A stretch of 64,000 nucleotides of DNA from Sipunculus nudus (lineage: Eukaryota > Annelida > Sipuncula > Golfingiida > Sipunculidae), in assembly GCA_026874595.1 (NCBI GenBank), contig CM049309.1, positions 91,348,723-91,412,722 on the forward strand, written 5' to 3'. Numbering within the stretch: position 1 is the first letter of the stretch; each line of letters begins with the position of its first letter. The translations under genes and the position numbers were made by a program. Shown here piece after piece: positions 1 through 64,000 of this stretch. The notes under the pieces were generated by a model. It saw only the letters and a program-made list of their open reading frames with translations, was not told the DNA's origin and did no database searches.

Positions 1-419
1 GCCAGATGGAAGGCGTAAGATTGTCATCTTATTCTAATTGGGTGGATCAGGCAGTTTATCCAATTAAGTAAACAAATCAAAGCAACATGCACAGATGCAA
101 CTTGTTCAGTTTCACAAAACTGTTATGCCTGACCACATATCAGCAAACCGCAACATTCCTAGCTGCAGCCTAGCTTTTGAGGAGTGAACCTTTTTTCATT
201 CTTTGTTCCCATACACCATCCAGCAATGGAACATGGTGAGAATGTGGTGCAGCCATTGAGTAAGCTTTTGGGTATTTTATACTCCAGTGACGGGTCCTTC
301 CAGGTATTTTACAAACATTGGGTGCGACCATTAGATGACATGCGGCAGCAAAACGCGGATATATGGTACACCTTTTAAAGCTTTCAAATCAGAATATGGA
401 TTATGAAAAATGATTGTAC
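1..419. other. Left-edge stretch, unresolved
   Basis: Either the 3' end of TAF2 or its next intron. A 64-codon plus-strand open frame from 184 has no domain. No polyadenylation signal was picked with confidence and no His/Lys-rich coding sequence is visible. Confidence 0.4.
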
Positions 420-525
420 CAGCTGATCTCTCAGTGTCTCCAAGAACTGGTGGTCCTGAGTTGGAGTCTTCACTCAGACGGCCTATGCTGTCACTGTCTC
501 GCGTTCGCTCAGCGATCACCGACAC
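420..525 (-). CDS. TAF2: TAF2 exon 17 (predicted; may be terminal)
   Basis: In phase with exon 16: VSVIAERTRDSDSIGRLSED, then SNSGPPVLGDTERSA plus one base. Acceptor CCTCAG, candidate donor GCTG|GTACAA. If that donor is not used the frame continues 28 more codons to a stop near 331, making this the last exon. The Ser/Asp-rich make-up suits a disordered tail, but homology is too weak to decide. Confidence 0.6.
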
Positions 526-3500
526 CTGAGGATGTAGTAACGGAGGTTTTTCTTCTCTTGATACAGTGGGTGGGGGCTACAATATGAATTAACAAAATAA
601 TTAATTTTCCAATGCATTATTTATTTTTTGTGCCACCCATTTCACTCATCATTTACCAAAATGAGATTCAGATTTGTAGGTAGTAATACATTATCAGTAT
701 GTTGTCATAGTAATATTCTTATTAATTAAGGAATCTTCAATATTTATGTAGTTTGTATGTAGTTTGTAATGAAGTTCAAAAGTAGAAATCAAATTATCAA
801 AGCCTTTAAATCTCTCCTTCCTACAGGGGGAGGCCTCATTCACACAAATGAAATTCATGATGCTTGGCTCTTACCAATAACAGATACTTTGCATATATTC
901 ACAAGTGCAATATGACTCAATTAACTTATTTTTTAAAGATTTTCACTGAAATTCATATGTAATTAATTCAATCAGATTCAGAGATGGAATCTTTAAATGA
1001 TCTTTAAAGTTAATTTCTACATAAAACATTTAAGAGTTAACAAACAAATATATTTAATCCACAGAACTGATAGGATACATATAAATCTAATGTTTTCATG
1101 TTTATTTATCATGCAAAGAGTAGGAATACTTGTTCACATTCCCCCCCCTCCTCCCCCAAAAGTGTCACTATGACTTACTTCCATACATGACAGCTGCCCT
1201 TGACAAAAAAGTGTCAACGATGTGGAATTGCGGTTCAATAACAACATGTAGTAAAAATAAATCTTCCATGTATATGCATTTTTTAAGTTAGATGATAAGA
1301 AGACGCAAAATTAAATGCATGCAAAATTGGTCACACTGGATGTGCCATGACATGACATGCATGACAACTGCATGTTTGTACTAGAACATCAGCAGAAGCT
1401 GACAAAAGCCCTCAGCCAAAAGAACAGTGTTTAGAGGTGGTACCAGTAAGAAGAACTAAATATCTGTTTTCACATGGATGTATATCTGTACATGTCTCAG
1501 TTATAAATTTAAAATGGAGAGGTATGTACCATGATTCATAACAATCCACCAAATGCTTCCTGAAAAATAAGCTTCTATGTTTTATTCTATTATAAGCTCT
1601 GTGACCTTGAAAAGTAGGTCAAGGTCACCCATCTTCGAACTTGACTGAGATTTTGTCAATATACATCTTCACCAAAGAAATAAAATTCCTATTGTGAATC
1701 CTTTTAGAGATATCCCGCTCACAAGGCCAAAGTTGAAAAATCCAAGAAAAATTCATTGAAAATCAGAAATTGTAGGTGGCGCCCCTAAACTTGTGCAGCA
1801 GTTACAGACCATCAGTCCCTATGATCATAGTAAGTATTGTGAAAATCCACCCAATGGTTCCTGAGAAATAAGCTTCTAAATGTTTTTTCTCTAATCAGCT
1901 CTAAAACGTAGAAAAATAGGTCAAGGTCACCCATCTTTGAACTTGACTTAGATTTTGTCAATATCCATCTTTACCGAAAAAATAAAATTCCTACGGTGAA
2001 TTCTTTTAGAGATATCCCGCTCACAAACCCAAAGTTGAAAAATCTGATAAAAATTCATTAAAAATCAGAAATTGTAGGTGGCGCCACCAAACTTGTGTAG
2101 CAGGTACAGACTATCAGTCCCAATAATTATAGTAAGTTTTGTGAAAATCCAACAAATGGTTACTGAGTAATAAGCATCTAAGTGTTTTTCTATAATCAGC
2201 TCTTAAATGTAGAAAAATAGGTCAAGGTCACCCATCTTCGAATTTGACCAAGATTTTGTCGATATAAATCTTTACCGAGGAAATAAAATTCTGACGGTGA
2301 ATCCTTTCCAACATATCCCGCTCACAAGGTAAAAGTTAACGGACCCCAGCCGGACGGATGGACGGACGGATGGACAGCTTGGATGTCGACAATAGCCCAT
2401 CAGCCTAAGGGCTGAGGGCTAAAAAAAAAACTCACATTGTGGATTTGTTTGAATGAATGCTGCAAAAAGGGAAGAAATTAAAACTTCAACTTGAATATTT
2501 TTTTTTATGAGAAATGGTATAATGCTAAAGTATATGTACCGATGAGCTCTTCTGGACTTGCAGGAAGTCCTCGGGTAAAACCAGAGCCGGAGTAGGGTCC
2601 ATGTGTGACAGAGGTCCTCCTGGGGAGATGATCTCCTCCTCCAGCAACTCTGGCTTCTGTGAAGATCAAGTTCATTATCACTATCATCATCATCTACAGT
2701 AAGATATAAGTCATCATCATCACCACAAACACCAACATTCCTATGATTATCATGATGACCATCATATATCACTTGTGAAATATGGATATTTTCTGACAAT
2801 AAGATTATATTTCAGTAAAGGTGAAAACATGCTGAACTGACAAAAAGCCTGCAACACTGAAGTTTCCATCTGATCTGCTCAGAGATAATGTTTCAGTTCC
2901 TCAGAATTAAGGGACAACAGATTAACTTAAAGATTATCAATTTGAATCTGCAAATACAAATTAAGCTGCACTGGGTAGATTTGGATGAAATGCAACATGA
3001 CAGATGATGTATAATTGATACACTTGTTTACCTCACTCCTCGTTTCACTGAATCTGAACTTGACGGAGTTGTCATCTGAGTGGATGATTGGCATCATCTG
3101 AAGACCACGGTCCATGCCGGTCTCCATGGTAACATTGACGTGGAGAGGGGATTCAGCTCGTCTTTTTAACCCTGTTGGTAGCTCTACTCTCACTGGATCT
3201 ATGTCCATTGGTTTCTCCTGAGAACAAGTCATTTTAGCATTAAATACACACATACCTTGCAAAGCATAATTTAATAAGAAAGTTATTTTTCCTGAATAAA
3301 ATTTAAAGCAGAAGGTACTACATTAATAACCACAAAATATACTTTTTTGGGGGGGGATAAGTCTGTAGAACAAACCATCTCATGATAGCTGTAAGAGATG
3401 TTGTCTCTGTTCATCTCATGATAGCTGTAAGAGATGTTGTCTCTGTTCATCTCATGATAGCTGTAAGAGATTTGTCTCTGTTCATCTCATGATAGCTGTA

Positions 3501-6500
3501 AGAGATGTTGTCTCTGTTCATCTCATGATAGCTGTAAGAGATGTTGTCTCTGTTCATCTCATTATAGCTGTAAGAGATGTTGTCTCTGTTCATCTCATGA
3601 TAGCTGTAAGAGATGCTGTCTCTGTTCATCTCATGATAGCTGTATGAGATGTTGTCTCTGTTCATCTCATGATAGCTGTAAGAGATGTTGTCTCTGTTCA
3701 TCTCATGATAGCTGTAAGAGATGTTGTCTCTGTTCATCACTTATTTACAACATTATATAGTTAAGGATGGACAGACAGGACACATGAATACATTCTGAAA
3801 ATCACAGCTGTCCATTCCACTGACAGTAAGCTCTATAGCTCGAAAGAATTCTTGGACCTACATGCCACATAATTCACTAGTATATAATTCAGGCCACATG
3901 CTTGGCCCCCATTGCAAAATGAGGTCAGGGTCCAGGGGCAGTGAATATGACCAGTCTGTCAGCAAATGTCAGAAAGAGAGGTCTAGATTGAACTTGTTCT
4001 TCTTGCTATATCACTTTCAATAAATGTTTATATTTATTAAACAATGTGTTCCATGTATACAAACATAAAAGCAGTAAAGTTGTTTTTATGTTTTAGTGTA
4101 ATTATATGATTATTTAATTACCTGTTGAAGAAGTACAGTGTCATCCCTTGGTGGGTTTGGTTCCTCGGGCACCATGGATGGGTGTATCATTGTTGTTCCT
4201 TGTCTCAGATTAAGTACCATCACAGACTGTAAACAGAGTAAAATGAGCACCATCACAAACTGTAAACACAGAGGAACATGAGTACCATCACAGAGTCCTG
4301 TAAACACAGGGTAACATGAGCACCATCACAAACTGTACACACAAAGGAACATGAGTCCCAACACAGACTGTAAACACAGAGGAACATGAGTCCCAACACA
4401 GACTGTAAACACAGAGGAACATGAGTCCAATCACAGACTGTTAACACTGAGTAACATGAGTACCATCACAAACTGTAAACAGAGGAACTTAAGTACCATC
4501 ACATACTGTAAACACAGAGTAACACGAGTCCAATCACAGACTGTTAACACTGAGTAACATGAGTACCATCACAAACTGTAAACAGAGGAACTTAAGTACC
4601 ATCACATACTGTAAACACAGAGTAACATGAGTCCAATCACAGACTGTTAACACTGAGTAACATGAGTACCATCACAAACTGTAAACAGAGGAACTTAAGT
4701 ACCATCACATACTGTAAACACAGAGTAACATGAGCAACACCACAGACTGTAAACACAGAGGAACATGAGCACCATCACAGAATGTAAATACAGAGGAACA
4801 TGAGTCGCATCACAGACTGTAAACACTGAGTAACATGAGTACCATCTCAGACTGTAAACACAGACGAACATGAGTCCCATCACAGACTGTAAACACAGAG
4901 GATCATGAGTACCATCACAGACTGTAAACACAGAGTAACATGAGCAACACCACAGACTAAACTGAGGAACTTAAATACCATCACAGACTGTAAACACAGA
5001 GGAACATGAGTCCCACCCCAGACTGTAAACTGAGGAACTTGAGAACCTTCACAGACTGTTTACACAGACAAACATGAGTACCAACACAGACTGTACACAC
5101 AAAGGGACATGAGTACCATCACAGACTGTTAACACTGAGGAACATAAGTACCATCACAGTCTAGAAACAGAGGAACATGAGTCCCATCACAGACTGTAAA
5201 CACAGAGGAACATGAGTACCATCAAAGACTGTAAACAGAGGAACTTGAGTACCATCACAGACTGTAAACAGAGGAACTTAAGTACCATCACAGACTGTTA
5301 ACACTGAGGAACATAAGTACCATCACAGTCTAGAAACAGAGGAACATGAGTCCCATCACAGACTGTAAACACAGAGGAACATGAGTACCATCACAGACTG
5401 TAAACAGAGGAACTTGAGTACCATCAAAGACTGTAAACACAGAGCAACATGAGTACCATCAAAGACTGTAAACAGAGGAACTTGAGTACCATCACAGACT
5501 GTAAACAGAGGAACTTAAGTACCATCACAGACTGTAAACACAGAGCAACATGAGTACCATCACAGACTGTAAACACAGAGGAACATGTGCACCATCACAG
5601 ACTGTAAACACAGAGGAACATGAGTACCATCACAGACTGTAAACACAGAGGAACATGAGTACCATCTCAGACTGTAAACACAGAGGATCATGAGTACCAT
5701 CACAGACTGTTAACACAGAGGAACATGAGTACTATCACAGACTGTAAACACATAGGAACATGAGTACCATCACAGACTGTAAACACAGAGGAACATGAGT
5801 CCCACCACAGACTGTAAACACAGAGGAACATGAGTCCCATCAAAAACTGTAAATACAGAGTAAAATGCATCCCATCACAGACTGTATACTGTTTAAGTAA
5901 AATATAGTTTGATCCACCAAGGGAAGCCGTCAATAAAAATTAATACTTGTGGGATTACCTCTGGTATAGGTAAACAGGCTGGTCTGGTTCGGCCATAGAG
6001 AGTGTGGTACAAGTCAGCTACATCACACCTCAGACGGGAATCATGGGCAAACTCAGAACTGAAACACAGTCACAAAAATATAATGAATTCTCATATAAAA
6101 TGTAGAAAAATATCATAAAGAAACATACTATATTCTTTAAATGGATGTATTCAGGTTCTTATTCTCATAAGACCAAATATTCAATCAGAAAAACATTAGA
6201 CAAGCATGACACATACCAGTCAAAGTTTGTGATATATAATTCATCTTTGACAAAAAGACAAAATCATGTGTACAGAAATTGTAGCTCTTATAAAACAAGG
6301 GACCCATGGGTTACAGCGCTCAGCTGATTATGACAGTTATAACTGCATCACCATAGATTTTTTGAAGTTGCAATAAAAATACTATTGTCAGTGCTCAGGA
6401 ACTAGGGCTCAATGACTTGGGGAGGGGGGAGAGAGTTACAATATCTTTGGATATAAATACAGAATACAGAATTAAATTCAGTGGGACTGGTGGGAGTTAC

Positions 6501-9500
6501 AGCACCTCTGCATATACATAAAGGATAAAATTTAATTTAAAAGAAATTATTTGTAAATATTTAAAAACAGGCAGAGAGATGGAAAACAAAGCAAATAACT
6601 TTAATTTCCATTCTAATGAGACAGGAAAAATAATGAACAAATATTTGCATTACATCCTATTTATTTTGTAAAGTCATTTTTTTTTTAGTTTATAAATTTT
6701 ACTATATATTTACAGTATATCATATATATCTGAATTTTAAATTGATTCACAAATCTAAATTGTATCAACATTTATACTTAATTGAGTCAGGTAACATCAC
6801 ATCATGCACACAGATATATTTCTTTTTTTTTTATAAAATATATTTTTTAAATTTGCAATGCAATAAATATATGAAAATAACACTCCAGAATTCACAATGT
6901 AAATTGCAACTTTATTTATCCATGATTTGTTTCATATATTATCAAATTATGCCTACTGATGGGATAAATTATATTTTGTTTAATTAATTTAAAGGAAATA
7001 ATTTCTTAAAAATGCTACATAAGAACAACGTGGCATCTCTTGGATTACTTCTTGAATTAATATTTCAAGAAAAGTTGTGCACATTTGATCAAAAACAGCT
7101 TAACATTTAAAGGAATACAGTTGACAATAACAAACCATGTATTGCAATATAATTGGTGATGGTGGTGGTGGGGGGGGGGGGGGGACTGGGGGGGGGGGGG
7201 GGGGTTGTGTTAGGGTAGGGCCCATGAGAATGTATGTTTATTACAGCAGGGGTGTTCTGCCAGTGCTGCATCACTAATAAGGTTACCTAGGCAAGGCTGT
7301 AGTGAGCAAGAGTGGGGTATTGGATATACAAAATGCAAATACATTAAAGCATCTGATAAACTTCAATAATTGGAATAATTTTTAAGCTTTTACTTTCAAA
7401 TTTCAGAATTCGACAGATTAAATCCACATGTATCCAAGCTGTGAAAAATAAATTAAATATACTTACGAGAAAAATACATTCCATGGTCAAATTTGGGCAA
7501 AATTTAAGGTACCGATTTTATATTTTTGCTAATATTTTAAAAATTTAAAAGATTTTGATCTAATTTTGGCTATACCATTAAATTTTGATTAATTAAAGTT
7601 ATATTACTGAAAAATAGTCCATAGTTTTAACATTTTTTTTGTGTTATGACCAAATATTTTTCCTGATTTTTTACAAAGTGCAATATGTTTGGGCCCATAA
7701 CTTTTTTAAATTATATAATACAGACCTAATTTCTGGCATGTACATAGGAACTATATAGAGGAATATTTATGGTTAATATGAGGAAAAACAGATGAGTGGT
7801 TTTGACATAAGGCAGTCCTGAAGTGTGAAAGTAGGTTTTTAATAAAAACAAGGGACCCATGGGTCACGTCGCTCAGCTGAATATTGGAAAATATAAGTAA
7901 CTGCAAAATATTTTTATTTCTTTTGGTTTTTCATGTATATTACCATTTGAAAAGCTAAGAGAAAATGGCCCTGCTGAAATGGACCTCTGTAAATTGTATA
8001 ATAATGGACATAAGCATATGCACTGTGTAATAAATGAAATTTTTGGCCTGAAACCATTTAGTGATGCACCTAGGAAAAAAATGGGCCTACAGTAAGTGTT
8101 ATATAAAAGTTACATTTCATAAACAAAAAATGTGTGAAGGTAATTAAGTTTTCAAAAGTTAAATATATGGCAATAACAGTTAAAAATTAATCCCACAAAG
8201 TTTGACCAATATTCCTGATTTTAAAACTAAGTTAAACAGTGTTATTCACACCTAGGCTCGGCCAACTTTAAAAGATTTGAATGAAATGCTACAAAGTATT
8301 TATATCTTATTCAATCTTGTTAAATCTATCTAAAATCTATCTCATTTGAATATAAGGATTAAATTCCTGAACATTTTTTTCTTTAAAAAAAATCAAAATG
8401 TCCAAGTCTCAACAAAAAGAATTTATTTAACATTAAAATTATAAGATTTGTCTTATTTATTAGTCCTGTGTATTGAAGGGGTGGGTGGGGGGAGGGTCTC
8501 TGTTGTAACTGCTCGTTGCTGAGAACAAGAGACCCATGGGTCACGGCGCTCAGCTGAATTTTTGTATTAATTATGTAGTTGAGCGGAATAGTTATATAGA
8601 AGTATCAGTATTTTAAATATGAACAAGAATGTGTGTCTAAAATATTGCAATGGGAATGACCAGATGTTGTAAATTGCGGAGGAAGGAAGTGGAGATTTGC
8701 AAGTATAAAAATACAAATTTAATAAATCAAAATATTTATGGAAAAGTAGAAAACTTATATGTTTTGGGAAGCAGTTGTTGCTGAATTAGAGAGGAAACAG
8801 AATGTCTCAAAAAGTATCTATAAAGAAGAAATTGTAGATTAAGCTGTGTGAAGTTGCCATGTTTGATCTGAATTGAAGAATGGGGGATTGTTGCTAATAA
8901 TATCTTGTGATCTGACCATTTGTTTTCTAATGTTGAAACTGAAGCATTTAACAGTTAGTAAAGACAAGATCTATGGTATTTCCATGGTCATTGGTTGGTT
9001 CTCTGACTAGATGTTGACATTTAAAGAGTTGACATAATTGTGTCAAATTGGTGTTATATATTATATCAGAAATGTCAATATTGAAATCGCCCATGATCAC
9101 TATAGGCAGGTTGAGGTCAACTTGAGGGACTAAAACTTAGGAGTTCAGAGAAGAAGTTACTGATGGGACATACGGGTGACCTATAGAGGAAAACAATCTG
9201 AAGTGACTGAGTCTGAGTGTGAATATAGAGAAGAGATGACTCAAAATCTGGTGTTGTGTGGTGGTGAAGGGTTACATGGGGACTCAGCTGTTTGACTTGA
9301 TTTTTTTTTTTTTTTTTTTTTTGGGGGGGGGGGGGGAGGAGGAGAGTTTAAAAACACCTTTGTAACTCTGTATATTTATTTCTTTATTTACCAGTTATAA
9401 ATTTTATGCAGTTGCCAGAAGAATATTGTCCTAAACAAATACTCAGTGGCAGGGAGTGAGGAAAGTTACAACACCTTTGCATAAACATACAGGATACAAA

Positions 9501-12500
9501 ATTTAATCTTACAGGTAAAACAAGGGACCCATGGGTCACGGCGCTCAGCTGTTATATATGATAAAAAATATGATTTGGGAATGAGGCACATGCTGGTTTT
9601 GTGTGGTAATAAATATAAGCTTTATTATGAGCTGTTGGTGTTAACCTTATGCATGATTTTGATAGTATCTTTGGAGACAAGGAAGAGGATTGATTTCATT
9701 TATTTTATTAACAAATGGAGTGTTATTGTCACACAGATTTTGACTTGGCCATATAACTTATAAGCAGCACATATAATAAAAGAGTTTAACTATTTATTAA
9801 AATTTAATAACAAATATTGTGCCAATATAATTTTTATTTAAAAAAATAATAAGAAAATCATATGATTTTTTAAAATAAAACATAATGGAAATGATTATTA
9901 AAATAATATTATAGAATATATTCATGAATGCTTTCATGAATACATTTTGAAAGTATCTGCGCTGGTATTCAAATACTTTCATTTTTACCTGAATTCCCAT
10001 TCTTATGCAATAAAATTTTTTAATGCAGTACATATTCATATTCATATTCAAATACATTTGCAAAGCATTCGCACCATGTCTAGTATTTATGCAGTTTAAG
10101 CCAATCAATGATGTTGAGAATCCAGAATATACAAAATTCACAAATTTAAATAATGATCATAAGTACCTGGTTTTATAGCTTTTATTTATATTAAAAAATA
10201 AATGTAATATATTCACTTTGGACTACTTTCACATCAACCTACACACTAGACACAGTAGGAATCTAGATAAATATTATCAACTGCATCTTTGTCTATCATT
10301 AATTTCCTTCATATGATCCCTAATGATTAGTAATGAATAATATGATTTATTTTTTTATCATTAAAATTTAACTGAAAAATACCATAGGTGACTGCATGGT
10401 GTTTTTGGAATAACACTGACATTAACATTCTATCCATCCATACAAGATTCTTACATCATCAGTAACTGCAAGTTAATTTTCTGTTACTCATCAACTAACA
10501 TATTCCTTTCTATTAATTTTTCTTTATTTTGTTATTAAAAACCAATATAAATTTATTAATTTATTGTTTATTGTTATGTTGTTTTTCAAAACAACTATTA
10601 GATGAGTTGGGTTGGACACCTTGATCAACTGTGGCTGGGCATTAGCTGCCTGGCTGCCCCAGTGTATGTCTCGCCTCAAGCATGCATACTTTGATGAAAG
10701 GTCAACAAGGTCAACATATAGGTGACTGAAGAGGGGCTAGCTAGCCTAGGTCTGACATAGTCTCATTAAAACATAAATAAAAGCTAGAATATTTTGCCAA
10801 TTTCTTTAAACTTTCTAAACTACAAAGATGAAATCCTTATGTGTGCATGATATGAAAATAATATCAACAGTGCTCTCAGGAAACAAACATGCCATGGTCA
10901 AAGTTGGGCAAAATTTAAGGTACTAATTTTATATTTATACTAATAACTTATAAAATTTGAAAAATTCAGAACTAACTTTGGGTATTCAATGGAATCTTGA
11001 TTAAATAATGTTACATCCCTGTCAAAAAATCTCTAGCTTCAGCAATCCTCTTGTTAAGGGAGTAAATACATTTCTTGATTTTTTAAAAAGTGCATTATGT
11101 TTAAAACAATTACAAAATACTGACATCATTTCTGGCATGTGCATAGTGAATGTATAGAAAAATATGTATATTATATATGATCAAAGTCAGATCAGTGGTT
11201 TTGATATAAGGCAGTCTTAAAGTGTAACAATGGGTTTTTAATGGAAAAATGAAGTTTTTCATTAATATCTCGAAGGAATTAAGTCCTAGTGACCAAATTC
11301 TTGGCATGGTAGGGGGTTTTGGAGACATCTAACTGTATGCCAAATTTAAGGAACTTAGAGCTGAAGCTGGGGAGCTGAGCTCTAGCTGACTGCATAACAC
11401 TAGCTTGATGTATACAATATGTGACATGGTGCTTGAAAACTTGAATAAAATCTACAGTTTTTGATCAACTAGTTTCAAATTTTTGGTGTTAACAGTTGAA
11501 ATGCAAATAAAAACATGCTTTGAAAATTAAATCAACAGCAGTTACAGGAAAAAAAGTGCCATGGTCAAACTTGGGCAAAATTTAAGGTACCAATTTTATA
11601 TTTTTGCCAATATTTAAAAAAGTTTAACAGATTTTGATCTAATTTTTGGTATACAATTAAATTTTGATTAATTAAAGTTGTATTACTGAGAAAAAGTCCC
11701 TACCTTTTTACACTTTTGGTCTTAAGTGACCAAATATCTTTCCTGATTTTTTTACAAAGTTCATTATGTTTGGGCCAATAACTTTTTAAAATTAAATAAT
11801 ACTGACTTAATTTCTGGCATGTACATAGGAACTATATAGAGAAATATTTATGGTAAATATGAAGAAAACCAGATGAGTGGTTTTGATATTAGGCAGTCCT
11901 TAAGTGTGAAAATAGATTTTTAATAAAAAATTTAGGTTTTTCCTCTATTTCTCAGGGGAACGAACATTATGCTGAATTTTGGATTCCTAGGTCTTATGGT
12001 TCAAAACATGCCACATCTACAGACGGACGGACAGACGGACGGATGGACGGACAGACGGACGGATGGACGATGGACCACAACTATAGCTCAGATGACTAAT
12101 AGTCAGCTGAGCTAAAAATTGAGGTTTTTCCTTAATTTCTCAAAGGAACAAAGTCGCAAAGACCCAGTTTTCAGCTTGGTAGGAGATCTTGGGGACATCT
12201 AACATTATGCCAAATTTTGGATTCCTAGGTCTTACGGTTTCAAAACTTGCCACATCTACGGATGGACGGACAGACAGATGGACGAAGGACAATGGACCTT
12301 GACTACAGCGCAGATGACTTATAGTAAGCTAAGCTAACAAGGCTGACCATTTTAATTTACAGACACAATGACACACACAAAGGAAGCTCATCTTATTTTT
12401 ACAGTATGGTATACACTCTTATTTCTTCATTTATGACAAGAGATCACCAAAGGGCTCCTCTGTACTTAAGCTGCTCAGTCTCTCTTGACCCTACCACACT

Positions 12501-15500
12501 AACACACAAACAATCTTCCTTTCCTGATCAGTCATTTGAGACAATGCACCTGGTCGTCTGTACTGAGGCTGCTCTTGTCTGTCCTAACACTCACACACAA
12601 ACACACACACAGTCCTCACTTCATGAATGACCACAGACATTCCACCAGGCCCTCTTTATTCAGGCTACTCTTGTCTGTCCTAACCAACCAACCAACCAAC
12701 CAAAACCCAACCCAACCCAACCCAACCCACCCACCCATCCACCCCACCCCACCCCAACCCACCCCACCCCACCCCACCCCACCCACCCACCCACCCACCC
12801 ACTCACTTCATGAATGACCACAGATGATCCACCAGGCCCTCTGTATTCAGGCTGCCCTTGTCTCTCCTTACACCACACTCACACACACACACACACACGC
12901 ACACACATAATCCTCACTTCATGAATGACCACAGACGATCCACCAGGCCCTCTGTATTCAGGCTGCTCTTGTCTCTTTTGGTGAAGATGACAGCATCCAC
13001 CAGCATCCTCATCACCCTGTGTCTGTAATATAAAGCAGTCATCATGTTCATCTTAAACTTGCCAACACCTCCACAAAGTTAGAGCATTTACTTTAGGTTG
13101 TAAGCATTACTCAATTTTTCTCAGACACTGAGAGTACAAATGGATCTGGTTTTAGTTTTTCACTGAATGTTTTTAAGCTCTAACCAATTCCAGGCTTTGT
13201 ATTAAATCTTATGTCAAAGTTTAGATGTGGAAAGTAACAATACAAGGAGATTGGAGATAAGGTAAGGTCCTAATATTATTGACCAAACCCATGGGGGAAT
13301 TCCCTATAACTATGTTGCAAATCCTTTGTTACCTGACGTAAACCTCTGGATCCTCTTCCACCAGATCCATCAGCCATTGTAGGACGTCATTATTCTGTTC
13401 ATCTGAAAGTGATCCAAACAACAACTGATCCATGGGCCAAGATGCTCAGCTGATATTTTCAGTTTTTTTTGTCTGTTTCTAATGTTATGGATGGGTTTTG
13501 ATTAAATTTAGTGGAAATGTGCATCTTGTCAGAAGAACAATCTCGGTCAAGGTGTGGATGCTGGATCTTGTATAACATTTATACATCTGTAGGTTACCGG
13601 TCATTTGGGCTGCCATCTGGAGATGGAATACATTATTATTCTGACTGGTGGTCTTGATGTGTCATAATTTTTATTGAAGTTTGAAGCTGACCTGGATACC
13701 AGTATTGCATTAATGAATGTACATTGTCTCTTAACTGTCTAGTTCCTGTGTGAGACTGTCTACATTGTCTCTTTACTGTCTAGTTCCTGTGTGAGCCTGT
13801 CAACACTGTCTCTTTACTGTCTAGTTCCTGTGTGAGACTGTCTTCATTGTCTCTTTACTGTCTAGTTCCTGTGTGAGTCTGTCTACATTGTCTCTTTACT
13901 GTCTAGTTCCTGTGTGAGCCTGTCTACATTGTCTCTTTACTGTCTAGTTCCTGTGTGAGCCTGTCTGCATTGTCTCTTTACTGTCTAGTTCCTGTGTGAG
14001 CCTGTCTACATTGTCACTTTACTGTCTAGTTCCTGTGTGAGCCTGTCTACAATGTCACTTTACTGTCTAGTTCCTGTGTGAGCCTGTCTACATTGTCACT
14101 TTACTGTCTAGTTCCTGTGTGAGCCTGTCTACAATGTCACTTTACTGTCTAGTTCCTGTGTGAGCCTGTCTATGTTGTCTCTTTACTGTTTTCCTGTGTG
14201 AGCCTGTCTACTATTCTTTTAGTGCGTGTTCAGGTTCTTACCTTTGACATAATCTACCAATGCTTCCAGGGCAACCAATCGCACATCCAAAAAGTTCCCA
14301 TGACCAGCATAAGTTTTAAAGATGTCTGCTCCACTGGGAACATGGCCAAATTTCTGAAGCTTTCGAATAGCTCTCAAACAGCTGTAATACATTTAAATAA
14401 AACATTTACATAGGTCTCTCAGTACAGATGAAATTGGATGCAACATTTCATGTATGTACACTCAGAAACAGGCTTAGCAGTTTATACCATGTATTCTTCA
14501 TCTGATCTTGTGATCTACTAAGGCAAAAAACTTATACTCATTTTTAAATAAACAATAAGATTGGGTCTCATTTTTGTTTGATGGTATTCAAATGTAAAAT
14601 TTTGTCCAATGAAGAAAATATATTTGCATGCTTTCACTATTTTCATACTTCTGACAGTTCGGCCATCGCGGCCCATCAGCAAAGATCATGATTTTAAAGA
14701 AACTTCCAGTATACTTTTTTGCAATTAAAATTTAAATATGAAATCTCAATAAAAGATTACATTAGATTAAAAGAAATATCTAATGTTTTTCCTATTAAAC
14801 TATCTGGGATCTTGTTAAAATATGCGTGACCATCATGCATTTAGAGGGGGAATCCCCAATTTCATGACTGTCGACAGGGTGTGTGTATTCATGATTCACT
14901 GCGAGATTTTGACACCCTTAGTACTTTATAATCTGGTTTCCAGGTTAATTTTACACATAAAAGAAATAAAAATGTCACATATTTCGAAGATCCTTTCAAA
15001 TTTTTTACTTATTTGACATATACATCATTTATTATCTCTTATATTTTATCCATTGGTTGTCATTTCTATGCCAGTGCATGAGAAATAATGATATTTCACG
15101 CTATTTTTATGGCAAAAAAAAAATAAAAATAAACAGCCGCCTGCCCGCATTATAATCCCAAAAAAGTTCCTGAGAAACATATACTTAATTTTTTTTATCT
15201 TAATATTTCTGTGAAGGAAAGGGAAATTATACTTCTTCAAAACTGCTTCTCCATATTTAATGTTTCATTAAGTTCAAAGCTTAATCAAAGTTTTTATTTT
15301 TGTCCAGATGCATATTCTGCAGATAAAGTATTATTAAATGAAGTATTATATTATTAGTCAGTAGAATAAAATAATTAATTAACATTAATACTAAATTGAA
15401 TAAAATACTAAACTCTAAATAATAAAGTATTTAAGCATTTTATTTCAAAACAATTTCAATGTGTTCATGCATTAACAGCACTTAGACCAGTTTGAATATC

Positions 15501-18500
15501 CATAAATATCCAACAATCAGGGCAAATGGCCTGAAGCAAACATCAGTCACTGCTAAAGACCTGCACACACAGCAGTACAGCAGTAGCTCTTACTGGCCAC
15601 AGGAATCCCTGACGTTTTGAGCATTCATAAGGCACATGCACAAGATGGTTTCCATTTATCATAATGGTTCTATTATTAATTCATTTTGAACACCACTTTC
15701 TAAACAGAATTCTGATGGTTTTGATGATTTGATTCATAACTTTATTCTTGTGGTGTCTGACCTGACAGTCACTGTCATCTTGTAACAAGGCAGCAGCTTC
15801 TCCAGGTTCAGGCAGCGTGTTACTTCTTCAAGAATGGCCTTGGTATCAGCAGACAAAAAATCTGTGCTGGGTGCTTGTCTGCAAAACACAAACAAATACT
15901 GACTTGACAGTCCATGAGCAAAACTACACAGTGATAAATACACACATCAAATTTTCTGGATTAATGCTGTATTGATTATTCCTCCATATAAAGCTAGGTC
16001 AAATGTTTTTTGTTTATGTGTGGATGATTTGTCAGCATAATCATGAATTCTAAATAGTTATATTCACTACACAGTACATATCTCAGAAAAGACCAAAACA
16101 GATGTGTAACCACCAGGCCATACCAATGGTGTACCTAAACCTGATGTACAGAAAACATTGGTCTTCCTAAAAAGGATGTACAGAAAACATGCAAATGATG
16201 TCATATCCTGTATCTTCCATAGACAGAGTGACTACTGTAAACTTACCCTGTCACAGTGACTAGTGTTACAGCAGGTGTGATGTAGAGATGGTATACTTAC
16301 CCTGTCACAGTGACCAATGTCACAGCAGGTGTGATGTAGAGACTGTAAACTTACCCTGTCACAGTGACTAGTGTCACAGCATGTGTGATGTAGAGATGGT
16401 ATACTTACCCTGTCACAGTGACCAATGTCACAGCAGGTGTGATGTAGAGACTGTAAACTTACCCTGTCACAGTGACCAGTGTCACAGCAGGTGTGATGTA
16501 GAGATGGTATTCTTACCCTGTCACAGTGACCAATGTCACAGCATGTGTGATGTAGAGACTGTAAACTTACCCTGTCACAGTGACTAGTGTTACAGCAGGT
16601 GTGATGTAGAGATGGTATTCTTACCCTGTCACAGTGACCAATGTCACAGCATGTGTGATGTAGAGACTGTAAACTTACCCTGTCACAGTGACTAGTGTTA
16701 CAGCAGGTGTGATGTAGAGATGGTACACTTACCCTGTCGCAGTGACCAATGTCACAGCATGTGTGATGTAGAGACTGTAAACTTACCCTGTCACAGTGAC
16801 TAGTGTCACAGCAGGTGTGATGTAGAGATGGTATACTTACCCTGTCACAGTGACCAATGTCACAGCATGTGTGATGTAGAGACTGTAAACTTACCCTGTC
16901 ACAGTGATTAGTGTTACAGCAGGTGTGATGTAGAGATGGTATACTTACCCTGTCACAGTGACCAATGTCACAGCATGTGTGATGTAGAGACTGTAAACTT
17001 ACCCTGTCACAGTGACTAGTGTTACAGCAGGTGTGATGTAGAGATGGTACACTTACCCTGTCACAGTGACCAATGTCACAGCATGTGTGATGTAGAGACT
17101 GTAAACTTACCCTGTCACAGTGACTAGTGTTACAGCAGGTGTGATGTAGAGACTAAACCTCCCTGTTACAGTGACAAGTGTCACAGAATGTGTGATGTAG
17201 AGACTGTAAACTTACCCTGTCACAGTGACTAGTGTTACAGCAGGTGTGATGCAGAGACTAAACCTCCCTGTCACAGTGACAAGTGTCACAGCATGTGTGA
17301 TTTAGAGACTGTAAATTTACCATGTCACAGTGACTAGTGTCACAGCAGGTGTGATGTAGAGACTGTAAACCTTCCTGTCACAGTGACCAGTGTCACAGCA
17401 GGTGTGATGTAGAGACTGTAAACTTACCCTGTCACAGTGACCAGTGTCACAGCAGGTGTGATGGTGTTTGATAAAGCATCAAGCAAAGCTGCTCTGTAGT
17501 AGTTGTCAGAAAACTGTAACAATAAATACAAAACTTTTACAACACACAGTTCAGATCATTTTTGCAAAATGATGTTAATTTATGTAAAACCTTTATAATT
17601 ACACAATATACTCTAGGGCTAGTCCATCTGAAGATAACACAGCCTATACAGCATCATTTTTTGTGACCTTACTATGGTGCTATTTACAGATATATTTACT
17701 TATACACATGAACAGAAACCCATGAATCTGAGACCCCTATAGGATAGTAGGATATGGCTGGGGAAACGATGTTGATCATGTCTGGTAATGTTGTGTTTAT
17801 CTTTATTATAAGTTGTTTAAATCAGTAGGTTGGTTTGTTTATGTATCAAGGCTCCCTGAACTGTGGTTTATGATTAGCTGACGGAAGATTCTGGATACTT
17901 CTGGGAGGCTTACCCAGAGAACTGTGAAGATAGTTCTGGAAGTACTGTTTGTGAGACTGGAACAAGTCAATGTTGTAAGCCATTTGTGATGTATTCGGAA
18001 ATAAACTTGGTTTGTAGCAACCCCTAGACTCAAGATTTTTTTTACTTTTGTGTGAAAGTTCCAAGGAATATGTCTGTTACAATGAGTTGAGACAACCGGG
18101 ACACTTTCAACAGTTTCATGATAGTTATATATGAACAATTCTCATGAGCTGAGACTAACAGATCAATGATAATAAAACACTGGGCATGGCTCTGGATTCC
18201 AACACACAGATTGATCACTTAAACTTCCATGGCTCTACCTTGTTACGACTGTTGTCATGGCCTTACCTTGTTACGACTGTTATCATTGTACTTGATCAAA
18301 TCCAAGATAAACCTGAGAACCTCTGGTGGACAGATTCCATGGACCGTCCTCAAGTTTGCCATGGCAACTGGTAAAGTCTGAAAAAAAAATTAAAGAATAT
18401 GAAATTGTTAAAAAAAAATGTTCTTTAACATGGAAAGAAAATTACGGAAACAGAAAGAGAACATACAGTAACTGATTTTTACTTAATATGGGGTCACAGT

Positions 18501-21500
18501 TCAAATAGATATTGATATAGATATGGCAAATTTGTATATGTTATATGCTAACACAGGAAATGATAATTTGATGAGAAGGAAGCCTCACATAGTGTACAGA
18601 TAGAGTATAAATTACAACACTGTGTGTTTAGAACAGTAGTACCAATATACAAAATACAAAGTCCATACACATATCTATGGGAACATTCTAGGTCTGATGA
18701 TTGACATGTAAGTTTTGCTGTAACAATATCCATGATCACTCCTACTCAAAACCTTGAATGGTTAATTAACTAATGCAATCCTTTAAATGTTTCAATATAA
18801 ATTTTAAAAAAAGTAGCGATTAAAACATAAACCTAGACCTTTAAAACTGATCAATGATTCTAGCTGAGAAAATCTTTATATTTCTATGAATTATTAAGCT
18901 CACCTTTTGAAGGAAATAGTGTTGGAAATTCTTGAATGAATTCTGCCTCACAATGCTTGGGCATGACTGGGAACCAAAGAACTTCTTGAACAGCGTCATC
19001 ATCGCAGGAGGCCCCGCCCATGTTGACACCATCATGTTGGCCACCTGCAAGGATCAGTCAGTAAAAACTTTCTGGTGACAACTTTTCTCTCAAATCATTT
19101 ATAGAATTTTTGACCACCTACATACAGAAGTCTTAAGTACATTTCTGACAATTTTTACTTAATGTAACAGCTGTTCCTGGACTGTGTATAATAGTTCATT
19201 GTATTGACTTTGACATAAATTCATCTCTAATTATTCAAGTGAAAAGAAATATTCAGAATCCATTTCCTGGGAGCCTAATATGTTAGGACCTTGACTTGTG
19301 CATAATAATAAGAGAACTTTGCTCCCATGCTCCTGCATGATCAAATAGATTTAAGGCAAGGCTAACACCAAACTGTCACTGAACTTTGGCAATTTTAGTC
19401 TTTACCTTGGATAAACAAACAGCAGATTCCATCCGCACCTTGTAGAAACACTTCTCATTCTCAATGGTGTCTGTAAGAGCTAGTCTGGTTGCTGGTGTGG
19501 CATATTTCTCTAATGCTTTTATGGCCTACAATCACAAATTAAACAATAGTGGGAAATTTTACACATACCTGAAATACAGAGATAGGTGACATATCATTTT
19601 CTATTAAAAGACTATTCACTCCTCATATATCAAAGAAATGCTAAACAGATTTGATAATTTTGCAAGTTGCCAAAACACATCCTTATATTACATTAAAAAG
19701 TGAAGATCAAAAGAATACTGCAAGTCTGATTTTCCCTAAAATTAATAAAAATATGATATAAGCCCTGGTAGAATAAGCTCTGCAATTCCCAATTAAATGA
19801 CAAAATAATAACTTGGTTGTTATCTATTTGAAGCCTCAGATAATCCCAAGAAATACATATTTAAACATACTGAACAGATATAATTTAATTCTTAATCTAC
19901 ACTGATAGATATGAAATATACATTTTCCAATTTTACAAATGTGATGATATTCATTCTCAAGGCTTCCACTCATAAAACTGGGAGATGTTATATCCTTCCC
20001 ACTGTCTGTCAATTCTTGTCAAAAACGGATTCTTTAAATTTTAGAAATAATCAAATCCCAGGCTTAAATGCAGGTTATTTTTTGTCTATCTCTGAAAAAA
20101 AACTGCCAATTGTGCTCATACCTGGATGAAGAATTTTGAACAACAAAATTTGTTAGTGTAATATACAAGAATGAAAATGTAATTTAACTGGAAGCAGTTA
20201 GATAAAACAATAGGTGTTGGTAGAGGTATGTATCTCTGATACCTCTGTCAGAGCCACCACACACAGACACCCACCTCTGTCTGAGCCACCACACAGACAC
20301 CCACCTCTGTCAGAGCCACCACACAGACACCCACCTCTGTCTGAGCCACCACACAGACACCAACCTCTGTCTGAGCCACCACACACAGACACCCACCTGT
20401 GTCAGAGCCACCACACACAGACACCCACCTCTGTCAGAGCCACCACACAGACACCCACCTCTGTCAGAGCCACCACACAGACACCCACCTCTGTCTGAGC
20501 CATCACACAGACACCAACCTCTGTCAGAGCCACCACACAGACACCCACCTCTGTCAGAGCCACCACACACAGACACCCACCTCTGTCAGAGCCACCACAC
20601 ACAGACACCCACCTCTTTCAGAGCCACCACACACAGACACCCACCTCTGTCAGAGCCACCACACAGACACCCACCTCTGTCAGAGCCACGACACACACAC
20701 CCACCTCTGTCAGAGCCACCACACACAGACACCCACCTCTGTCAGGGCCACCACACAGACACCAACCTCTGTCTGAGCCAGCACACACACACCCACCTCT
20801 GTCAGAGCCACCACACAGACACCCACCTCTGTCTGAGCCACCACACACACTAGGGTTGGGACGGTTACCGGTATACGGTATTATCACGATATCTGACAGC
20901 TACGGTTATCATACCGTCAACTTTCCTATTATCGCATTACCACGATATCAATTTTTGTTCACGATTTCGGTTCACAAGCAAGCCCTTGAGGTTCAAAATA
21001 GATTTATTTCAAAGAATCACATTTATTTTTATAAACCACATGTATTTGAATACACGCGTGTGGGTAGAACCGTGTGCTTACAGACTTCGGGATTAGTAGG
21101 AAATGTCCGGAAGTAACAGGATGAATCAGAGAGGACAAAAGCTTGAGAATTCCGGGAGAAAATAACATTGTAATGAAAGAGCAATAAATACACATATTAA
21201 TGCTTTTATTGCATGGAACGAAAATGTCAACATAAAAGTGTCACGGCTGAATCGAACATTCCATACGGGTTGCATATTTTGCCATATAAAATTAGGATGG
21301 TATATTTAGCCATGATTGGTATGACACGCTCTCCGAAAATTCGCCGGGATTCTCCGGCTTCTATGTAGCAATAGGAAACTGATGGAAAGTTCTGACAAGC
21401 GTGATTTGATGATGGGGGCAGGACTTCCCGCGCCTCAAGCTTGAACATCTGCAGGACCTTCATGCAACATCATTAAATGAGTCTTTCAGTGGTACTGGCA

Positions 21501-24500
21501 TAATAGGTATAAATGATATAAATACTTTACCCCTTGTATAAAATCAAGACTTTAAAGGTGGTTGTTATAAATATCATTATTGGTGGCTTATTAATGCCAT
21601 TAAATATAATTAAAAATATTGTGATATCACGGTATATCGCGATAAAATTTGAATAATTATCATGATATCAAAAACCCATATCGTCTCAACACTAACACAC
21701 ACCCACCTCTGTCAGAGCCACCACACACAGACACACCTCTGTCTGAACCACCACACAGACACCAATCTCTGTCTGAGCCACCACACACACCCACCTCTGT
21801 CTGAGCCACCACACAGACACCAACCTCTGAGCCACCACACACACCCACCTCTGTCAGAGCCACCACACAGACACCCACCTCTGTCAGAGCCACCACACAG
21901 ACACCAACCTCTGTCTGAGCCACCACACACACCCACCTCTGTCTGAGCCACCAAACACAGACACCCACCTCTGTCTGAGCTACCACACACAGAGGCCCAC
22001 CTCTGTCAGAGCCACCACACAGACACCCACCTCTGTCAGAGCCACCACACACAGACACCCACCTCTGTCAGAGCCACCACACCAACACCAACCTATGTCC
22101 GAGCAACCACAAAGACACCAAGCTGCGTCAGAGCCACCACACAGACACCCACCTCTGTCTGAGCAACCAAGCACACACACCCAACTCTGTCTGAGCCACC
22201 ACACAGACATCCACCTCTGTCAGAGCCACCACACAGACACCCACCTCTGTCTGGGCCACCACACACAAACACATCTATGTTTGAGCCACCACACACACCC
22301 ACCTCTGTCAGAGCCACCACACAGACACCTTTATCTGTCTAAGCCACCAAGCACACACACACACCTATGTCAGAGCCACCAAACAGACACCCACCTCTGT
22401 CTTAGCCACCACACAGACACCCACCTCTGTCTGAGCCACCACACAGACACACACCTCTGTCTGAGCCACCACACACATCCACCTCTGTCTAAGCCACCAA
22501 GCACACACAGACACCTATGTCAGAGCCACCACACAGACACCCACCTCTGTCTGAGCAACCACACAGACACCAACCTCTGTCTGAGCCACCACACACACCC
22601 ACCTCTGTCTGAGCCACCAAACACAGACACCCACCTCTGTCTGAGCTACCACACACTGACACTCACTTCTGTCAAAGCCACCACACAGACACCCACCTCT
22701 GTCTGACCACCACACAGACACCCACCTCTGTCTGAGCCACCACACAGACACCCACCTCTGTCAGAGCCACCACACACAGACACACCTCTGTCTGAGCCAC
22801 TACACAGACACCCACCTCTGACAGAGCCACCACACAGACACCAACCTCTGTCTGAGCCACCACACACAGACACCCACCTCTGTCAGAGCCACCACACACA
22901 GACAACCACCTCTGTCAGAGCCACCACACACAGACACCCACCTATGTCTGAGCCACCACACACACCCACCTCTGTCTGAGCCACCACACACAGACACCCA
23001 CCTCTGTCTGTGCCACCACACACACACCCACCTCTGTCTGTGCCACCACACAGACACACCTCTGTCTGAGCCACCACACAGACACCCACCTATGTCTGAG
23101 CCACCACACAGACACCAACCTCTGTCAGAGCCACCACACACAGACACCCACCTCTGTCAGAGCCACCACATGAAGACACCCACCTATGTCTGAGCCACCA
23201 CACACACCCAACTCTGTCAGAGCCATCACACAGACACCCACCTCTGTCTAAGCCATCAAGCACACACACACTCCTATGTCTGAGCCACAACACAGACACC
23301 CACCTCTGTCTGAGCCACCACACACACACACTCACCTCTGTCTGAGCCACCACACAGACACCCACCTCTGTCTGAGCCACCACACACACCCACCTCTGTC
23401 TGAGCAACAACACACAGACACATCTCTGTCTGAGCAACCACACAGACACCCACCTCTGTCTGAGCCACCACACAGACACCCACCTCTGTCTGAGCCACCA
23501 CACAGACACACACCTGTCTGAGCCACCACACACACCCACCTCTGTCTGAGCCAAAACACACAGACACCCACCTCTGTCTGAGCCACCACACAGACACCCA
23601 CCTCTGTCTGAGCCACCACACACACCCACCTCTGTCTGAGCCACCACACAGTGCCTACCTCTGTCTGAGCCACCACACAGACACCCACCTCTGTCAGAGC
23701 CAACACACACAGACACACCTCTGTCTGGACCACCACACAGACACCAACCTCTGTCTGAGCCACCACAAATAGACACACACCTCTGTCTGAGCCACCACAC
23801 AGACACCCACCTCTGTCAGAGCCACCACACAGACACCCACCTCTGTCTGAGCCACCACACACAGACACCCACCTCTGTCAGAGCCACCACACACAGACTC
23901 CCATCTATGTCTGAGCCACTACACACACCCACTTCTGTCAAAGCCACCACACAGACACCCACCTCTGTCTGACCACCACACAGACACCCACCTCTGTCTG
24001 AGCCACCACACAGACACCCACCTCTGTCAGAGCCACCACACACAGACACACCTCTGTCTGAGCCACTACACAGACATCCACCTCTGACAGAGCCACCACA
24101 CAGACACCAACCTCTGTCTGAGCCACCACACACAGACACCCACCTCTGTCAGAGCCACCACACACAGACAACCACCTCTGTCAGAGCCACCACACACAGA
24201 CACCCACCTATGTCTGAGCCACCACACAGACACCCACCTATGTCTGAGCCACCACACAGACACCAACCTCTGTCAGAGCCACCACACACAGACACCCACC
24301 TCTGTCAGAGCCACCACATGAAGACACCCACCTATGTCTGATCCACCACACACACCCAACTCTGTCAGAGCCATCAAACAGACACCCACCTCTGTCTAAG
24401 CCATCAAGCACACACACACACCTATGTCTGAGCCACAACACAGACACCCACCTCTGTCTGAGCCACCACACACACACACCCACCTCTGTCTGAGCTACCA

Positions 24501-27500
24501 CACAGACACCCACCTCTGTCTGAGCCACCACACCCACCCACCTCTGTCTGAGCAACAACACACAGACACACCTCTGTCTGAGCAACCACACAGACACCCA
24601 CCTCTGTCTGAGCCACCACACAGACACCCACCTCTGTCTGAGCCACAACACAGACACACACCTGTCTGAGCCACCACACACACCCACCTCTGTCTGAGCC
24701 AAAACACACAGACACACATCTGTCTGAGCCACCACACAGACACCCACCTCTGTCTGAGCCACCACACACAGACACCCACCTCTGTCAGAGCCACCACACA
24801 GACACCCACCTCTGTCTGAGCCACCACACACACCCACCTTTGTCTGAGCCACAACACACAGACACACCTCTGTCTGAGCCACCACCAAACACCCACCTCT
24901 GTCTGAGCCACCACACAGACACCCACCTCTGTCTGAGCCACCACACAGACACCCTCCTCTGTCTGAGCCACCACACACACCCACCTTTGTCTGAGCCACA
25001 ACACACACACCCACCTCTGTCTGAGCCACCACACAGACACCCACCTCTGTCTGAGCCACCACACACACCCACCTCTGTCTGAGCAACAACACACAGACAC
25101 ACCTCTGTCTGAGCCACCACACAGACACCCACCTATGTCTGAGCCACCACACAGACACCAACCTCTGTCAGAGCCACCACACACAGAAACACCTCTGTCT
25201 GAGCAACAACACACAGACACACCTCTGTCTGAGCCACCACACAGACACCCACCTATGTCTGAGCCACCACACAGACAACCACCTCTGTCAGAGCCACCAC
25301 ACACAGACACGCACCTCTGTCTGAGCCACCACACACACCCAACTCTGTCTGAGCAACAACACACAGACACACCTCTGTCTGAGCCACCACACAGACACCC
25401 ACCTATGTCTCAGCCATCACACAGACAACCACCTCTGTCAGAGCCACCACACACAGACACCCACCTATGTCTGAGCCACCACACACACCCAACTCTGTCA
25501 GAGCCATCACACAGACACCCACCTGTGTCTAAGCCACCAAGCACACACACACACACCTATGTCTGAGCCACAACACAGACACCCACCTCTGTCTGAGCCA
25601 CCACACACACACCCACCTCTGTCTGAGCCACCACACAGACACCCACCTCTGTCTGAGCCACCATACACACCCACCTCTGTCTGAGCAACAACACACAGAC
25701 ACACCTCTGTCTGAGCCACCAGACAGACACCCACCTCTGTCTGAGCCACCACACAAACCCACCTCTGTCTGAGCCACCACACAGACACACACCTGTCTGA
25801 GCCACCACACAAACCCACCTCTGTCTGAGCCACTACACAGACACCCACCTCTGTCTGAGCCACCACACACACCAACCTCTGTCTGAGCCACAACACACAG
25901 ACACACCTCTGTCTGAGCCACCACACAGACACCCACCTCTGTCTGAGCCACCACACAGACACCCACCTCTGTCTGAGCCACCACACACACCCACCTCTGT
26001 CTGAGCCACAACACACAGACACACCTCTGTCTGAGACACCACCAAACACCCACCTCTGTCTGAGCCACCACACAGACACCCACCTCTGTCTGAGCCACCA
26101 CACAGACACCCACCTCTGTCTGAGCCACCACACACACCCACCTCTGTCTGAGCCACAACACACAGACACACCTTTGTCTGAGCCACTACACAGACACCCA
26201 CCTCTGTCTGAGCCACCACACACACCAACCTCTGTCTGAGCCACAACACACAGACACACCTCTGTCTGAGCCACCACACAGACACCCACCTCTGTCTGAG
26301 CCACCACACAGACACCCACCTCTTTCTGAGCCACCACACAGACACCCACCTCTGTCTGAGCCACCACACACACCCACCTCTGTCTGAGCCACAACACACA
26401 GACACACCTTTGTCTGAGCCACCACACAGCGCCTACCTCTGTCTGAGCCACCACACAGACACCCACCTCTGTCTGAGCCACCACACAGACACCTACCTCT
26501 GTCTGAGCCACCACAGACACCCACCTCTGTCTGAGCCACCACACACAGACACACCTCTGTCTGAGCCACCACACAGACACCCACCTCTGTCTGAGCCACC
26601 ACATAGACACCCACCTCTGTCTGAGCCACCACACAGACACACACCTCTGTCTGAGCCACCACACACACCCACCTCTGTCTGAGCCACAACACACAGACAC
26701 ACCTCTGTCTGAGCCACCACACAGACACCCACCTCTGTCTGAGCTATCACACACAGACACCCACCTCTGTCTGAGCCACCACACAGACACCCACCTCTGT
26801 CTGAGCTACCACACACAGACACCCACCTCTGTCTGAGCCACTACACAGACACCCACCTCTGTCTGAGCCACTACACATCGCTCAAACCTGAGCTGGTACT
26901 GCCACATGTAGTCCGGCTGCTCCATGGTGACCTGTCGCAGGATCTCCATGTCTGGATCAACCCGCAGCCACAGCACTGGTGAATCAGCACTGACAACAAA
27001 ATACAGCATTAAGTGGACCTCTATGACATGAGCCTCTCACACTGATATATTCAGAAACTCCTAATGTAATAACTACTTTTGAGTTACTTTGCTTAATAAC
27101 AATCATATTAGATGTACATAAGGTCATTTACAAGACAGGAGGAAAAATATTTATAATCTCCCCAGGTGTGCCAGGTCATGTTGTGACTTTGAGTGACTGA
27201 TCACTCTGACTGCCATAAATTTGTTCACTGAAGCAAGGGAAGCTGCAGGACCAGTCACTTTTATGAAAGAGAGGATCAAAGCCTGTAGGTGGCACTGTGG
27301 TTTGATAGAGGTTGCAGATGAATATGTAATGTTAAGTCTAGATCTAATGTAACAGTAATGTTTCTAAATATGGGGTTGGAGACAATCAAGATGCCATCAG
27401 CTGTTAAATTAAGGGTTATAAAAGCTAACAGCTGATGACTGAATGATCATGAATCCTACATTACTTGTGGATGGTTTACAGGTTTGTAGTTGATGGAGTT

Positions 27501-30500
27501 TCAGATATTCAACATTACATTATGTTGTTCTCGCTTTATTTTGGAGGCCTCACTCAAAGGATTAACCCCCCCCCCCCCCCCATGCTGCATTCATATGGTA
27601 AATATGAGTTGACAAGTGGACAATGGTGTTCGATGTATGGTCCCGGTGGTATTTACCACTGGCGAACGGGGGCTTCTTCGAATAACCCCATTTGTCCCAC
27701 TTGGGGACCTTCACCTTTTATCCACGGCAATGGAGGTGAAAGGTAGCAAATAATGAAACCAAAATTTTACTAGTGTACATAATAGTGTTTAGTAAAAAAT
27801 AAAATTGGACAAATGATGAAATGTTATATAAAACATATATTATAAATCAGTATCTGTTTGGTTACTATGACAACCGAGACATCTGGTACCAAAGGTTGCA
27901 AGTCTTTTGCACTACTTGACACCTGATAATTACCATAAACCCCAGAGGTAAAGAAGGCAGCGTTACAATCAGACCTTAGTTCAAGTCCATGATTTACTAT
28001 GCCAAGCAGGCCATGAAGCCCCGCCACATAAGGTCACTAATGGCTGCCAAGTATTATAGGCCGGCAGTTCATATAAATCACTGGTAAATGACAAAATTGG
28101 TAAGTTAGTGGTCATGAAAGGCATAGGTGTTTGGCTGAGCACCAAACAGAGGTGTTCTGAGATGATGTGAGACAGAAGTAGCTATACAGGCAACGTTTGA
28201 TGTTCTTGTTACAAGAAGTACACATAAATTCATGTTTAATACAAGTCAAAGAAGCTGAAAACAAGCAACTCTAAATTCTTAATTGCCAAGACAAATTTAA
28301 TATCTACTATGACAACATATATGACATATTTGAGCTATTGCACACATATTATTCGGTGCAAAGTGATAAGGCCAAAATAAAGAAAAAAGGTATGGTTCTC
28401 AGGCACTTTTATTCAGAAATCAATGTGGGCGGGCCCTTTTTTTATTTTTAATTTTTTGTATGTTTTGATAAAAATGTCAAATGATAAGGGAAAAGCATGA
28501 TAATAACAGATTTATTTTGCTAAACAAGTAAAAGCACTACATAACAAAGGATATTGTATAGTTTTATCTTCTTGAAAGAAATGTCACAGCAGCTGCAGCT
28601 CAAAATTGGAAAGTTTCTATTGAAAATCAAAATAAAAATTTTTGATGCAGGGGTTTAAAATTGATGCGGGCGGCGCCTGAGAACCATACCTTTTATTTTT
28701 TTTGGCCTAAACCATATGTTTTTGGTACAGGAGTGTGTGTATATTACTTAAATACTTTGTGTTGCATGGACGTCACCCGGACATCGGAGGATGGCGCCAC
28801 GAAGCCGGTGGCCGCCCCCGTTTCCACGCTTATGGATCCACCCCGCTATCAGTGACTACTGACGCGCTTTTAGAAACATAAAAACTATTCTTGGACCATT
28901 CAGTACTGGTTTTGCAGTTCTGCCGGCGCTATCGTTTCTCTCAAGCAAAACCACAAACTTCTGCGGTTTTCACCCATTGTTGAAAGCCTATAAAACGAAC
29001 TCGCCTGCAGTACGAGGCGGGACTATTGACTTTGCTACGCCACGTTGCTGTTATCCCCGGGGACCGTGACCGTGGGCTCTTGGTCCCCAAGCCCAGGGAA
29101 TGCCATGAAACACGCCATGAACTTTATTATTTAGGAAGAGGAGAGACTTTGTTTGTTTGGTGCCACATGGATTAATATAGGACTTCAGTTTTGTGTGTGC
29201 CCGAATTATGTGTTGATGATGGACTTCAGTTTCTCGTATACCGGATTCAGTTAAGTATTTCGTTGCAGTTTGTTATTTAGAGACTCAGTTTTTCTTCAGA
29301 GACTTTGTTATAAATTACGTTATGTATTGACTATTATATTATTTGTGTATGAATGTAAATATTGTAATATAGTAATATAGTACTGTTTTTGCACCCATAT
29401 TTTGGTTACGTATTCATTTTAAGAGAACGTGTCTGAGCATATGTGTTACGGTTCGGCCTGAGTTGTATGGTGTGAAAAGGGACCGTAACATAATGGCGAC
29501 CGCGACGAGACCCTGTATTTCGTAATAACGGCTACATTTGGATGTAAAATTTCACAGTGGTCTCTATAACTTCTAGGTATTGAACTAGTATTTAACTACA
29601 ATTGAACTCGGATATTTCTCAGACACGTTATCTTGATACTTTGCAAATATGGGTACGGAATTTAAACCAAATGAAATTATACCACAATTAAGAGAAAATA
29701 GGAGCTTATTGTATACGTTAAAGAAAAATGAACTTGAAATTGTTGCTCTACATTTAAATATTGACATCATGGATGTATGCACTGTAGAGGGTTTAAGAAA
29801 TGTACTTAAGAAATCATTATATGGTGATGTAGAAAGTAAAGAGGAATCTGATTTGGAGGAAAAACCTATTAAGGAACCTCTTGGGGCAACAGCTATTGAC
29901 CCGATAGAACTAGAATTGAGAAAGTATGAACTTAAATTGAAATATGAAGCTCAAGCACAAGTTGAAATAGAAATTCGTAGATGTGAAATCGAAAGAGAAA
30001 CGCAAATTAAGTTGAAAGAGTTAGAGTTACAAAATCCTCAAAATCGTAAAGCACATGAGCCGTCTGAATTCCTATTCAGAAATTCGACAAAAGTACCTCC
30101 CTTCAATGAAAATGAAGTGGAGCGTTATTTCAGTTATTTTGAACGGGTGGCCACTTTAATGGCTTGGCCTAAAGGCCAGTGGACCCTGTTGTTACAAAGC
30201 GTTCTGGTTGGTCGTGCACAGGACGTTTACACTGCGCTCACGGACGAACAATGCAGGGATTACGACACTGTAAAAGAGGTCATTCTGAGAGCCTATGAAT
30301 TAGTCCCCGAAGCGTATCGCTTAAAATTTAGGAATGCCACCAAAAGAGAAAATCAAACTCATGTTGAATATGCTAGAGACAAAGAAAGTGCATTTAATAG
30401 ATGGTGTCAGTCTATGAAAATTGGTCAGGATTTTGAAAAACTCAAACAACTAATTTTGATAGAAGAGTTCAAAAGGCATATCCGTAGTGACATTAAAATA

Positions 30501-33500
30501 TTTTTGGATGAACATAAAGTAAGAAATGTAAACGAGGCTGGTGTCCTGGCAGATGAATTTGCCTTGACGCACCGCCCCAGTTATACCAGTCACAGGAGGA
30601 GGTATGGTGAGAAAAGAGAAGGTAGCAAAAGCCCAAAACTGGGTCGGAGAAAGGGTAGTCCCTACTATCGGGGTCACTCCGGCTCAGGTAAACCACAGTC
30701 CGATCATGGTAAACCCCAGTATAAAAGTCAATCTGACTCTCCTGCTCAACATAAAGAGGGACAACCTAGGACTGGACCCAAATATTGTACATTCTGTGAG
30801 TTCAAGGGGCATACAGAATCTGAGTGTTATAGAAAAAGATACGGTCAAAGTAAGCCTAAACCTAATGCGTTAACTGTTACGCAGAGCATGAAACCGGTAA
30901 CAATGCCCAGTAAACTAGAGACTAAAGGTGAAACACAAAGCCCTGTCCACGAGAGCTTTCAGCCCTTTGTGTCAGATGGCTTTGTTCAGTTAGAGGGTAA
31001 CCATGCAAGAAAGGCCCGTGTTAAAATCTTAAGGGATACCGGGGCAACCCAAAGCCTCGTTTTGAAATCTGATCTTCCCTTCTCTCAAGAGAGTTACGCG
31101 GGGTGTTCAGTTCTAGTCCAGGGTGTTAATTCGGAATTTTTAGAAGTTCCATTACACAGAGTGAAACTAGAATCTGATTTAGTCTCTGAATTTGTAACTG
31201 TAGGAGTTTGTTCAAAGTTGCCAGTAGAGGGCGTTTCGCTCCTCCTAGGCAACGATTTAGCTGGTGACAGAGTGAAAATTGATCCCAGAATGACAAAATT
31301 GCCGAGCACTGATAGGGACACAGACCTGCTCCAGCAGGAGTTTCCGGGCGTATTTCCAGGCTGTGTAGTGACTCGAGCGATGAGTAAAAAGGCAAGTCTG
31401 AAACCAGAGAGTTCTGTACTTGACCTCTCGCAAACCTTTATGGCGCATTCTAACGATGACGTCAGTGGCTTAAAGCCCGTTACGCGAGTAAATATTAAAT
31501 CGCCCGCATGTGACCCAAGTGGCACAACCAGTCCAAAGGACTCGACTACAAATGTAGTACAGGGCAAACAGACCCTGAATAGAAATCTCCAAAGGAGTAC
31601 AAACGGCGTGAAATCGCCTGATCAAAATGGGCATGAACAGTTAAAGAAGGATAGGAGTGTAAAGAATGTAGAAGTTAGCATGAAAACTGATGATTTGATA
31701 GAAATGCAAAAGAAAGATCCTGATATTGCCTCCCTTAGAGAAAATGCCTTGACTAAAGAGGAAGCAGATAAAGTTCCAACTTGTTTCACCTTACAGAATG
31801 ATGTACTAGTCAGAAAATATAGACCTCCCACCGTACCAGCGGACGAAACGTGGAAAACTCTTTATCAAATTGTAGTTCCCCCCGAGTATCGCCCAGAAAT
31901 CTTAAAACTTGCACATGATCATCCTATGGCAGGACATTTGGGTGTCAGGAAAACCAAACACAACATTCTCCAACACTTCTATTGGCCCAAGTTAAAACGA
32001 GACGTGGCGAAATACTGTAAAACTTGTCATGTGTGTCAAATGATTGGAAAACCAACCCACCAAATTAGTCCTGCGCCACTCTCGCCCATACCAACAACAC
32101 ATGATGCGTTTGAATCAGTAATACTTGACTGTGTAGGACCGCTAAGAAAAACTAAACATGGCAATGAATATGTTCTAACAATCATGTGTACTGCAACTAG
32201 ATTTCCAGAAGCTATTCCTCTTACAACTATATCTGCAAAGAAAATTGTTGAAGCTCTGGTTAAATTTTTTACTACTTTTGGCTTACCAAGAACAATACAA
32301 ACGGATCAAGGTTCAAATTTCATGTCAAATATATTTGCCCAGGTTATGACAGAGCTAGGCATAAAACACTACAAATCCAGTGCCTACCATCCTGAGAGTC
32401 AAGGTGCTCTAGAGCGATTTCACCAAACTCTCAAAAACATGATTAGAGCTTATTGTCTTGACACTGGGAACCAGTGGGATGAGGGGTTACCCTTTTTGAT
32501 ATTTGCAGCCCGAGAAGCAGTGCAAGAAAGCTTAGGGTTTAGCCCTTTTGAATTAGTGTATGGGCACTGTGTAAGAGGCCCCCTGGCGGTGTTAAAAGAC
32601 ACTTGGATGGAAAACAGTTCTCAAAGTAGCTTGTTAAAATATGTTCAGGAATTCAAGGAGAAATTAAGTAGGGCAAATGAAATCGCCCAAGAACATTTAA
32701 AGAAAGCCCAAAACAAAATGAAAGTATGGTATGACAAAAAGACGACAAAAAGAGAATTTAAACCTGGTGATAAAGTTCTGGTATTATTCCCAATTCCAGG
32801 ACATCCCCTGCAAGCAAAATACTCTGGACCATACAAAGTTGATGAGAAGAAATCAGATTTGAATTATGTAATTGATACTCCTGATCGTAGAAAGTCGCAA
32901 CAACTTTGTCATATAAATATGTTGAAAGAATATCATGACAGATCAGCGGAAACATGTCAATCTAGTCCTCCCCAAACAAATTTGGTACTCATTAAAGAAA
33001 CTGAAAAGAATGCCGAGGATGTTCTCATGAAGAAAACTGAACATCCTGTAAAACTGAACAACTCTGATATTTTAAATAATTTAGATCAGAAATTGTCACA
33101 TTTGGATTTTTATCAGTTATCAGAGTTGAAGGAAATCCTGCTAAATTATGACTCTTTATTTCCTGATGTCCCCAGTAGAACTAATGTACTACAGCATGAT
33201 GTAGACGTTGGAGATGCTTCCCCTATTAAACAGGCACCATATAGAGCTGGTCCCCAAAAGTTACAAGCCATAAAGAATGAAATAAAGTATATGATAGAGA
33301 ATGATATTATTGAAAACAGCAGTAGTGCCTGGAGTTCCCCATGTTTGTTGATAAAGAAGCCTGATATGACCTACAGATTTTGTACAGACTATCGAAAAGT
33401 TAACACTGTAACAATAACAGATACTTACCCTTTGCCCAGAGTGGAAGATTGCATTGATAGGATTGGATCTGCTACGTATATTAGCAAGTTAGATCTGTTA

Positions 33501-36500
33501 AAAGGTTATTGGCAGGTACCTCTTACCGAACGGGCTAAGCAAATATCTGCGTTTGTAACGCCAAACGGTTTGTTCCAGTACAAAGTTATGCCCTTCGGAA
33601 TGAAAAATGCGCCAGCCTGCTTCATGAGACTTATGAATTGTGTATTATCTGGCTTAGATAACTGTACTTGCTATATTGATGATGTTGTTGTATACAATCA
33701 CATATGGGAAGATCATAAACAAAGTTTGGTAGAACTCTTTGAGAGACTGAAAAAAGCAGGATTGACAGTTAATCTTGCCAAGAGTGATTTTTGTCGTGCA
33801 ACTGTAACATATTTAGGGCACGAAGTAGGTCAAGGTTGTGTAAAACCAATTGCCAGTAAAGTATCTGCTATCGTAGAATTTCCAGTTCCTTCTAATCGCA
33901 AGGAACTAATGCGATTCTTAGGAATGACTGGGTATTACAGGAAATTTTGTCAAAACTTTGCAGAAGTTGTAAATCCGTTAACGGACCTATTGAAAAAGGA
34001 CAGAAAATTCCATTGGAATAAAAACTGTCAAAATGCTTTTGAAAGAGCCAAAGCTATATTACAAAGTGCACCTGTGTCACAGGCTCCCAAATTTTGATAA
34101 ACCGTTTTCTCTCATGACGGATGCCAGCGATTGCGGTGTAGGCGCTGTGCTCATCCAAGACGATGACTTTAACATAAGTCATCCGGTTTGCTACTATTCA
34201 AAGAAATTTTTACCTCATCAAAAGAATTATTCTACTATTGAAAAGGAAACTCTGTCACTATTGATGGCGTTACAGCACTTTGAAGTATATTTGGGCTCTA
34301 CGCCTTATGAAATAACTGTTTATACAGATCATAATCCCATAACATTTCTTCATAAGATGAAGAATAATAATCAGAGATTAATGAGATGGAGTCTAGCCCT
34401 GACAGAGTTTAACCTAGTTATCAAACACATTAAGGGCTCCGATAACATAATCGCTGATACGTTATCAAGACGTCATTAATTTTGATCTGATGATTGATTC
34501 TTGTTATAGCCTCGGACTTGTTTTGTCCTTTGGAAGAGTTGTATTACATATATTACATGTATTAAGATATTGCTGATTATACTATTTGTGATGATGATAA
34601 TTAATTAGCTGTAAGAAGCATAAACTAATGCTTAAGATGTCAAACTACTCAAACTACTCATATACTCGTCATACAGTGCTAATGCTTTGCTCTCCTTACC
34701 TTCTTTCTTTTAAGGGTGGGGGTGTTGCATGGACGTCACCCGGACATCGGAGGATGGCGCCACGAAGTGGTGTGGCCGCCCCCGTTTCCACGCTTATGGA
34801 TCCACCCCGCTATCAGTGACTAGTGACGCGCTTTTAGAAACATAAAAACTATTCTTGGACCATTCAGTACTGGTTTTGCAGTTCTGCCGGCGCTATCGTT
34901 TCTCTCAAGCAAAACCACAAACTTCTGCGGTTTTCACCCATTGTTGAAAGCCTATAAAACGAACTCGCCTGCAGTACAAGGCGGGACTATTGACTTTGCT
35001 ACGCCACGTTGCTGTTATCCCCGGGGACCGTGACCGTGGGCTCTTGGTCCCCAAGCCCAGGGAATGCCATGAAACACGCCATGAACTTTATTATTTAGGA
35101 AGAGGAGAGACTTTGTTTGTTTGGTGCCACATGGATTAATATAGGACTTCAGTTTTGTGTGTGCCCGAATTATGTGTTGATGATGGACTTCAGTTTCTCG
35201 TATACCGGATTCAGTTAAGTATTTCGTTGCAGTTTGTTATTTAGAGACTCAGTTTTTCTTCAGAGACTTTGTTATAAATTACGTTATGTATTGACTATTA
35301 TATTATTTGTGTATGAATGTAAATATTGTAATATAGTAATATAGTACTGTTTTTGCACCCATATTTTGGTTACGTATTCATTTTAAGAGAACGTGTCTGA
35401 GCATATGTGTTACGGTTCGGCCTGAGTTGTATGGTGTGAAAAGGGACCGTAACATTTGTAACACTAGTCCACACATATACAGTGATTTAGGTCTGGTCAC
35501 AGTATAAAGTGAAGCTCAGATTTCACAGTACCTTGGCAAGCAAATTACAGCAAATAACAACCCCTACTTTACCTCAGTCTGTGGTTGGTCAGAATGTGTC
35601 ACATGACTGAAATTTCCAACTCGGTTTGCACAACATCTTGTCATATTGACAAGTACAGAATAGACTGTATCCAGTATAGACTGGAGACATCAGGGTAGCT
35701 GGCATTGTCCTGAGCTCTGACTTCTTACACATAGCCTGAGCAGTGTGGTAATCAATGCATGGTCACTCAACACCTGACAGATATAAACGCCGTGCCTGCA
35801 TGACTGTGGGGAATCCCCTTGGGTTTACCTATGGTTGTTAACTGGGTCAGCATATTCTTACCTGAATTCCTTACGAAGGACCCATGTAAATACACACTTA
35901 CAATCTGCGCAAGTCAAAGGTTCAGAATTACTTGAAGTTAAAGCAAAAATGTAGCTTATCATGGAGTTTCAAAGGATAGCAGGTGAGCACAATTAACAAT
36001 TTTCATCTGGTTCCCTTCATTAGTTTACAGCTTACCGGGATGTGGCATGCATAACTTTGCTAAGCTACTGTAGAACCACTTGCAGTTGTCTGATCTATCA
36101 CCTACAAAGTCCCAGGTTATTGTTTCCATTCTGCTTTAAAATAACTTAAAATTTGCCAGCTGATTTTTTAAAAGCAAACTGGGGTCCAGTAATTATGTGA
36201 AAACAAACTGAATAATCTTAGATGAAACACTGGTTGGAACATCACGTCAATTTATGTACCAGAGAATGCAGCCTATCAATGTCTATAGTAACTGTATAAC
36301 ATGTATTTTATATAAATAAACAAGTATTTTAATAAACTCTCATCATTCACATGTCATTTTCACATACTAGGTTTAACATTATATACTGTTCTTCTGAAAT
36401 AATAATGTTAAGACATATCATGAATAAGTCCTCTTTTTGAACCAGTAAGTTAACAATATGTGATTATCAGGTTGATTATACATGTACATTCTGCCATTTG

Positions 36501-39500
36501 CAATATGAATTGACGGCGACACACTCTTCATACACATCTAAACCTTCAGTTCTGTCTAGAAAGTTAACTATAATATCACAGCAGCCAAACATTACATTAC
36601 CAAAGGCTTTTGATGTATTACAAAGAAATTTATGTTAGGGCAAAGAAGGTTGGTTTCTCAGGCACTTCTTTCATACATCAGTGTGGGCCAATGATTTTTT
36701 TATCTTTCATTTAATTTTTTTTATAAATATTTCAGTTGATCAGGGAACAACATAATAATAACCTTATTTAACTGCAAAACAGGTAAAAGCATATCATAAT
36801 AGACTGAAATTATATCAAAATTGTATTATCGTTTAAGAAATCTCTGAGAGCAAAATTGGTAAATTTTTCATGAAAATAAAAATAATTTTTAATGTATGGA
36901 GGTCAAAATTGACCTGTGCCTGAAAAACAAACCTTTTTGGTGGGCTAAACAGCCCACTTTTGTAAATATTATTTCTGCAGCTTTATTCAACAACTGGTTT
37001 GTCAAATTTGAGGGGAAAATTTTCAGTACTTCCAAAGTTATGGGGTCACAATAATCCTTGAATTCCACAGAGTTGACCTGGAAGATCAAGGTCAAGGTTG
37101 TCAATTTTCAAGCTCCTTGAAGGAAACAAAATGTGTACCAAATATGAGGGAAAAAATATGGATTGCTTCCAAAGTTTCAAGTTCATAAGAAATCCTAAAG
37201 ATGATGATCTATAATTTGGCTCATTTGACCTTGAAGATCCTGGCCAAGGTCTTCTTTTTCAATCTCATTCAAGAACTTGGTGGAAACAATGTGTCTCATG
37301 TGTGAAGACAATATATGTAGTTCAAAAGTTATTTTGGAGAGTAGAGGGCACAGTGTCCTAATTTCAGGTTTCTAAAGAGCTTGTTTAAGGCCCTTAATGG
37401 ATTTTAAGATAGAAGTTTCTAGGTCAAACTGTATGGATTTGTGCAATGTTACTGGATGACTAGATGACTTACAGTCAGCAGAGCTAAATATTCTAACCCT
37501 GTCACAGAAGTAAGAAGGAAAGGACAGAGTAGGTAACAGAATTTAATCTGAACCTTGTGCAGCAAACAAGTGTCAGTAATCAGGCTGTTAGTGTCACCTT
37601 AGTGTGATATATAAGTCAGGCTGATACCTATGCCATTCAATGTGATATATAAGTAAGGCTGTTACCTTTGCCATTCAGTGTGATATATAAGTCAGGCTGT
37701 TACCTTTGCCATTCTGTGTGATATATAAGTCAGGCTGATACCTATGCCATTCAGTGTGATATATAAGTCAGGCTGTTACCTTTGCCATTCAGTGTGATAT
37801 ATAAGTCAGGCTGTTACCTTTGCCATTCAGTGTGATATATAAGTCAGGCTGTTACCTATGCCATTCAGTGTGATATATAAGTAAGGCTGTTACCTTTGCC
37901 ATTCAGTGTGATATATAAGTCAGGCTGTTACCTTTGCCATTCAGTGTGATATATAAGTCAGGCTGTTACCTTTGCCATTCAGTGTGATATATAAGTCAGG
38001 CTGTTACCTTTGCCATTCTGTGTGATATATAAGTCAGGCTGATACCTATGCCATTCAGTGTGATATATAAGTCAGGCTGTTACCTTTGCCATTCAGTGTG
38101 ATATATAAGTCAGGCTGTTACCTTTGCCATTCAGTGTGATATATAAGTCAGGCTGTTACCTTTGCCATTCAGTGTGATATATAAGTCAGGCTGTTACCTT
38201 TGCCATTCAGTGTGATATATAAGTCAGGCTGTTACCTTTGCCATTCAGTGTGATATATAAGTCAGGCTGTTACCTTTGCCATTCAGTGTGATATATAAGT
38301 CAGGCTGTTACCTTTGCCATTCTGTGTGATATATAAGTCAGGCTGATACCTATGCCATTCAGTGTGATATATAAGTCAGGCTGTTACCTTTGCCATTCAG
38401 TGTGATATATAAGTCAGGCTGTTACCTTTGCCATTCAGTGTGATATATAAGTCAGGCTGTTACCTATGCCATTCAGTGTGATATATAAGTAAGGCTGTTA
38501 CCTTTGCCATTCAGTGTGATATATAAGTCAGGCTGTTACCTTTGCCATTCAGTGTGATATATAAGTCAGGCTGTTACCTTTGCCATTCAGTGTGATATAT
38601 AAGTCAGGCTGTTACCTTTGCCATTCTGTGTGATATATAAGTCAGGCTGATACCTATGCCATTCAGTGTGATATATAAGTCAGGCTGTTACCTTTGCCAT
38701 TCAGTGTGATATATAAGTCAGGCTGTTACCTTTGCCATTCAGTGTGATATATAAGTCAGGCTGTTACCTTTGCCATTCAGTGTGATATATAAGTCAGGCT
38801 GTTACCTTTGCCATTCTGTGTGATATATAAGTCAGGCTGTTACCTTTGCCATTCTGTGTGATATATAAGTCAGGCTGATACCTATGCCATTCAGTGTGAT
38901 ATATAAGTAAGGCTGTAACCTTTGCCATTCAGTGTGATATATAAGTCAGGCTGTTACCTTTGCCATTCTGTGTGATATATAAGTCAGGCTGTTACCTTTG
39001 CCATTCAGTGTGATATATAAGTCAGGCTGTTACCTTTGCCATTCTGTGTGATATATAAGTCAGGCTGTTACCTTTGCCATTCTAACTATATGGATTTGTG
39101 CATTGTTACTGGATGACTAGATGACTAACAGTCAGCAGAGCTAAATATTCTAACCGTGTCACAGAAGTAAGAAGGAAAGGACAGAGTAGGTAACAGAATT
39201 TAATCTGAACCTTGTGCCGCAAACAAGTGTCAGTAATCAGGCTGTTTGTGTCACCTTAGTGTGATATATAAGTCAGGCTGTTACCTTTGCCATTCAGTGT
39301 GATATATAAGTCAGGCTGTTACCTTTGCCATTCTGTGTGATATATAAGTCAGGCTGTTACCTTTGCCATTCTGTGTGATATATAAGTCAGGCTGATACCT
39401 ATGCCATTCAGTGTGATATATAAGTAAGGCTGTTACCTTTGCCATTATGTGTGATATATAAGTCAGGCTGTTACCTTTGCCATTCAGTGTGATATATAAG

Positions 39501-42500
39501 TCAGGCTGTTACCTTTGCCATTCTGTGTGATATATAAGTCAGGCTGTTACCTTTGCCATTCTGTGTGATATATAAGTCAGGCTGATACCTATGCCATTCA
39601 GTGTGATATATAAGTCAGGCTGTTACCTTTGCCATTCTGTGTGATACATAAGTAAGGCTGTTACCTTTGCCATTCTGTGTGATATATAAGTCAGGCTGTT
39701 ACCTTTGCCATTCAGTGTGATATATAAGTCAGGCTGTTACCTTTGCCATTCAGTGTGATATATAAGTCAGGCTGTTACCTTTGCCATTCAGTGTGATATA
39801 TAAGTCAGGCTGTTACCTTTGCCATTCAGTGTGATATATAAGTCAGGCTCTTACCTTTGCCATTCAGTGTGATATTTAAGTCAGGCTTGGTTCACATTGT
39901 CAGTATTTTATGTATTATTATATGTATTATTACAATACAACAGATTTCATGATAATATAACAGGAACATAAAACAACTGATTAATAATCAATCATCAGTT
40001 GCTTTTTTTCTTTTAATCATCCAACATGATTTTACTTCCCCGCACCTGGACTACCACTAGTTATCACTTTCCCTTTTTTACATGTGATTCCTCTGTTAGC
40101 AAGAATATGGGCACCATCATGTTGCAGTCTGCTTTCTTCAGTGCTGCTCTCAGCAGACATCCTTTACCCAAGAAAGTTCAACACACTTTAATGACTGGTA
40201 GACATGCTGATAACCAGAAAACTTGCATGCCAGGTGCCTGAGTGACCTGAAGTCCTAAATCACCCTTGGCAAGTTAGTAGATAACTGTCACTGTACCTGG
40301 CATTTGTGTACACAAATCAGAATACAAGTTGCTCTATACTGACCTAACTTTTTCTCTGTACTTCTAGTGCAATGAAATCAGAAAATGGCAGAAGACCTGC
40401 GAAGGAACATAAACACCAACCGTGTTGAGATTCTTAAAAATCTGGACCTTGAAGTAATAATAATAGAAGAGCTCAGATCTAAATATATAATCAGCCAAGA
40501 ACAGGCTGAAACCCTGCTGGATGAGACTATTCCTTACAGAAGAAATTCACTTTTTATAAGATACCTGGAGAGAAAAAGTGCCAGTCAAATCAAAGAATTC
40601 TGTGGAGTTTTACAGAATTATCGACAGGAACATGTCTGCCAAATGATCACTGAGTCTGGTCCAACAACAAGTGTGTCAAATGAAACCTCAGATGGAATCT
40701 TCAAAAACTTTGTAAAATGTATGTATGCTCCACAAGAGAAAGAAGAGCCAGAAGATGTGGAGACAACTGATGGCCATACAAAGGAAAAACAAACCAGTGA
40801 AAGGTTAAAGAACTTAAGTGATGATACTGATCAGGGGTCACACAAACATGTATGGGCACGTGTTGGCCAAGCATTAGCCAAGATAGGTGATGAACTTAAT
40901 GCATTATATGATTATAAAAGGAGTATGGAAACTGATCCTTACAGAATGAGTGACCTTGACCTTATAATTCTGGCTGGTCTAGTTACTGCAAAGGTCATCA
41001 CTGAGGAGCAAGCAGCTGTGGTTGCTGAACACAAGAAACTCAATCTTTTCAAATGTTCCTTTGCATATATTTCAGGAGAAGAAAAAAACAATTTCATGAA
41101 TAAGCTGCAAAAAACTTTGGTGCTTCAAGACAATGAAAAACAGGACAGTACACACACATGTCCAGACACAGAAAAAGTTAAAGAACAGGACTCAAAAATA
41201 TCTACTGATATACAAGATGATATCAAGTATAACAATAGTATGAAACAAGCACGTGAAATTGTTAAAGAAGATATCATTGAAAAGGAGGCCACTTTTACAG
41301 ATACTCAGCAGAAACCTGTGCTTCCACTGATGAAGGACATCGACCTGAATGCCCTGTGTGCTACAGTTCTTAGTGAAAAGAACCAATGTAAGGTTCTGTT
41401 TCTCATCAAAGGTTATGATAAGAGCAAACTGGATGAAAACTCTGACTTACAGAAGCTACTGAACCGAGAGATCCTACCGGAGGCCACATGTATTGTATCC
41501 ACAACAGATCAGTTTCCTGGTTATAAAACCTCATGGAGTGACAAAGAGGTCCTAGTAGAGGAGTACCTACATAAACACACAATCCCAGATGAAGAAAATC
41601 ATCCAGTGTGGATGAAGCCCAAGAAGAGCTCAAAGGAATACATACAAAACTGTTGTATTGAAGATATAAAGGAGAGTCACAAGAACAGAGTGTCCAGCCT
41701 CAAACAAGGTCAACAAACAATGAAACTCTATGAGGTCTGCTTCAGTGGTACCCCCAGCCGAGTCCTGACAGTTGATCCAGTACAAGCAACTCTAAAGGCC
41801 TTGTTCATTGACACTGTGGCTGTGGACTGGGCTCTGTTCTGGCAGTTCATGAAACAAGGAAAACCACTAGAGACCATGCTTGATAAAGCTTTAGAGCACC
41901 TGCTAAACTATGAGATCTGTATGACCATTGACCTACATGAAGTGACCTCTGACCAGACTCTGGTTGACATCATCAAGTCACAACATCCAAAATTTGAAGA
42001 ATTGGAAGACCTTGAAGAATTCCTGGAGAAGAATCAAAACAAGACCTTGTTTCTGGTGAAAGGGTTCAACTATTACATCACAAATGGCATGTTCAACAGT
42101 GACATCAACAAACTGTTTGAGAAGACCCTCCTCCCTGATGTAGTTTGTGTTTTGGCCTACAGAGGGAAGGTGAGAAGGAGTGCCTTCCACTGGGGGAGAT
42201 GTGTGCAGCTCACGGAGGACCAGGTGGATGTATGTAGATCCCACGGTAAAGGGAGGAAGAGGAGATCAGATGGCCCAGTCTTCTGTGCTGTACAGCTGGA
42301 TGCCAAGAAACCCAGGAACTTATGACTCATATTGCACGTAACTGAACAAGGATGAGTTTAACCTTATGGAAGATGTCCATGCTGACAGAATGGTGAATCT
42401 TCTGGCATTTAAATTAATAATGAACATAACCTTATAAAGGGTTTCTACACAGAGACAGATAACTCTTCTTGCATTAAACTGAAAAAAACATTACCTTATG

Positions 42501-45500
42501 TCAATTGACCTTATGTGTACGTACCATACAATATACATACATGAAAAAGAAGCATAATGCAAAGATATGTCACAGAATGGTAACAAGACTGAACTCTGAC
42601 AGGCCATTTCCATAATAAATGGAAATACTTGCTAAAAAAGTATTGTTAAAAGGCAAAAAAAATTGGATTTTATTTCTAGAGAGGCGCATTGTTTACACAG
42701 TGGAACCTGTCTGAAAGACCACCTTTTAGAGGTCCCCCTATAAATCAGGATGCAGCCGATAAATATAAAACGTTTATTTGTAGAATATAACTTGATACAG
42801 GCATAAACATCAATGGTATTTGATAATAATAGGTTGACAGGTATGAGCCAGACTTCCGAACAGCTCCAAGTCTGACCCTCAACTAACTTGGCCTCGGCTC
42901 TCTACAAGCTGGCCGCTACACCTGATTGCAATTAGCAGCTGAGAAGGCATCACTACCTTGATAATTAGAGGAGGCGTGGACATGACTAAAGGTATAGGAA
43001 GTAATCTTAATTAGAGTGTTGTGTCACCTCAAGCCGAGTGGTGATTGTTGGTGACACGTAACTAGAAGTATTGTTATGTAAACTGCATAGGGTCTATCTC
43101 TATATACAATACACGTTTCAATGTCGCATTAAGGTCAGCGTTTAAATATGCCTGAATAATGTAATATACCTTATACGATGTGTTGGAATAACTACTGGTC
43201 CTGACATTATGAATTACAACAAAATACTACACTAAAATATAACATTAAAATATATAGAATACATGCAAAATATTACACTAAAATATAACATTAAATATAT
43301 AGAATACATGTAAGAGCTGATACTCTACAACCTGTCTAATAAGACCACCCGTATATTAAGACCATCCTTAAGTGAACCGGAAGTACTGACACTGGTTATA
43401 ACTACCTATCTAATAAGATATTACACAGGTTACACTGTATAGGGTACATTCTACATGTTACAGATGGTACAACACTGTTGTATTTGGGAATGTAAATTTT
43501 ATTGGAAAGCAGCCTTTTGTCAGCAATGTTACAGCATATATGCACTTTGCCCATTTTTAACATGAGGGCATGGATAGCATTTCTAAGGAATGATGTTGCC
43601 TAAAGACACCAGGGTCAGAAACTCTGTATTTGATACTGTCAACATGTGTTTCTGGTAATAACCTGTAGCCATATTAATTAAGAGAGAACTATTTAATATG
43701 TGCATTTAGATGTTGTATCTAAAACATGATCTATATGTGTTGATGTCATATGCTAGAGGTCACCCTGAATCTGGTTAAAAAATTTCCAAATAAAACCCTG
43801 TGTTGTCAAATAATGAATGTGACCAAGTGTTATGTTGGTCCCTTCACTTTGGCACCACATGCGTGTACTCGATATGGGTACGTTCAAAGTTATTGCCTGT
43901 TTGGTATAAGACTTATAACACGACAGTCTCTCATTTGTTATCTTCTGTTCTTATGAACATGAACTTGACAATGACAAAAGTATATACTTCATACTTGTAA
44001 ATAAAGTTTACCTTTTAAGACTAAGAGGGTGTCCAAAATTTGCAGAAATGTACAATAGGTCCTTATTTTTATGCCATCTTCTTTCTTATTTAGTATATTT
44101 GGTACTGTGTGGTCTTTGGTAAGAATTACAGCCATTACCTTACTACTGCAATAAAATAAACTTGGTGTACACATTTTTACCTGTATATGCAAGTCTTTCG
44201 TATTTTTATGCCATCTTCTTTCATAATAGTATATTTGGGACTGTATCGTCTTTGGTATGAATAACAGCCATTACCCTACTACTGCAATCAAATTAAACAC
44301 ACTAATTAAATACACTGTTTACCTGTTTATGTACCTCCACTGCTGGATAAAGACTTATCAAACAATTAACTTATTTAATGATGTTCTGAAAGGATCAGTA
44401 CCATAAATGGTCTTTTAATGGCACTGTCTATTGAGTAAGGAAGAAGGTAAGTATAAATCAGAGTCTATATTATAATTCCTGGTGACACTGAATCATTGGT
44501 ACTCTCTGTGGCCACATGTTGGAAATGTCTAAGATGTGCTGAAGTGCTGGGAATGATGCTGATAACAGGTCATTTACTGACCCATAAATCATTAAGAATC
44601 TGAAATTATTTGGGAGATTTCATGGTGGGTCTACTGCAGCACAATTTATCAATTACTAGCCCATGTATCAAGCTGGTGAACTTGGTCCATGGAAAACCTG
44701 GCCTGAAAAAACCTGGCTGAAGTCACATGGACTTGTCCCAATGCATTAAGGGGGAATTTGCAAGTATTCTAAAAAGGCATAAGGTTTTTCAAGAAATGTT
44801 AAGCATGTAGGAACCCTAGGAGACATGTAAGCACAGACAAGTGAACTTACTCCATTGCTGAAAGGTCCATGTCCACTTCCTCCCCTGTCATCAGTGGGAT
44901 CTTCTTCTTCTTGTTCCTGAATATAAACAAACAGCCCATACACAGATCTACCAATCACGGCGGAGTATAAACAAACAGCCCATACACAGATCTACCAATC
45001 ACGGCAGAGTATAAACAAACAGCCCATACACAGATCTACCCATCAAAACAGCCCATACACAGATCTACCAATCACGGCGGAGTATAAACAAACAGCCCAT
45101 ACACAGATCTACCAATCACGGCAGAGTATAAACAAACAGCCCATACACAGATCTACCCATCAAAACAGCCCATACACAGATCTACCAATCACGGCGGAGT
45201 ATAAACAAACAGCCCATACACAGATCTACCAATCACGGCAGAGTATAAACAAACAGCCCATACACAGATCTACCAATCACGGCGGAGTATAAACAAACAG
45301 CCCATACACAGATCTACCTATCACGGCAGAGTATAAACAAACAGCCCATACACAGATCTACCCATCAAAACAGCCCATACACAGATCTACCAATCACGGC
45401 GGAGTATAAACAAACAGCCCATACACAGATCTACCAATCATGGCGGAGTATAAACAAACAGCCCATACACAGATCTACCAATCAAAACAGCCCATACACA

Positions 45501-48500
45501 GTTCTACCAATCACGGCGGAGTATAAACAAACAGCCCATACACAGATCTACCCATCAAAATAGCCCATACAAAGATCTACCAATCACAGCGGAGTATAAA
45601 CAAACAGCCCATACACAGATCTACCCATCAAAACAGCCCATACACAGATCTTCCAATCACGGCGGAGTATAAACAAACAGCCCATACACAGATCTACCCA
45701 TCAAAACAGCCCATACAAAGATCTACCAATCACTGCGGAGTATAAACAAACAGCCCATACACAGATCTACCCATCAAAACAGCCCATACAAAGATCTACC
45801 AATCACGGCGGAGTATAAAAAACAGCCCATACACAGATCTACTCATCAAAACAGCCCATACACAGATCTACCAATCACAGCGGAGTATAAACAAACAGCC
45901 CATACACAGATCTACCCATCAAAACAGCCCATACAAAGATCTACCAATCACGGCGGAGTATACACAAACAGCCCATACACAGATCTACCCATCAAAACAG
46001 CCCATACACAGATCTACCAATCACGGCGGAGTATAAACAAACAGCCAATACACAGATCTACCACTCATGGCAGTGTATTAACAAACAGCCCTTACACAGA
46101 TCTACCACCAATGACAATGTATAAACAGCCCATACACAGATCTACCACCAATGACAATGTATAAACAAACAGCCCATACACAGATCTACCACCAATGACA
46201 ATGTATAAACAGCCCATACACAGATCTACCACCAATGACAATGTATAAACAAACAGCCCATACACAGATCTACCCATCAAAACAGCCCATACACAGATCT
46301 ACCAATCACGGCGGAGTATAAACAAACAGCCCATACACAGATCTACCCATCAAAACAGCCCATACACAGATCTACCAATCACGGCGGAGTATAAACAAAC
46401 AGCCCATACACAGATCTACCCATCAAAACAGCCCATACACAGATCTACCAATCAAAACAGCCCATACACAGATCTACCAATCACGGAGGAGTATAAACAA
46501 ACAGCCCATACACAGATCCCCCCCATTCCCTCCCTGTGAATGGTGGTTTTGTTAGTAAACTGTTGTGAGCTTTTCTGTATTAATGAGAATTTTCTCTGTT
46601 AAAGTTTATACGCCAGAGTAAGCCAACCGAAAATTTTCCCTTATTGGGCCTATTATCACCCATCCCGCCTTGTTCCCATGTATCTAGGTCACACTTCCGT
46701 TACCCATAATCACATTTTCGAAGGCGTAAGGAAGAGGACTGGGAGGGAGCGATGTTTGTAATACAGAAAAGCTCACAACAGTTTACTAACAAAACCACCA
46801 TTCACAGGGAGGGAATGGGGGGGGGGGGGTTTTATTACGTAAACATAATTGTGAGCTGTTTCTGTATTAATGAGAAAAGAACAGACATGCCTTGGGGAGG
46901 GAGCACCTACCTGTAACGCTGGAACGAGGAGAATCTCAGTGCTGGGATGGAGCAGCAGACGACTTCGGCGGTGGAACAGACGGAGAGGAAGAAGATGGCC
47001 TGGAAAATTGTAGGACCTCTCCCGACGCGATCACAGGGCCTAGGGAGTAAAGGCCCGAAGCCTGGAGCTGAACATCCTTTAGATAAAAGCGTGTGAAAGT
47101 AGATGGGGATTTCCAGTATCCCTTCTTGACCAATTGATTGGATGAGATCCCGGAGAAATGGCCCAAGGAAGTCGTTAGAGCTCGAATGTCATGAGCCTTG
47201 ATGTGAAGTTGTTCTAAGGTGGATGGAGAAGCTGATTCATATGCGGCGACGATAGTAGCTTTGAGCCACGCACTAATGGTGATAGGGCTAATCTCCTTAT
47301 TGGAAGTTGTGACTTTTGTAGAAATAAACAACTTCTTGCGCCCCCCCCCCCCCCCCCCCCCCGTAAAGACTGAGTAGCTTTAAGATAATAACGTAACGCA
47401 CGAACCAGGCAATTGGTAGCCCCATAATGGTACTGACCGTTCGGGAGGGCCGGAACGTGCCAAGCAGACGGAGGATCATCGAAATTTTGGTTCTTTCGAT
47501 AAAAATCCGGAGGAAAATGTAGGATGGCCGATGAACCGTCGGCCGCAATTTGCGTGAATTTCGAATCAGCCATGAAGCTCAGAACGGCGACTGGCCGAGG
47601 CAAGAGTGAGGAGGAAAACCGTTTTCCGAGATAAATGTAGAAGATGGGCTGAACGCAACGGCTCATAAGGGGGTTCCCGGAGGTGACGTAAGACGACGTC
47701 CAGGCGCCAGGAAGGCGCAACATACCGAGGACGAGACGCACGGGCATGAACCCCCTTGAGAAAGTCCGACACCAACGGGTGACGAAGGACACGATCGTGA
47801 CCCAGCGGACGTAGCACAGACAGCAGGGCGGCACGATAGCCACGCAGAGAGGGATAGGATAAATGTTTAACCTTCAGTAAGAACACGAAAAAATCCAAAA
47901 CAGCCGCAAGCGACGGATCTAAAGGGGAGATTCCCCGGGAAGACGTCCACTCGGTGAAGAGACGCCACCAGGAGTCATAGATGCGGTCCGAAGAACGGCG
48001 ACGGGGAGCCGAGGCAAGGAGAGCAGCCAGACTTGAAATGCCCTGATCCTTGAGGTGTCCGAGGAGAGCACGCATGCGCATAGAGGGCACGACCGCAATG
48101 GGCGACGCGCTCGAGGGAACGACGGGAGCGCGATGCGGAGCGGTAGTAGAAGCGGGGGGCGAGAGAGAAGCGAGCGCCACAGAGGAAACCAGGGAGCCGC
48201 AGGTTGAAACGGGAGTATGAGAAGAAGGTTAGTCTGGTCCGCGCGGGACAAGCGGAGAAGGACACGGCGGATGAGATGAGGCGCCGGAAACGCAAAGAGA
48301 TACCGGTGAGACCACCAGGACGGCGGCGTGTCGGGGAGACGGTCGCGAGGGTGACGTAGACGCGTCTCGGAAGGCACAAGAACGGGGGGGGGGGGGGGAC
48401 GGAAAATCGAACAGATCTAATTCCGGCCGCCCCAGGCGAGCGAAAACACTCCGAACAAACGGGAGCGGAAGGAGCAGCGGGGAAGGAGGAGACTCCGGAT

Positions 48501-51500
48501 GACAGGAAAGTGCGTCCGCGAGATGTTTGACACGCCCGGAAGATGGGATGCACGAACCGATGCCCGGAGAGAGATGCATAGATAGAACAAAAGGTAAGTC
48601 TCCTGCATGAGCGAGGGAGACCGAGTACCGCCCTGCCTGTTGATATAGGCCACCACCGTGGTATTGTCGGTCCGGATGAGAATGTGACGGCTGATCAAGC
48701 GGGGAGACCAGTGGGAGATGGCGCGATGGACGGCACGCAGTTCGAGGATATTGATATGGACCATATCCCCGAAGCGCGAAGATCGGCAAGATGGGCCCCC
48801 CAACCCAGGAGAGACGCATCGGTATAGATGGTGCAATCAACATCCATGGAAAAGGAACGCCGCGCAGGAGAAAGGAAAGGTCCATCCAGGGACGAAGGGA
48901 CCGCCAGGTGAGCCAAAACGGGAGGATCGTAGGACACACAGAGGTTAAACGGAGAAGGCCGTGACGGCGCAGGATAGACTGAATCGGACGGAGGTACAGT
49001 CGGCTGAACGGGATAAAGGACGCGGCCCAGTTGAGAGCACCGTGGAGAGAAGCCGCTGTGCGCGAGTCTACACGGCGCCGCGTGAGAAAAAAACGAATTT
49101 GCCGGCGGAGCTTGAGAGCAAAATCTCGCGGGAGCGACGCCGTGCCGGACGCAAAATCGAGCGTGACAACCAGAAATTGGAAGGACTGGGTGGGGGTGAG
49201 AAGAGATTTCTTCGCATTGACCAGAAAGCCAAGGTTCCAAAGTAAGTTGAGAACCCGGGAGCGATGCAACAGTAAGAGGGAGCGATCGACCGCATGGACC
49301 AGCCAATCGTCCAGATAAGGGAGCACAGAAATGCCCTGTGAACGGAGATAACTCGTGACCGTGTGAACAAGCATGGTAAAAATCCAGGGGGCCATGTTGA
49401 TCCCGAACGGAAGGGCCCAGAATTGAAAAATGCAGTTCTGATACGCGAAGCGAAGAAACGGTTGAGACGAGGGATGGATGGGAACGTGAAAATAGGCATC
49501 CGTAAGGTTTATTTTGAACGCCCAATCCATCCGCCGAACAATGCGGAGCACAGCATGGATATTGAACATCCGAAACGGGGGCCGACGGATGAACGAAATG
49601 AGGCGCTTCAGGTCTATGATCGGGCGCCAACGGCCGTGTGGTTTGGGAACAAGAAAAAGGCGAGAGTAAAACCCCACAGTGGATGGGGAAACCTCGAAAA
49701 TTGCCCGTTTGTCTAACATAGATTGTGTGGCCTCCTCCAAAGCGAGGCGTATTGCCGGATCGGACGGAGGCGGAGTGAAGAACGGGTGCATGGTGACGGG
49801 AGGTGCGTGCAAAAACGTAAGACGGAACCCGAACTTTATGGTGCTGAGAATTAACCGCTGTGAGGTGATACCCGCCCACGCGGGAAAATGGGCGCTGAGA
49901 CGAGCGCCGACCGGATCGAGAGAGTCATTTCTTGGTCGAACCTCGTTTGGAGGATCGACCACGAAAAGGCTGAGAACGGCTGGAACGTCCTGAAGGACGT
50001 GAAGACGTAGCAGATGCGCGACGCGGCTGAGCAGAAGCCCAACCGGAGGCCGAGGGCGGGGAACGCGGACTGATGGCTGAGACGCAATAGAGGTCGAGCG
50101 GAGGTGGGCCTGACGATCCGAGCGCTCCAAGGCGCGGTCAAATAGAGGCTGCAATTGGCCGCCAAACAGCAGGGAACCGGTAAAAGGCTGAGAATACAGC
50201 TCGGATAACTCCGCCTGAGTAAGCTCCGGCTTTAAGTGCTTTAATGACTGAATGCAAGCCGTGCGGCGTAACAAGATGCAATTTTCAACCATGCGCCAAA
50301 CTACCTGATTTAACTCAGCGCAAGTATGGGCAGAAGCCTGCCATATGTCGTTGAGAGTGAGCGTGTCCGGAGAAACGGCGAGCAAGCTAGTAACAGCCTG
50401 CAAGTCGTTAACCATACCGGCTGCTTGCCGGCCGAGCCCCTCCAGATCCGACAGGTGACGATCGGATAACAGGACAGACGATGGAAATAAAGACTTACCG
50501 TCTGCAAACGGTTGTTCAAGGCCGGACTCGAGACGCATTGGAGCAGACAGAATATCCATGTGATCAGGAGAACGGAGCAGGCGATCAAAACAGGTAGCCC
50601 GGTACCCACATGAATTCCAGAGGGTACCGGGGGGACCATGGTTTATCCGAACCCGGCAGAAGCGGGGCCCCAGTAGTAGTAGAGCGAGACCCCGAGACCA
50701 CAGCGTGGTGCTCACGTAAGATATCCACCGTGTGGTCTGTAAATTCCATACACACGGCGGGCGCGACTGAGGGCGATTGAAGGGCGGCAGGATGCAAATA
50801 AGAACCGGCCGCCGACGCCGAGGAAGACTGAGGTTGTAACCTACGGAACTTCAGACCACTAGGGTTAGCCTCCTGTGTGGAGGTAGCCACTAGGTCCAGA
50901 AGCGCAGATTTGCGCGTACGCCAAGCCTGGCGTTGCAGCGCGATCTCTGACCACTGGTCTGGTGCCAGGGCGGGATCGGCTGACTGAGAAGTCAGGGACC
51001 TTGGAGAACCCCGGGAAGGGGGATCCAAAGAGATTCGCTGAACCGGAACGACCGAAGGCTGGAAACAGGAAGCCGTGGAACGGGCAGCAGCAGGAACCAT
51101 CCTGGAAGGCACAGGAACCGGAGCCTCAGGCAGCACAGTAGATGGTAACTGAAAGAATGAGCCGGCCGGCCGGGTCGGAACGGCGGCAGACGGAGTAACC
51201 GGAGGCGGAGCCGGCAGCCCCGAAACAGAGGCAGGAGGTACTGATGCACTTACCTGCACACCCGGAAGGTCCGGGCGATCCAGCTGGACGGCACCAGCCG
51301 GCCCCGGGGATAATGAAGGAATCCGGCGAGGAGCCGGGGGTGACGAGAACAGCCTGGGAGAAAGTACCGGGGGTGCCGGCGAGGGCGGAGGGCGGACAGA
51401 TTCGGGTCTAGACGAATCGTCGAGATCCGACATAAGAGATGAGCAAAAACGGGACAATTTATGTAATATGGAATGGGCAGATGGGCCGTCAGAACGGGAG

Positions 51501-54500
51501 GCCGCAGGAACAGGGGAAGATTTCCGTTTGCGTGAATGAGAAAGCAACGACTTAACTGTCGAAACTACCAGAGAGGAGACAGGACCGGCGGTAATGGACG
51601 GGGAACGCAACACGTGCGTGTTGTGGTCACCCAGGGTAGGCTCCCCACCCCACCCCCCCGGAGACAACCACGGGGCCAGACAATGGAATATTAGAGGGTG
51701 AACCCCCAAGGACCGGGGAATGAGCCCCATCCTGGAAGAGGGCCCACTTGTCAGACGTCCAAGTCAGGCAGTGAAAACACGGATCAGCTGGACCACGACA
51801 GGAGTCATTGTTGGTGCGGCAACGAAAACAAGTGGGGTGGGAGTCCCAAACCAGGATTATAGAACCACAAGAGCTACAATAAGTGGGGTTCTCCATGGCG
51901 GGCAAGGGAAAAGAAACTTACAGTTCAGTTTGCAAACTCATAAGTACAAACCCAACAGTGGACGAATCTCGCAGTGCAGGATCACACGTCCATCATGGCG
52001 AACGCCAGAAGAAAATGTGATTATGGGTAACGGAAGTGTGACCTAGATACACGGGAGCGAGGGGGGATGGGCAATAATAGGCCCAATAAGGGAAAATTTT
52101 CGGTTGGCTTACTCTGGCGTATAAACTTTAACAGAGGAAATTCTCATTAATACAGAAACAGCTCACAATTATGTTTACGTAATAAAACTACCAATCAAAA
52201 CAGCCCATACACAGATGTACCAATCACGGCGGAGTATAAACAAACAGCCCATTAACAGATCTACCCATCAAAACAGCCCATACAAAGATCTACCAATCAC
52301 AGCGGAGTATAAACAAACAGCCCATACACAGATCTACCAATCACGGCGGAGTATAAACAAACAGCCCATACACAGATCTACCAATCACGGCGGAGTATAA
52401 ACAAACAGCCCATACACAGATCTACCAATCACGGCAGAGTATAAACAAACAGCCCATACACAGACCTACCCATCAAAACAGCCCATACACAAATCTACCA
52501 ATCAAAACAGCCCATACACAGATCTACCAATCACGGCGGAGTATAAACAAACAGCCCATACACAGATCTACCAATCAAAACAGCCCATACACAGATCTAC
52601 CAATCACGTCGGAGTATAAACAAACAGCCCATTCACAGATCTACCAATCAAAACAGCCCATACACAGATCTACCAATCACGGCGGAGTATAAACAAACAG
52701 CCCATACACAGATCTACCCATCAAAACAGCCCATACAAAGATCTACCAATCACAGCGGAGTATAAACAAACAGCCCATACACAGATCTACCCATCAAAAC
52801 AGCCCATACAAAGATCTACCAATAACGGCGGAGTATAAACAAACAGCCCATACACAGATCTACCCATCAAAACAGCCCATACAAAGATCTACCAATCACG
52901 GCGGAGTATAAACAAACAGCCCATACACAGATCTACCCATCAAAACAGCCCATACACAGATCTACCAATCACGGCGGAGTATAAACAAACAGCCCATACA
53001 CAGATCTACCCATCAAAACAGCCCATACAAAGATCTACCAATCACGGCGGAGTATTAACAAACAGCCCATACACAGATCTAACCATCAAAACAGCCCATA
53101 CACAGATCTACCAATCACGGCGGAGTATAAACAAACAGCCAATACACAGATCTACCACTCATGGCAGTGTATTAACAAACAGCCCTTACACAGATCTACC
53201 ACCAATGACAATGTATAAACAAACAGCCAATACACAGATCTACCACTCATGGCAGTGTATTAACAAACAGCCCTTACACAGATCTACCACCAATGACAAT
53301 GTATAAACAAACAGCCCATACACAGATCTACCACCAATGAAAATGTATAAACAAATAGCCCATACACAGATCTACCAGTCAAAACAGCCCATACACAGAT
53401 CTACCAATCACGGCGGAGTATAAACAAACAGCCCATACACAGATCTACCCATCAAAACAGCCCATACACAGATCTACCAATCACGGCGGAGTATAAACAA
53501 ACAGCCCATACACAGATCTACCCATCAAAACAGCCCATACACAGATCTACCAAACACGGCGGAGTATAAACAAACAGCCCATACACAGATCTACCAATCA
53601 CGGCGGAGTATAAACAAACAGCCCATACAAAGATCTACCCATCAAAACAGCCCATACAAAGATCTACCAATCACGGCGGAGTATAAACAAACAGCCCATA
53701 CACAGATCTACCCATCAAAACAGCCCATAAACAGATCTACCAATCACGGCGGAGTATAAACAAACAGCCCATACACAGATCTACCCATCAAAACAGCCCA
53801 TACACAGATCTACAAATCACGGCGGAGTATAAACAAACAGCCCATACACAGATCTACCCATCAAAACAGCCCATACAAAGATCTACCAATCACAGTGGAG
53901 TATGAGCAAACAGCCCATACACAGATCTACCCATCAAAACAGCCCATACACAGATCTACCAATCACGGCGGAGTATAAACAAACAGCCCATACACAGATC
54001 TACCCATCAAAACAGCCCATACACAGATCTACCAATCACGGCGGAGTATAAACAAACAGCCCATAAACAGATCTACCCATCAAAACAGCCCATACACAGA
54101 TCTACCAATCACGGCGGAGTATAAACAAACAGCCCATACACAGATCTACCCATCAAAACAGCCCATACACAGATCTACCAAACACGGCGGAGTATAAACA
54201 AACAGCCCATACACAGATCTACCCATGCAAACAGCCCATACACAGATCTACCCATCAAAACAGCCCATACACAGATCTACCAATCACGGCGGAGTATAAA
54301 CAAACAGCCCATACACAGATCTACCCATCAAAACAGCCCATACAAAGATCTACCAATCACGGTGGAGTATAAACAAACAGCCCATACACAGATCTACCCA
54401 TCAAAACAGCCCATACACAGATCTACCAATCACGGCGGAGTATAAACAAACAGCCCATACACAGATTTACCATTCACGGCGGAGTATAAACAAACAGCCC

Positions 54501-57500
54501 ATACAAAGATCTACCCATCAAAACAGCCCATAGAAAGATCTACCAATCACGGCGGAGTATAAACAAACAGCGATACACAGATCTACCCATCAAAACAGCC
54601 CATACACAGATCTACCAATCACGGCGGAGTATAAACAAACAGCCCATACACAGATCTACCAATCACGGCGGAGTATAAACAAACAGCCCATACACAGATC
54701 TACCCATCAAAACAGCCGATACACAGATCTACCAATCACGGCGGAGTATAAACAAACAGCCCATACACAGATCTACCCATCAAAACAGCCCATACAAAGA
54801 TCTACCAATCACGGCGGAGTATAAACAAACAGCCAATACACAGATCTAACCATCAAAACAGCCCATACACAGATCTACCAATCACGGCGGAGTATAAACA
54901 AACAGCCAATACACAGATCTACCACTCATGGCAGTGTATTAACAAACAGCCCTTACACAGATCTACCACCAATGACAATGTATAAACAAACAGCCCATAC
55001 ACAGATCTACCCATCAAAACAGCCCATACAAAGATCTACCAATCACGGCGGAGTATAAACAAACAGCCCATACACAGATCTACCAATCACGGCGGAGTAT
55101 AAACAAACAGCCCATACAAAGATCTACCCATCAAAACAGCCCATACAAAGATCTACCAATCACGGCGGAGTATAAACAAACAGCCCATACACAGATCTAC
55201 CCATCAAAACAGCCCATACACAGATCTACCAATCACGGCGGAGTATAAACAAACAGCCCATACACAGATCTACCCATCAAAACAGCCCATACACAGATCT
55301 ACCAATCACAGCGGAGTATGAGCAAACAGCCCATACACAGATCTACCCATCAAAACAGCCCATACACAGATCTACCAATCACGGCCGAGTATAAACAAAC
55401 AGCCCATACACAGATCTACCCATCAAAACAGCCCATACACAGATCTACCAATCACGGCGGAGTATAAACAAACAGCCCATACACAGATCTACCCATCAAA
55501 ACAGCCCATACACAGATCTACCAATCACGGCGGAGTATAAACAAACAGCCCATACACAGATCTACCCATCAAAACAGCCCATACACAGATCTACCAATCA
55601 CGGCCGAGTATAAACAAACAGCCCATACACAGATCTACCCATCAAAACAGCCCATACACAGATCTACCAATCACGGCAGAGGATAAAAAAACAGCACATA
55701 CACAGATCTACCCATCAAAACAGCCCATAAACAGATCTACCAATCACGGCGGAGTATAAACAAACAGCCCATACACAGATCTACCCATGAAAACAGCCCA
55801 TACACAGATCTACCAATCAAGGAGGAGTATAAACAAACAGCCCATACACAGATCTACCCATCAAAACAGCCCATACAAAGATCTACCAATCACGGCGGAG
55901 TATAAACAAACAGCCCATACACAGATCTACCCATCAAAACAGCCCATACACAGATCTAATAATCACGGCGGAGTATAAACAAACAGCCCATACACAGATC
56001 TACCCATCAAAACAGCCCATACACAGATCTACCAATCACGGCGGAGTATAAACAAACAGCCCATACACAGATCTACCCATCAAAACAGCCCATAAACAGA
56101 TCTACCAATCACGGCATAGTATAAACAAACAGCCCATACACAGATCTACCCATCAAAACAGCCCATACACAGATCTACCAATCACGGCAGAGTATAAACA
56201 AACAGCCCATACACAGATCTACCCATCAAAACAGCCAATAAACAGATCTACCAATCACGGCGGAGTATAAACAAACAGCCCATACACAGATCTACCCATC
56301 AAAACAGCCCATACACAGATCTACCAATCACGGCGGAGTATAAACAAACAGCCCATACACAGATCTACCCAACAAAACAACCCATACACAGATCTACCAA
56401 TCACGGCGGAGTATAAACAAACAGCCCATACACAGATCTACCCATCAAAACAGCCCATACAAAGATCTACCAATCACGGCGGAGTATAAACAAACAGCCC
56501 ATACACAGATCTACCCATCAAAACAGCCCATACACAGATCTACCAATCACGGTGGAGTATAAACAAACAGCCCATACACAGATCTACCCATCAAAACAGC
56601 CCATACACAGATCTACCAATCACGGCGGAGTATAAACAAACAGCCCATACACAGATCTACCCATCAAAACAGCCCATAAACAGATCTGCCAATCAAAACA
56701 GCCCATAAACAGATCTACCAATCACGGCGGAGTATAAACAAACAGCCCATACACAGATCTACCCATCAAAACAGCCCATACAAAGATCTACTAATCACGG
56801 CGGAGTATAAACAAACAGCCCATACACAGATCTACCCTTTAAAACAGCCCATACACAGATCTACCAATCACGGCGGAGTATAAACAAAAAGGCCATACAC
56901 AGATTTACCAATCACGGCGGAGTATAAACAAACTGCCCATACACAGATCTACCCATCAAAACAGCCCATACACAGATCTACCAATCACGGCGGAGTATAA
57001 ACAAACAGCCCATACACAGATCTACCCATCAAAACAGCCCATACACAGATCTACCAATCACGGTGGAGTATAAACAAACAGCCCATACACAGATCTACCC
57101 ATCAAAACAGCCCATACACAGATCTACCAATCACGGCGGAGTATAAACAAACAGCCCATACACAGATCTACCCATCAAAACAGCCCATAAACAGATCTAC
57201 CAATCAAAACAGCCCATAAACAGATCTACCAATCACGGCGGAGTATAAACAAACAGCCCATACACAGATCTACCCATCAAAACAGCCCATACAAAGATCT
57301 ACCAATCACGGCGGAGTATAAACAAACAGCCCATACACAGATCTACCCATCAAAACAGCCCATACACAGATCTACCAATCACGGCGGAGTATAAACAAAC
57401 AGCCCATACACAGATCTACCCATCAAAACAGCCCATACACAGATCTACCAATCACAGCGGAGTATGAGCAAACAGCCCATACACAGATCTACCCATCAAA

Positions 57501-60500
57501 ACAGCCCATACACAGATCTACCAATCACGGCCGAGTATAAACAAACAGCCCATACACAGATCTACCCATCAAAACAGCCCATACACAGATCTACCAATCA
57601 CGGCGGAGTATAAACAAACAGCCCATACACAGATCTACCCATCAAAACAGCCCATACACAGATCTACCAATCACGGCGGAGTATAAACAAACAGCCCATA
57701 CACAGATCTACCCATCAAAACAGCCCATACACAGATCTACCAATCACGGCCGAGTATAAACAAACAGCCCATACACAGATCTACCCATCAAAACAGCCCA
57801 TACACAGATCTACCAATCACGGCAGAGTATAAAAAAACAGCACATACACAGATCTACCCATCAAAACAGCCCATAAACAGATCTACCAATCACGGCGGAG
57901 TATAAACAAACAGCCCATACACAGATCTACCCATGAAAACAGCCCATACACAGATCTACCAATCAAGGAGGAGTATAAACAAACAGCCCATACACAGATC
58001 TACCCATCAAAACAGCCCATACAAAGATCTACCAATCACGGCGGAGTATAAACAAACAGCCCATACACAGATCTACCCATCAAAACAGCCCATACACAGA
58101 TCTACCAATCACGGCGGAGTATAAACAAACAGCCCATACACAGATCTACCCATCAAAACAGCCCATACACAGATCTACCAATCACGGCGGAGTATAAACA
58201 AACAGCCCATACACAGATCTACCCATCAAAACAGCCCATAAACAGATCTACCAATCACGGCATAGTATAAACAAACAGCCCATACACAGATCTACCCATC
58301 AAAACAGCCCATACACAGATCTACCAATCACGGCAGAGTATAAACAAACAGCCCATACACAGATCTACCCATCAAAACAGCCCATAAACAGATCTACCAA
58401 TCACGGCGGAGTATAAACAAACAGCCCATACACAGATCTACCCATCAAAACAGCCCATACACAGATCTACCAATCACGGCGGAGTATAAACAAACAGCCC
58501 ATACACAGATCTACCCAACAAAACAACCCATACACAGATCTACCAATCACGGCGGAGTATAAACAAACAGCCCATACACAGATCTACCCATCAAAACAGC
58601 CCATACAAAGATCTACCAATCACGGCGGAGTATAAACAAACAGCCCATACACAGATCTACCCATCAAAACAGCCCATACACAGATCTACCAATCACGGTG
58701 GAGTATAAACAAACAGCCCATACACAGATCTACCCATCAAAACAGCCCATACACAGATCTACCAATCACGGCGGAGTATAAACAAACAGCCCATACCCAG
58801 ATCTACCAATCAAAACAGCCCATACACAGATCTACCAATCACGGCGAAGTATAAACAAAAAGGCCATACACAGATTTACCAATCACGGCGGAGTATAAAC
58901 AAACTGCCCATACACAGATCTACCCATCAAAACAGCCCATACACAGATCTACCCATCAAAACAGCCCATACACAGATCTACCAATCACGGTGGAGTATAA
59001 ACAAACAGCCCATACACAGATCTACCCATCAAAACAGCCCATACACAGATCTACCAATCACGGCGGAGTATAAACAAAAAGGCCATACACAGATTTACCA
59101 ATCACGGCGGCGTATAAACAAACAGCCAATACAAAGATCTACCCATCAAAACAGCCCATACACAGATCTACCAATCACGGCGGAGTATAAACAAACAGCC
59201 CATACACAGATCTACCCATCAAAACAGCCCATACAAAGATCTACCAATCACGGCGGAGTATAAACAAACAGCCCATACACAGATCTACCCATCAAAACAG
59301 CCCATACAAAGATCTACCAATCACGGCGGAGTATAAACAAACAGCCCATACACAGATCTACCCATCAAAACAGCCCATACACAGATCTACCAATCACGGC
59401 GGAGTATAAACAAACAGCCCATACACAGATTTACCAATCACGGCGGAGTATAAACAAACTGCCCATACACAGATCTACCCATCAAAACAGCCCATACACA
59501 GATCTACCAATCACGGCGGAGAATATACAAACAGCCCATACACAGATCTACCCATCAAAACAGCCCATACACAGATCTACCAATCACGGCGGAGTATAAA
59601 CAAACAGCCCATACACAGATCTACCCATCCAAACAGCCCATAAACAGATCTACCCATCAAAACAGCCCATACAAAGATCTACAAATCACGGCGGAGTATA
59701 AACAAACAGCCCATACACAGATCTACCCATCAAAACAGCCCATACACAGATCTACCAATCACGGCGGAGTATAAACAAACAGCCCATACACAGATCTACC
59801 CATCAAAACAGCCCATACACAGATCTACCAATCACGGCGGAGTATAAACAAACAGCCCATACACAGATCTACCCATCAAAACAACCCATACACAGATCTA
59901 CCAATCACGGCGGAGTATAAACAAACAGCCCATACACAGATCTACCCATCAAAACAGCCCATACAAAGATCTACAAATCACGGCGGAGTATAAACAAACA
60001 GCCCATACACAGATCTACCCATCAAAACAGCCCATACACAGATCTACCAATCACGGCGGAGTATAAACAAACAGCCCATACACAGATCTACCCATCAAAA
60101 CAGCCCATACAAAGATCTACCAATCACGGCGGAGTATAAACAAACAGCCCATACACAGATCTACCCATCAAAACAGCCCATACACAGATCTACCAATCAC
60201 GGCGGAGTATAAACAAACAGCCCATACACAGATTTACCAATCACGCCGGAGTATAAACAAACAGCCCATACAAAGATCTACCCATCAAAACAGCCCATAC
60301 AAAGATCTACCAATCACGGCGGAGTATAAACAAACAGCGATACACAGATCTACCCATCAAAACAGCCCATACACAGATCTACCAATCACGGCGGAGTATA
60401 AACAAACTGCCCATACACAGATCTACCCATCAAAACAGCCCATACACAGATCTACCAATCACGGCGGAGTATAAACAAACAGCCCATACACAGATCTACC

Positions 60501-63500
60501 CATCAAAACAGCCCATACACAGATCTACCAATCACGGCGGCGTATAAACAAACAGCCAATACACAGATCTACCCATCAAAACAGCCCATACACAGATCTA
60601 CCAATCACGGCGGAGTATAAACAAACAGCCCATACACAGATCTACCCATCAAAACAGCCCATACAAAGATCTACCAATCACGGCGGAGTATAAACAAACA
60701 GCCCATACACAGATCTACCTATCAAAACAGCCCATACACAGATCTACCAATCACGGCGGAGTATAAACAAACAGCCCATACACAGATCTACCCATCAAAA
60801 CAGCCCATACACAGATCTACCAATCATGGCTGAGTATAAACAAACAGCCAATACACAGATCTACCCATCAAAACAGCCCATACACAGATCTACCAATCAC
60901 GGCGGAGTATAAACAAACAGCCCATACACAGATCTACCACCCATGGTGGTGTATAAACAAACAGCCCATACACAGATCTACCACTCATGGTGGTGTATAA
61001 ACAAACAGCCCATATACAGATCTACCCCTAATGGTGGTGTATAAACAAACAGCCCATACACAGATCTACCACTCATGGAGGTGTATAAACAAACAGCCCT
61101 TACATAGATCTACCACTCATGGTGGTGTATAAACAAACCGCCCATACACAGATCTACCACTCATGGTGGTGTATAAACAAACAGCCCATACACAGATCTA
61201 CCACTCATGGTGGTGTATAAACAAACAGCCCATATACAGATCTACCACTCATGGAGGTGTATAAACAAACAGCCCTTACACAGATCTACCACTCATGGAG
61301 GTGTATAAACAAACAGCCCTTACATAGATCTACCACTCATGGACGTGTATAAACAAACAGCCCTTACATAGATCTACCACTCATGGAGGTGTATAAACAA
61401 ACAGCCCTCAACAGATCTACCACTCATGGACGTGTATAAACAAACAGCCCTTACACAGATCTACCACTCATGGTAGTGTATAAACAAACAGCCCTTACAC
61501 AGATCTACCACTCATGGTGGTGTATAAACAAACAGCCCTTGCACAGATCTACCACTCATGGTAGTGTATAAACAAACAGCCCTTACACAGATCTACCACT
61601 CATGGTGGTGTATAAACAAACAGCCCATATACAGATCTACCCCTTATGGTGGTGTATAAACAAACAGCCCATACACAGATCTACCACTCATGGAGGTGTA
61701 TAAACAAACAGCCCATACACAGATCTACCACTCATGGAGGTGTATAAACAAACAGCCCTTACACAGATCTACCACTCATGGACGTGTATAAACAAACAGC
61801 CCTGACACAGATCTACCACTCATGGAGGTGTATAAACAAACAGCCCATACACAGATCTACCACTCACGATGGTGCATAAACAAACAGCCCATACACAGAT
61901 CTACCACACATGGAGGTGTATAAACAAACAGCCCATACACAGATCTACCACTCATGGAGGTGTATAAACAAACAGCCCATACACAAATCTACCACTCATG
62001 GAGGTGTATAAACAAACAGCCCATACACAAATCTACCACTCATGGTGGGGAAACCTCTCCTTGCAGACATCTCTCTGTTGAATCTACGTCCCACAGTAGG
62101 TAAATTCTAAATTTAAACTATCCAAAAAGACTGACTTTGTATTTTTTTCATTACAATGAATTTATAATTATAAGTTAAGCTTGGAAACTAAGTTTAAGAA
62201 TGGTGTGTACAGTGATTATTCAATTTATAGTGATTACCATTTTTTATGTGATCATAACTCATTACACTTATGATTTAAAAAAGGCAAGTAAAATTTGATT
62301 TATTAGCAATGTCCAAGAAATTACCAAATGAGAAAAATTTTGAAAAAGTAGAACTGTAAAGTCCTGAAACTACTACAATCTATCTTAAATAATCTTAAAC
62401 ATATTTAGAACAGGCATTTACCTTATGAAGGAACAACTAAAGTAACATAAAACAAACCCAAGACTAAACTCAGTTCTTAACATACATACTTACATTCCAC
62501 AAGGGAGTTTTGTTACCTTCTTTCTATGTGGGTGGAATACAAGTATGTGTAGGGGTAAAAGAGGGTTTTAGTGTGATATCACTTCAATTTTCTGGTGTTT
62601 TGAATTGGTCATTTTTGTAACTTTATCACCTGCCAGGGAAGCATACCATCCAGGCAGCCATATTGTGCCCCAGAAGGTTGTTTGTTCCACATTTGATTAA
62701 AAAAATTACCAGGTACCCAATCACTGCTAGTTTAAGATGGCATCCTTGTGGCTAAGACTTCACTAGGGGTCTCAGTGCAAACAACCATTCAAATAAGTAA
62801 CAATCCACAACTCTGTTACCACCAATTTCTGGCATAGGAGTTGGGCATACTCCATTTGAAAAAGGCCCCCTATTTCTGAAGTATAAATTGACACTTTACA
62901 AGATATAGGTCACCATGCTCAAGGCCAGCAATTTTTTAACTTGTCCATCAACTTTGTTGAAACAATTTGTGTAAAACATATGAGTACGACATATACACTA
63001 CTTGATAGGTTATGGGGTTCACAATAATCTCATGAACCATTGAAATGGCCTTGACCAAACAGACCAAGCAGTAGACATGAATCACACGGAGTCTCTGATA
63101 GCACACAGAATGCATTGATGCACTAATACTAACAGAATCTACATCTACTGTTACCTAAACTGTATAATGCTGTGTGTTTTATATCTTTATTATTTCTTAT
63201 TTCCTCCATGCATTTCTCATGAACTTAAGGAATATGTTGAGGAGATAAAAATCCTGGAGGGAGATTAAGAAGCTACTGGCACTTAATACCAATTTTTTGA
63301 GTACATCTTGGGTAATAAATAACAGGACACAAAATAAGAAAACTAAAATTTAAATCATGCTAATCTCTCACCTTCTGCTCTTTGAGTGACATGTGATATC
63401 AAATTTGGTTTTGTTTTCTTCAATCTTGAACGTATGGTTGAATGAGCCATCCAGCTCCTGAATAGTGACAGTCAGTGGACCCTATGGAAAGAAATATTAC

Positions 63501-63888
63501 AATTAAAACAATTCAGCCAAATATATAAACTGGATTAAAGGAGACTCCTGAATAGTGATAGTCAGTGGGCCCTTTAAAGAAGAATTATTAATGATTATAC
63601 TGAATTGAATAGCTGCAATACAACCTTCTACATTTGTTACATACATGTACCAGCACACAGATGTTACAGTCGCTGCTATCACGGTTGGAACATACAGTAG
63701 CTAATATTCAAAGTATTATGACTTTGTAGAAAATTGGAGCCTTCTTTAACTGACTTTTTAAGAACATACTTACCACGTATTTCATGGCACCCTTTGCATT
63801 CATTTCTTGCTTCAGTTCCAGTTCAACAGCATTTCTTTTTCTGTTGAATATGAAACTTCCAGTAAACCTGGCACAACCTGCCTGATGT
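420..63888 (-). CDS. TAF2: TAF2 homologue (TFIID subunit 2), 17 exons, gene-level entry
   Basis: TAF2 is a nuclear TFIID subunit. It has a catalytically dead M1-aminopeptidase-like domain followed by HEAT-like helical repeats, contacts core promoter DNA and docks with TAF8 and TAF1. Seventeen minus-strand exons were read by eye. Every internal exon has AG/GT borders and the codon phases join without conflict, giving about 642 residues. Segments very close to vertebrate TAF2 (from memory) include FNRKRN, QELDGSFNHT, KKKKIPLM-GEEVDMDLSAM, DPDM, MWQYQLR, TPA-RLALTD, MVSTW-GPPAM, FILDLIKYND, FSDNYYRA, ILEEVTR and LRAIRKLQK. The aminopeptidase-like N-terminal part lies beyond the right edge. The last three exons are weakly conserved and acidic or Ser/Pro-rich, and no His/Lys-rich tail like the vertebrate one is visible. 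The introns hold nearly 24 kb of tandem repeats, a nested gene and several mobile elements. The identity is firm; the exact 5' and 3' limits are not. Confidence 0.95.
526..1402 (-). other. TAF2 intron 16, exon-17-proximal part
   Basis: AT-rich intron with a C-run near 1.14 kb. No gene, array or element recognised. Confidence 0.5.
1403..2432 (+). mobile_element. Pearl/Helentron-like non-autonomous element with three tandem core units
   Basis: The head AAAAGCCCTCAGCC is mirrored by the tail GGGCTGAGGGCTAAAA, giving short inverted ends. Three core units of about 302 bases follow one another, marked by GGTCAAGGTCACCCATCTTC near 1.62, 1.92 and 2.22 kb. After the last unit comes a GGAC/GGAT microsatellite (2.35-2.38 kb). 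Head, tandem core, tetranucleotide run and tail match the layout described for pearl elements of bivalves. No ORF. The class name is inference. Confidence 0.6.
2540..2656 (-). CDS. TAF2: TAF2 exon 16 (predicted)
   Basis: 39 codons in phase with exon 15: KPELLEEEIISPGGPLSHMD, then PTPALVLPEDFLQVQKSSS. Acceptor CTTCACAG, donor TCATCG|GTACAT. Acidic and Pro-rich, as expected for a disordered TAF2 tail. A second open frame over the same bases (EARVAGGGDHLP...) is out of phase and rejected. Confidence 0.7.
2657..3031 (-). other. TAF2 intron 15
   Basis: Short AT-rich intron of 375 bases, with an ATC/ATG trinucleotide-rich patch near 2.67-2.77 kb that makes a spurious acidic ORF. Nothing else seen. 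Confidence 0.6.
3032..3217 (-). CDS. TAF2: TAF2 exon 15 (predicted)
   Basis: 62 codons in phase with exon 14: EKPMDIDPVRVELPTGLKRR, then AESPLHVNV and SVKFRFSETRSE. Acceptor TTCTCAG, donor GTGAG|GTAAAC. It has no close counterpart in vertebrate TAF2 as remembered, apart from a short acidic MDID/IDMD patch. Kept because frame, borders and lack of stops all agree. Confidence 0.75.
3377..3738. repeat. 36-bp minisatellite in intron 14, about 10 units
   Basis: Unit GATAGCTGTAAGAGATGTTG then TCTCTGTTCATCTCAT. AGAGATGTTGTCTCT is a small inverted repeat, so units could form hairpins. The 36-bp period gives an open frame of 12-residue repeats (MNRDNISYSYHE) on the minus strand, a by-product. On the TAF2 strand each unit contains TCTCTTACAG, which resembles an acceptor, but no exon matches the rest. 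Confidence 0.9.
3739..4121 (-). other. TAF2 intron 14, exon-14-proximal part
   Basis: Unique AT-rich intron between the exon 14 donor and the 36-bp array. Nothing recognised. Confidence 0.6.
4122..4226 (-). CDS. TAF2: TAF2 exon 14
   Basis: 35 codons: SVMVLNLRQGTTMIHPSMVP, then EEPNPPRDDTVLLQQ. Aligns with vertebrate LVLNLKEKKAVLNPTIIPE. The acceptor TTTACAG|TCTG was chosen because it is in phase with exon 13 and is the array copy nearest the exon body. Donor CAACAG|GTAATT. Equivalent acceptors lie every 33-35 bases upstream, so the 5' edge needs transcript support. Confidence 0.85.
4212..5888 (-). repeat. Exon-14 border minisatellite: about 48 copies of acceptor plus exon start
   Basis: On the TAF2 strand the 33-35-bp unit reads TGTTCCTCTGTGTTTACAG|T, then CTGTGATGGTACTCA: a pyrimidine-rich tract, an acceptor AG and the first 14-16 bases of exon 14. 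Most units keep TTTACAG. It fills nearly the whole 1.7-kb intron 13. Higher-order copying is visible at 4.43-4.73 kb, where a three-unit block of about 105 bp recurs three times. The unit is not a multiple of three, so upstream acceptors would usually shift the frame. Confidence 0.93.
5959..6058 (-). CDS. TAF2: TAF2 exon 13
   Basis: Encodes (N)SEFAHDSRLRCDVADLYHTL, then YGRTRPACLPIPE. Matches vertebrate NSGTSHDWRLRCGAVDLYFT and RPSCLPLPE. Acceptor TTTCAG, donor AGAG|GTAATC. Ends in phase 0. Confidence 0.95.
6059..7475 (-). other. TAF2 intron 12, exon-13-proximal part
   Basis: AT-rich intron with a repeat head near 6.29 kb (ACAAGGGACCCATGGGTTAC), a GGT/G-run at 7158-7204 and long A/T runs. 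Short ORFs near 6.1 and 6.7 kb have no domain. Confidence 0.5.
7476..8522 (+). repeat. Dispersed repeat core interrupted by another copy's head
   Basis: The core begins CATTCCATGGTCAAATTTGG and runs in the same order as the copy at 11.56 kb as far as TTTTTAATAAAA near 7.85 kb. There it breaks into ACAAGGGACCCATGGGTCAC, the head of another copy. This nesting shows at least two rounds of insertion. The DNA after the head is AT-rich and not assigned. Confidence 0.6.
8523..8564 (+). repeat. Head of dispersed repeat
   Basis: AACAAGAGACCCATGGGTCA, then CGGCGCTCAGCTGAAT. Another insertion of the family whose body was not traced. Confidence 0.65.
8565..10889 (-). other. TAF2 intron 12, middle part
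   Basis: AT-rich intron with a T22/G14 homopolymer junction at 9301-9336 and one more repeat head near 9.52 kb (AAGGGACCCATGGGTCACGG). ORFs at 9.58-9.76 and 9.80-10.14 kb are AT-driven and show no domain. No gene seen. Confidence 0.5.
9519..9552 (+). repeat. Head of dispersed repeat (conserved ACAAGGGACCCATGGG motif)
   Basis: Same 33-base head as at 6.29, 7.85 and 8.52 kb, ending GGCGCTCAGCTG. The complement of the family's other end (TTAGCTCAGCTGA) matches the last part of the head, so the element has short inverted ends. Confidence 0.65.
10890..11390 (+). repeat. Dispersed repeat family copy (core only)
   Basis: Begins ATGCCATGGTCAAAGTTGGG and follows the same core order as the copies at 7.48 and 11.56 kb (GGCAAAATTTAAGGTAC, TTTCTGGCATG, CAGTGGTTTTGATAT, AAGGCAGTC), but more diverged. 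It ends AGCTGAGCTCTAGCTGACTG without the microsatellite. Confidence 0.65.
11560..12336 (+). repeat. Dispersed repeat family copy with GGAC/GGAT microsatellite tail
   Basis: Starts GTGCCATGGTCAAACTTGGG, continues with an AT-rich core, then the GACGGACGGAC-type microsatellite near 12.02-12.07 kb and the end ATAGTCAGCTGAGCTAA near 12.11 kb. A second, shorter copy of the tail follows directly (to about 12.34 kb, ending AGCTAAGCTAA). Core, tetranucleotide run and conserved end are arranged like bivalve pearl/Helentron-like non-autonomous elements. The family assignment is inference. Confidence 0.65.
12424..12917 (-). repeat. Four intronic copies of the exon 12 end, spaced by microsatellites
   Basis: Copies of the last 55-65 exon bases plus donor lie at about 12802-12867, 12612-12682, 12521-12586 and 12424-12488, increasingly diverged with distance from the exon. 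The two nearest keep TTCATGAA|GTGAG exactly; the far two have lost it. The spacers are simple repeats: CA/TG runs and, between copies 1 and 2, about 120 bases of CCAACC, CCCAA and CCACCC. The unit is thus exon end, donor, microsatellite. Confidence 0.92.
12683..12801. repeat. C/A microsatellite cluster (CCAA, CCCAA, CCACC units)
   Basis: Tetra- to hexanucleotide runs within the exon 12 border array. The open frames on both strands are simple Pro/Thr/His or Gly/Trp/Val runs and not genes. Confidence 0.95.
12918..13022 (-). CDS. TAF2: TAF2 exon 12
   Basis: Encodes HRVMRMLVDAVIFTKRDKSS, then LNTEGLVDRLWSFM plus two bases of Asn. Matches vertebrate RHKILNMLTKNPPFTK and EALVDQLWKLMN. Acceptor ATTACAG, donor ATGAA|GTGAGG. 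The 3' half of this exon with the donor is copied several times in the following intron. Confidence 0.95.
13023..13332 (-). other. TAF2 intron 11
   Basis: Short unique GT-AG intron of 310 bases, acceptor ATTACAG. Nothing else seen. Confidence 0.7.
13333..13402 (-). CDS. TAF2: TAF2 exon 11
   Basis: 70 bases: (D)EQNNDVLQWLMDLVEEDPEV, then YV. Matches vertebrate YEELQWLLNMIQNDPVPYVR. Acceptor TTTCAG, donor GTCAG|GTAACA. Phase in 1, out 2, agreeing with both neighbours. Confidence 0.94.
13403..13719 (-). other. TAF2 intron 10, exon-11-proximal part
   Basis: Contains a degraded head of the window's dispersed repeat (TGATCCATGGGCCAAGATGC, then CTCAGCTGA) near 13.43 kb. Otherwise unique. Confidence 0.5.
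13720..14215. repeat. 41-bp minisatellite just inside intron 10, about 12 units
   Basis: Unit GTCTACATTGTCTCTTTACT then GTCTAGTTCCTGTGTGAGCC (plus strand). It begins about 25 bases after the exon 10 donor. Unlike the arrays at exons 4, 8 and 14, it does not contain recognisable exon sequence or the donor, so it is an intron-only array that happens to lie close to a border. Confidence 0.92.
14242..14381 (-). CDS. TAF2: TAF2 exon 10
   Basis: 46 full codons: CLRAIRKLQKFGHVPSG, then FLDVRLVALEALVDYVK. Matches vertebrate CLRAIRVLQKNGHVPSD and FVDIRIAALEAVVDYTK. Acceptor TTACAG, donor AAAG|GTAAGA. Split codons at both ends agree with exons 9 and 11. Confidence 0.96.
14382..15761 (-). other. TAF2 intron 9
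   Basis: AT-rich intron of 1.38 kb. The short open frames have no domain, and no element ends or arrays were seen. Confidence 0.5.
15762..15878 (-). CDS. TAF2: TAF2 exon 9
   Basis: Encodes QAPSTDFLSADTKAILEEVT, then RCLNLEKLLPCYKMTVTV. Matches vertebrate VRLILEEITRFLNMEKLLPS and HTITVS. Acceptor TTGCAG, donor GTCAG|GTCAGA (off-consensus). Entry phase 2 and exit phase 2 agree with neighbours. Confidence 0.95.
15879..16226 (-). other. TAF2 intron 8, exon-9-proximal part
   Basis: Unique sequence between the 54-bp array and the exon 9 acceptor (TTTTGCAG). Contains a short local repeat of GTACAGAAAACAT. Nothing else seen. Confidence 0.5.
16227..17427 (-). repeat. Exon-8 border minisatellite: about 23 units of 54 bp with exon end and donor
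   Basis: On the TAF2 strand each unit holds the last 33 bases of exon 8 (TPAVTLVTVTG), the donor GTAAGT and 21 intron bases. Two unit types alternate, one with CTGTAAAC and GACTAGTGT, the other with TGGTATAC and GACCAATGT (plus strand), giving a 108-bp higher-order repeat. Nearly all units keep GTAAGT; three near the exon side have lost it. In the exon frame the unit reads GGG TAA across the donor, so any distal donor brings an early stop. Confidence 0.95.
17428..17513 (-). CDS. TAF2: TAF2 exon 8
   Basis: Encodes FSDNYYRAALLDALSNTITP, then AVTLVTVT plus two bases of Gly. Acceptor TTACAG, donor ACAGG|GTAAGT. FSDNYYRA and TPAV match vertebrate TAF2; the LVTVT end does not match closely. The last 33 bases and the donor are the seed of the array downstream. 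Phase agrees with exon 9. Confidence 0.93.
17514..18227 (-). other. TAF2 intron 7
   Basis: Unique intron between the duplicated exon 7 donor and the exon 8 acceptor (GTTACAG). Two overlapping short minus-strand ORFs at 17.84-18.14 kb show no family signature and are taken as chance. Confidence 0.55.
18228..18285 (-). repeat. Two-copy duplication of the exon 7 end and its donor (28-bp period)
   Basis: AACAGTCGTAACAAG|GTAAGG at the exon end is followed 28 bases later by AACAGTCGTAACAAG|GTAGAG. The second copy keeps a usable GT donor. Using it would add 28 bases and shift the frame. This is the simplest, probably youngest, border duplication in the gene. Confidence 0.9.
18267..18377 (-). CDS. 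TAF2: TAF2 exon 7
   Basis: 37 codons: TLPVAMANLRTVHGICPPEV, then FILDLIKYNDNSRNK. Acceptor TTTCAG, donor AACAAG|GTAAGG, phase 0. Matches vertebrate TMPVAMALLRDVHNLCPKEV and FILDLIKYNDNRKNK. Confidence 0.96.
18378..18903 (-). other. TAF2 intron 6
   Basis: AT-rich intron of 526 bases with a strong T9-CAG acceptor. No repeats or genes seen. Confidence 0.7.
18904..19044 (-). CDS. TAF2: TAF2 exon 6
   Basis: 47 codons: VANMMVSTWAGPPAM, then SCPSIV and FQHYFLQK. Acceptor TTGCAG, donor AAAAG|GTGAGC, phase 0. Matches vertebrate NSMVSTWTGPPAM, SCPNIV and FQSYFLQK. Confidence 0.96.
19045..19405 (-). other. TAF2 intron 5
   Basis: Short unique intron of 361 bases, GT-AG, with no repeats seen. Confidence 0.7.
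19406..19525 (-). CDS. TAF2: TAF2 exon 5
   Basis: 40 codons: AIKALEKYATPATRLALTD, then ENEKCFYKVRMESAVCLSK. Acceptor TTGTAG, donor CCAAG|GTAAAG, phase 0 at both ends. Strong match to vertebrate ILALEKFPTPASRLALTD and QCFYRVRMSACFCLAK, part of the HEAT-like region. Confidence 0.96.
19526..20239 (-). other. TAF2 intron 4, exon-5-proximal part
   Basis: Short unique AT-rich stretch between the array and exon 5. It holds the acceptor TTGTAG and nothing else recognised. Confidence 0.5.
20240..26856 (-). repeat. Exon-4 border minisatellite: about 190 copies of exon end plus splice donor
   Basis: On the TAF2 strand the usual 30-bp unit is GTGGCTCAGACAGAG|GTGGGTGTCTGTGTG: the last coding bases of exon 4 (VAQTE) joined to its own donor. 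Lengths of 28, 30 and 32 bases arise from CA/TG slippage. A 30-bp unit keeps the exon frame (VAQTEVGVCV); 28- and 32-bp units switch to WWLRQRWVSV or GGSDRGGCLC, so all three frames stay open over long stretches. Many open frames on both strands result from this and are not genes. A block of several hundred bases near 22.6-23.1 kb recurs near 23.9-24.3 kb, showing large-scale copying as well. A hAT-like element interrupts the array. Confidence 0.95.
20851..21694. mobile_element. hAT-like non-autonomous DNA element inside the exon-4 array
   Basis: The ends TAGGGTTGGGACG and (complement) TAGTGTTGAGACG form short inverted repeats followed by GATATC-rich subterminal text on both sides (TATTATCACGATATC; GTGATATCACGGTATATCGC). 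The 844-base core has no transposase. An 8-base target duplication cannot be proved because both flanks are ACACAC repeat. The terminal pattern and subterminal repeats suggest hAT. Confidence 0.7.
26857..26989 (-). CDS. TAF2: TAF2 exon 4
   Basis: Encodes ADSPVLWLRVDPDM, MWQYQLRFER and CVVAQTE, matching vertebrate ADSPLLWIRIDPDM and YERDVVAQQE. The acceptor is GTCAG|T and the donor ACAGAG|GTGGGT, an off-consensus site. The exon end is chosen because it joins in phase to exon 5 (AIKALEKY), matching vertebrate SILALEKF. The last 15-18 bases and the donor are the seed of the huge array that follows. The next unit supplies an equally good donor exactly 30 bases on, which would add ten residues in frame. 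Confidence 0.9.
26990..28369 (-). other. TAF2 intron 3, exon-4-proximal part
   Basis: Unique intron starting at the exon 4 acceptor, with a C14 run near 27.57 kb. The segment at 27.59-27.74 kb is GC-richer than its surroundings but no known RNA or protein was recognised. The rest is AT-rich with nothing seen. Confidence 0.4.
28370..28706. mobile_element. MITE-like element with long inverted ends
   Basis: The left end GGTATGGTTCTCAGGCAC matches the complement of the right end (GCGCCTGAGAACCATACC). The match extends outward through A/T runs to GGCC, about 35 bases with gaps. The core is AT-rich and non-coding. A diverged relative lies at 36.6 kb; the LTR element landed about 50 bases to its right. 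Confidence 0.8.
28760..29490 (+). repeat. Left LTR of the Gmr1-like element
   Basis: Starts TGTTGCATGGACGTCACC and ends GACCGTAACA (TG...CA ends). GCCTATAAAACGAACTCGCC near the middle is a plausible TATA-type promoter. Nearly identical to the right LTR. Confidence 0.95.
34723..35454 (+). repeat. Right LTR of the Gmr1-like element
   Basis: Same ends and the same TATAAAA-like promoter patch as the left copy. It is preceded by a purine run and followed by TTTG. Confidence 0.95.
35455..36634 (-). other. TAF2 intron 3, stretch right of the LTR element
   Basis: Unique-looking AT-rich intron starting with the 4-base TTTG target-site copy of the LTR element. No gene, array or recognisable element end was found. 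Confidence 0.4.
36635..36950. mobile_element. MITE-like element, diverged relative of the one at 28.4 kb
   Basis: The left end AAGGTTGGTTTCTCAGGCAC matches the complement of the right end (GTGCCTGAAAAACAAACCTT) imperfectly. The core shares order and wording with the 28.4-kb element (GTGTGGGC, GTAAAAGCA, GCAAAATTGG, AAAATTGA). Non-coding, about 0.3 kb. Confidence 0.7.
36951..37429. repeat. Dispersed repeat fragment of the 'tgaccttg..aaggtca' kind
   Basis: Contains phrases such as AAGGTCAAGGTTG, TTTGACCTTGAAGATC, ACAATGTGTCTCATGTG and a tail with GATGACTTACAGTCAGCAGAGC. This type of text recurs in the window (near 1.6-2.4 kb and 62.9-63.05 kb). Ends are not defined and there is no coding potential. 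Confidence 0.45.
37430..37606. repeat. Flank segment duplicated about 1.65 kb away
   Basis: About 175 bases (ATGGATTTGTGCA..., ending in the first ATATATAAG unit) recur at 39083-39260 with only a handful of differences. A block containing flank plus array was therefore tandemly duplicated as a whole, not just by unit slippage. Confidence 0.9.
37590..39890. repeat. 38-bp minisatellite, about 55-60 units, with an internal flank duplication
   Basis: The consensus unit begins TGTGATATATAAGTCAGGCT and continues GTTACCTTTGCCATTCAG. Recurring variants (CTGATACCTATGCC, AAGTAAGGC, ATTCTGTG) appear in repeated order, showing higher-order copies. On the TAF2 strand each unit reads GGCAAAG|GTAACA, a good donor-like AG|GT. 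At 39082-39260 the array is interrupted by a near-identical copy of its own left flank. Confidence 0.95.
39891..40348. other. Intronic spacer upstream of the nested gene
   Basis: Unique sequence between the 38-bp minisatellite and the nested gene. A 71-codon open frame here has no recognisable domain. No promoter element could be picked out with confidence. Confidence 0.4.
40349..40367 (+). promoter_or_regulatory. Likely 3' splice site before the nested gene's coding exon
   Basis: A T/C-rich run ending TTCTAG lies 17 bases before the start codon, the shape of an acceptor. It suggests that a non-coding 5' exon is spliced to a single coding exon, so the promoter may be some distance upstream. 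Confidence 0.5.
40385..42325 (+). CDS. CARD-like adaptor with two decayed NACHT-like modules (nested gene)
   Basis: A 646-residue uninterrupted coding exon inside a TAF2 intron, on the opposite strand. Residues about 5-85 have the helix pattern of a CARD or related death fold (ILKNLDLEVIIIEELRS, then LERKSASQIKEFC). Residues about 188-245 look like a second, weaker death fold (GLVTAKVITEEQAAVV). A charged linker follows. Near residues 335-370 and 500-590 are two segments shaped like the Walker B part of NACHT ATPases: hydrophobic beta strand, then KGYDK or KGFNYY where active proteins have DG-DE, then a LLP-type strand. No P-loop is visible, so ATP hydrolysis is unlikely. The start is firm: an in-frame TGA lies 12 bases upstream and the ATG context (A at -3, G at +4) is strong. 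The role is inferred: a cytosolic death-fold adaptor or decoy in innate immunity or apoptosis. Confidence 0.8.
   Translation: MAEDLRRNINTNRVEILKNLDLEVIIIEELRSKYIISQEQAETLLDETIPYRRNSLFIRYLERKSASQIKEFCGVLQNYRQEHVCQMITESGPTTSVSNETSDGIFKNFVKCMYAPQEKEEPEDVETTDGHTKEKQTSERLKNLSDDTDQGSHKHVWARVGQALAKIGDELNALYDYKRSMETDPYRMSDLDLIILAGLVTAKVITEEQAAVVAEHKKLNLFKCSFAYISGEEKNNFMNKLQKTLVLQDNEKQDSTHTCPDTEKVKEQDSKISTDIQDDIKYNNSMKQAREIVKEDIIEKEATFTDTQQKPVLPLMKDIDLNALCATVLSEKNQCKVLFLIKGYDKSKLDENSDLQKLLNREILPEATCIVSTTDQFPGYKTSWSDKEVLVEEYLHKHTIPDEENHPVWMKPKKSSKEYIQNCCIEDIKESHKNRVSSLKQGQQTMKLYEVCFSGTPSRVLTVDPVQATLKALFIDTVAVDWALFWQFMKQGKPLETMLDKALEHLLNYEICMTIDLHEVTSDQTLVDIIKSQHPKFEELEDLEEFLEKNQNKTLFLVKGFNYYITNGMFNSDINKLFEKTLLPDVVCVLAYRGKVRRSAFHWGRCVQLTEDQVDVCRSHGKGRKRRSDGPVFCAVQLDAKKPRNL
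42326..42694 (+). other. Putative 3' UTR and polyadenylation signal of the nested gene
   Basis: AT-rich sequence after the stop of the nested CARD-like gene. An AATAAA at 42614-42619, about 290 bases past the stop, is the best polyadenylation signal candidate. No other feature is seen. Confidence 0.45.
42695..43438. mobile_element. MITE-like element with inverted ends
   Basis: The left end CAGTGGAACCTGTCT and the right end (complement CAGTGTAACCTGTGT) form a terminal inverted repeat of about 15 bases around a 0.74-kb non-coding core. The phrase CTGTCTAATAAGACCACC near the right end is typical of dispersed repeats in invertebrate genomes. No transposase is present, so it would be non-autonomous. 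The superfamily is not assigned. Confidence 0.55.
43439..44850 (-). other. TAF2 intron 3, exon-3-proximal part
   Basis: AT-rich intron with no convincing gene. It contains an imperfect tandem duplication of about 146 bases at roughly 44.06-44.34 kb (shared TTTTTATGCCATCTTCTTTC and ACAGCCATTAC blocks). Short ORFs here have no recognisable domain. Confidence 0.5.
44061..44340. repeat. Two-copy tandem duplication, about 146-bp period
   Basis: TTTTTATGCCATCTTCTTTC, GTATATTTGG, ACAGCCATTACC, TACTACTGCAAT and TTTACCTGT recur in order in both copies, with several substitutions and small indels. It is not linked to any exon border. Confidence 0.7.
44851..44916 (-). CDS. TAF2: TAF2 exon 3
   Basis: 66-bp exon encoding (R)NKKKKIPLM then GEEVDMDLSAM and two bases of Asp. 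This is the basic-then-acidic linker found in vertebrate TAF2. The acceptor TTCAG|GAAC sits directly on the satellite; the donor is GGA|GTAAGT. Phase 2 on entry and 2 on exit, agreeing with exons 2 and 4. Confidence 0.93.
44917..46518. repeat. Satellite array, exon-3 side block
   Basis: Same 44/29-bp family as the larger block beyond the DIRS insertion; the two were one array of about 300 units before insertion. Its inner edge is the acceptor of TAF2 exon 3: the last unit runs to within about six bases of the AG, so the repeat supplies the T-rich tract (CTGTTTGTTTATATTCAG). A patch near 46.0-46.26 kb has CCACCAATGACAATG variants that also occur at 53.2-53.35 kb. Confidence 0.95.
46519..46712 (+). 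repeat. DIRS terminal repeat, recombinase-proximal end
   Basis: Inverted relative to the repeat at the other end. The shared part runs from TATTAATGAGAATT to the CCCATAATCACA side, while the outermost 55 or so bases (C-run, then CATTCCCTCCCTGTGAATGG) are specific to this end, as DIRS family ends are. Confidence 0.85.
46759..46874. repeat. DIRS internal complementary region
   Basis: The first half is the reverse complement of the element's left outer end; the second half, after a G-run, is the reverse complement of its right outer end (TTTTATTACGTAAACATAAT). In DIRS elements this junction is believed to template circular intermediates. Confidence 0.85.
52016..52188 (-). repeat. DIRS terminal repeat, gag-proximal end
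   Basis: Inverted partner of the other terminal repeat, sharing GGCCCAATAAGGGAAAATTT and TTTATACGCCAGAGTAAGCC (as the complement). The outermost 40 or so bases are unique to this end and recur inverted in the internal complementary region. Confidence 0.85.
52189..60919. repeat. Satellite array, main block (alternating 44- and 29-bp units)
   Basis: The main unit is 44 bp (CACGGCGGAGTATAAACAAA, then CAGCCCATACACAGATCTAC, then CAAT). It alternates with a 29-bp short form lacking the GGCGGAGTATAAACA part, giving a 73-bp dimer. Nearly every unit keeps a BglII-type AGATCT. A higher-order duplication is visible: roughly 55.3-56.65 kb recurs at 57.45-58.8 kb, shifted by 2146 bases, with the same rare variants in the same order. 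There are no coding features; the short open frames inside are by-products of the period. Confidence 0.95.
60920..62046. repeat. Satellite edge: divergent 44-bp units
   Basis: About 25 units of the same 44-bp satellite, but with ACTCATGGTGGTGTATAAAC in place of AATCACGGCGGAGTATAAAC and without the 29-bp short units that alternate in the main array. Units here differ more from each other than those in the centre, as expected at the ageing margin of a satellite that homogenises from its middle. Confidence 0.85.
62047..63371 (-). other. TAF2 intron 2, exon-proximal unique part
   Basis: Begins just after the exon 2 donor and runs to the edge of the satellite. It is AT-rich intronic DNA with no ORF above background. 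Two stretches resemble common molluscan intergenic repeats (an AAGGTCAACATG-type patch near 62.9 kb), but no ends could be defined. Confidence 0.5.
63372..63481 (-). CDS. TAF2: TAF2 exon 2
   Basis: Reads GPLTVTIQELDGSFNHTF and ends CHSKSR plus two bases of the next codon. The acceptor is CATAG|GGT and the donor AAG|GTGAGA. It is among the most conserved stretches of TAF2 in the window. A second copy of its first 26 or so bases lies about 90 bases upstream in the intron. Confidence 0.95.
63455..63573 (-). repeat. Duplicated acceptor border of TAF2 exon 2 (two copies)
   Basis: The first 26 or so bases of exon 2 and its AG (63455-63483) recur at 63545-63573, with three base differences in about 29. 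The upstream copy still has AG before GG, in a purine-rich context (TTTAAAG|GG), so it is probably a poor acceptor. This is the smallest acceptor-side case of the border duplications seen across this gene. Confidence 0.8.
63482..63773 (-). other. TAF2 intron 1 (of those in this window)
   Basis: Intron of 292 bases between exons 1 and 2. Its only notable content is the extra copy of the exon 2 acceptor border. Confidence 0.8.
63774..63888 (-). CDS. TAF2: TAF2 exon 1 of those in this window
   Basis: Encodes HQAGCARFTGSF followed by FNRKRN and ends in MKYV with donor GTG|GTAAGT. The residues align with the end of the aminopeptidase-like domain of vertebrate TAF2 (DQSGVAKF...). Three acceptor AGs lie within 12 bases, so the exon could begin at 63888, 63881 or 63877. 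The first was chosen because the His-Gln it adds still aligns with the vertebrate protein. Ends in phase 0. Confidence 0.85.
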
Positions 63889-64000
63889 CTGGTCAAAGGT
63901 CAAGGTCAGTAAATGGTCCTGCAAACCTGACTGAATCATTAAACATTTACGTGAAATATATGCAGCTGGGGGTTATATATTATACCTGATGCAACCTTTA
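63889..64000. other. Right-edge intron stretch
   Basis: AT-rich DNA upstream of exon 1 with no recognisable coding sequence. The aminopeptidase-like exons of TAF2 should lie further right. Confidence 0.5.

Follow-up and report, generated by a model that had tools for sequence, protein, structure and literature searches.

The TAF2 gene encoded on the minus strand of a 64,000-nucleotide stretch of the Sipunculus nudus genome (the window) carries, at six of its 34 exon borders, a segment that crosses the border and is tandemly repeated in the adjoining intron. Such arrays had been placed at exons 2, 4, 7, 8, 12 and 14 by the initial annotation, and copy counts confirm all six. The arrays are very probably border-anchored minisatellites of the kind named 'mirage' in lancelets and 'exon stuttering' in the chicken, seeded and enlarged as proposed below and with no selected function.

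Eighteen minus-strand exons (E1 to E18) join into one open frame in the window. When the first 503 residues of the product were compared with solved structures, human TAF2 (chain 30ff_DB) matched across E1 to E14 (E=5.7e-211); residues 1-490 align with human residues 527-1013 with one 3-residue gap, and 303 of 487 residues (62%) are identical. Because human TAF2 aligns there, the borders of E1 to E14 are regarded as firm, with the exception of the 5' edge of E1. Exons E1 (63774..63880, 5' end approximate) and E3 (44851..44916) were defined from the joined open frame and the human alignment, and E5 (19406-19525), E6 (18904-19044), E9 (15762-15878), E10 (14242-14381), E11 (13333..13402) and E13 (5959..6058) from the open frame. 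The last four exons, E15 (3032-3217), E16 (2540-2656), E17 (2436-2459) and E18 (420-576), are predicted from the open frame and splice signals only. Non-coding DNA outside the arrays has a GC content of 0.336 in the window, where no Rfam family reached its gathering score and no tRNA was found.

Copies were counted using the border's own unit as the query, and that unit is included in each count. At the donor of E4 (26857..26989, open frame and copy count), 193 copies of a 30-bp unit occupy 20241..26877 on the minus strand (TRF and copy count), with 20 exon and 10 intron bases aligned per unit and the last 20-21 bases of the exon inside the array; the border could be mapped in 192 copies, 179 of which keep GT. 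The acceptor of E14 (4122..4226, open frame and human alignment) adjoins 48 copies of a 35-bp unit at 4213..5903 (minus strand; TRF and copy count), each with about 14 exon bases, and AG is kept in 46 of the 48. The last 36 bases of E8 (17428..17513, open frame) lie within a donor array of 23 units of 54 bp at 16234..17463 (minus strand; TRF and copy count), in which GT is kept in 20/23. The donor array of E12 (12918..13022, open frame and copy count) repeats the last ~58 bases of the exon in five decaying copies at 12425..12975 (minus strand; copy count), with identities of 100, 97, 94, 83 and 76%; among the four copies with a mapped border the spacing is 111-194 bp, and three keep GT. Two 28-bp units span the donor border of E7 (18267..18377, open frame and human alignment) at 18228..18286 on the minus strand (TRF and copy count), both with GT, and the acceptor border of E2 (63372..63481, open frame and human alignment) has two copies, the extra one lying 90 bp upstream at 63545..63579 on the minus strand (86% identical) and both keeping AG. 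The copied exon part thus ranges from about 14 to 58 bp per unit across the border arrays. Arrays account for 96% of intron 13 (between E13 and E14), for 79% of intron 4 and 77% of intron 8 and, when a non-coding array beside E3 is counted, for 62% of intron 2. These counts come from one assembly, in which long arrays may contain errors. Earlier estimates of 2 to about 190 extra copies agree with the count at E4, own unit included, whereas E2 and E7 have only one extra copy each; the view that most copies retain a splice dinucleotide is upheld at all six borders.

To compare the borders with shuffled sequence, a 60-base query from each border was searched against the adjoining intron, over as much as 1.5 kb, and against 30 shuffles of it, at 32 of the 34 borders (the intron between the E16 donor and E17 acceptor is too short). 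Crossing copies were found at five borders, the E2 acceptor, the E4, E8 and E12 donors and the E14 acceptor, with z values of 13 to 44. The E7 copy lies too close to its border for this test, and its two units were seen by TRF and copy count. In the same test no significant copies were found at the borders of E5 and E6, or at those of E15 to E18 with the E16 donor and E17 acceptor left out. In a control test, searching the adjacent 1.5 kb with 60-base queries gave matches at 5/34 borders and at 73/2880 control positions, 55 of these in one stretch; it missed E7, where the copy falls within the hidden 30 bases, and it favours the claim because masking had removed the arrays from the controls.

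The copies were then considered as splice sites. Within the arrays, conservation of GT was 0.963 at E4 against 0.952 in the other columns (191 further copies) and 0.932 against 0.933 at E8 (22 further copies), and that of AG at E14 was 0.989 against 0.930 (47 further copies), an excess within one standard deviation (0.07-0.13 for the other columns). Because the splice dinucleotides show no clear excess of conservation over the other columns, the copies look like neutral by-products, either young or homogenised. Small scoring matrices were built from the remaining splice sites of the gene (13 donors and 15 acceptors). On these, 133/191 copies at E4, 16/22 at E8, 2/3 at E12 and 1/1 at E2 equalled or exceeded the score of the true site, compared with 0/47 at E14 and 0/1 at E7. 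Use of an alternative site would stay in frame and free of stops for 1/178 copies at E4 (the nearest, +30 nt) and 1/45 at E14 (upstream, +33 nt), and for none of the 19 tried at E8, the two at E12 or the single ones at E7 and E2. A YTNAY branch-point-like motif lies upstream of 44/48 E14 units, which is only suggestive because 44% of random positions also carry one. The E8 array additionally contains 11 acceptor-like TTTACAG or TTTAG sites, each with GTAAG or GTAAA 42 nt downstream. Of these 11 segments, 10 are open and preserve the E8-E9 frame, and each would add a 14-residue repeat. Their acceptors score 6.0 or less (two below -2), compared with 7.5 for the weakest of the 15 ordinary acceptors; the gene's own E2 acceptor, at 5.3, scores below the best of them. 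These 42-nt segments are raw material for exons rather than evidence of exons.

Several other explanations of the arrays were weighed against this evidence. If intronic minisatellites merely abound in the gene, some would reach exon edges by chance, and eight of the 12 arrays obtained by merging TRF rows by hand indeed cross no border. The other four, however, run 14-36 bp into an exon, when 0.41 crossing arrays are expected from random seeding on the collapsed window (P for four or more, 2.7e-4; 2.45e-4 with 13 or 19 arrays, when the period-20 row at 12025-12069, a simple repeat, and shorter periods are added). Two more copied borders, E2 and E12, are absent from the TRF rows and lie outside the 12-array list, and passages of the chicken report place the copied sources within 1 base of an exon border in more than 90% of cases (PMC12954441). 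Chance overlap is accordingly judged unlikely, and the expectation that arrays overlap borders above random placement holds within the window; the P value says nothing about the genome, because the window was picked for its striking look. Another possibility is that intronic satellites invaded the exons and took the place of the exon ends. Within the units, the coding parts conserved with human TAF2 are GPLTVTIQELDG, VVAQ-E, NDN--NK, TPAV and LVD-LW; they are common to the human protein at E2, E4, E7 and E12 and are limited to TPAV at E8, while the copied part at E14 matches weakly (SVMVL vs LGLVL). Because these parts are shared with human TAF2, comparison of the two sequences indicates that the exon end preceded the array in at least four cases, probably five. 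The proposal that ancestral coding bases seeded the introns therefore stands at E2, E4, E7 and E12, holds in part at E8 and finds a weak match at E14. In favour of invasion, the end of exon 8 after TPAV (TLVTVTG) is not conserved and lies beside the 3-residue gap in the human alignment, so a repeat-driven change of this tail is possible; as an account of the arrays, invasion is very improbable. Identity to the border unit drops with distance at E4, where rho is -0.16 and 1.5% of permutations reach so low a value, and at E12 (four copies, rho -1, 4%), but it does not drop at E8 (rho 0.18) and tends upward at E14 (rho 0.27), and simple outward growth from the exon is therefore not shown at the latter two.

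Selection for redundancy, in which the extra sites secure or regulate TAF2 splicing, could draw on the many copies at E4, E8, E12 and E2 that equal or outscore the true site, and on the human ABCA7 VNTR, which starts at a donor and is tied to splicing changes in passages of its report (PMC5954066). Against this, the dinucleotides are not clearly better conserved than their surroundings, nearly all alternative use would break the frame or meet a stop, and no copy at E14 or E7 scores as high as the true site; we hold selected redundancy to be distinctly unlikely. The initial annotation also likened the arrays to the AGGT tandem-duplication model of intron gain (Rogers). In that model too, tandem duplication supplies splice sites, but as the source describes it in the passages available a new intron arises from a duplicated exon segment (PMC3443670), whereas here old introns enlarge and no new introns appear, and the likeness does not carry far. 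AGGT spans the E4 and E7 donors, and is absent across the other four copied borders (E8 reads AGGGT, E12 AAGT, E2 AGGGT and E14 AGTC), on which ground the model was rejected. Introner-like transposons carrying splice sites might be suspected from an 11-base match between the E8 and E14 units (score 11, reached by 3/1000 shuffles). The units nevertheless contain coding bases of their own exons, none of the remaining 44 pairs among the 45 is conspicuous (next best, 25/1000 shuffles), and introner-like elements were rejected because units at different loci are unrelated, with 11 the maximum score among the 45 pairs. An origin by the AGGT route or from introners is thus extremely improbable, and, the E8/E14 pair apart, the earlier statement that no one satellite has spread among the borders is borne out.

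For border-anchored minisatellites, the reading that we prefer, the following course may be proposed from this one assembly. Seeding would occur when a segment reaching from the exon edge into the intron is duplicated by a short slippage or an error of repair, and would be tolerated because the outermost copy retains the whole exon and splice site while the extra copy lies inside the intron. Unequal exchange or more slippage could then multiply the copies on the intron side into the tens or hundreds, with selection preserving the one at the exon. As a consequence visible in the sequence, the intron fills with splice-site copies. The exon-proximal copy of a donor and the last copy of an acceptor are the sites that splicing is expected to select, because their use preserves the reading frame. 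The remaining copies would be a by-product of mutation and a reserve of extra splice sites and pseudo-exons, and in the tests made here they show no selected function. At E7, ATG begins each of the two copies and also the stretch that follows them, which suits a slip at short homology, although a single case is not proof.

In the chicken, quadruplexes and GC-richness are the suspected cause according to passages of the report (PMC12954441). Among the six border arrays here, G3 quadruplex motifs were found in E12 only, together with GGGT-type simple repeats, and the weaker G2 motifs in two (E12 and E4); array GC ranges from 0.37 to 0.59. A GC-rich or quadruplex-prone composition, proposed as a cause in the chicken but not part of the definition, is therefore not general here, and it fails as a cause for the arrays as a group, given the GC content of 0.336 and G3 motifs confined to E12.

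Other repeats in the gene cross no border. A seventh array had been reported at the acceptor of E3; it is present, and it ends about 6 bp short of the exon, in its pyrimidine tract, and contains no coding bases. The E3 acceptor query matched it only up to the border (z 7.7 against 30 shuffled introns). This 44/29-bp array occupies a distal part at 52188..62045 and a proximal part at 44922..46518 in the intron before E3 (both minus strand, TRF), and 33 further TRF rows all belong to it. Between the two parts, and flanked by the array on both sides, lies a retroelement with reverse transcriptase (46519..52187, strand unassigned; RVT_1, E=4.2e-16) that has inverted repeats of 148 nt and 48 nt. 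From its layout we take it to resemble a DIRS-type element with tyrosine recombinase; for the recombinase part, no Pfam match was found in the one frame tried. A 41-bp array at 13720-14211 starts about 30 bp after E10 and never reaches it, and further non-crossing arrays have units of 38 bp (37601-39887), 36 bp (3376-3738) and 302 bp (1543-2327). The 38-bp array adjoins no exon found, its unit carries the donor-like AAAGGTAACAG, and similar sequence flanking it recurs at two places; it might mark an unrecognised or lost exon.

Mobile elements and other open frames were also observed in the introns. An insert unrelated to the E4 donor array splits that array at 20848-21694 and has ends that, by eye, are inverted-terminal-repeat-like. 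The E3-E4 intron contains an LTR-type retroelement at about 28900-35300, with a 1486-residue open frame (29637-34097) in which, judged by eye, integrase-like motifs precede reverse-transcriptase-like motifs, an order that we assume to be that of Gmr1-like elements. The same intron holds, at 40376-42325 on the plus strand, a 649-residue open frame whose matches to CARD and NACHT fall slightly short of the Pfam cut-offs. Four near-identical mobile-element ends (GAGCG..GT.ACCCATGGG.CCCTTG) lie at 6296-9546, and together with the low GC content they give what we take to be a bivalve-like impression. Scans of viral contigs and of contigs from prokaryote genomes for the pattern of these ends gave no hits.

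Arrays of this kind have been described before. In amphioxus, where cases date back to at least 2002, passages of two reports describe 'mirages' in Adh3, TnC, the globins BflGb6 and BflGb9 and PGBD5 (PMC3087553, PMC3902484). As here, these are minisatellite-like tandem duplications across exon/intron boundaries, at donors and acceptors, many with AG or GT. In amphioxus, BflGb6 is described as having 6 and 3 units and PGBD5 as having a triplication, against 6/34 borders and up to 193 copies here. A chicken study of 2026 describes 'sequence stuttering' or 'exon stuttering' in 115 genes and 236 introns, 190 of them on dot chromosomes, with 1-44 copies (PMC12954441). There, too, lateral exon pieces with their donor or acceptor are tandemly copied through the adjoining intron; the exon part is given as 20-187 bp (median 36), compared with about 14-58 bp here, and the suspected GC-rich and quadruplex setting differs from a GC content of 0.336 and G3 motifs in one of six arrays. 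Normal mRNA splicing despite the copies is reported in passages on amphioxus, and length polymorphism in those on amphioxus and chicken (PMC3087553, PMC3902484, PMC12954441).

Two human cases come close. The ABCA7 intron-18 VNTR, like the donor arrays here, begins at the splice donor of an exon, but it is a single array that starts at GT and, by the description in its source, lacks coding bases, which the units here hold (PMC5954066). The same passages record RNA with exactly one retained unit, which is a measured precedent for splicing at the next copy. In genes of human segmental duplications, variable internal tandem repeats have units of 30 bp on average and about 4 repeats; a number of them sit at exon-intron boundaries and might create new introns, but they were studied in duplicated paralogs, and large intronic arrays at exon edges are not described in the passages concerned (PMC2812944). 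Among the matches listed in the open-access literature, only lancelets, chicken, human ABCA7 and the human segmental-duplication genes appeared, and none of the listed matches on molluscs or bivalves reports border repeats by title.

In TAF2 the unit spans the boundary, its copies lie in the neighbouring intron beside an intact exon, and AG or GT is kept. The arrays thus fit the mirage or exon-stuttering kind, already known in amphioxus and chicken, and the novelty first claimed for them was overstated. What appears to be new is the extent within one gene, the AT-rich introns and the in-frame 42-base pseudo-exons. The lancelet and chicken literatures describe one phenomenon under different names, and the main text of the chicken report does not contain the word 'mirage' (PMC12954441).

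The presence of the arrays in AT-rich introns of a gene 62% identical to its human counterpart argues that GC-rich microchromosomes are not required. More tentatively, border-anchored tandem growth might be a general mutational route to larger introns and new exons, beyond lancelets and the dot chromosomes of birds, with TAF2 here as a third, AT-rich lineage showing every stage. If this is so, one gene would hold seeds at E2 and E7, decay at E12, large arrays at E4 and E14 and pseudo-exons at E8. Splicing in this gene must strongly favour one site among up to about 190 near-identical ones, and a single gene permits seeding, growth, decay and possible exon birth to be compared.
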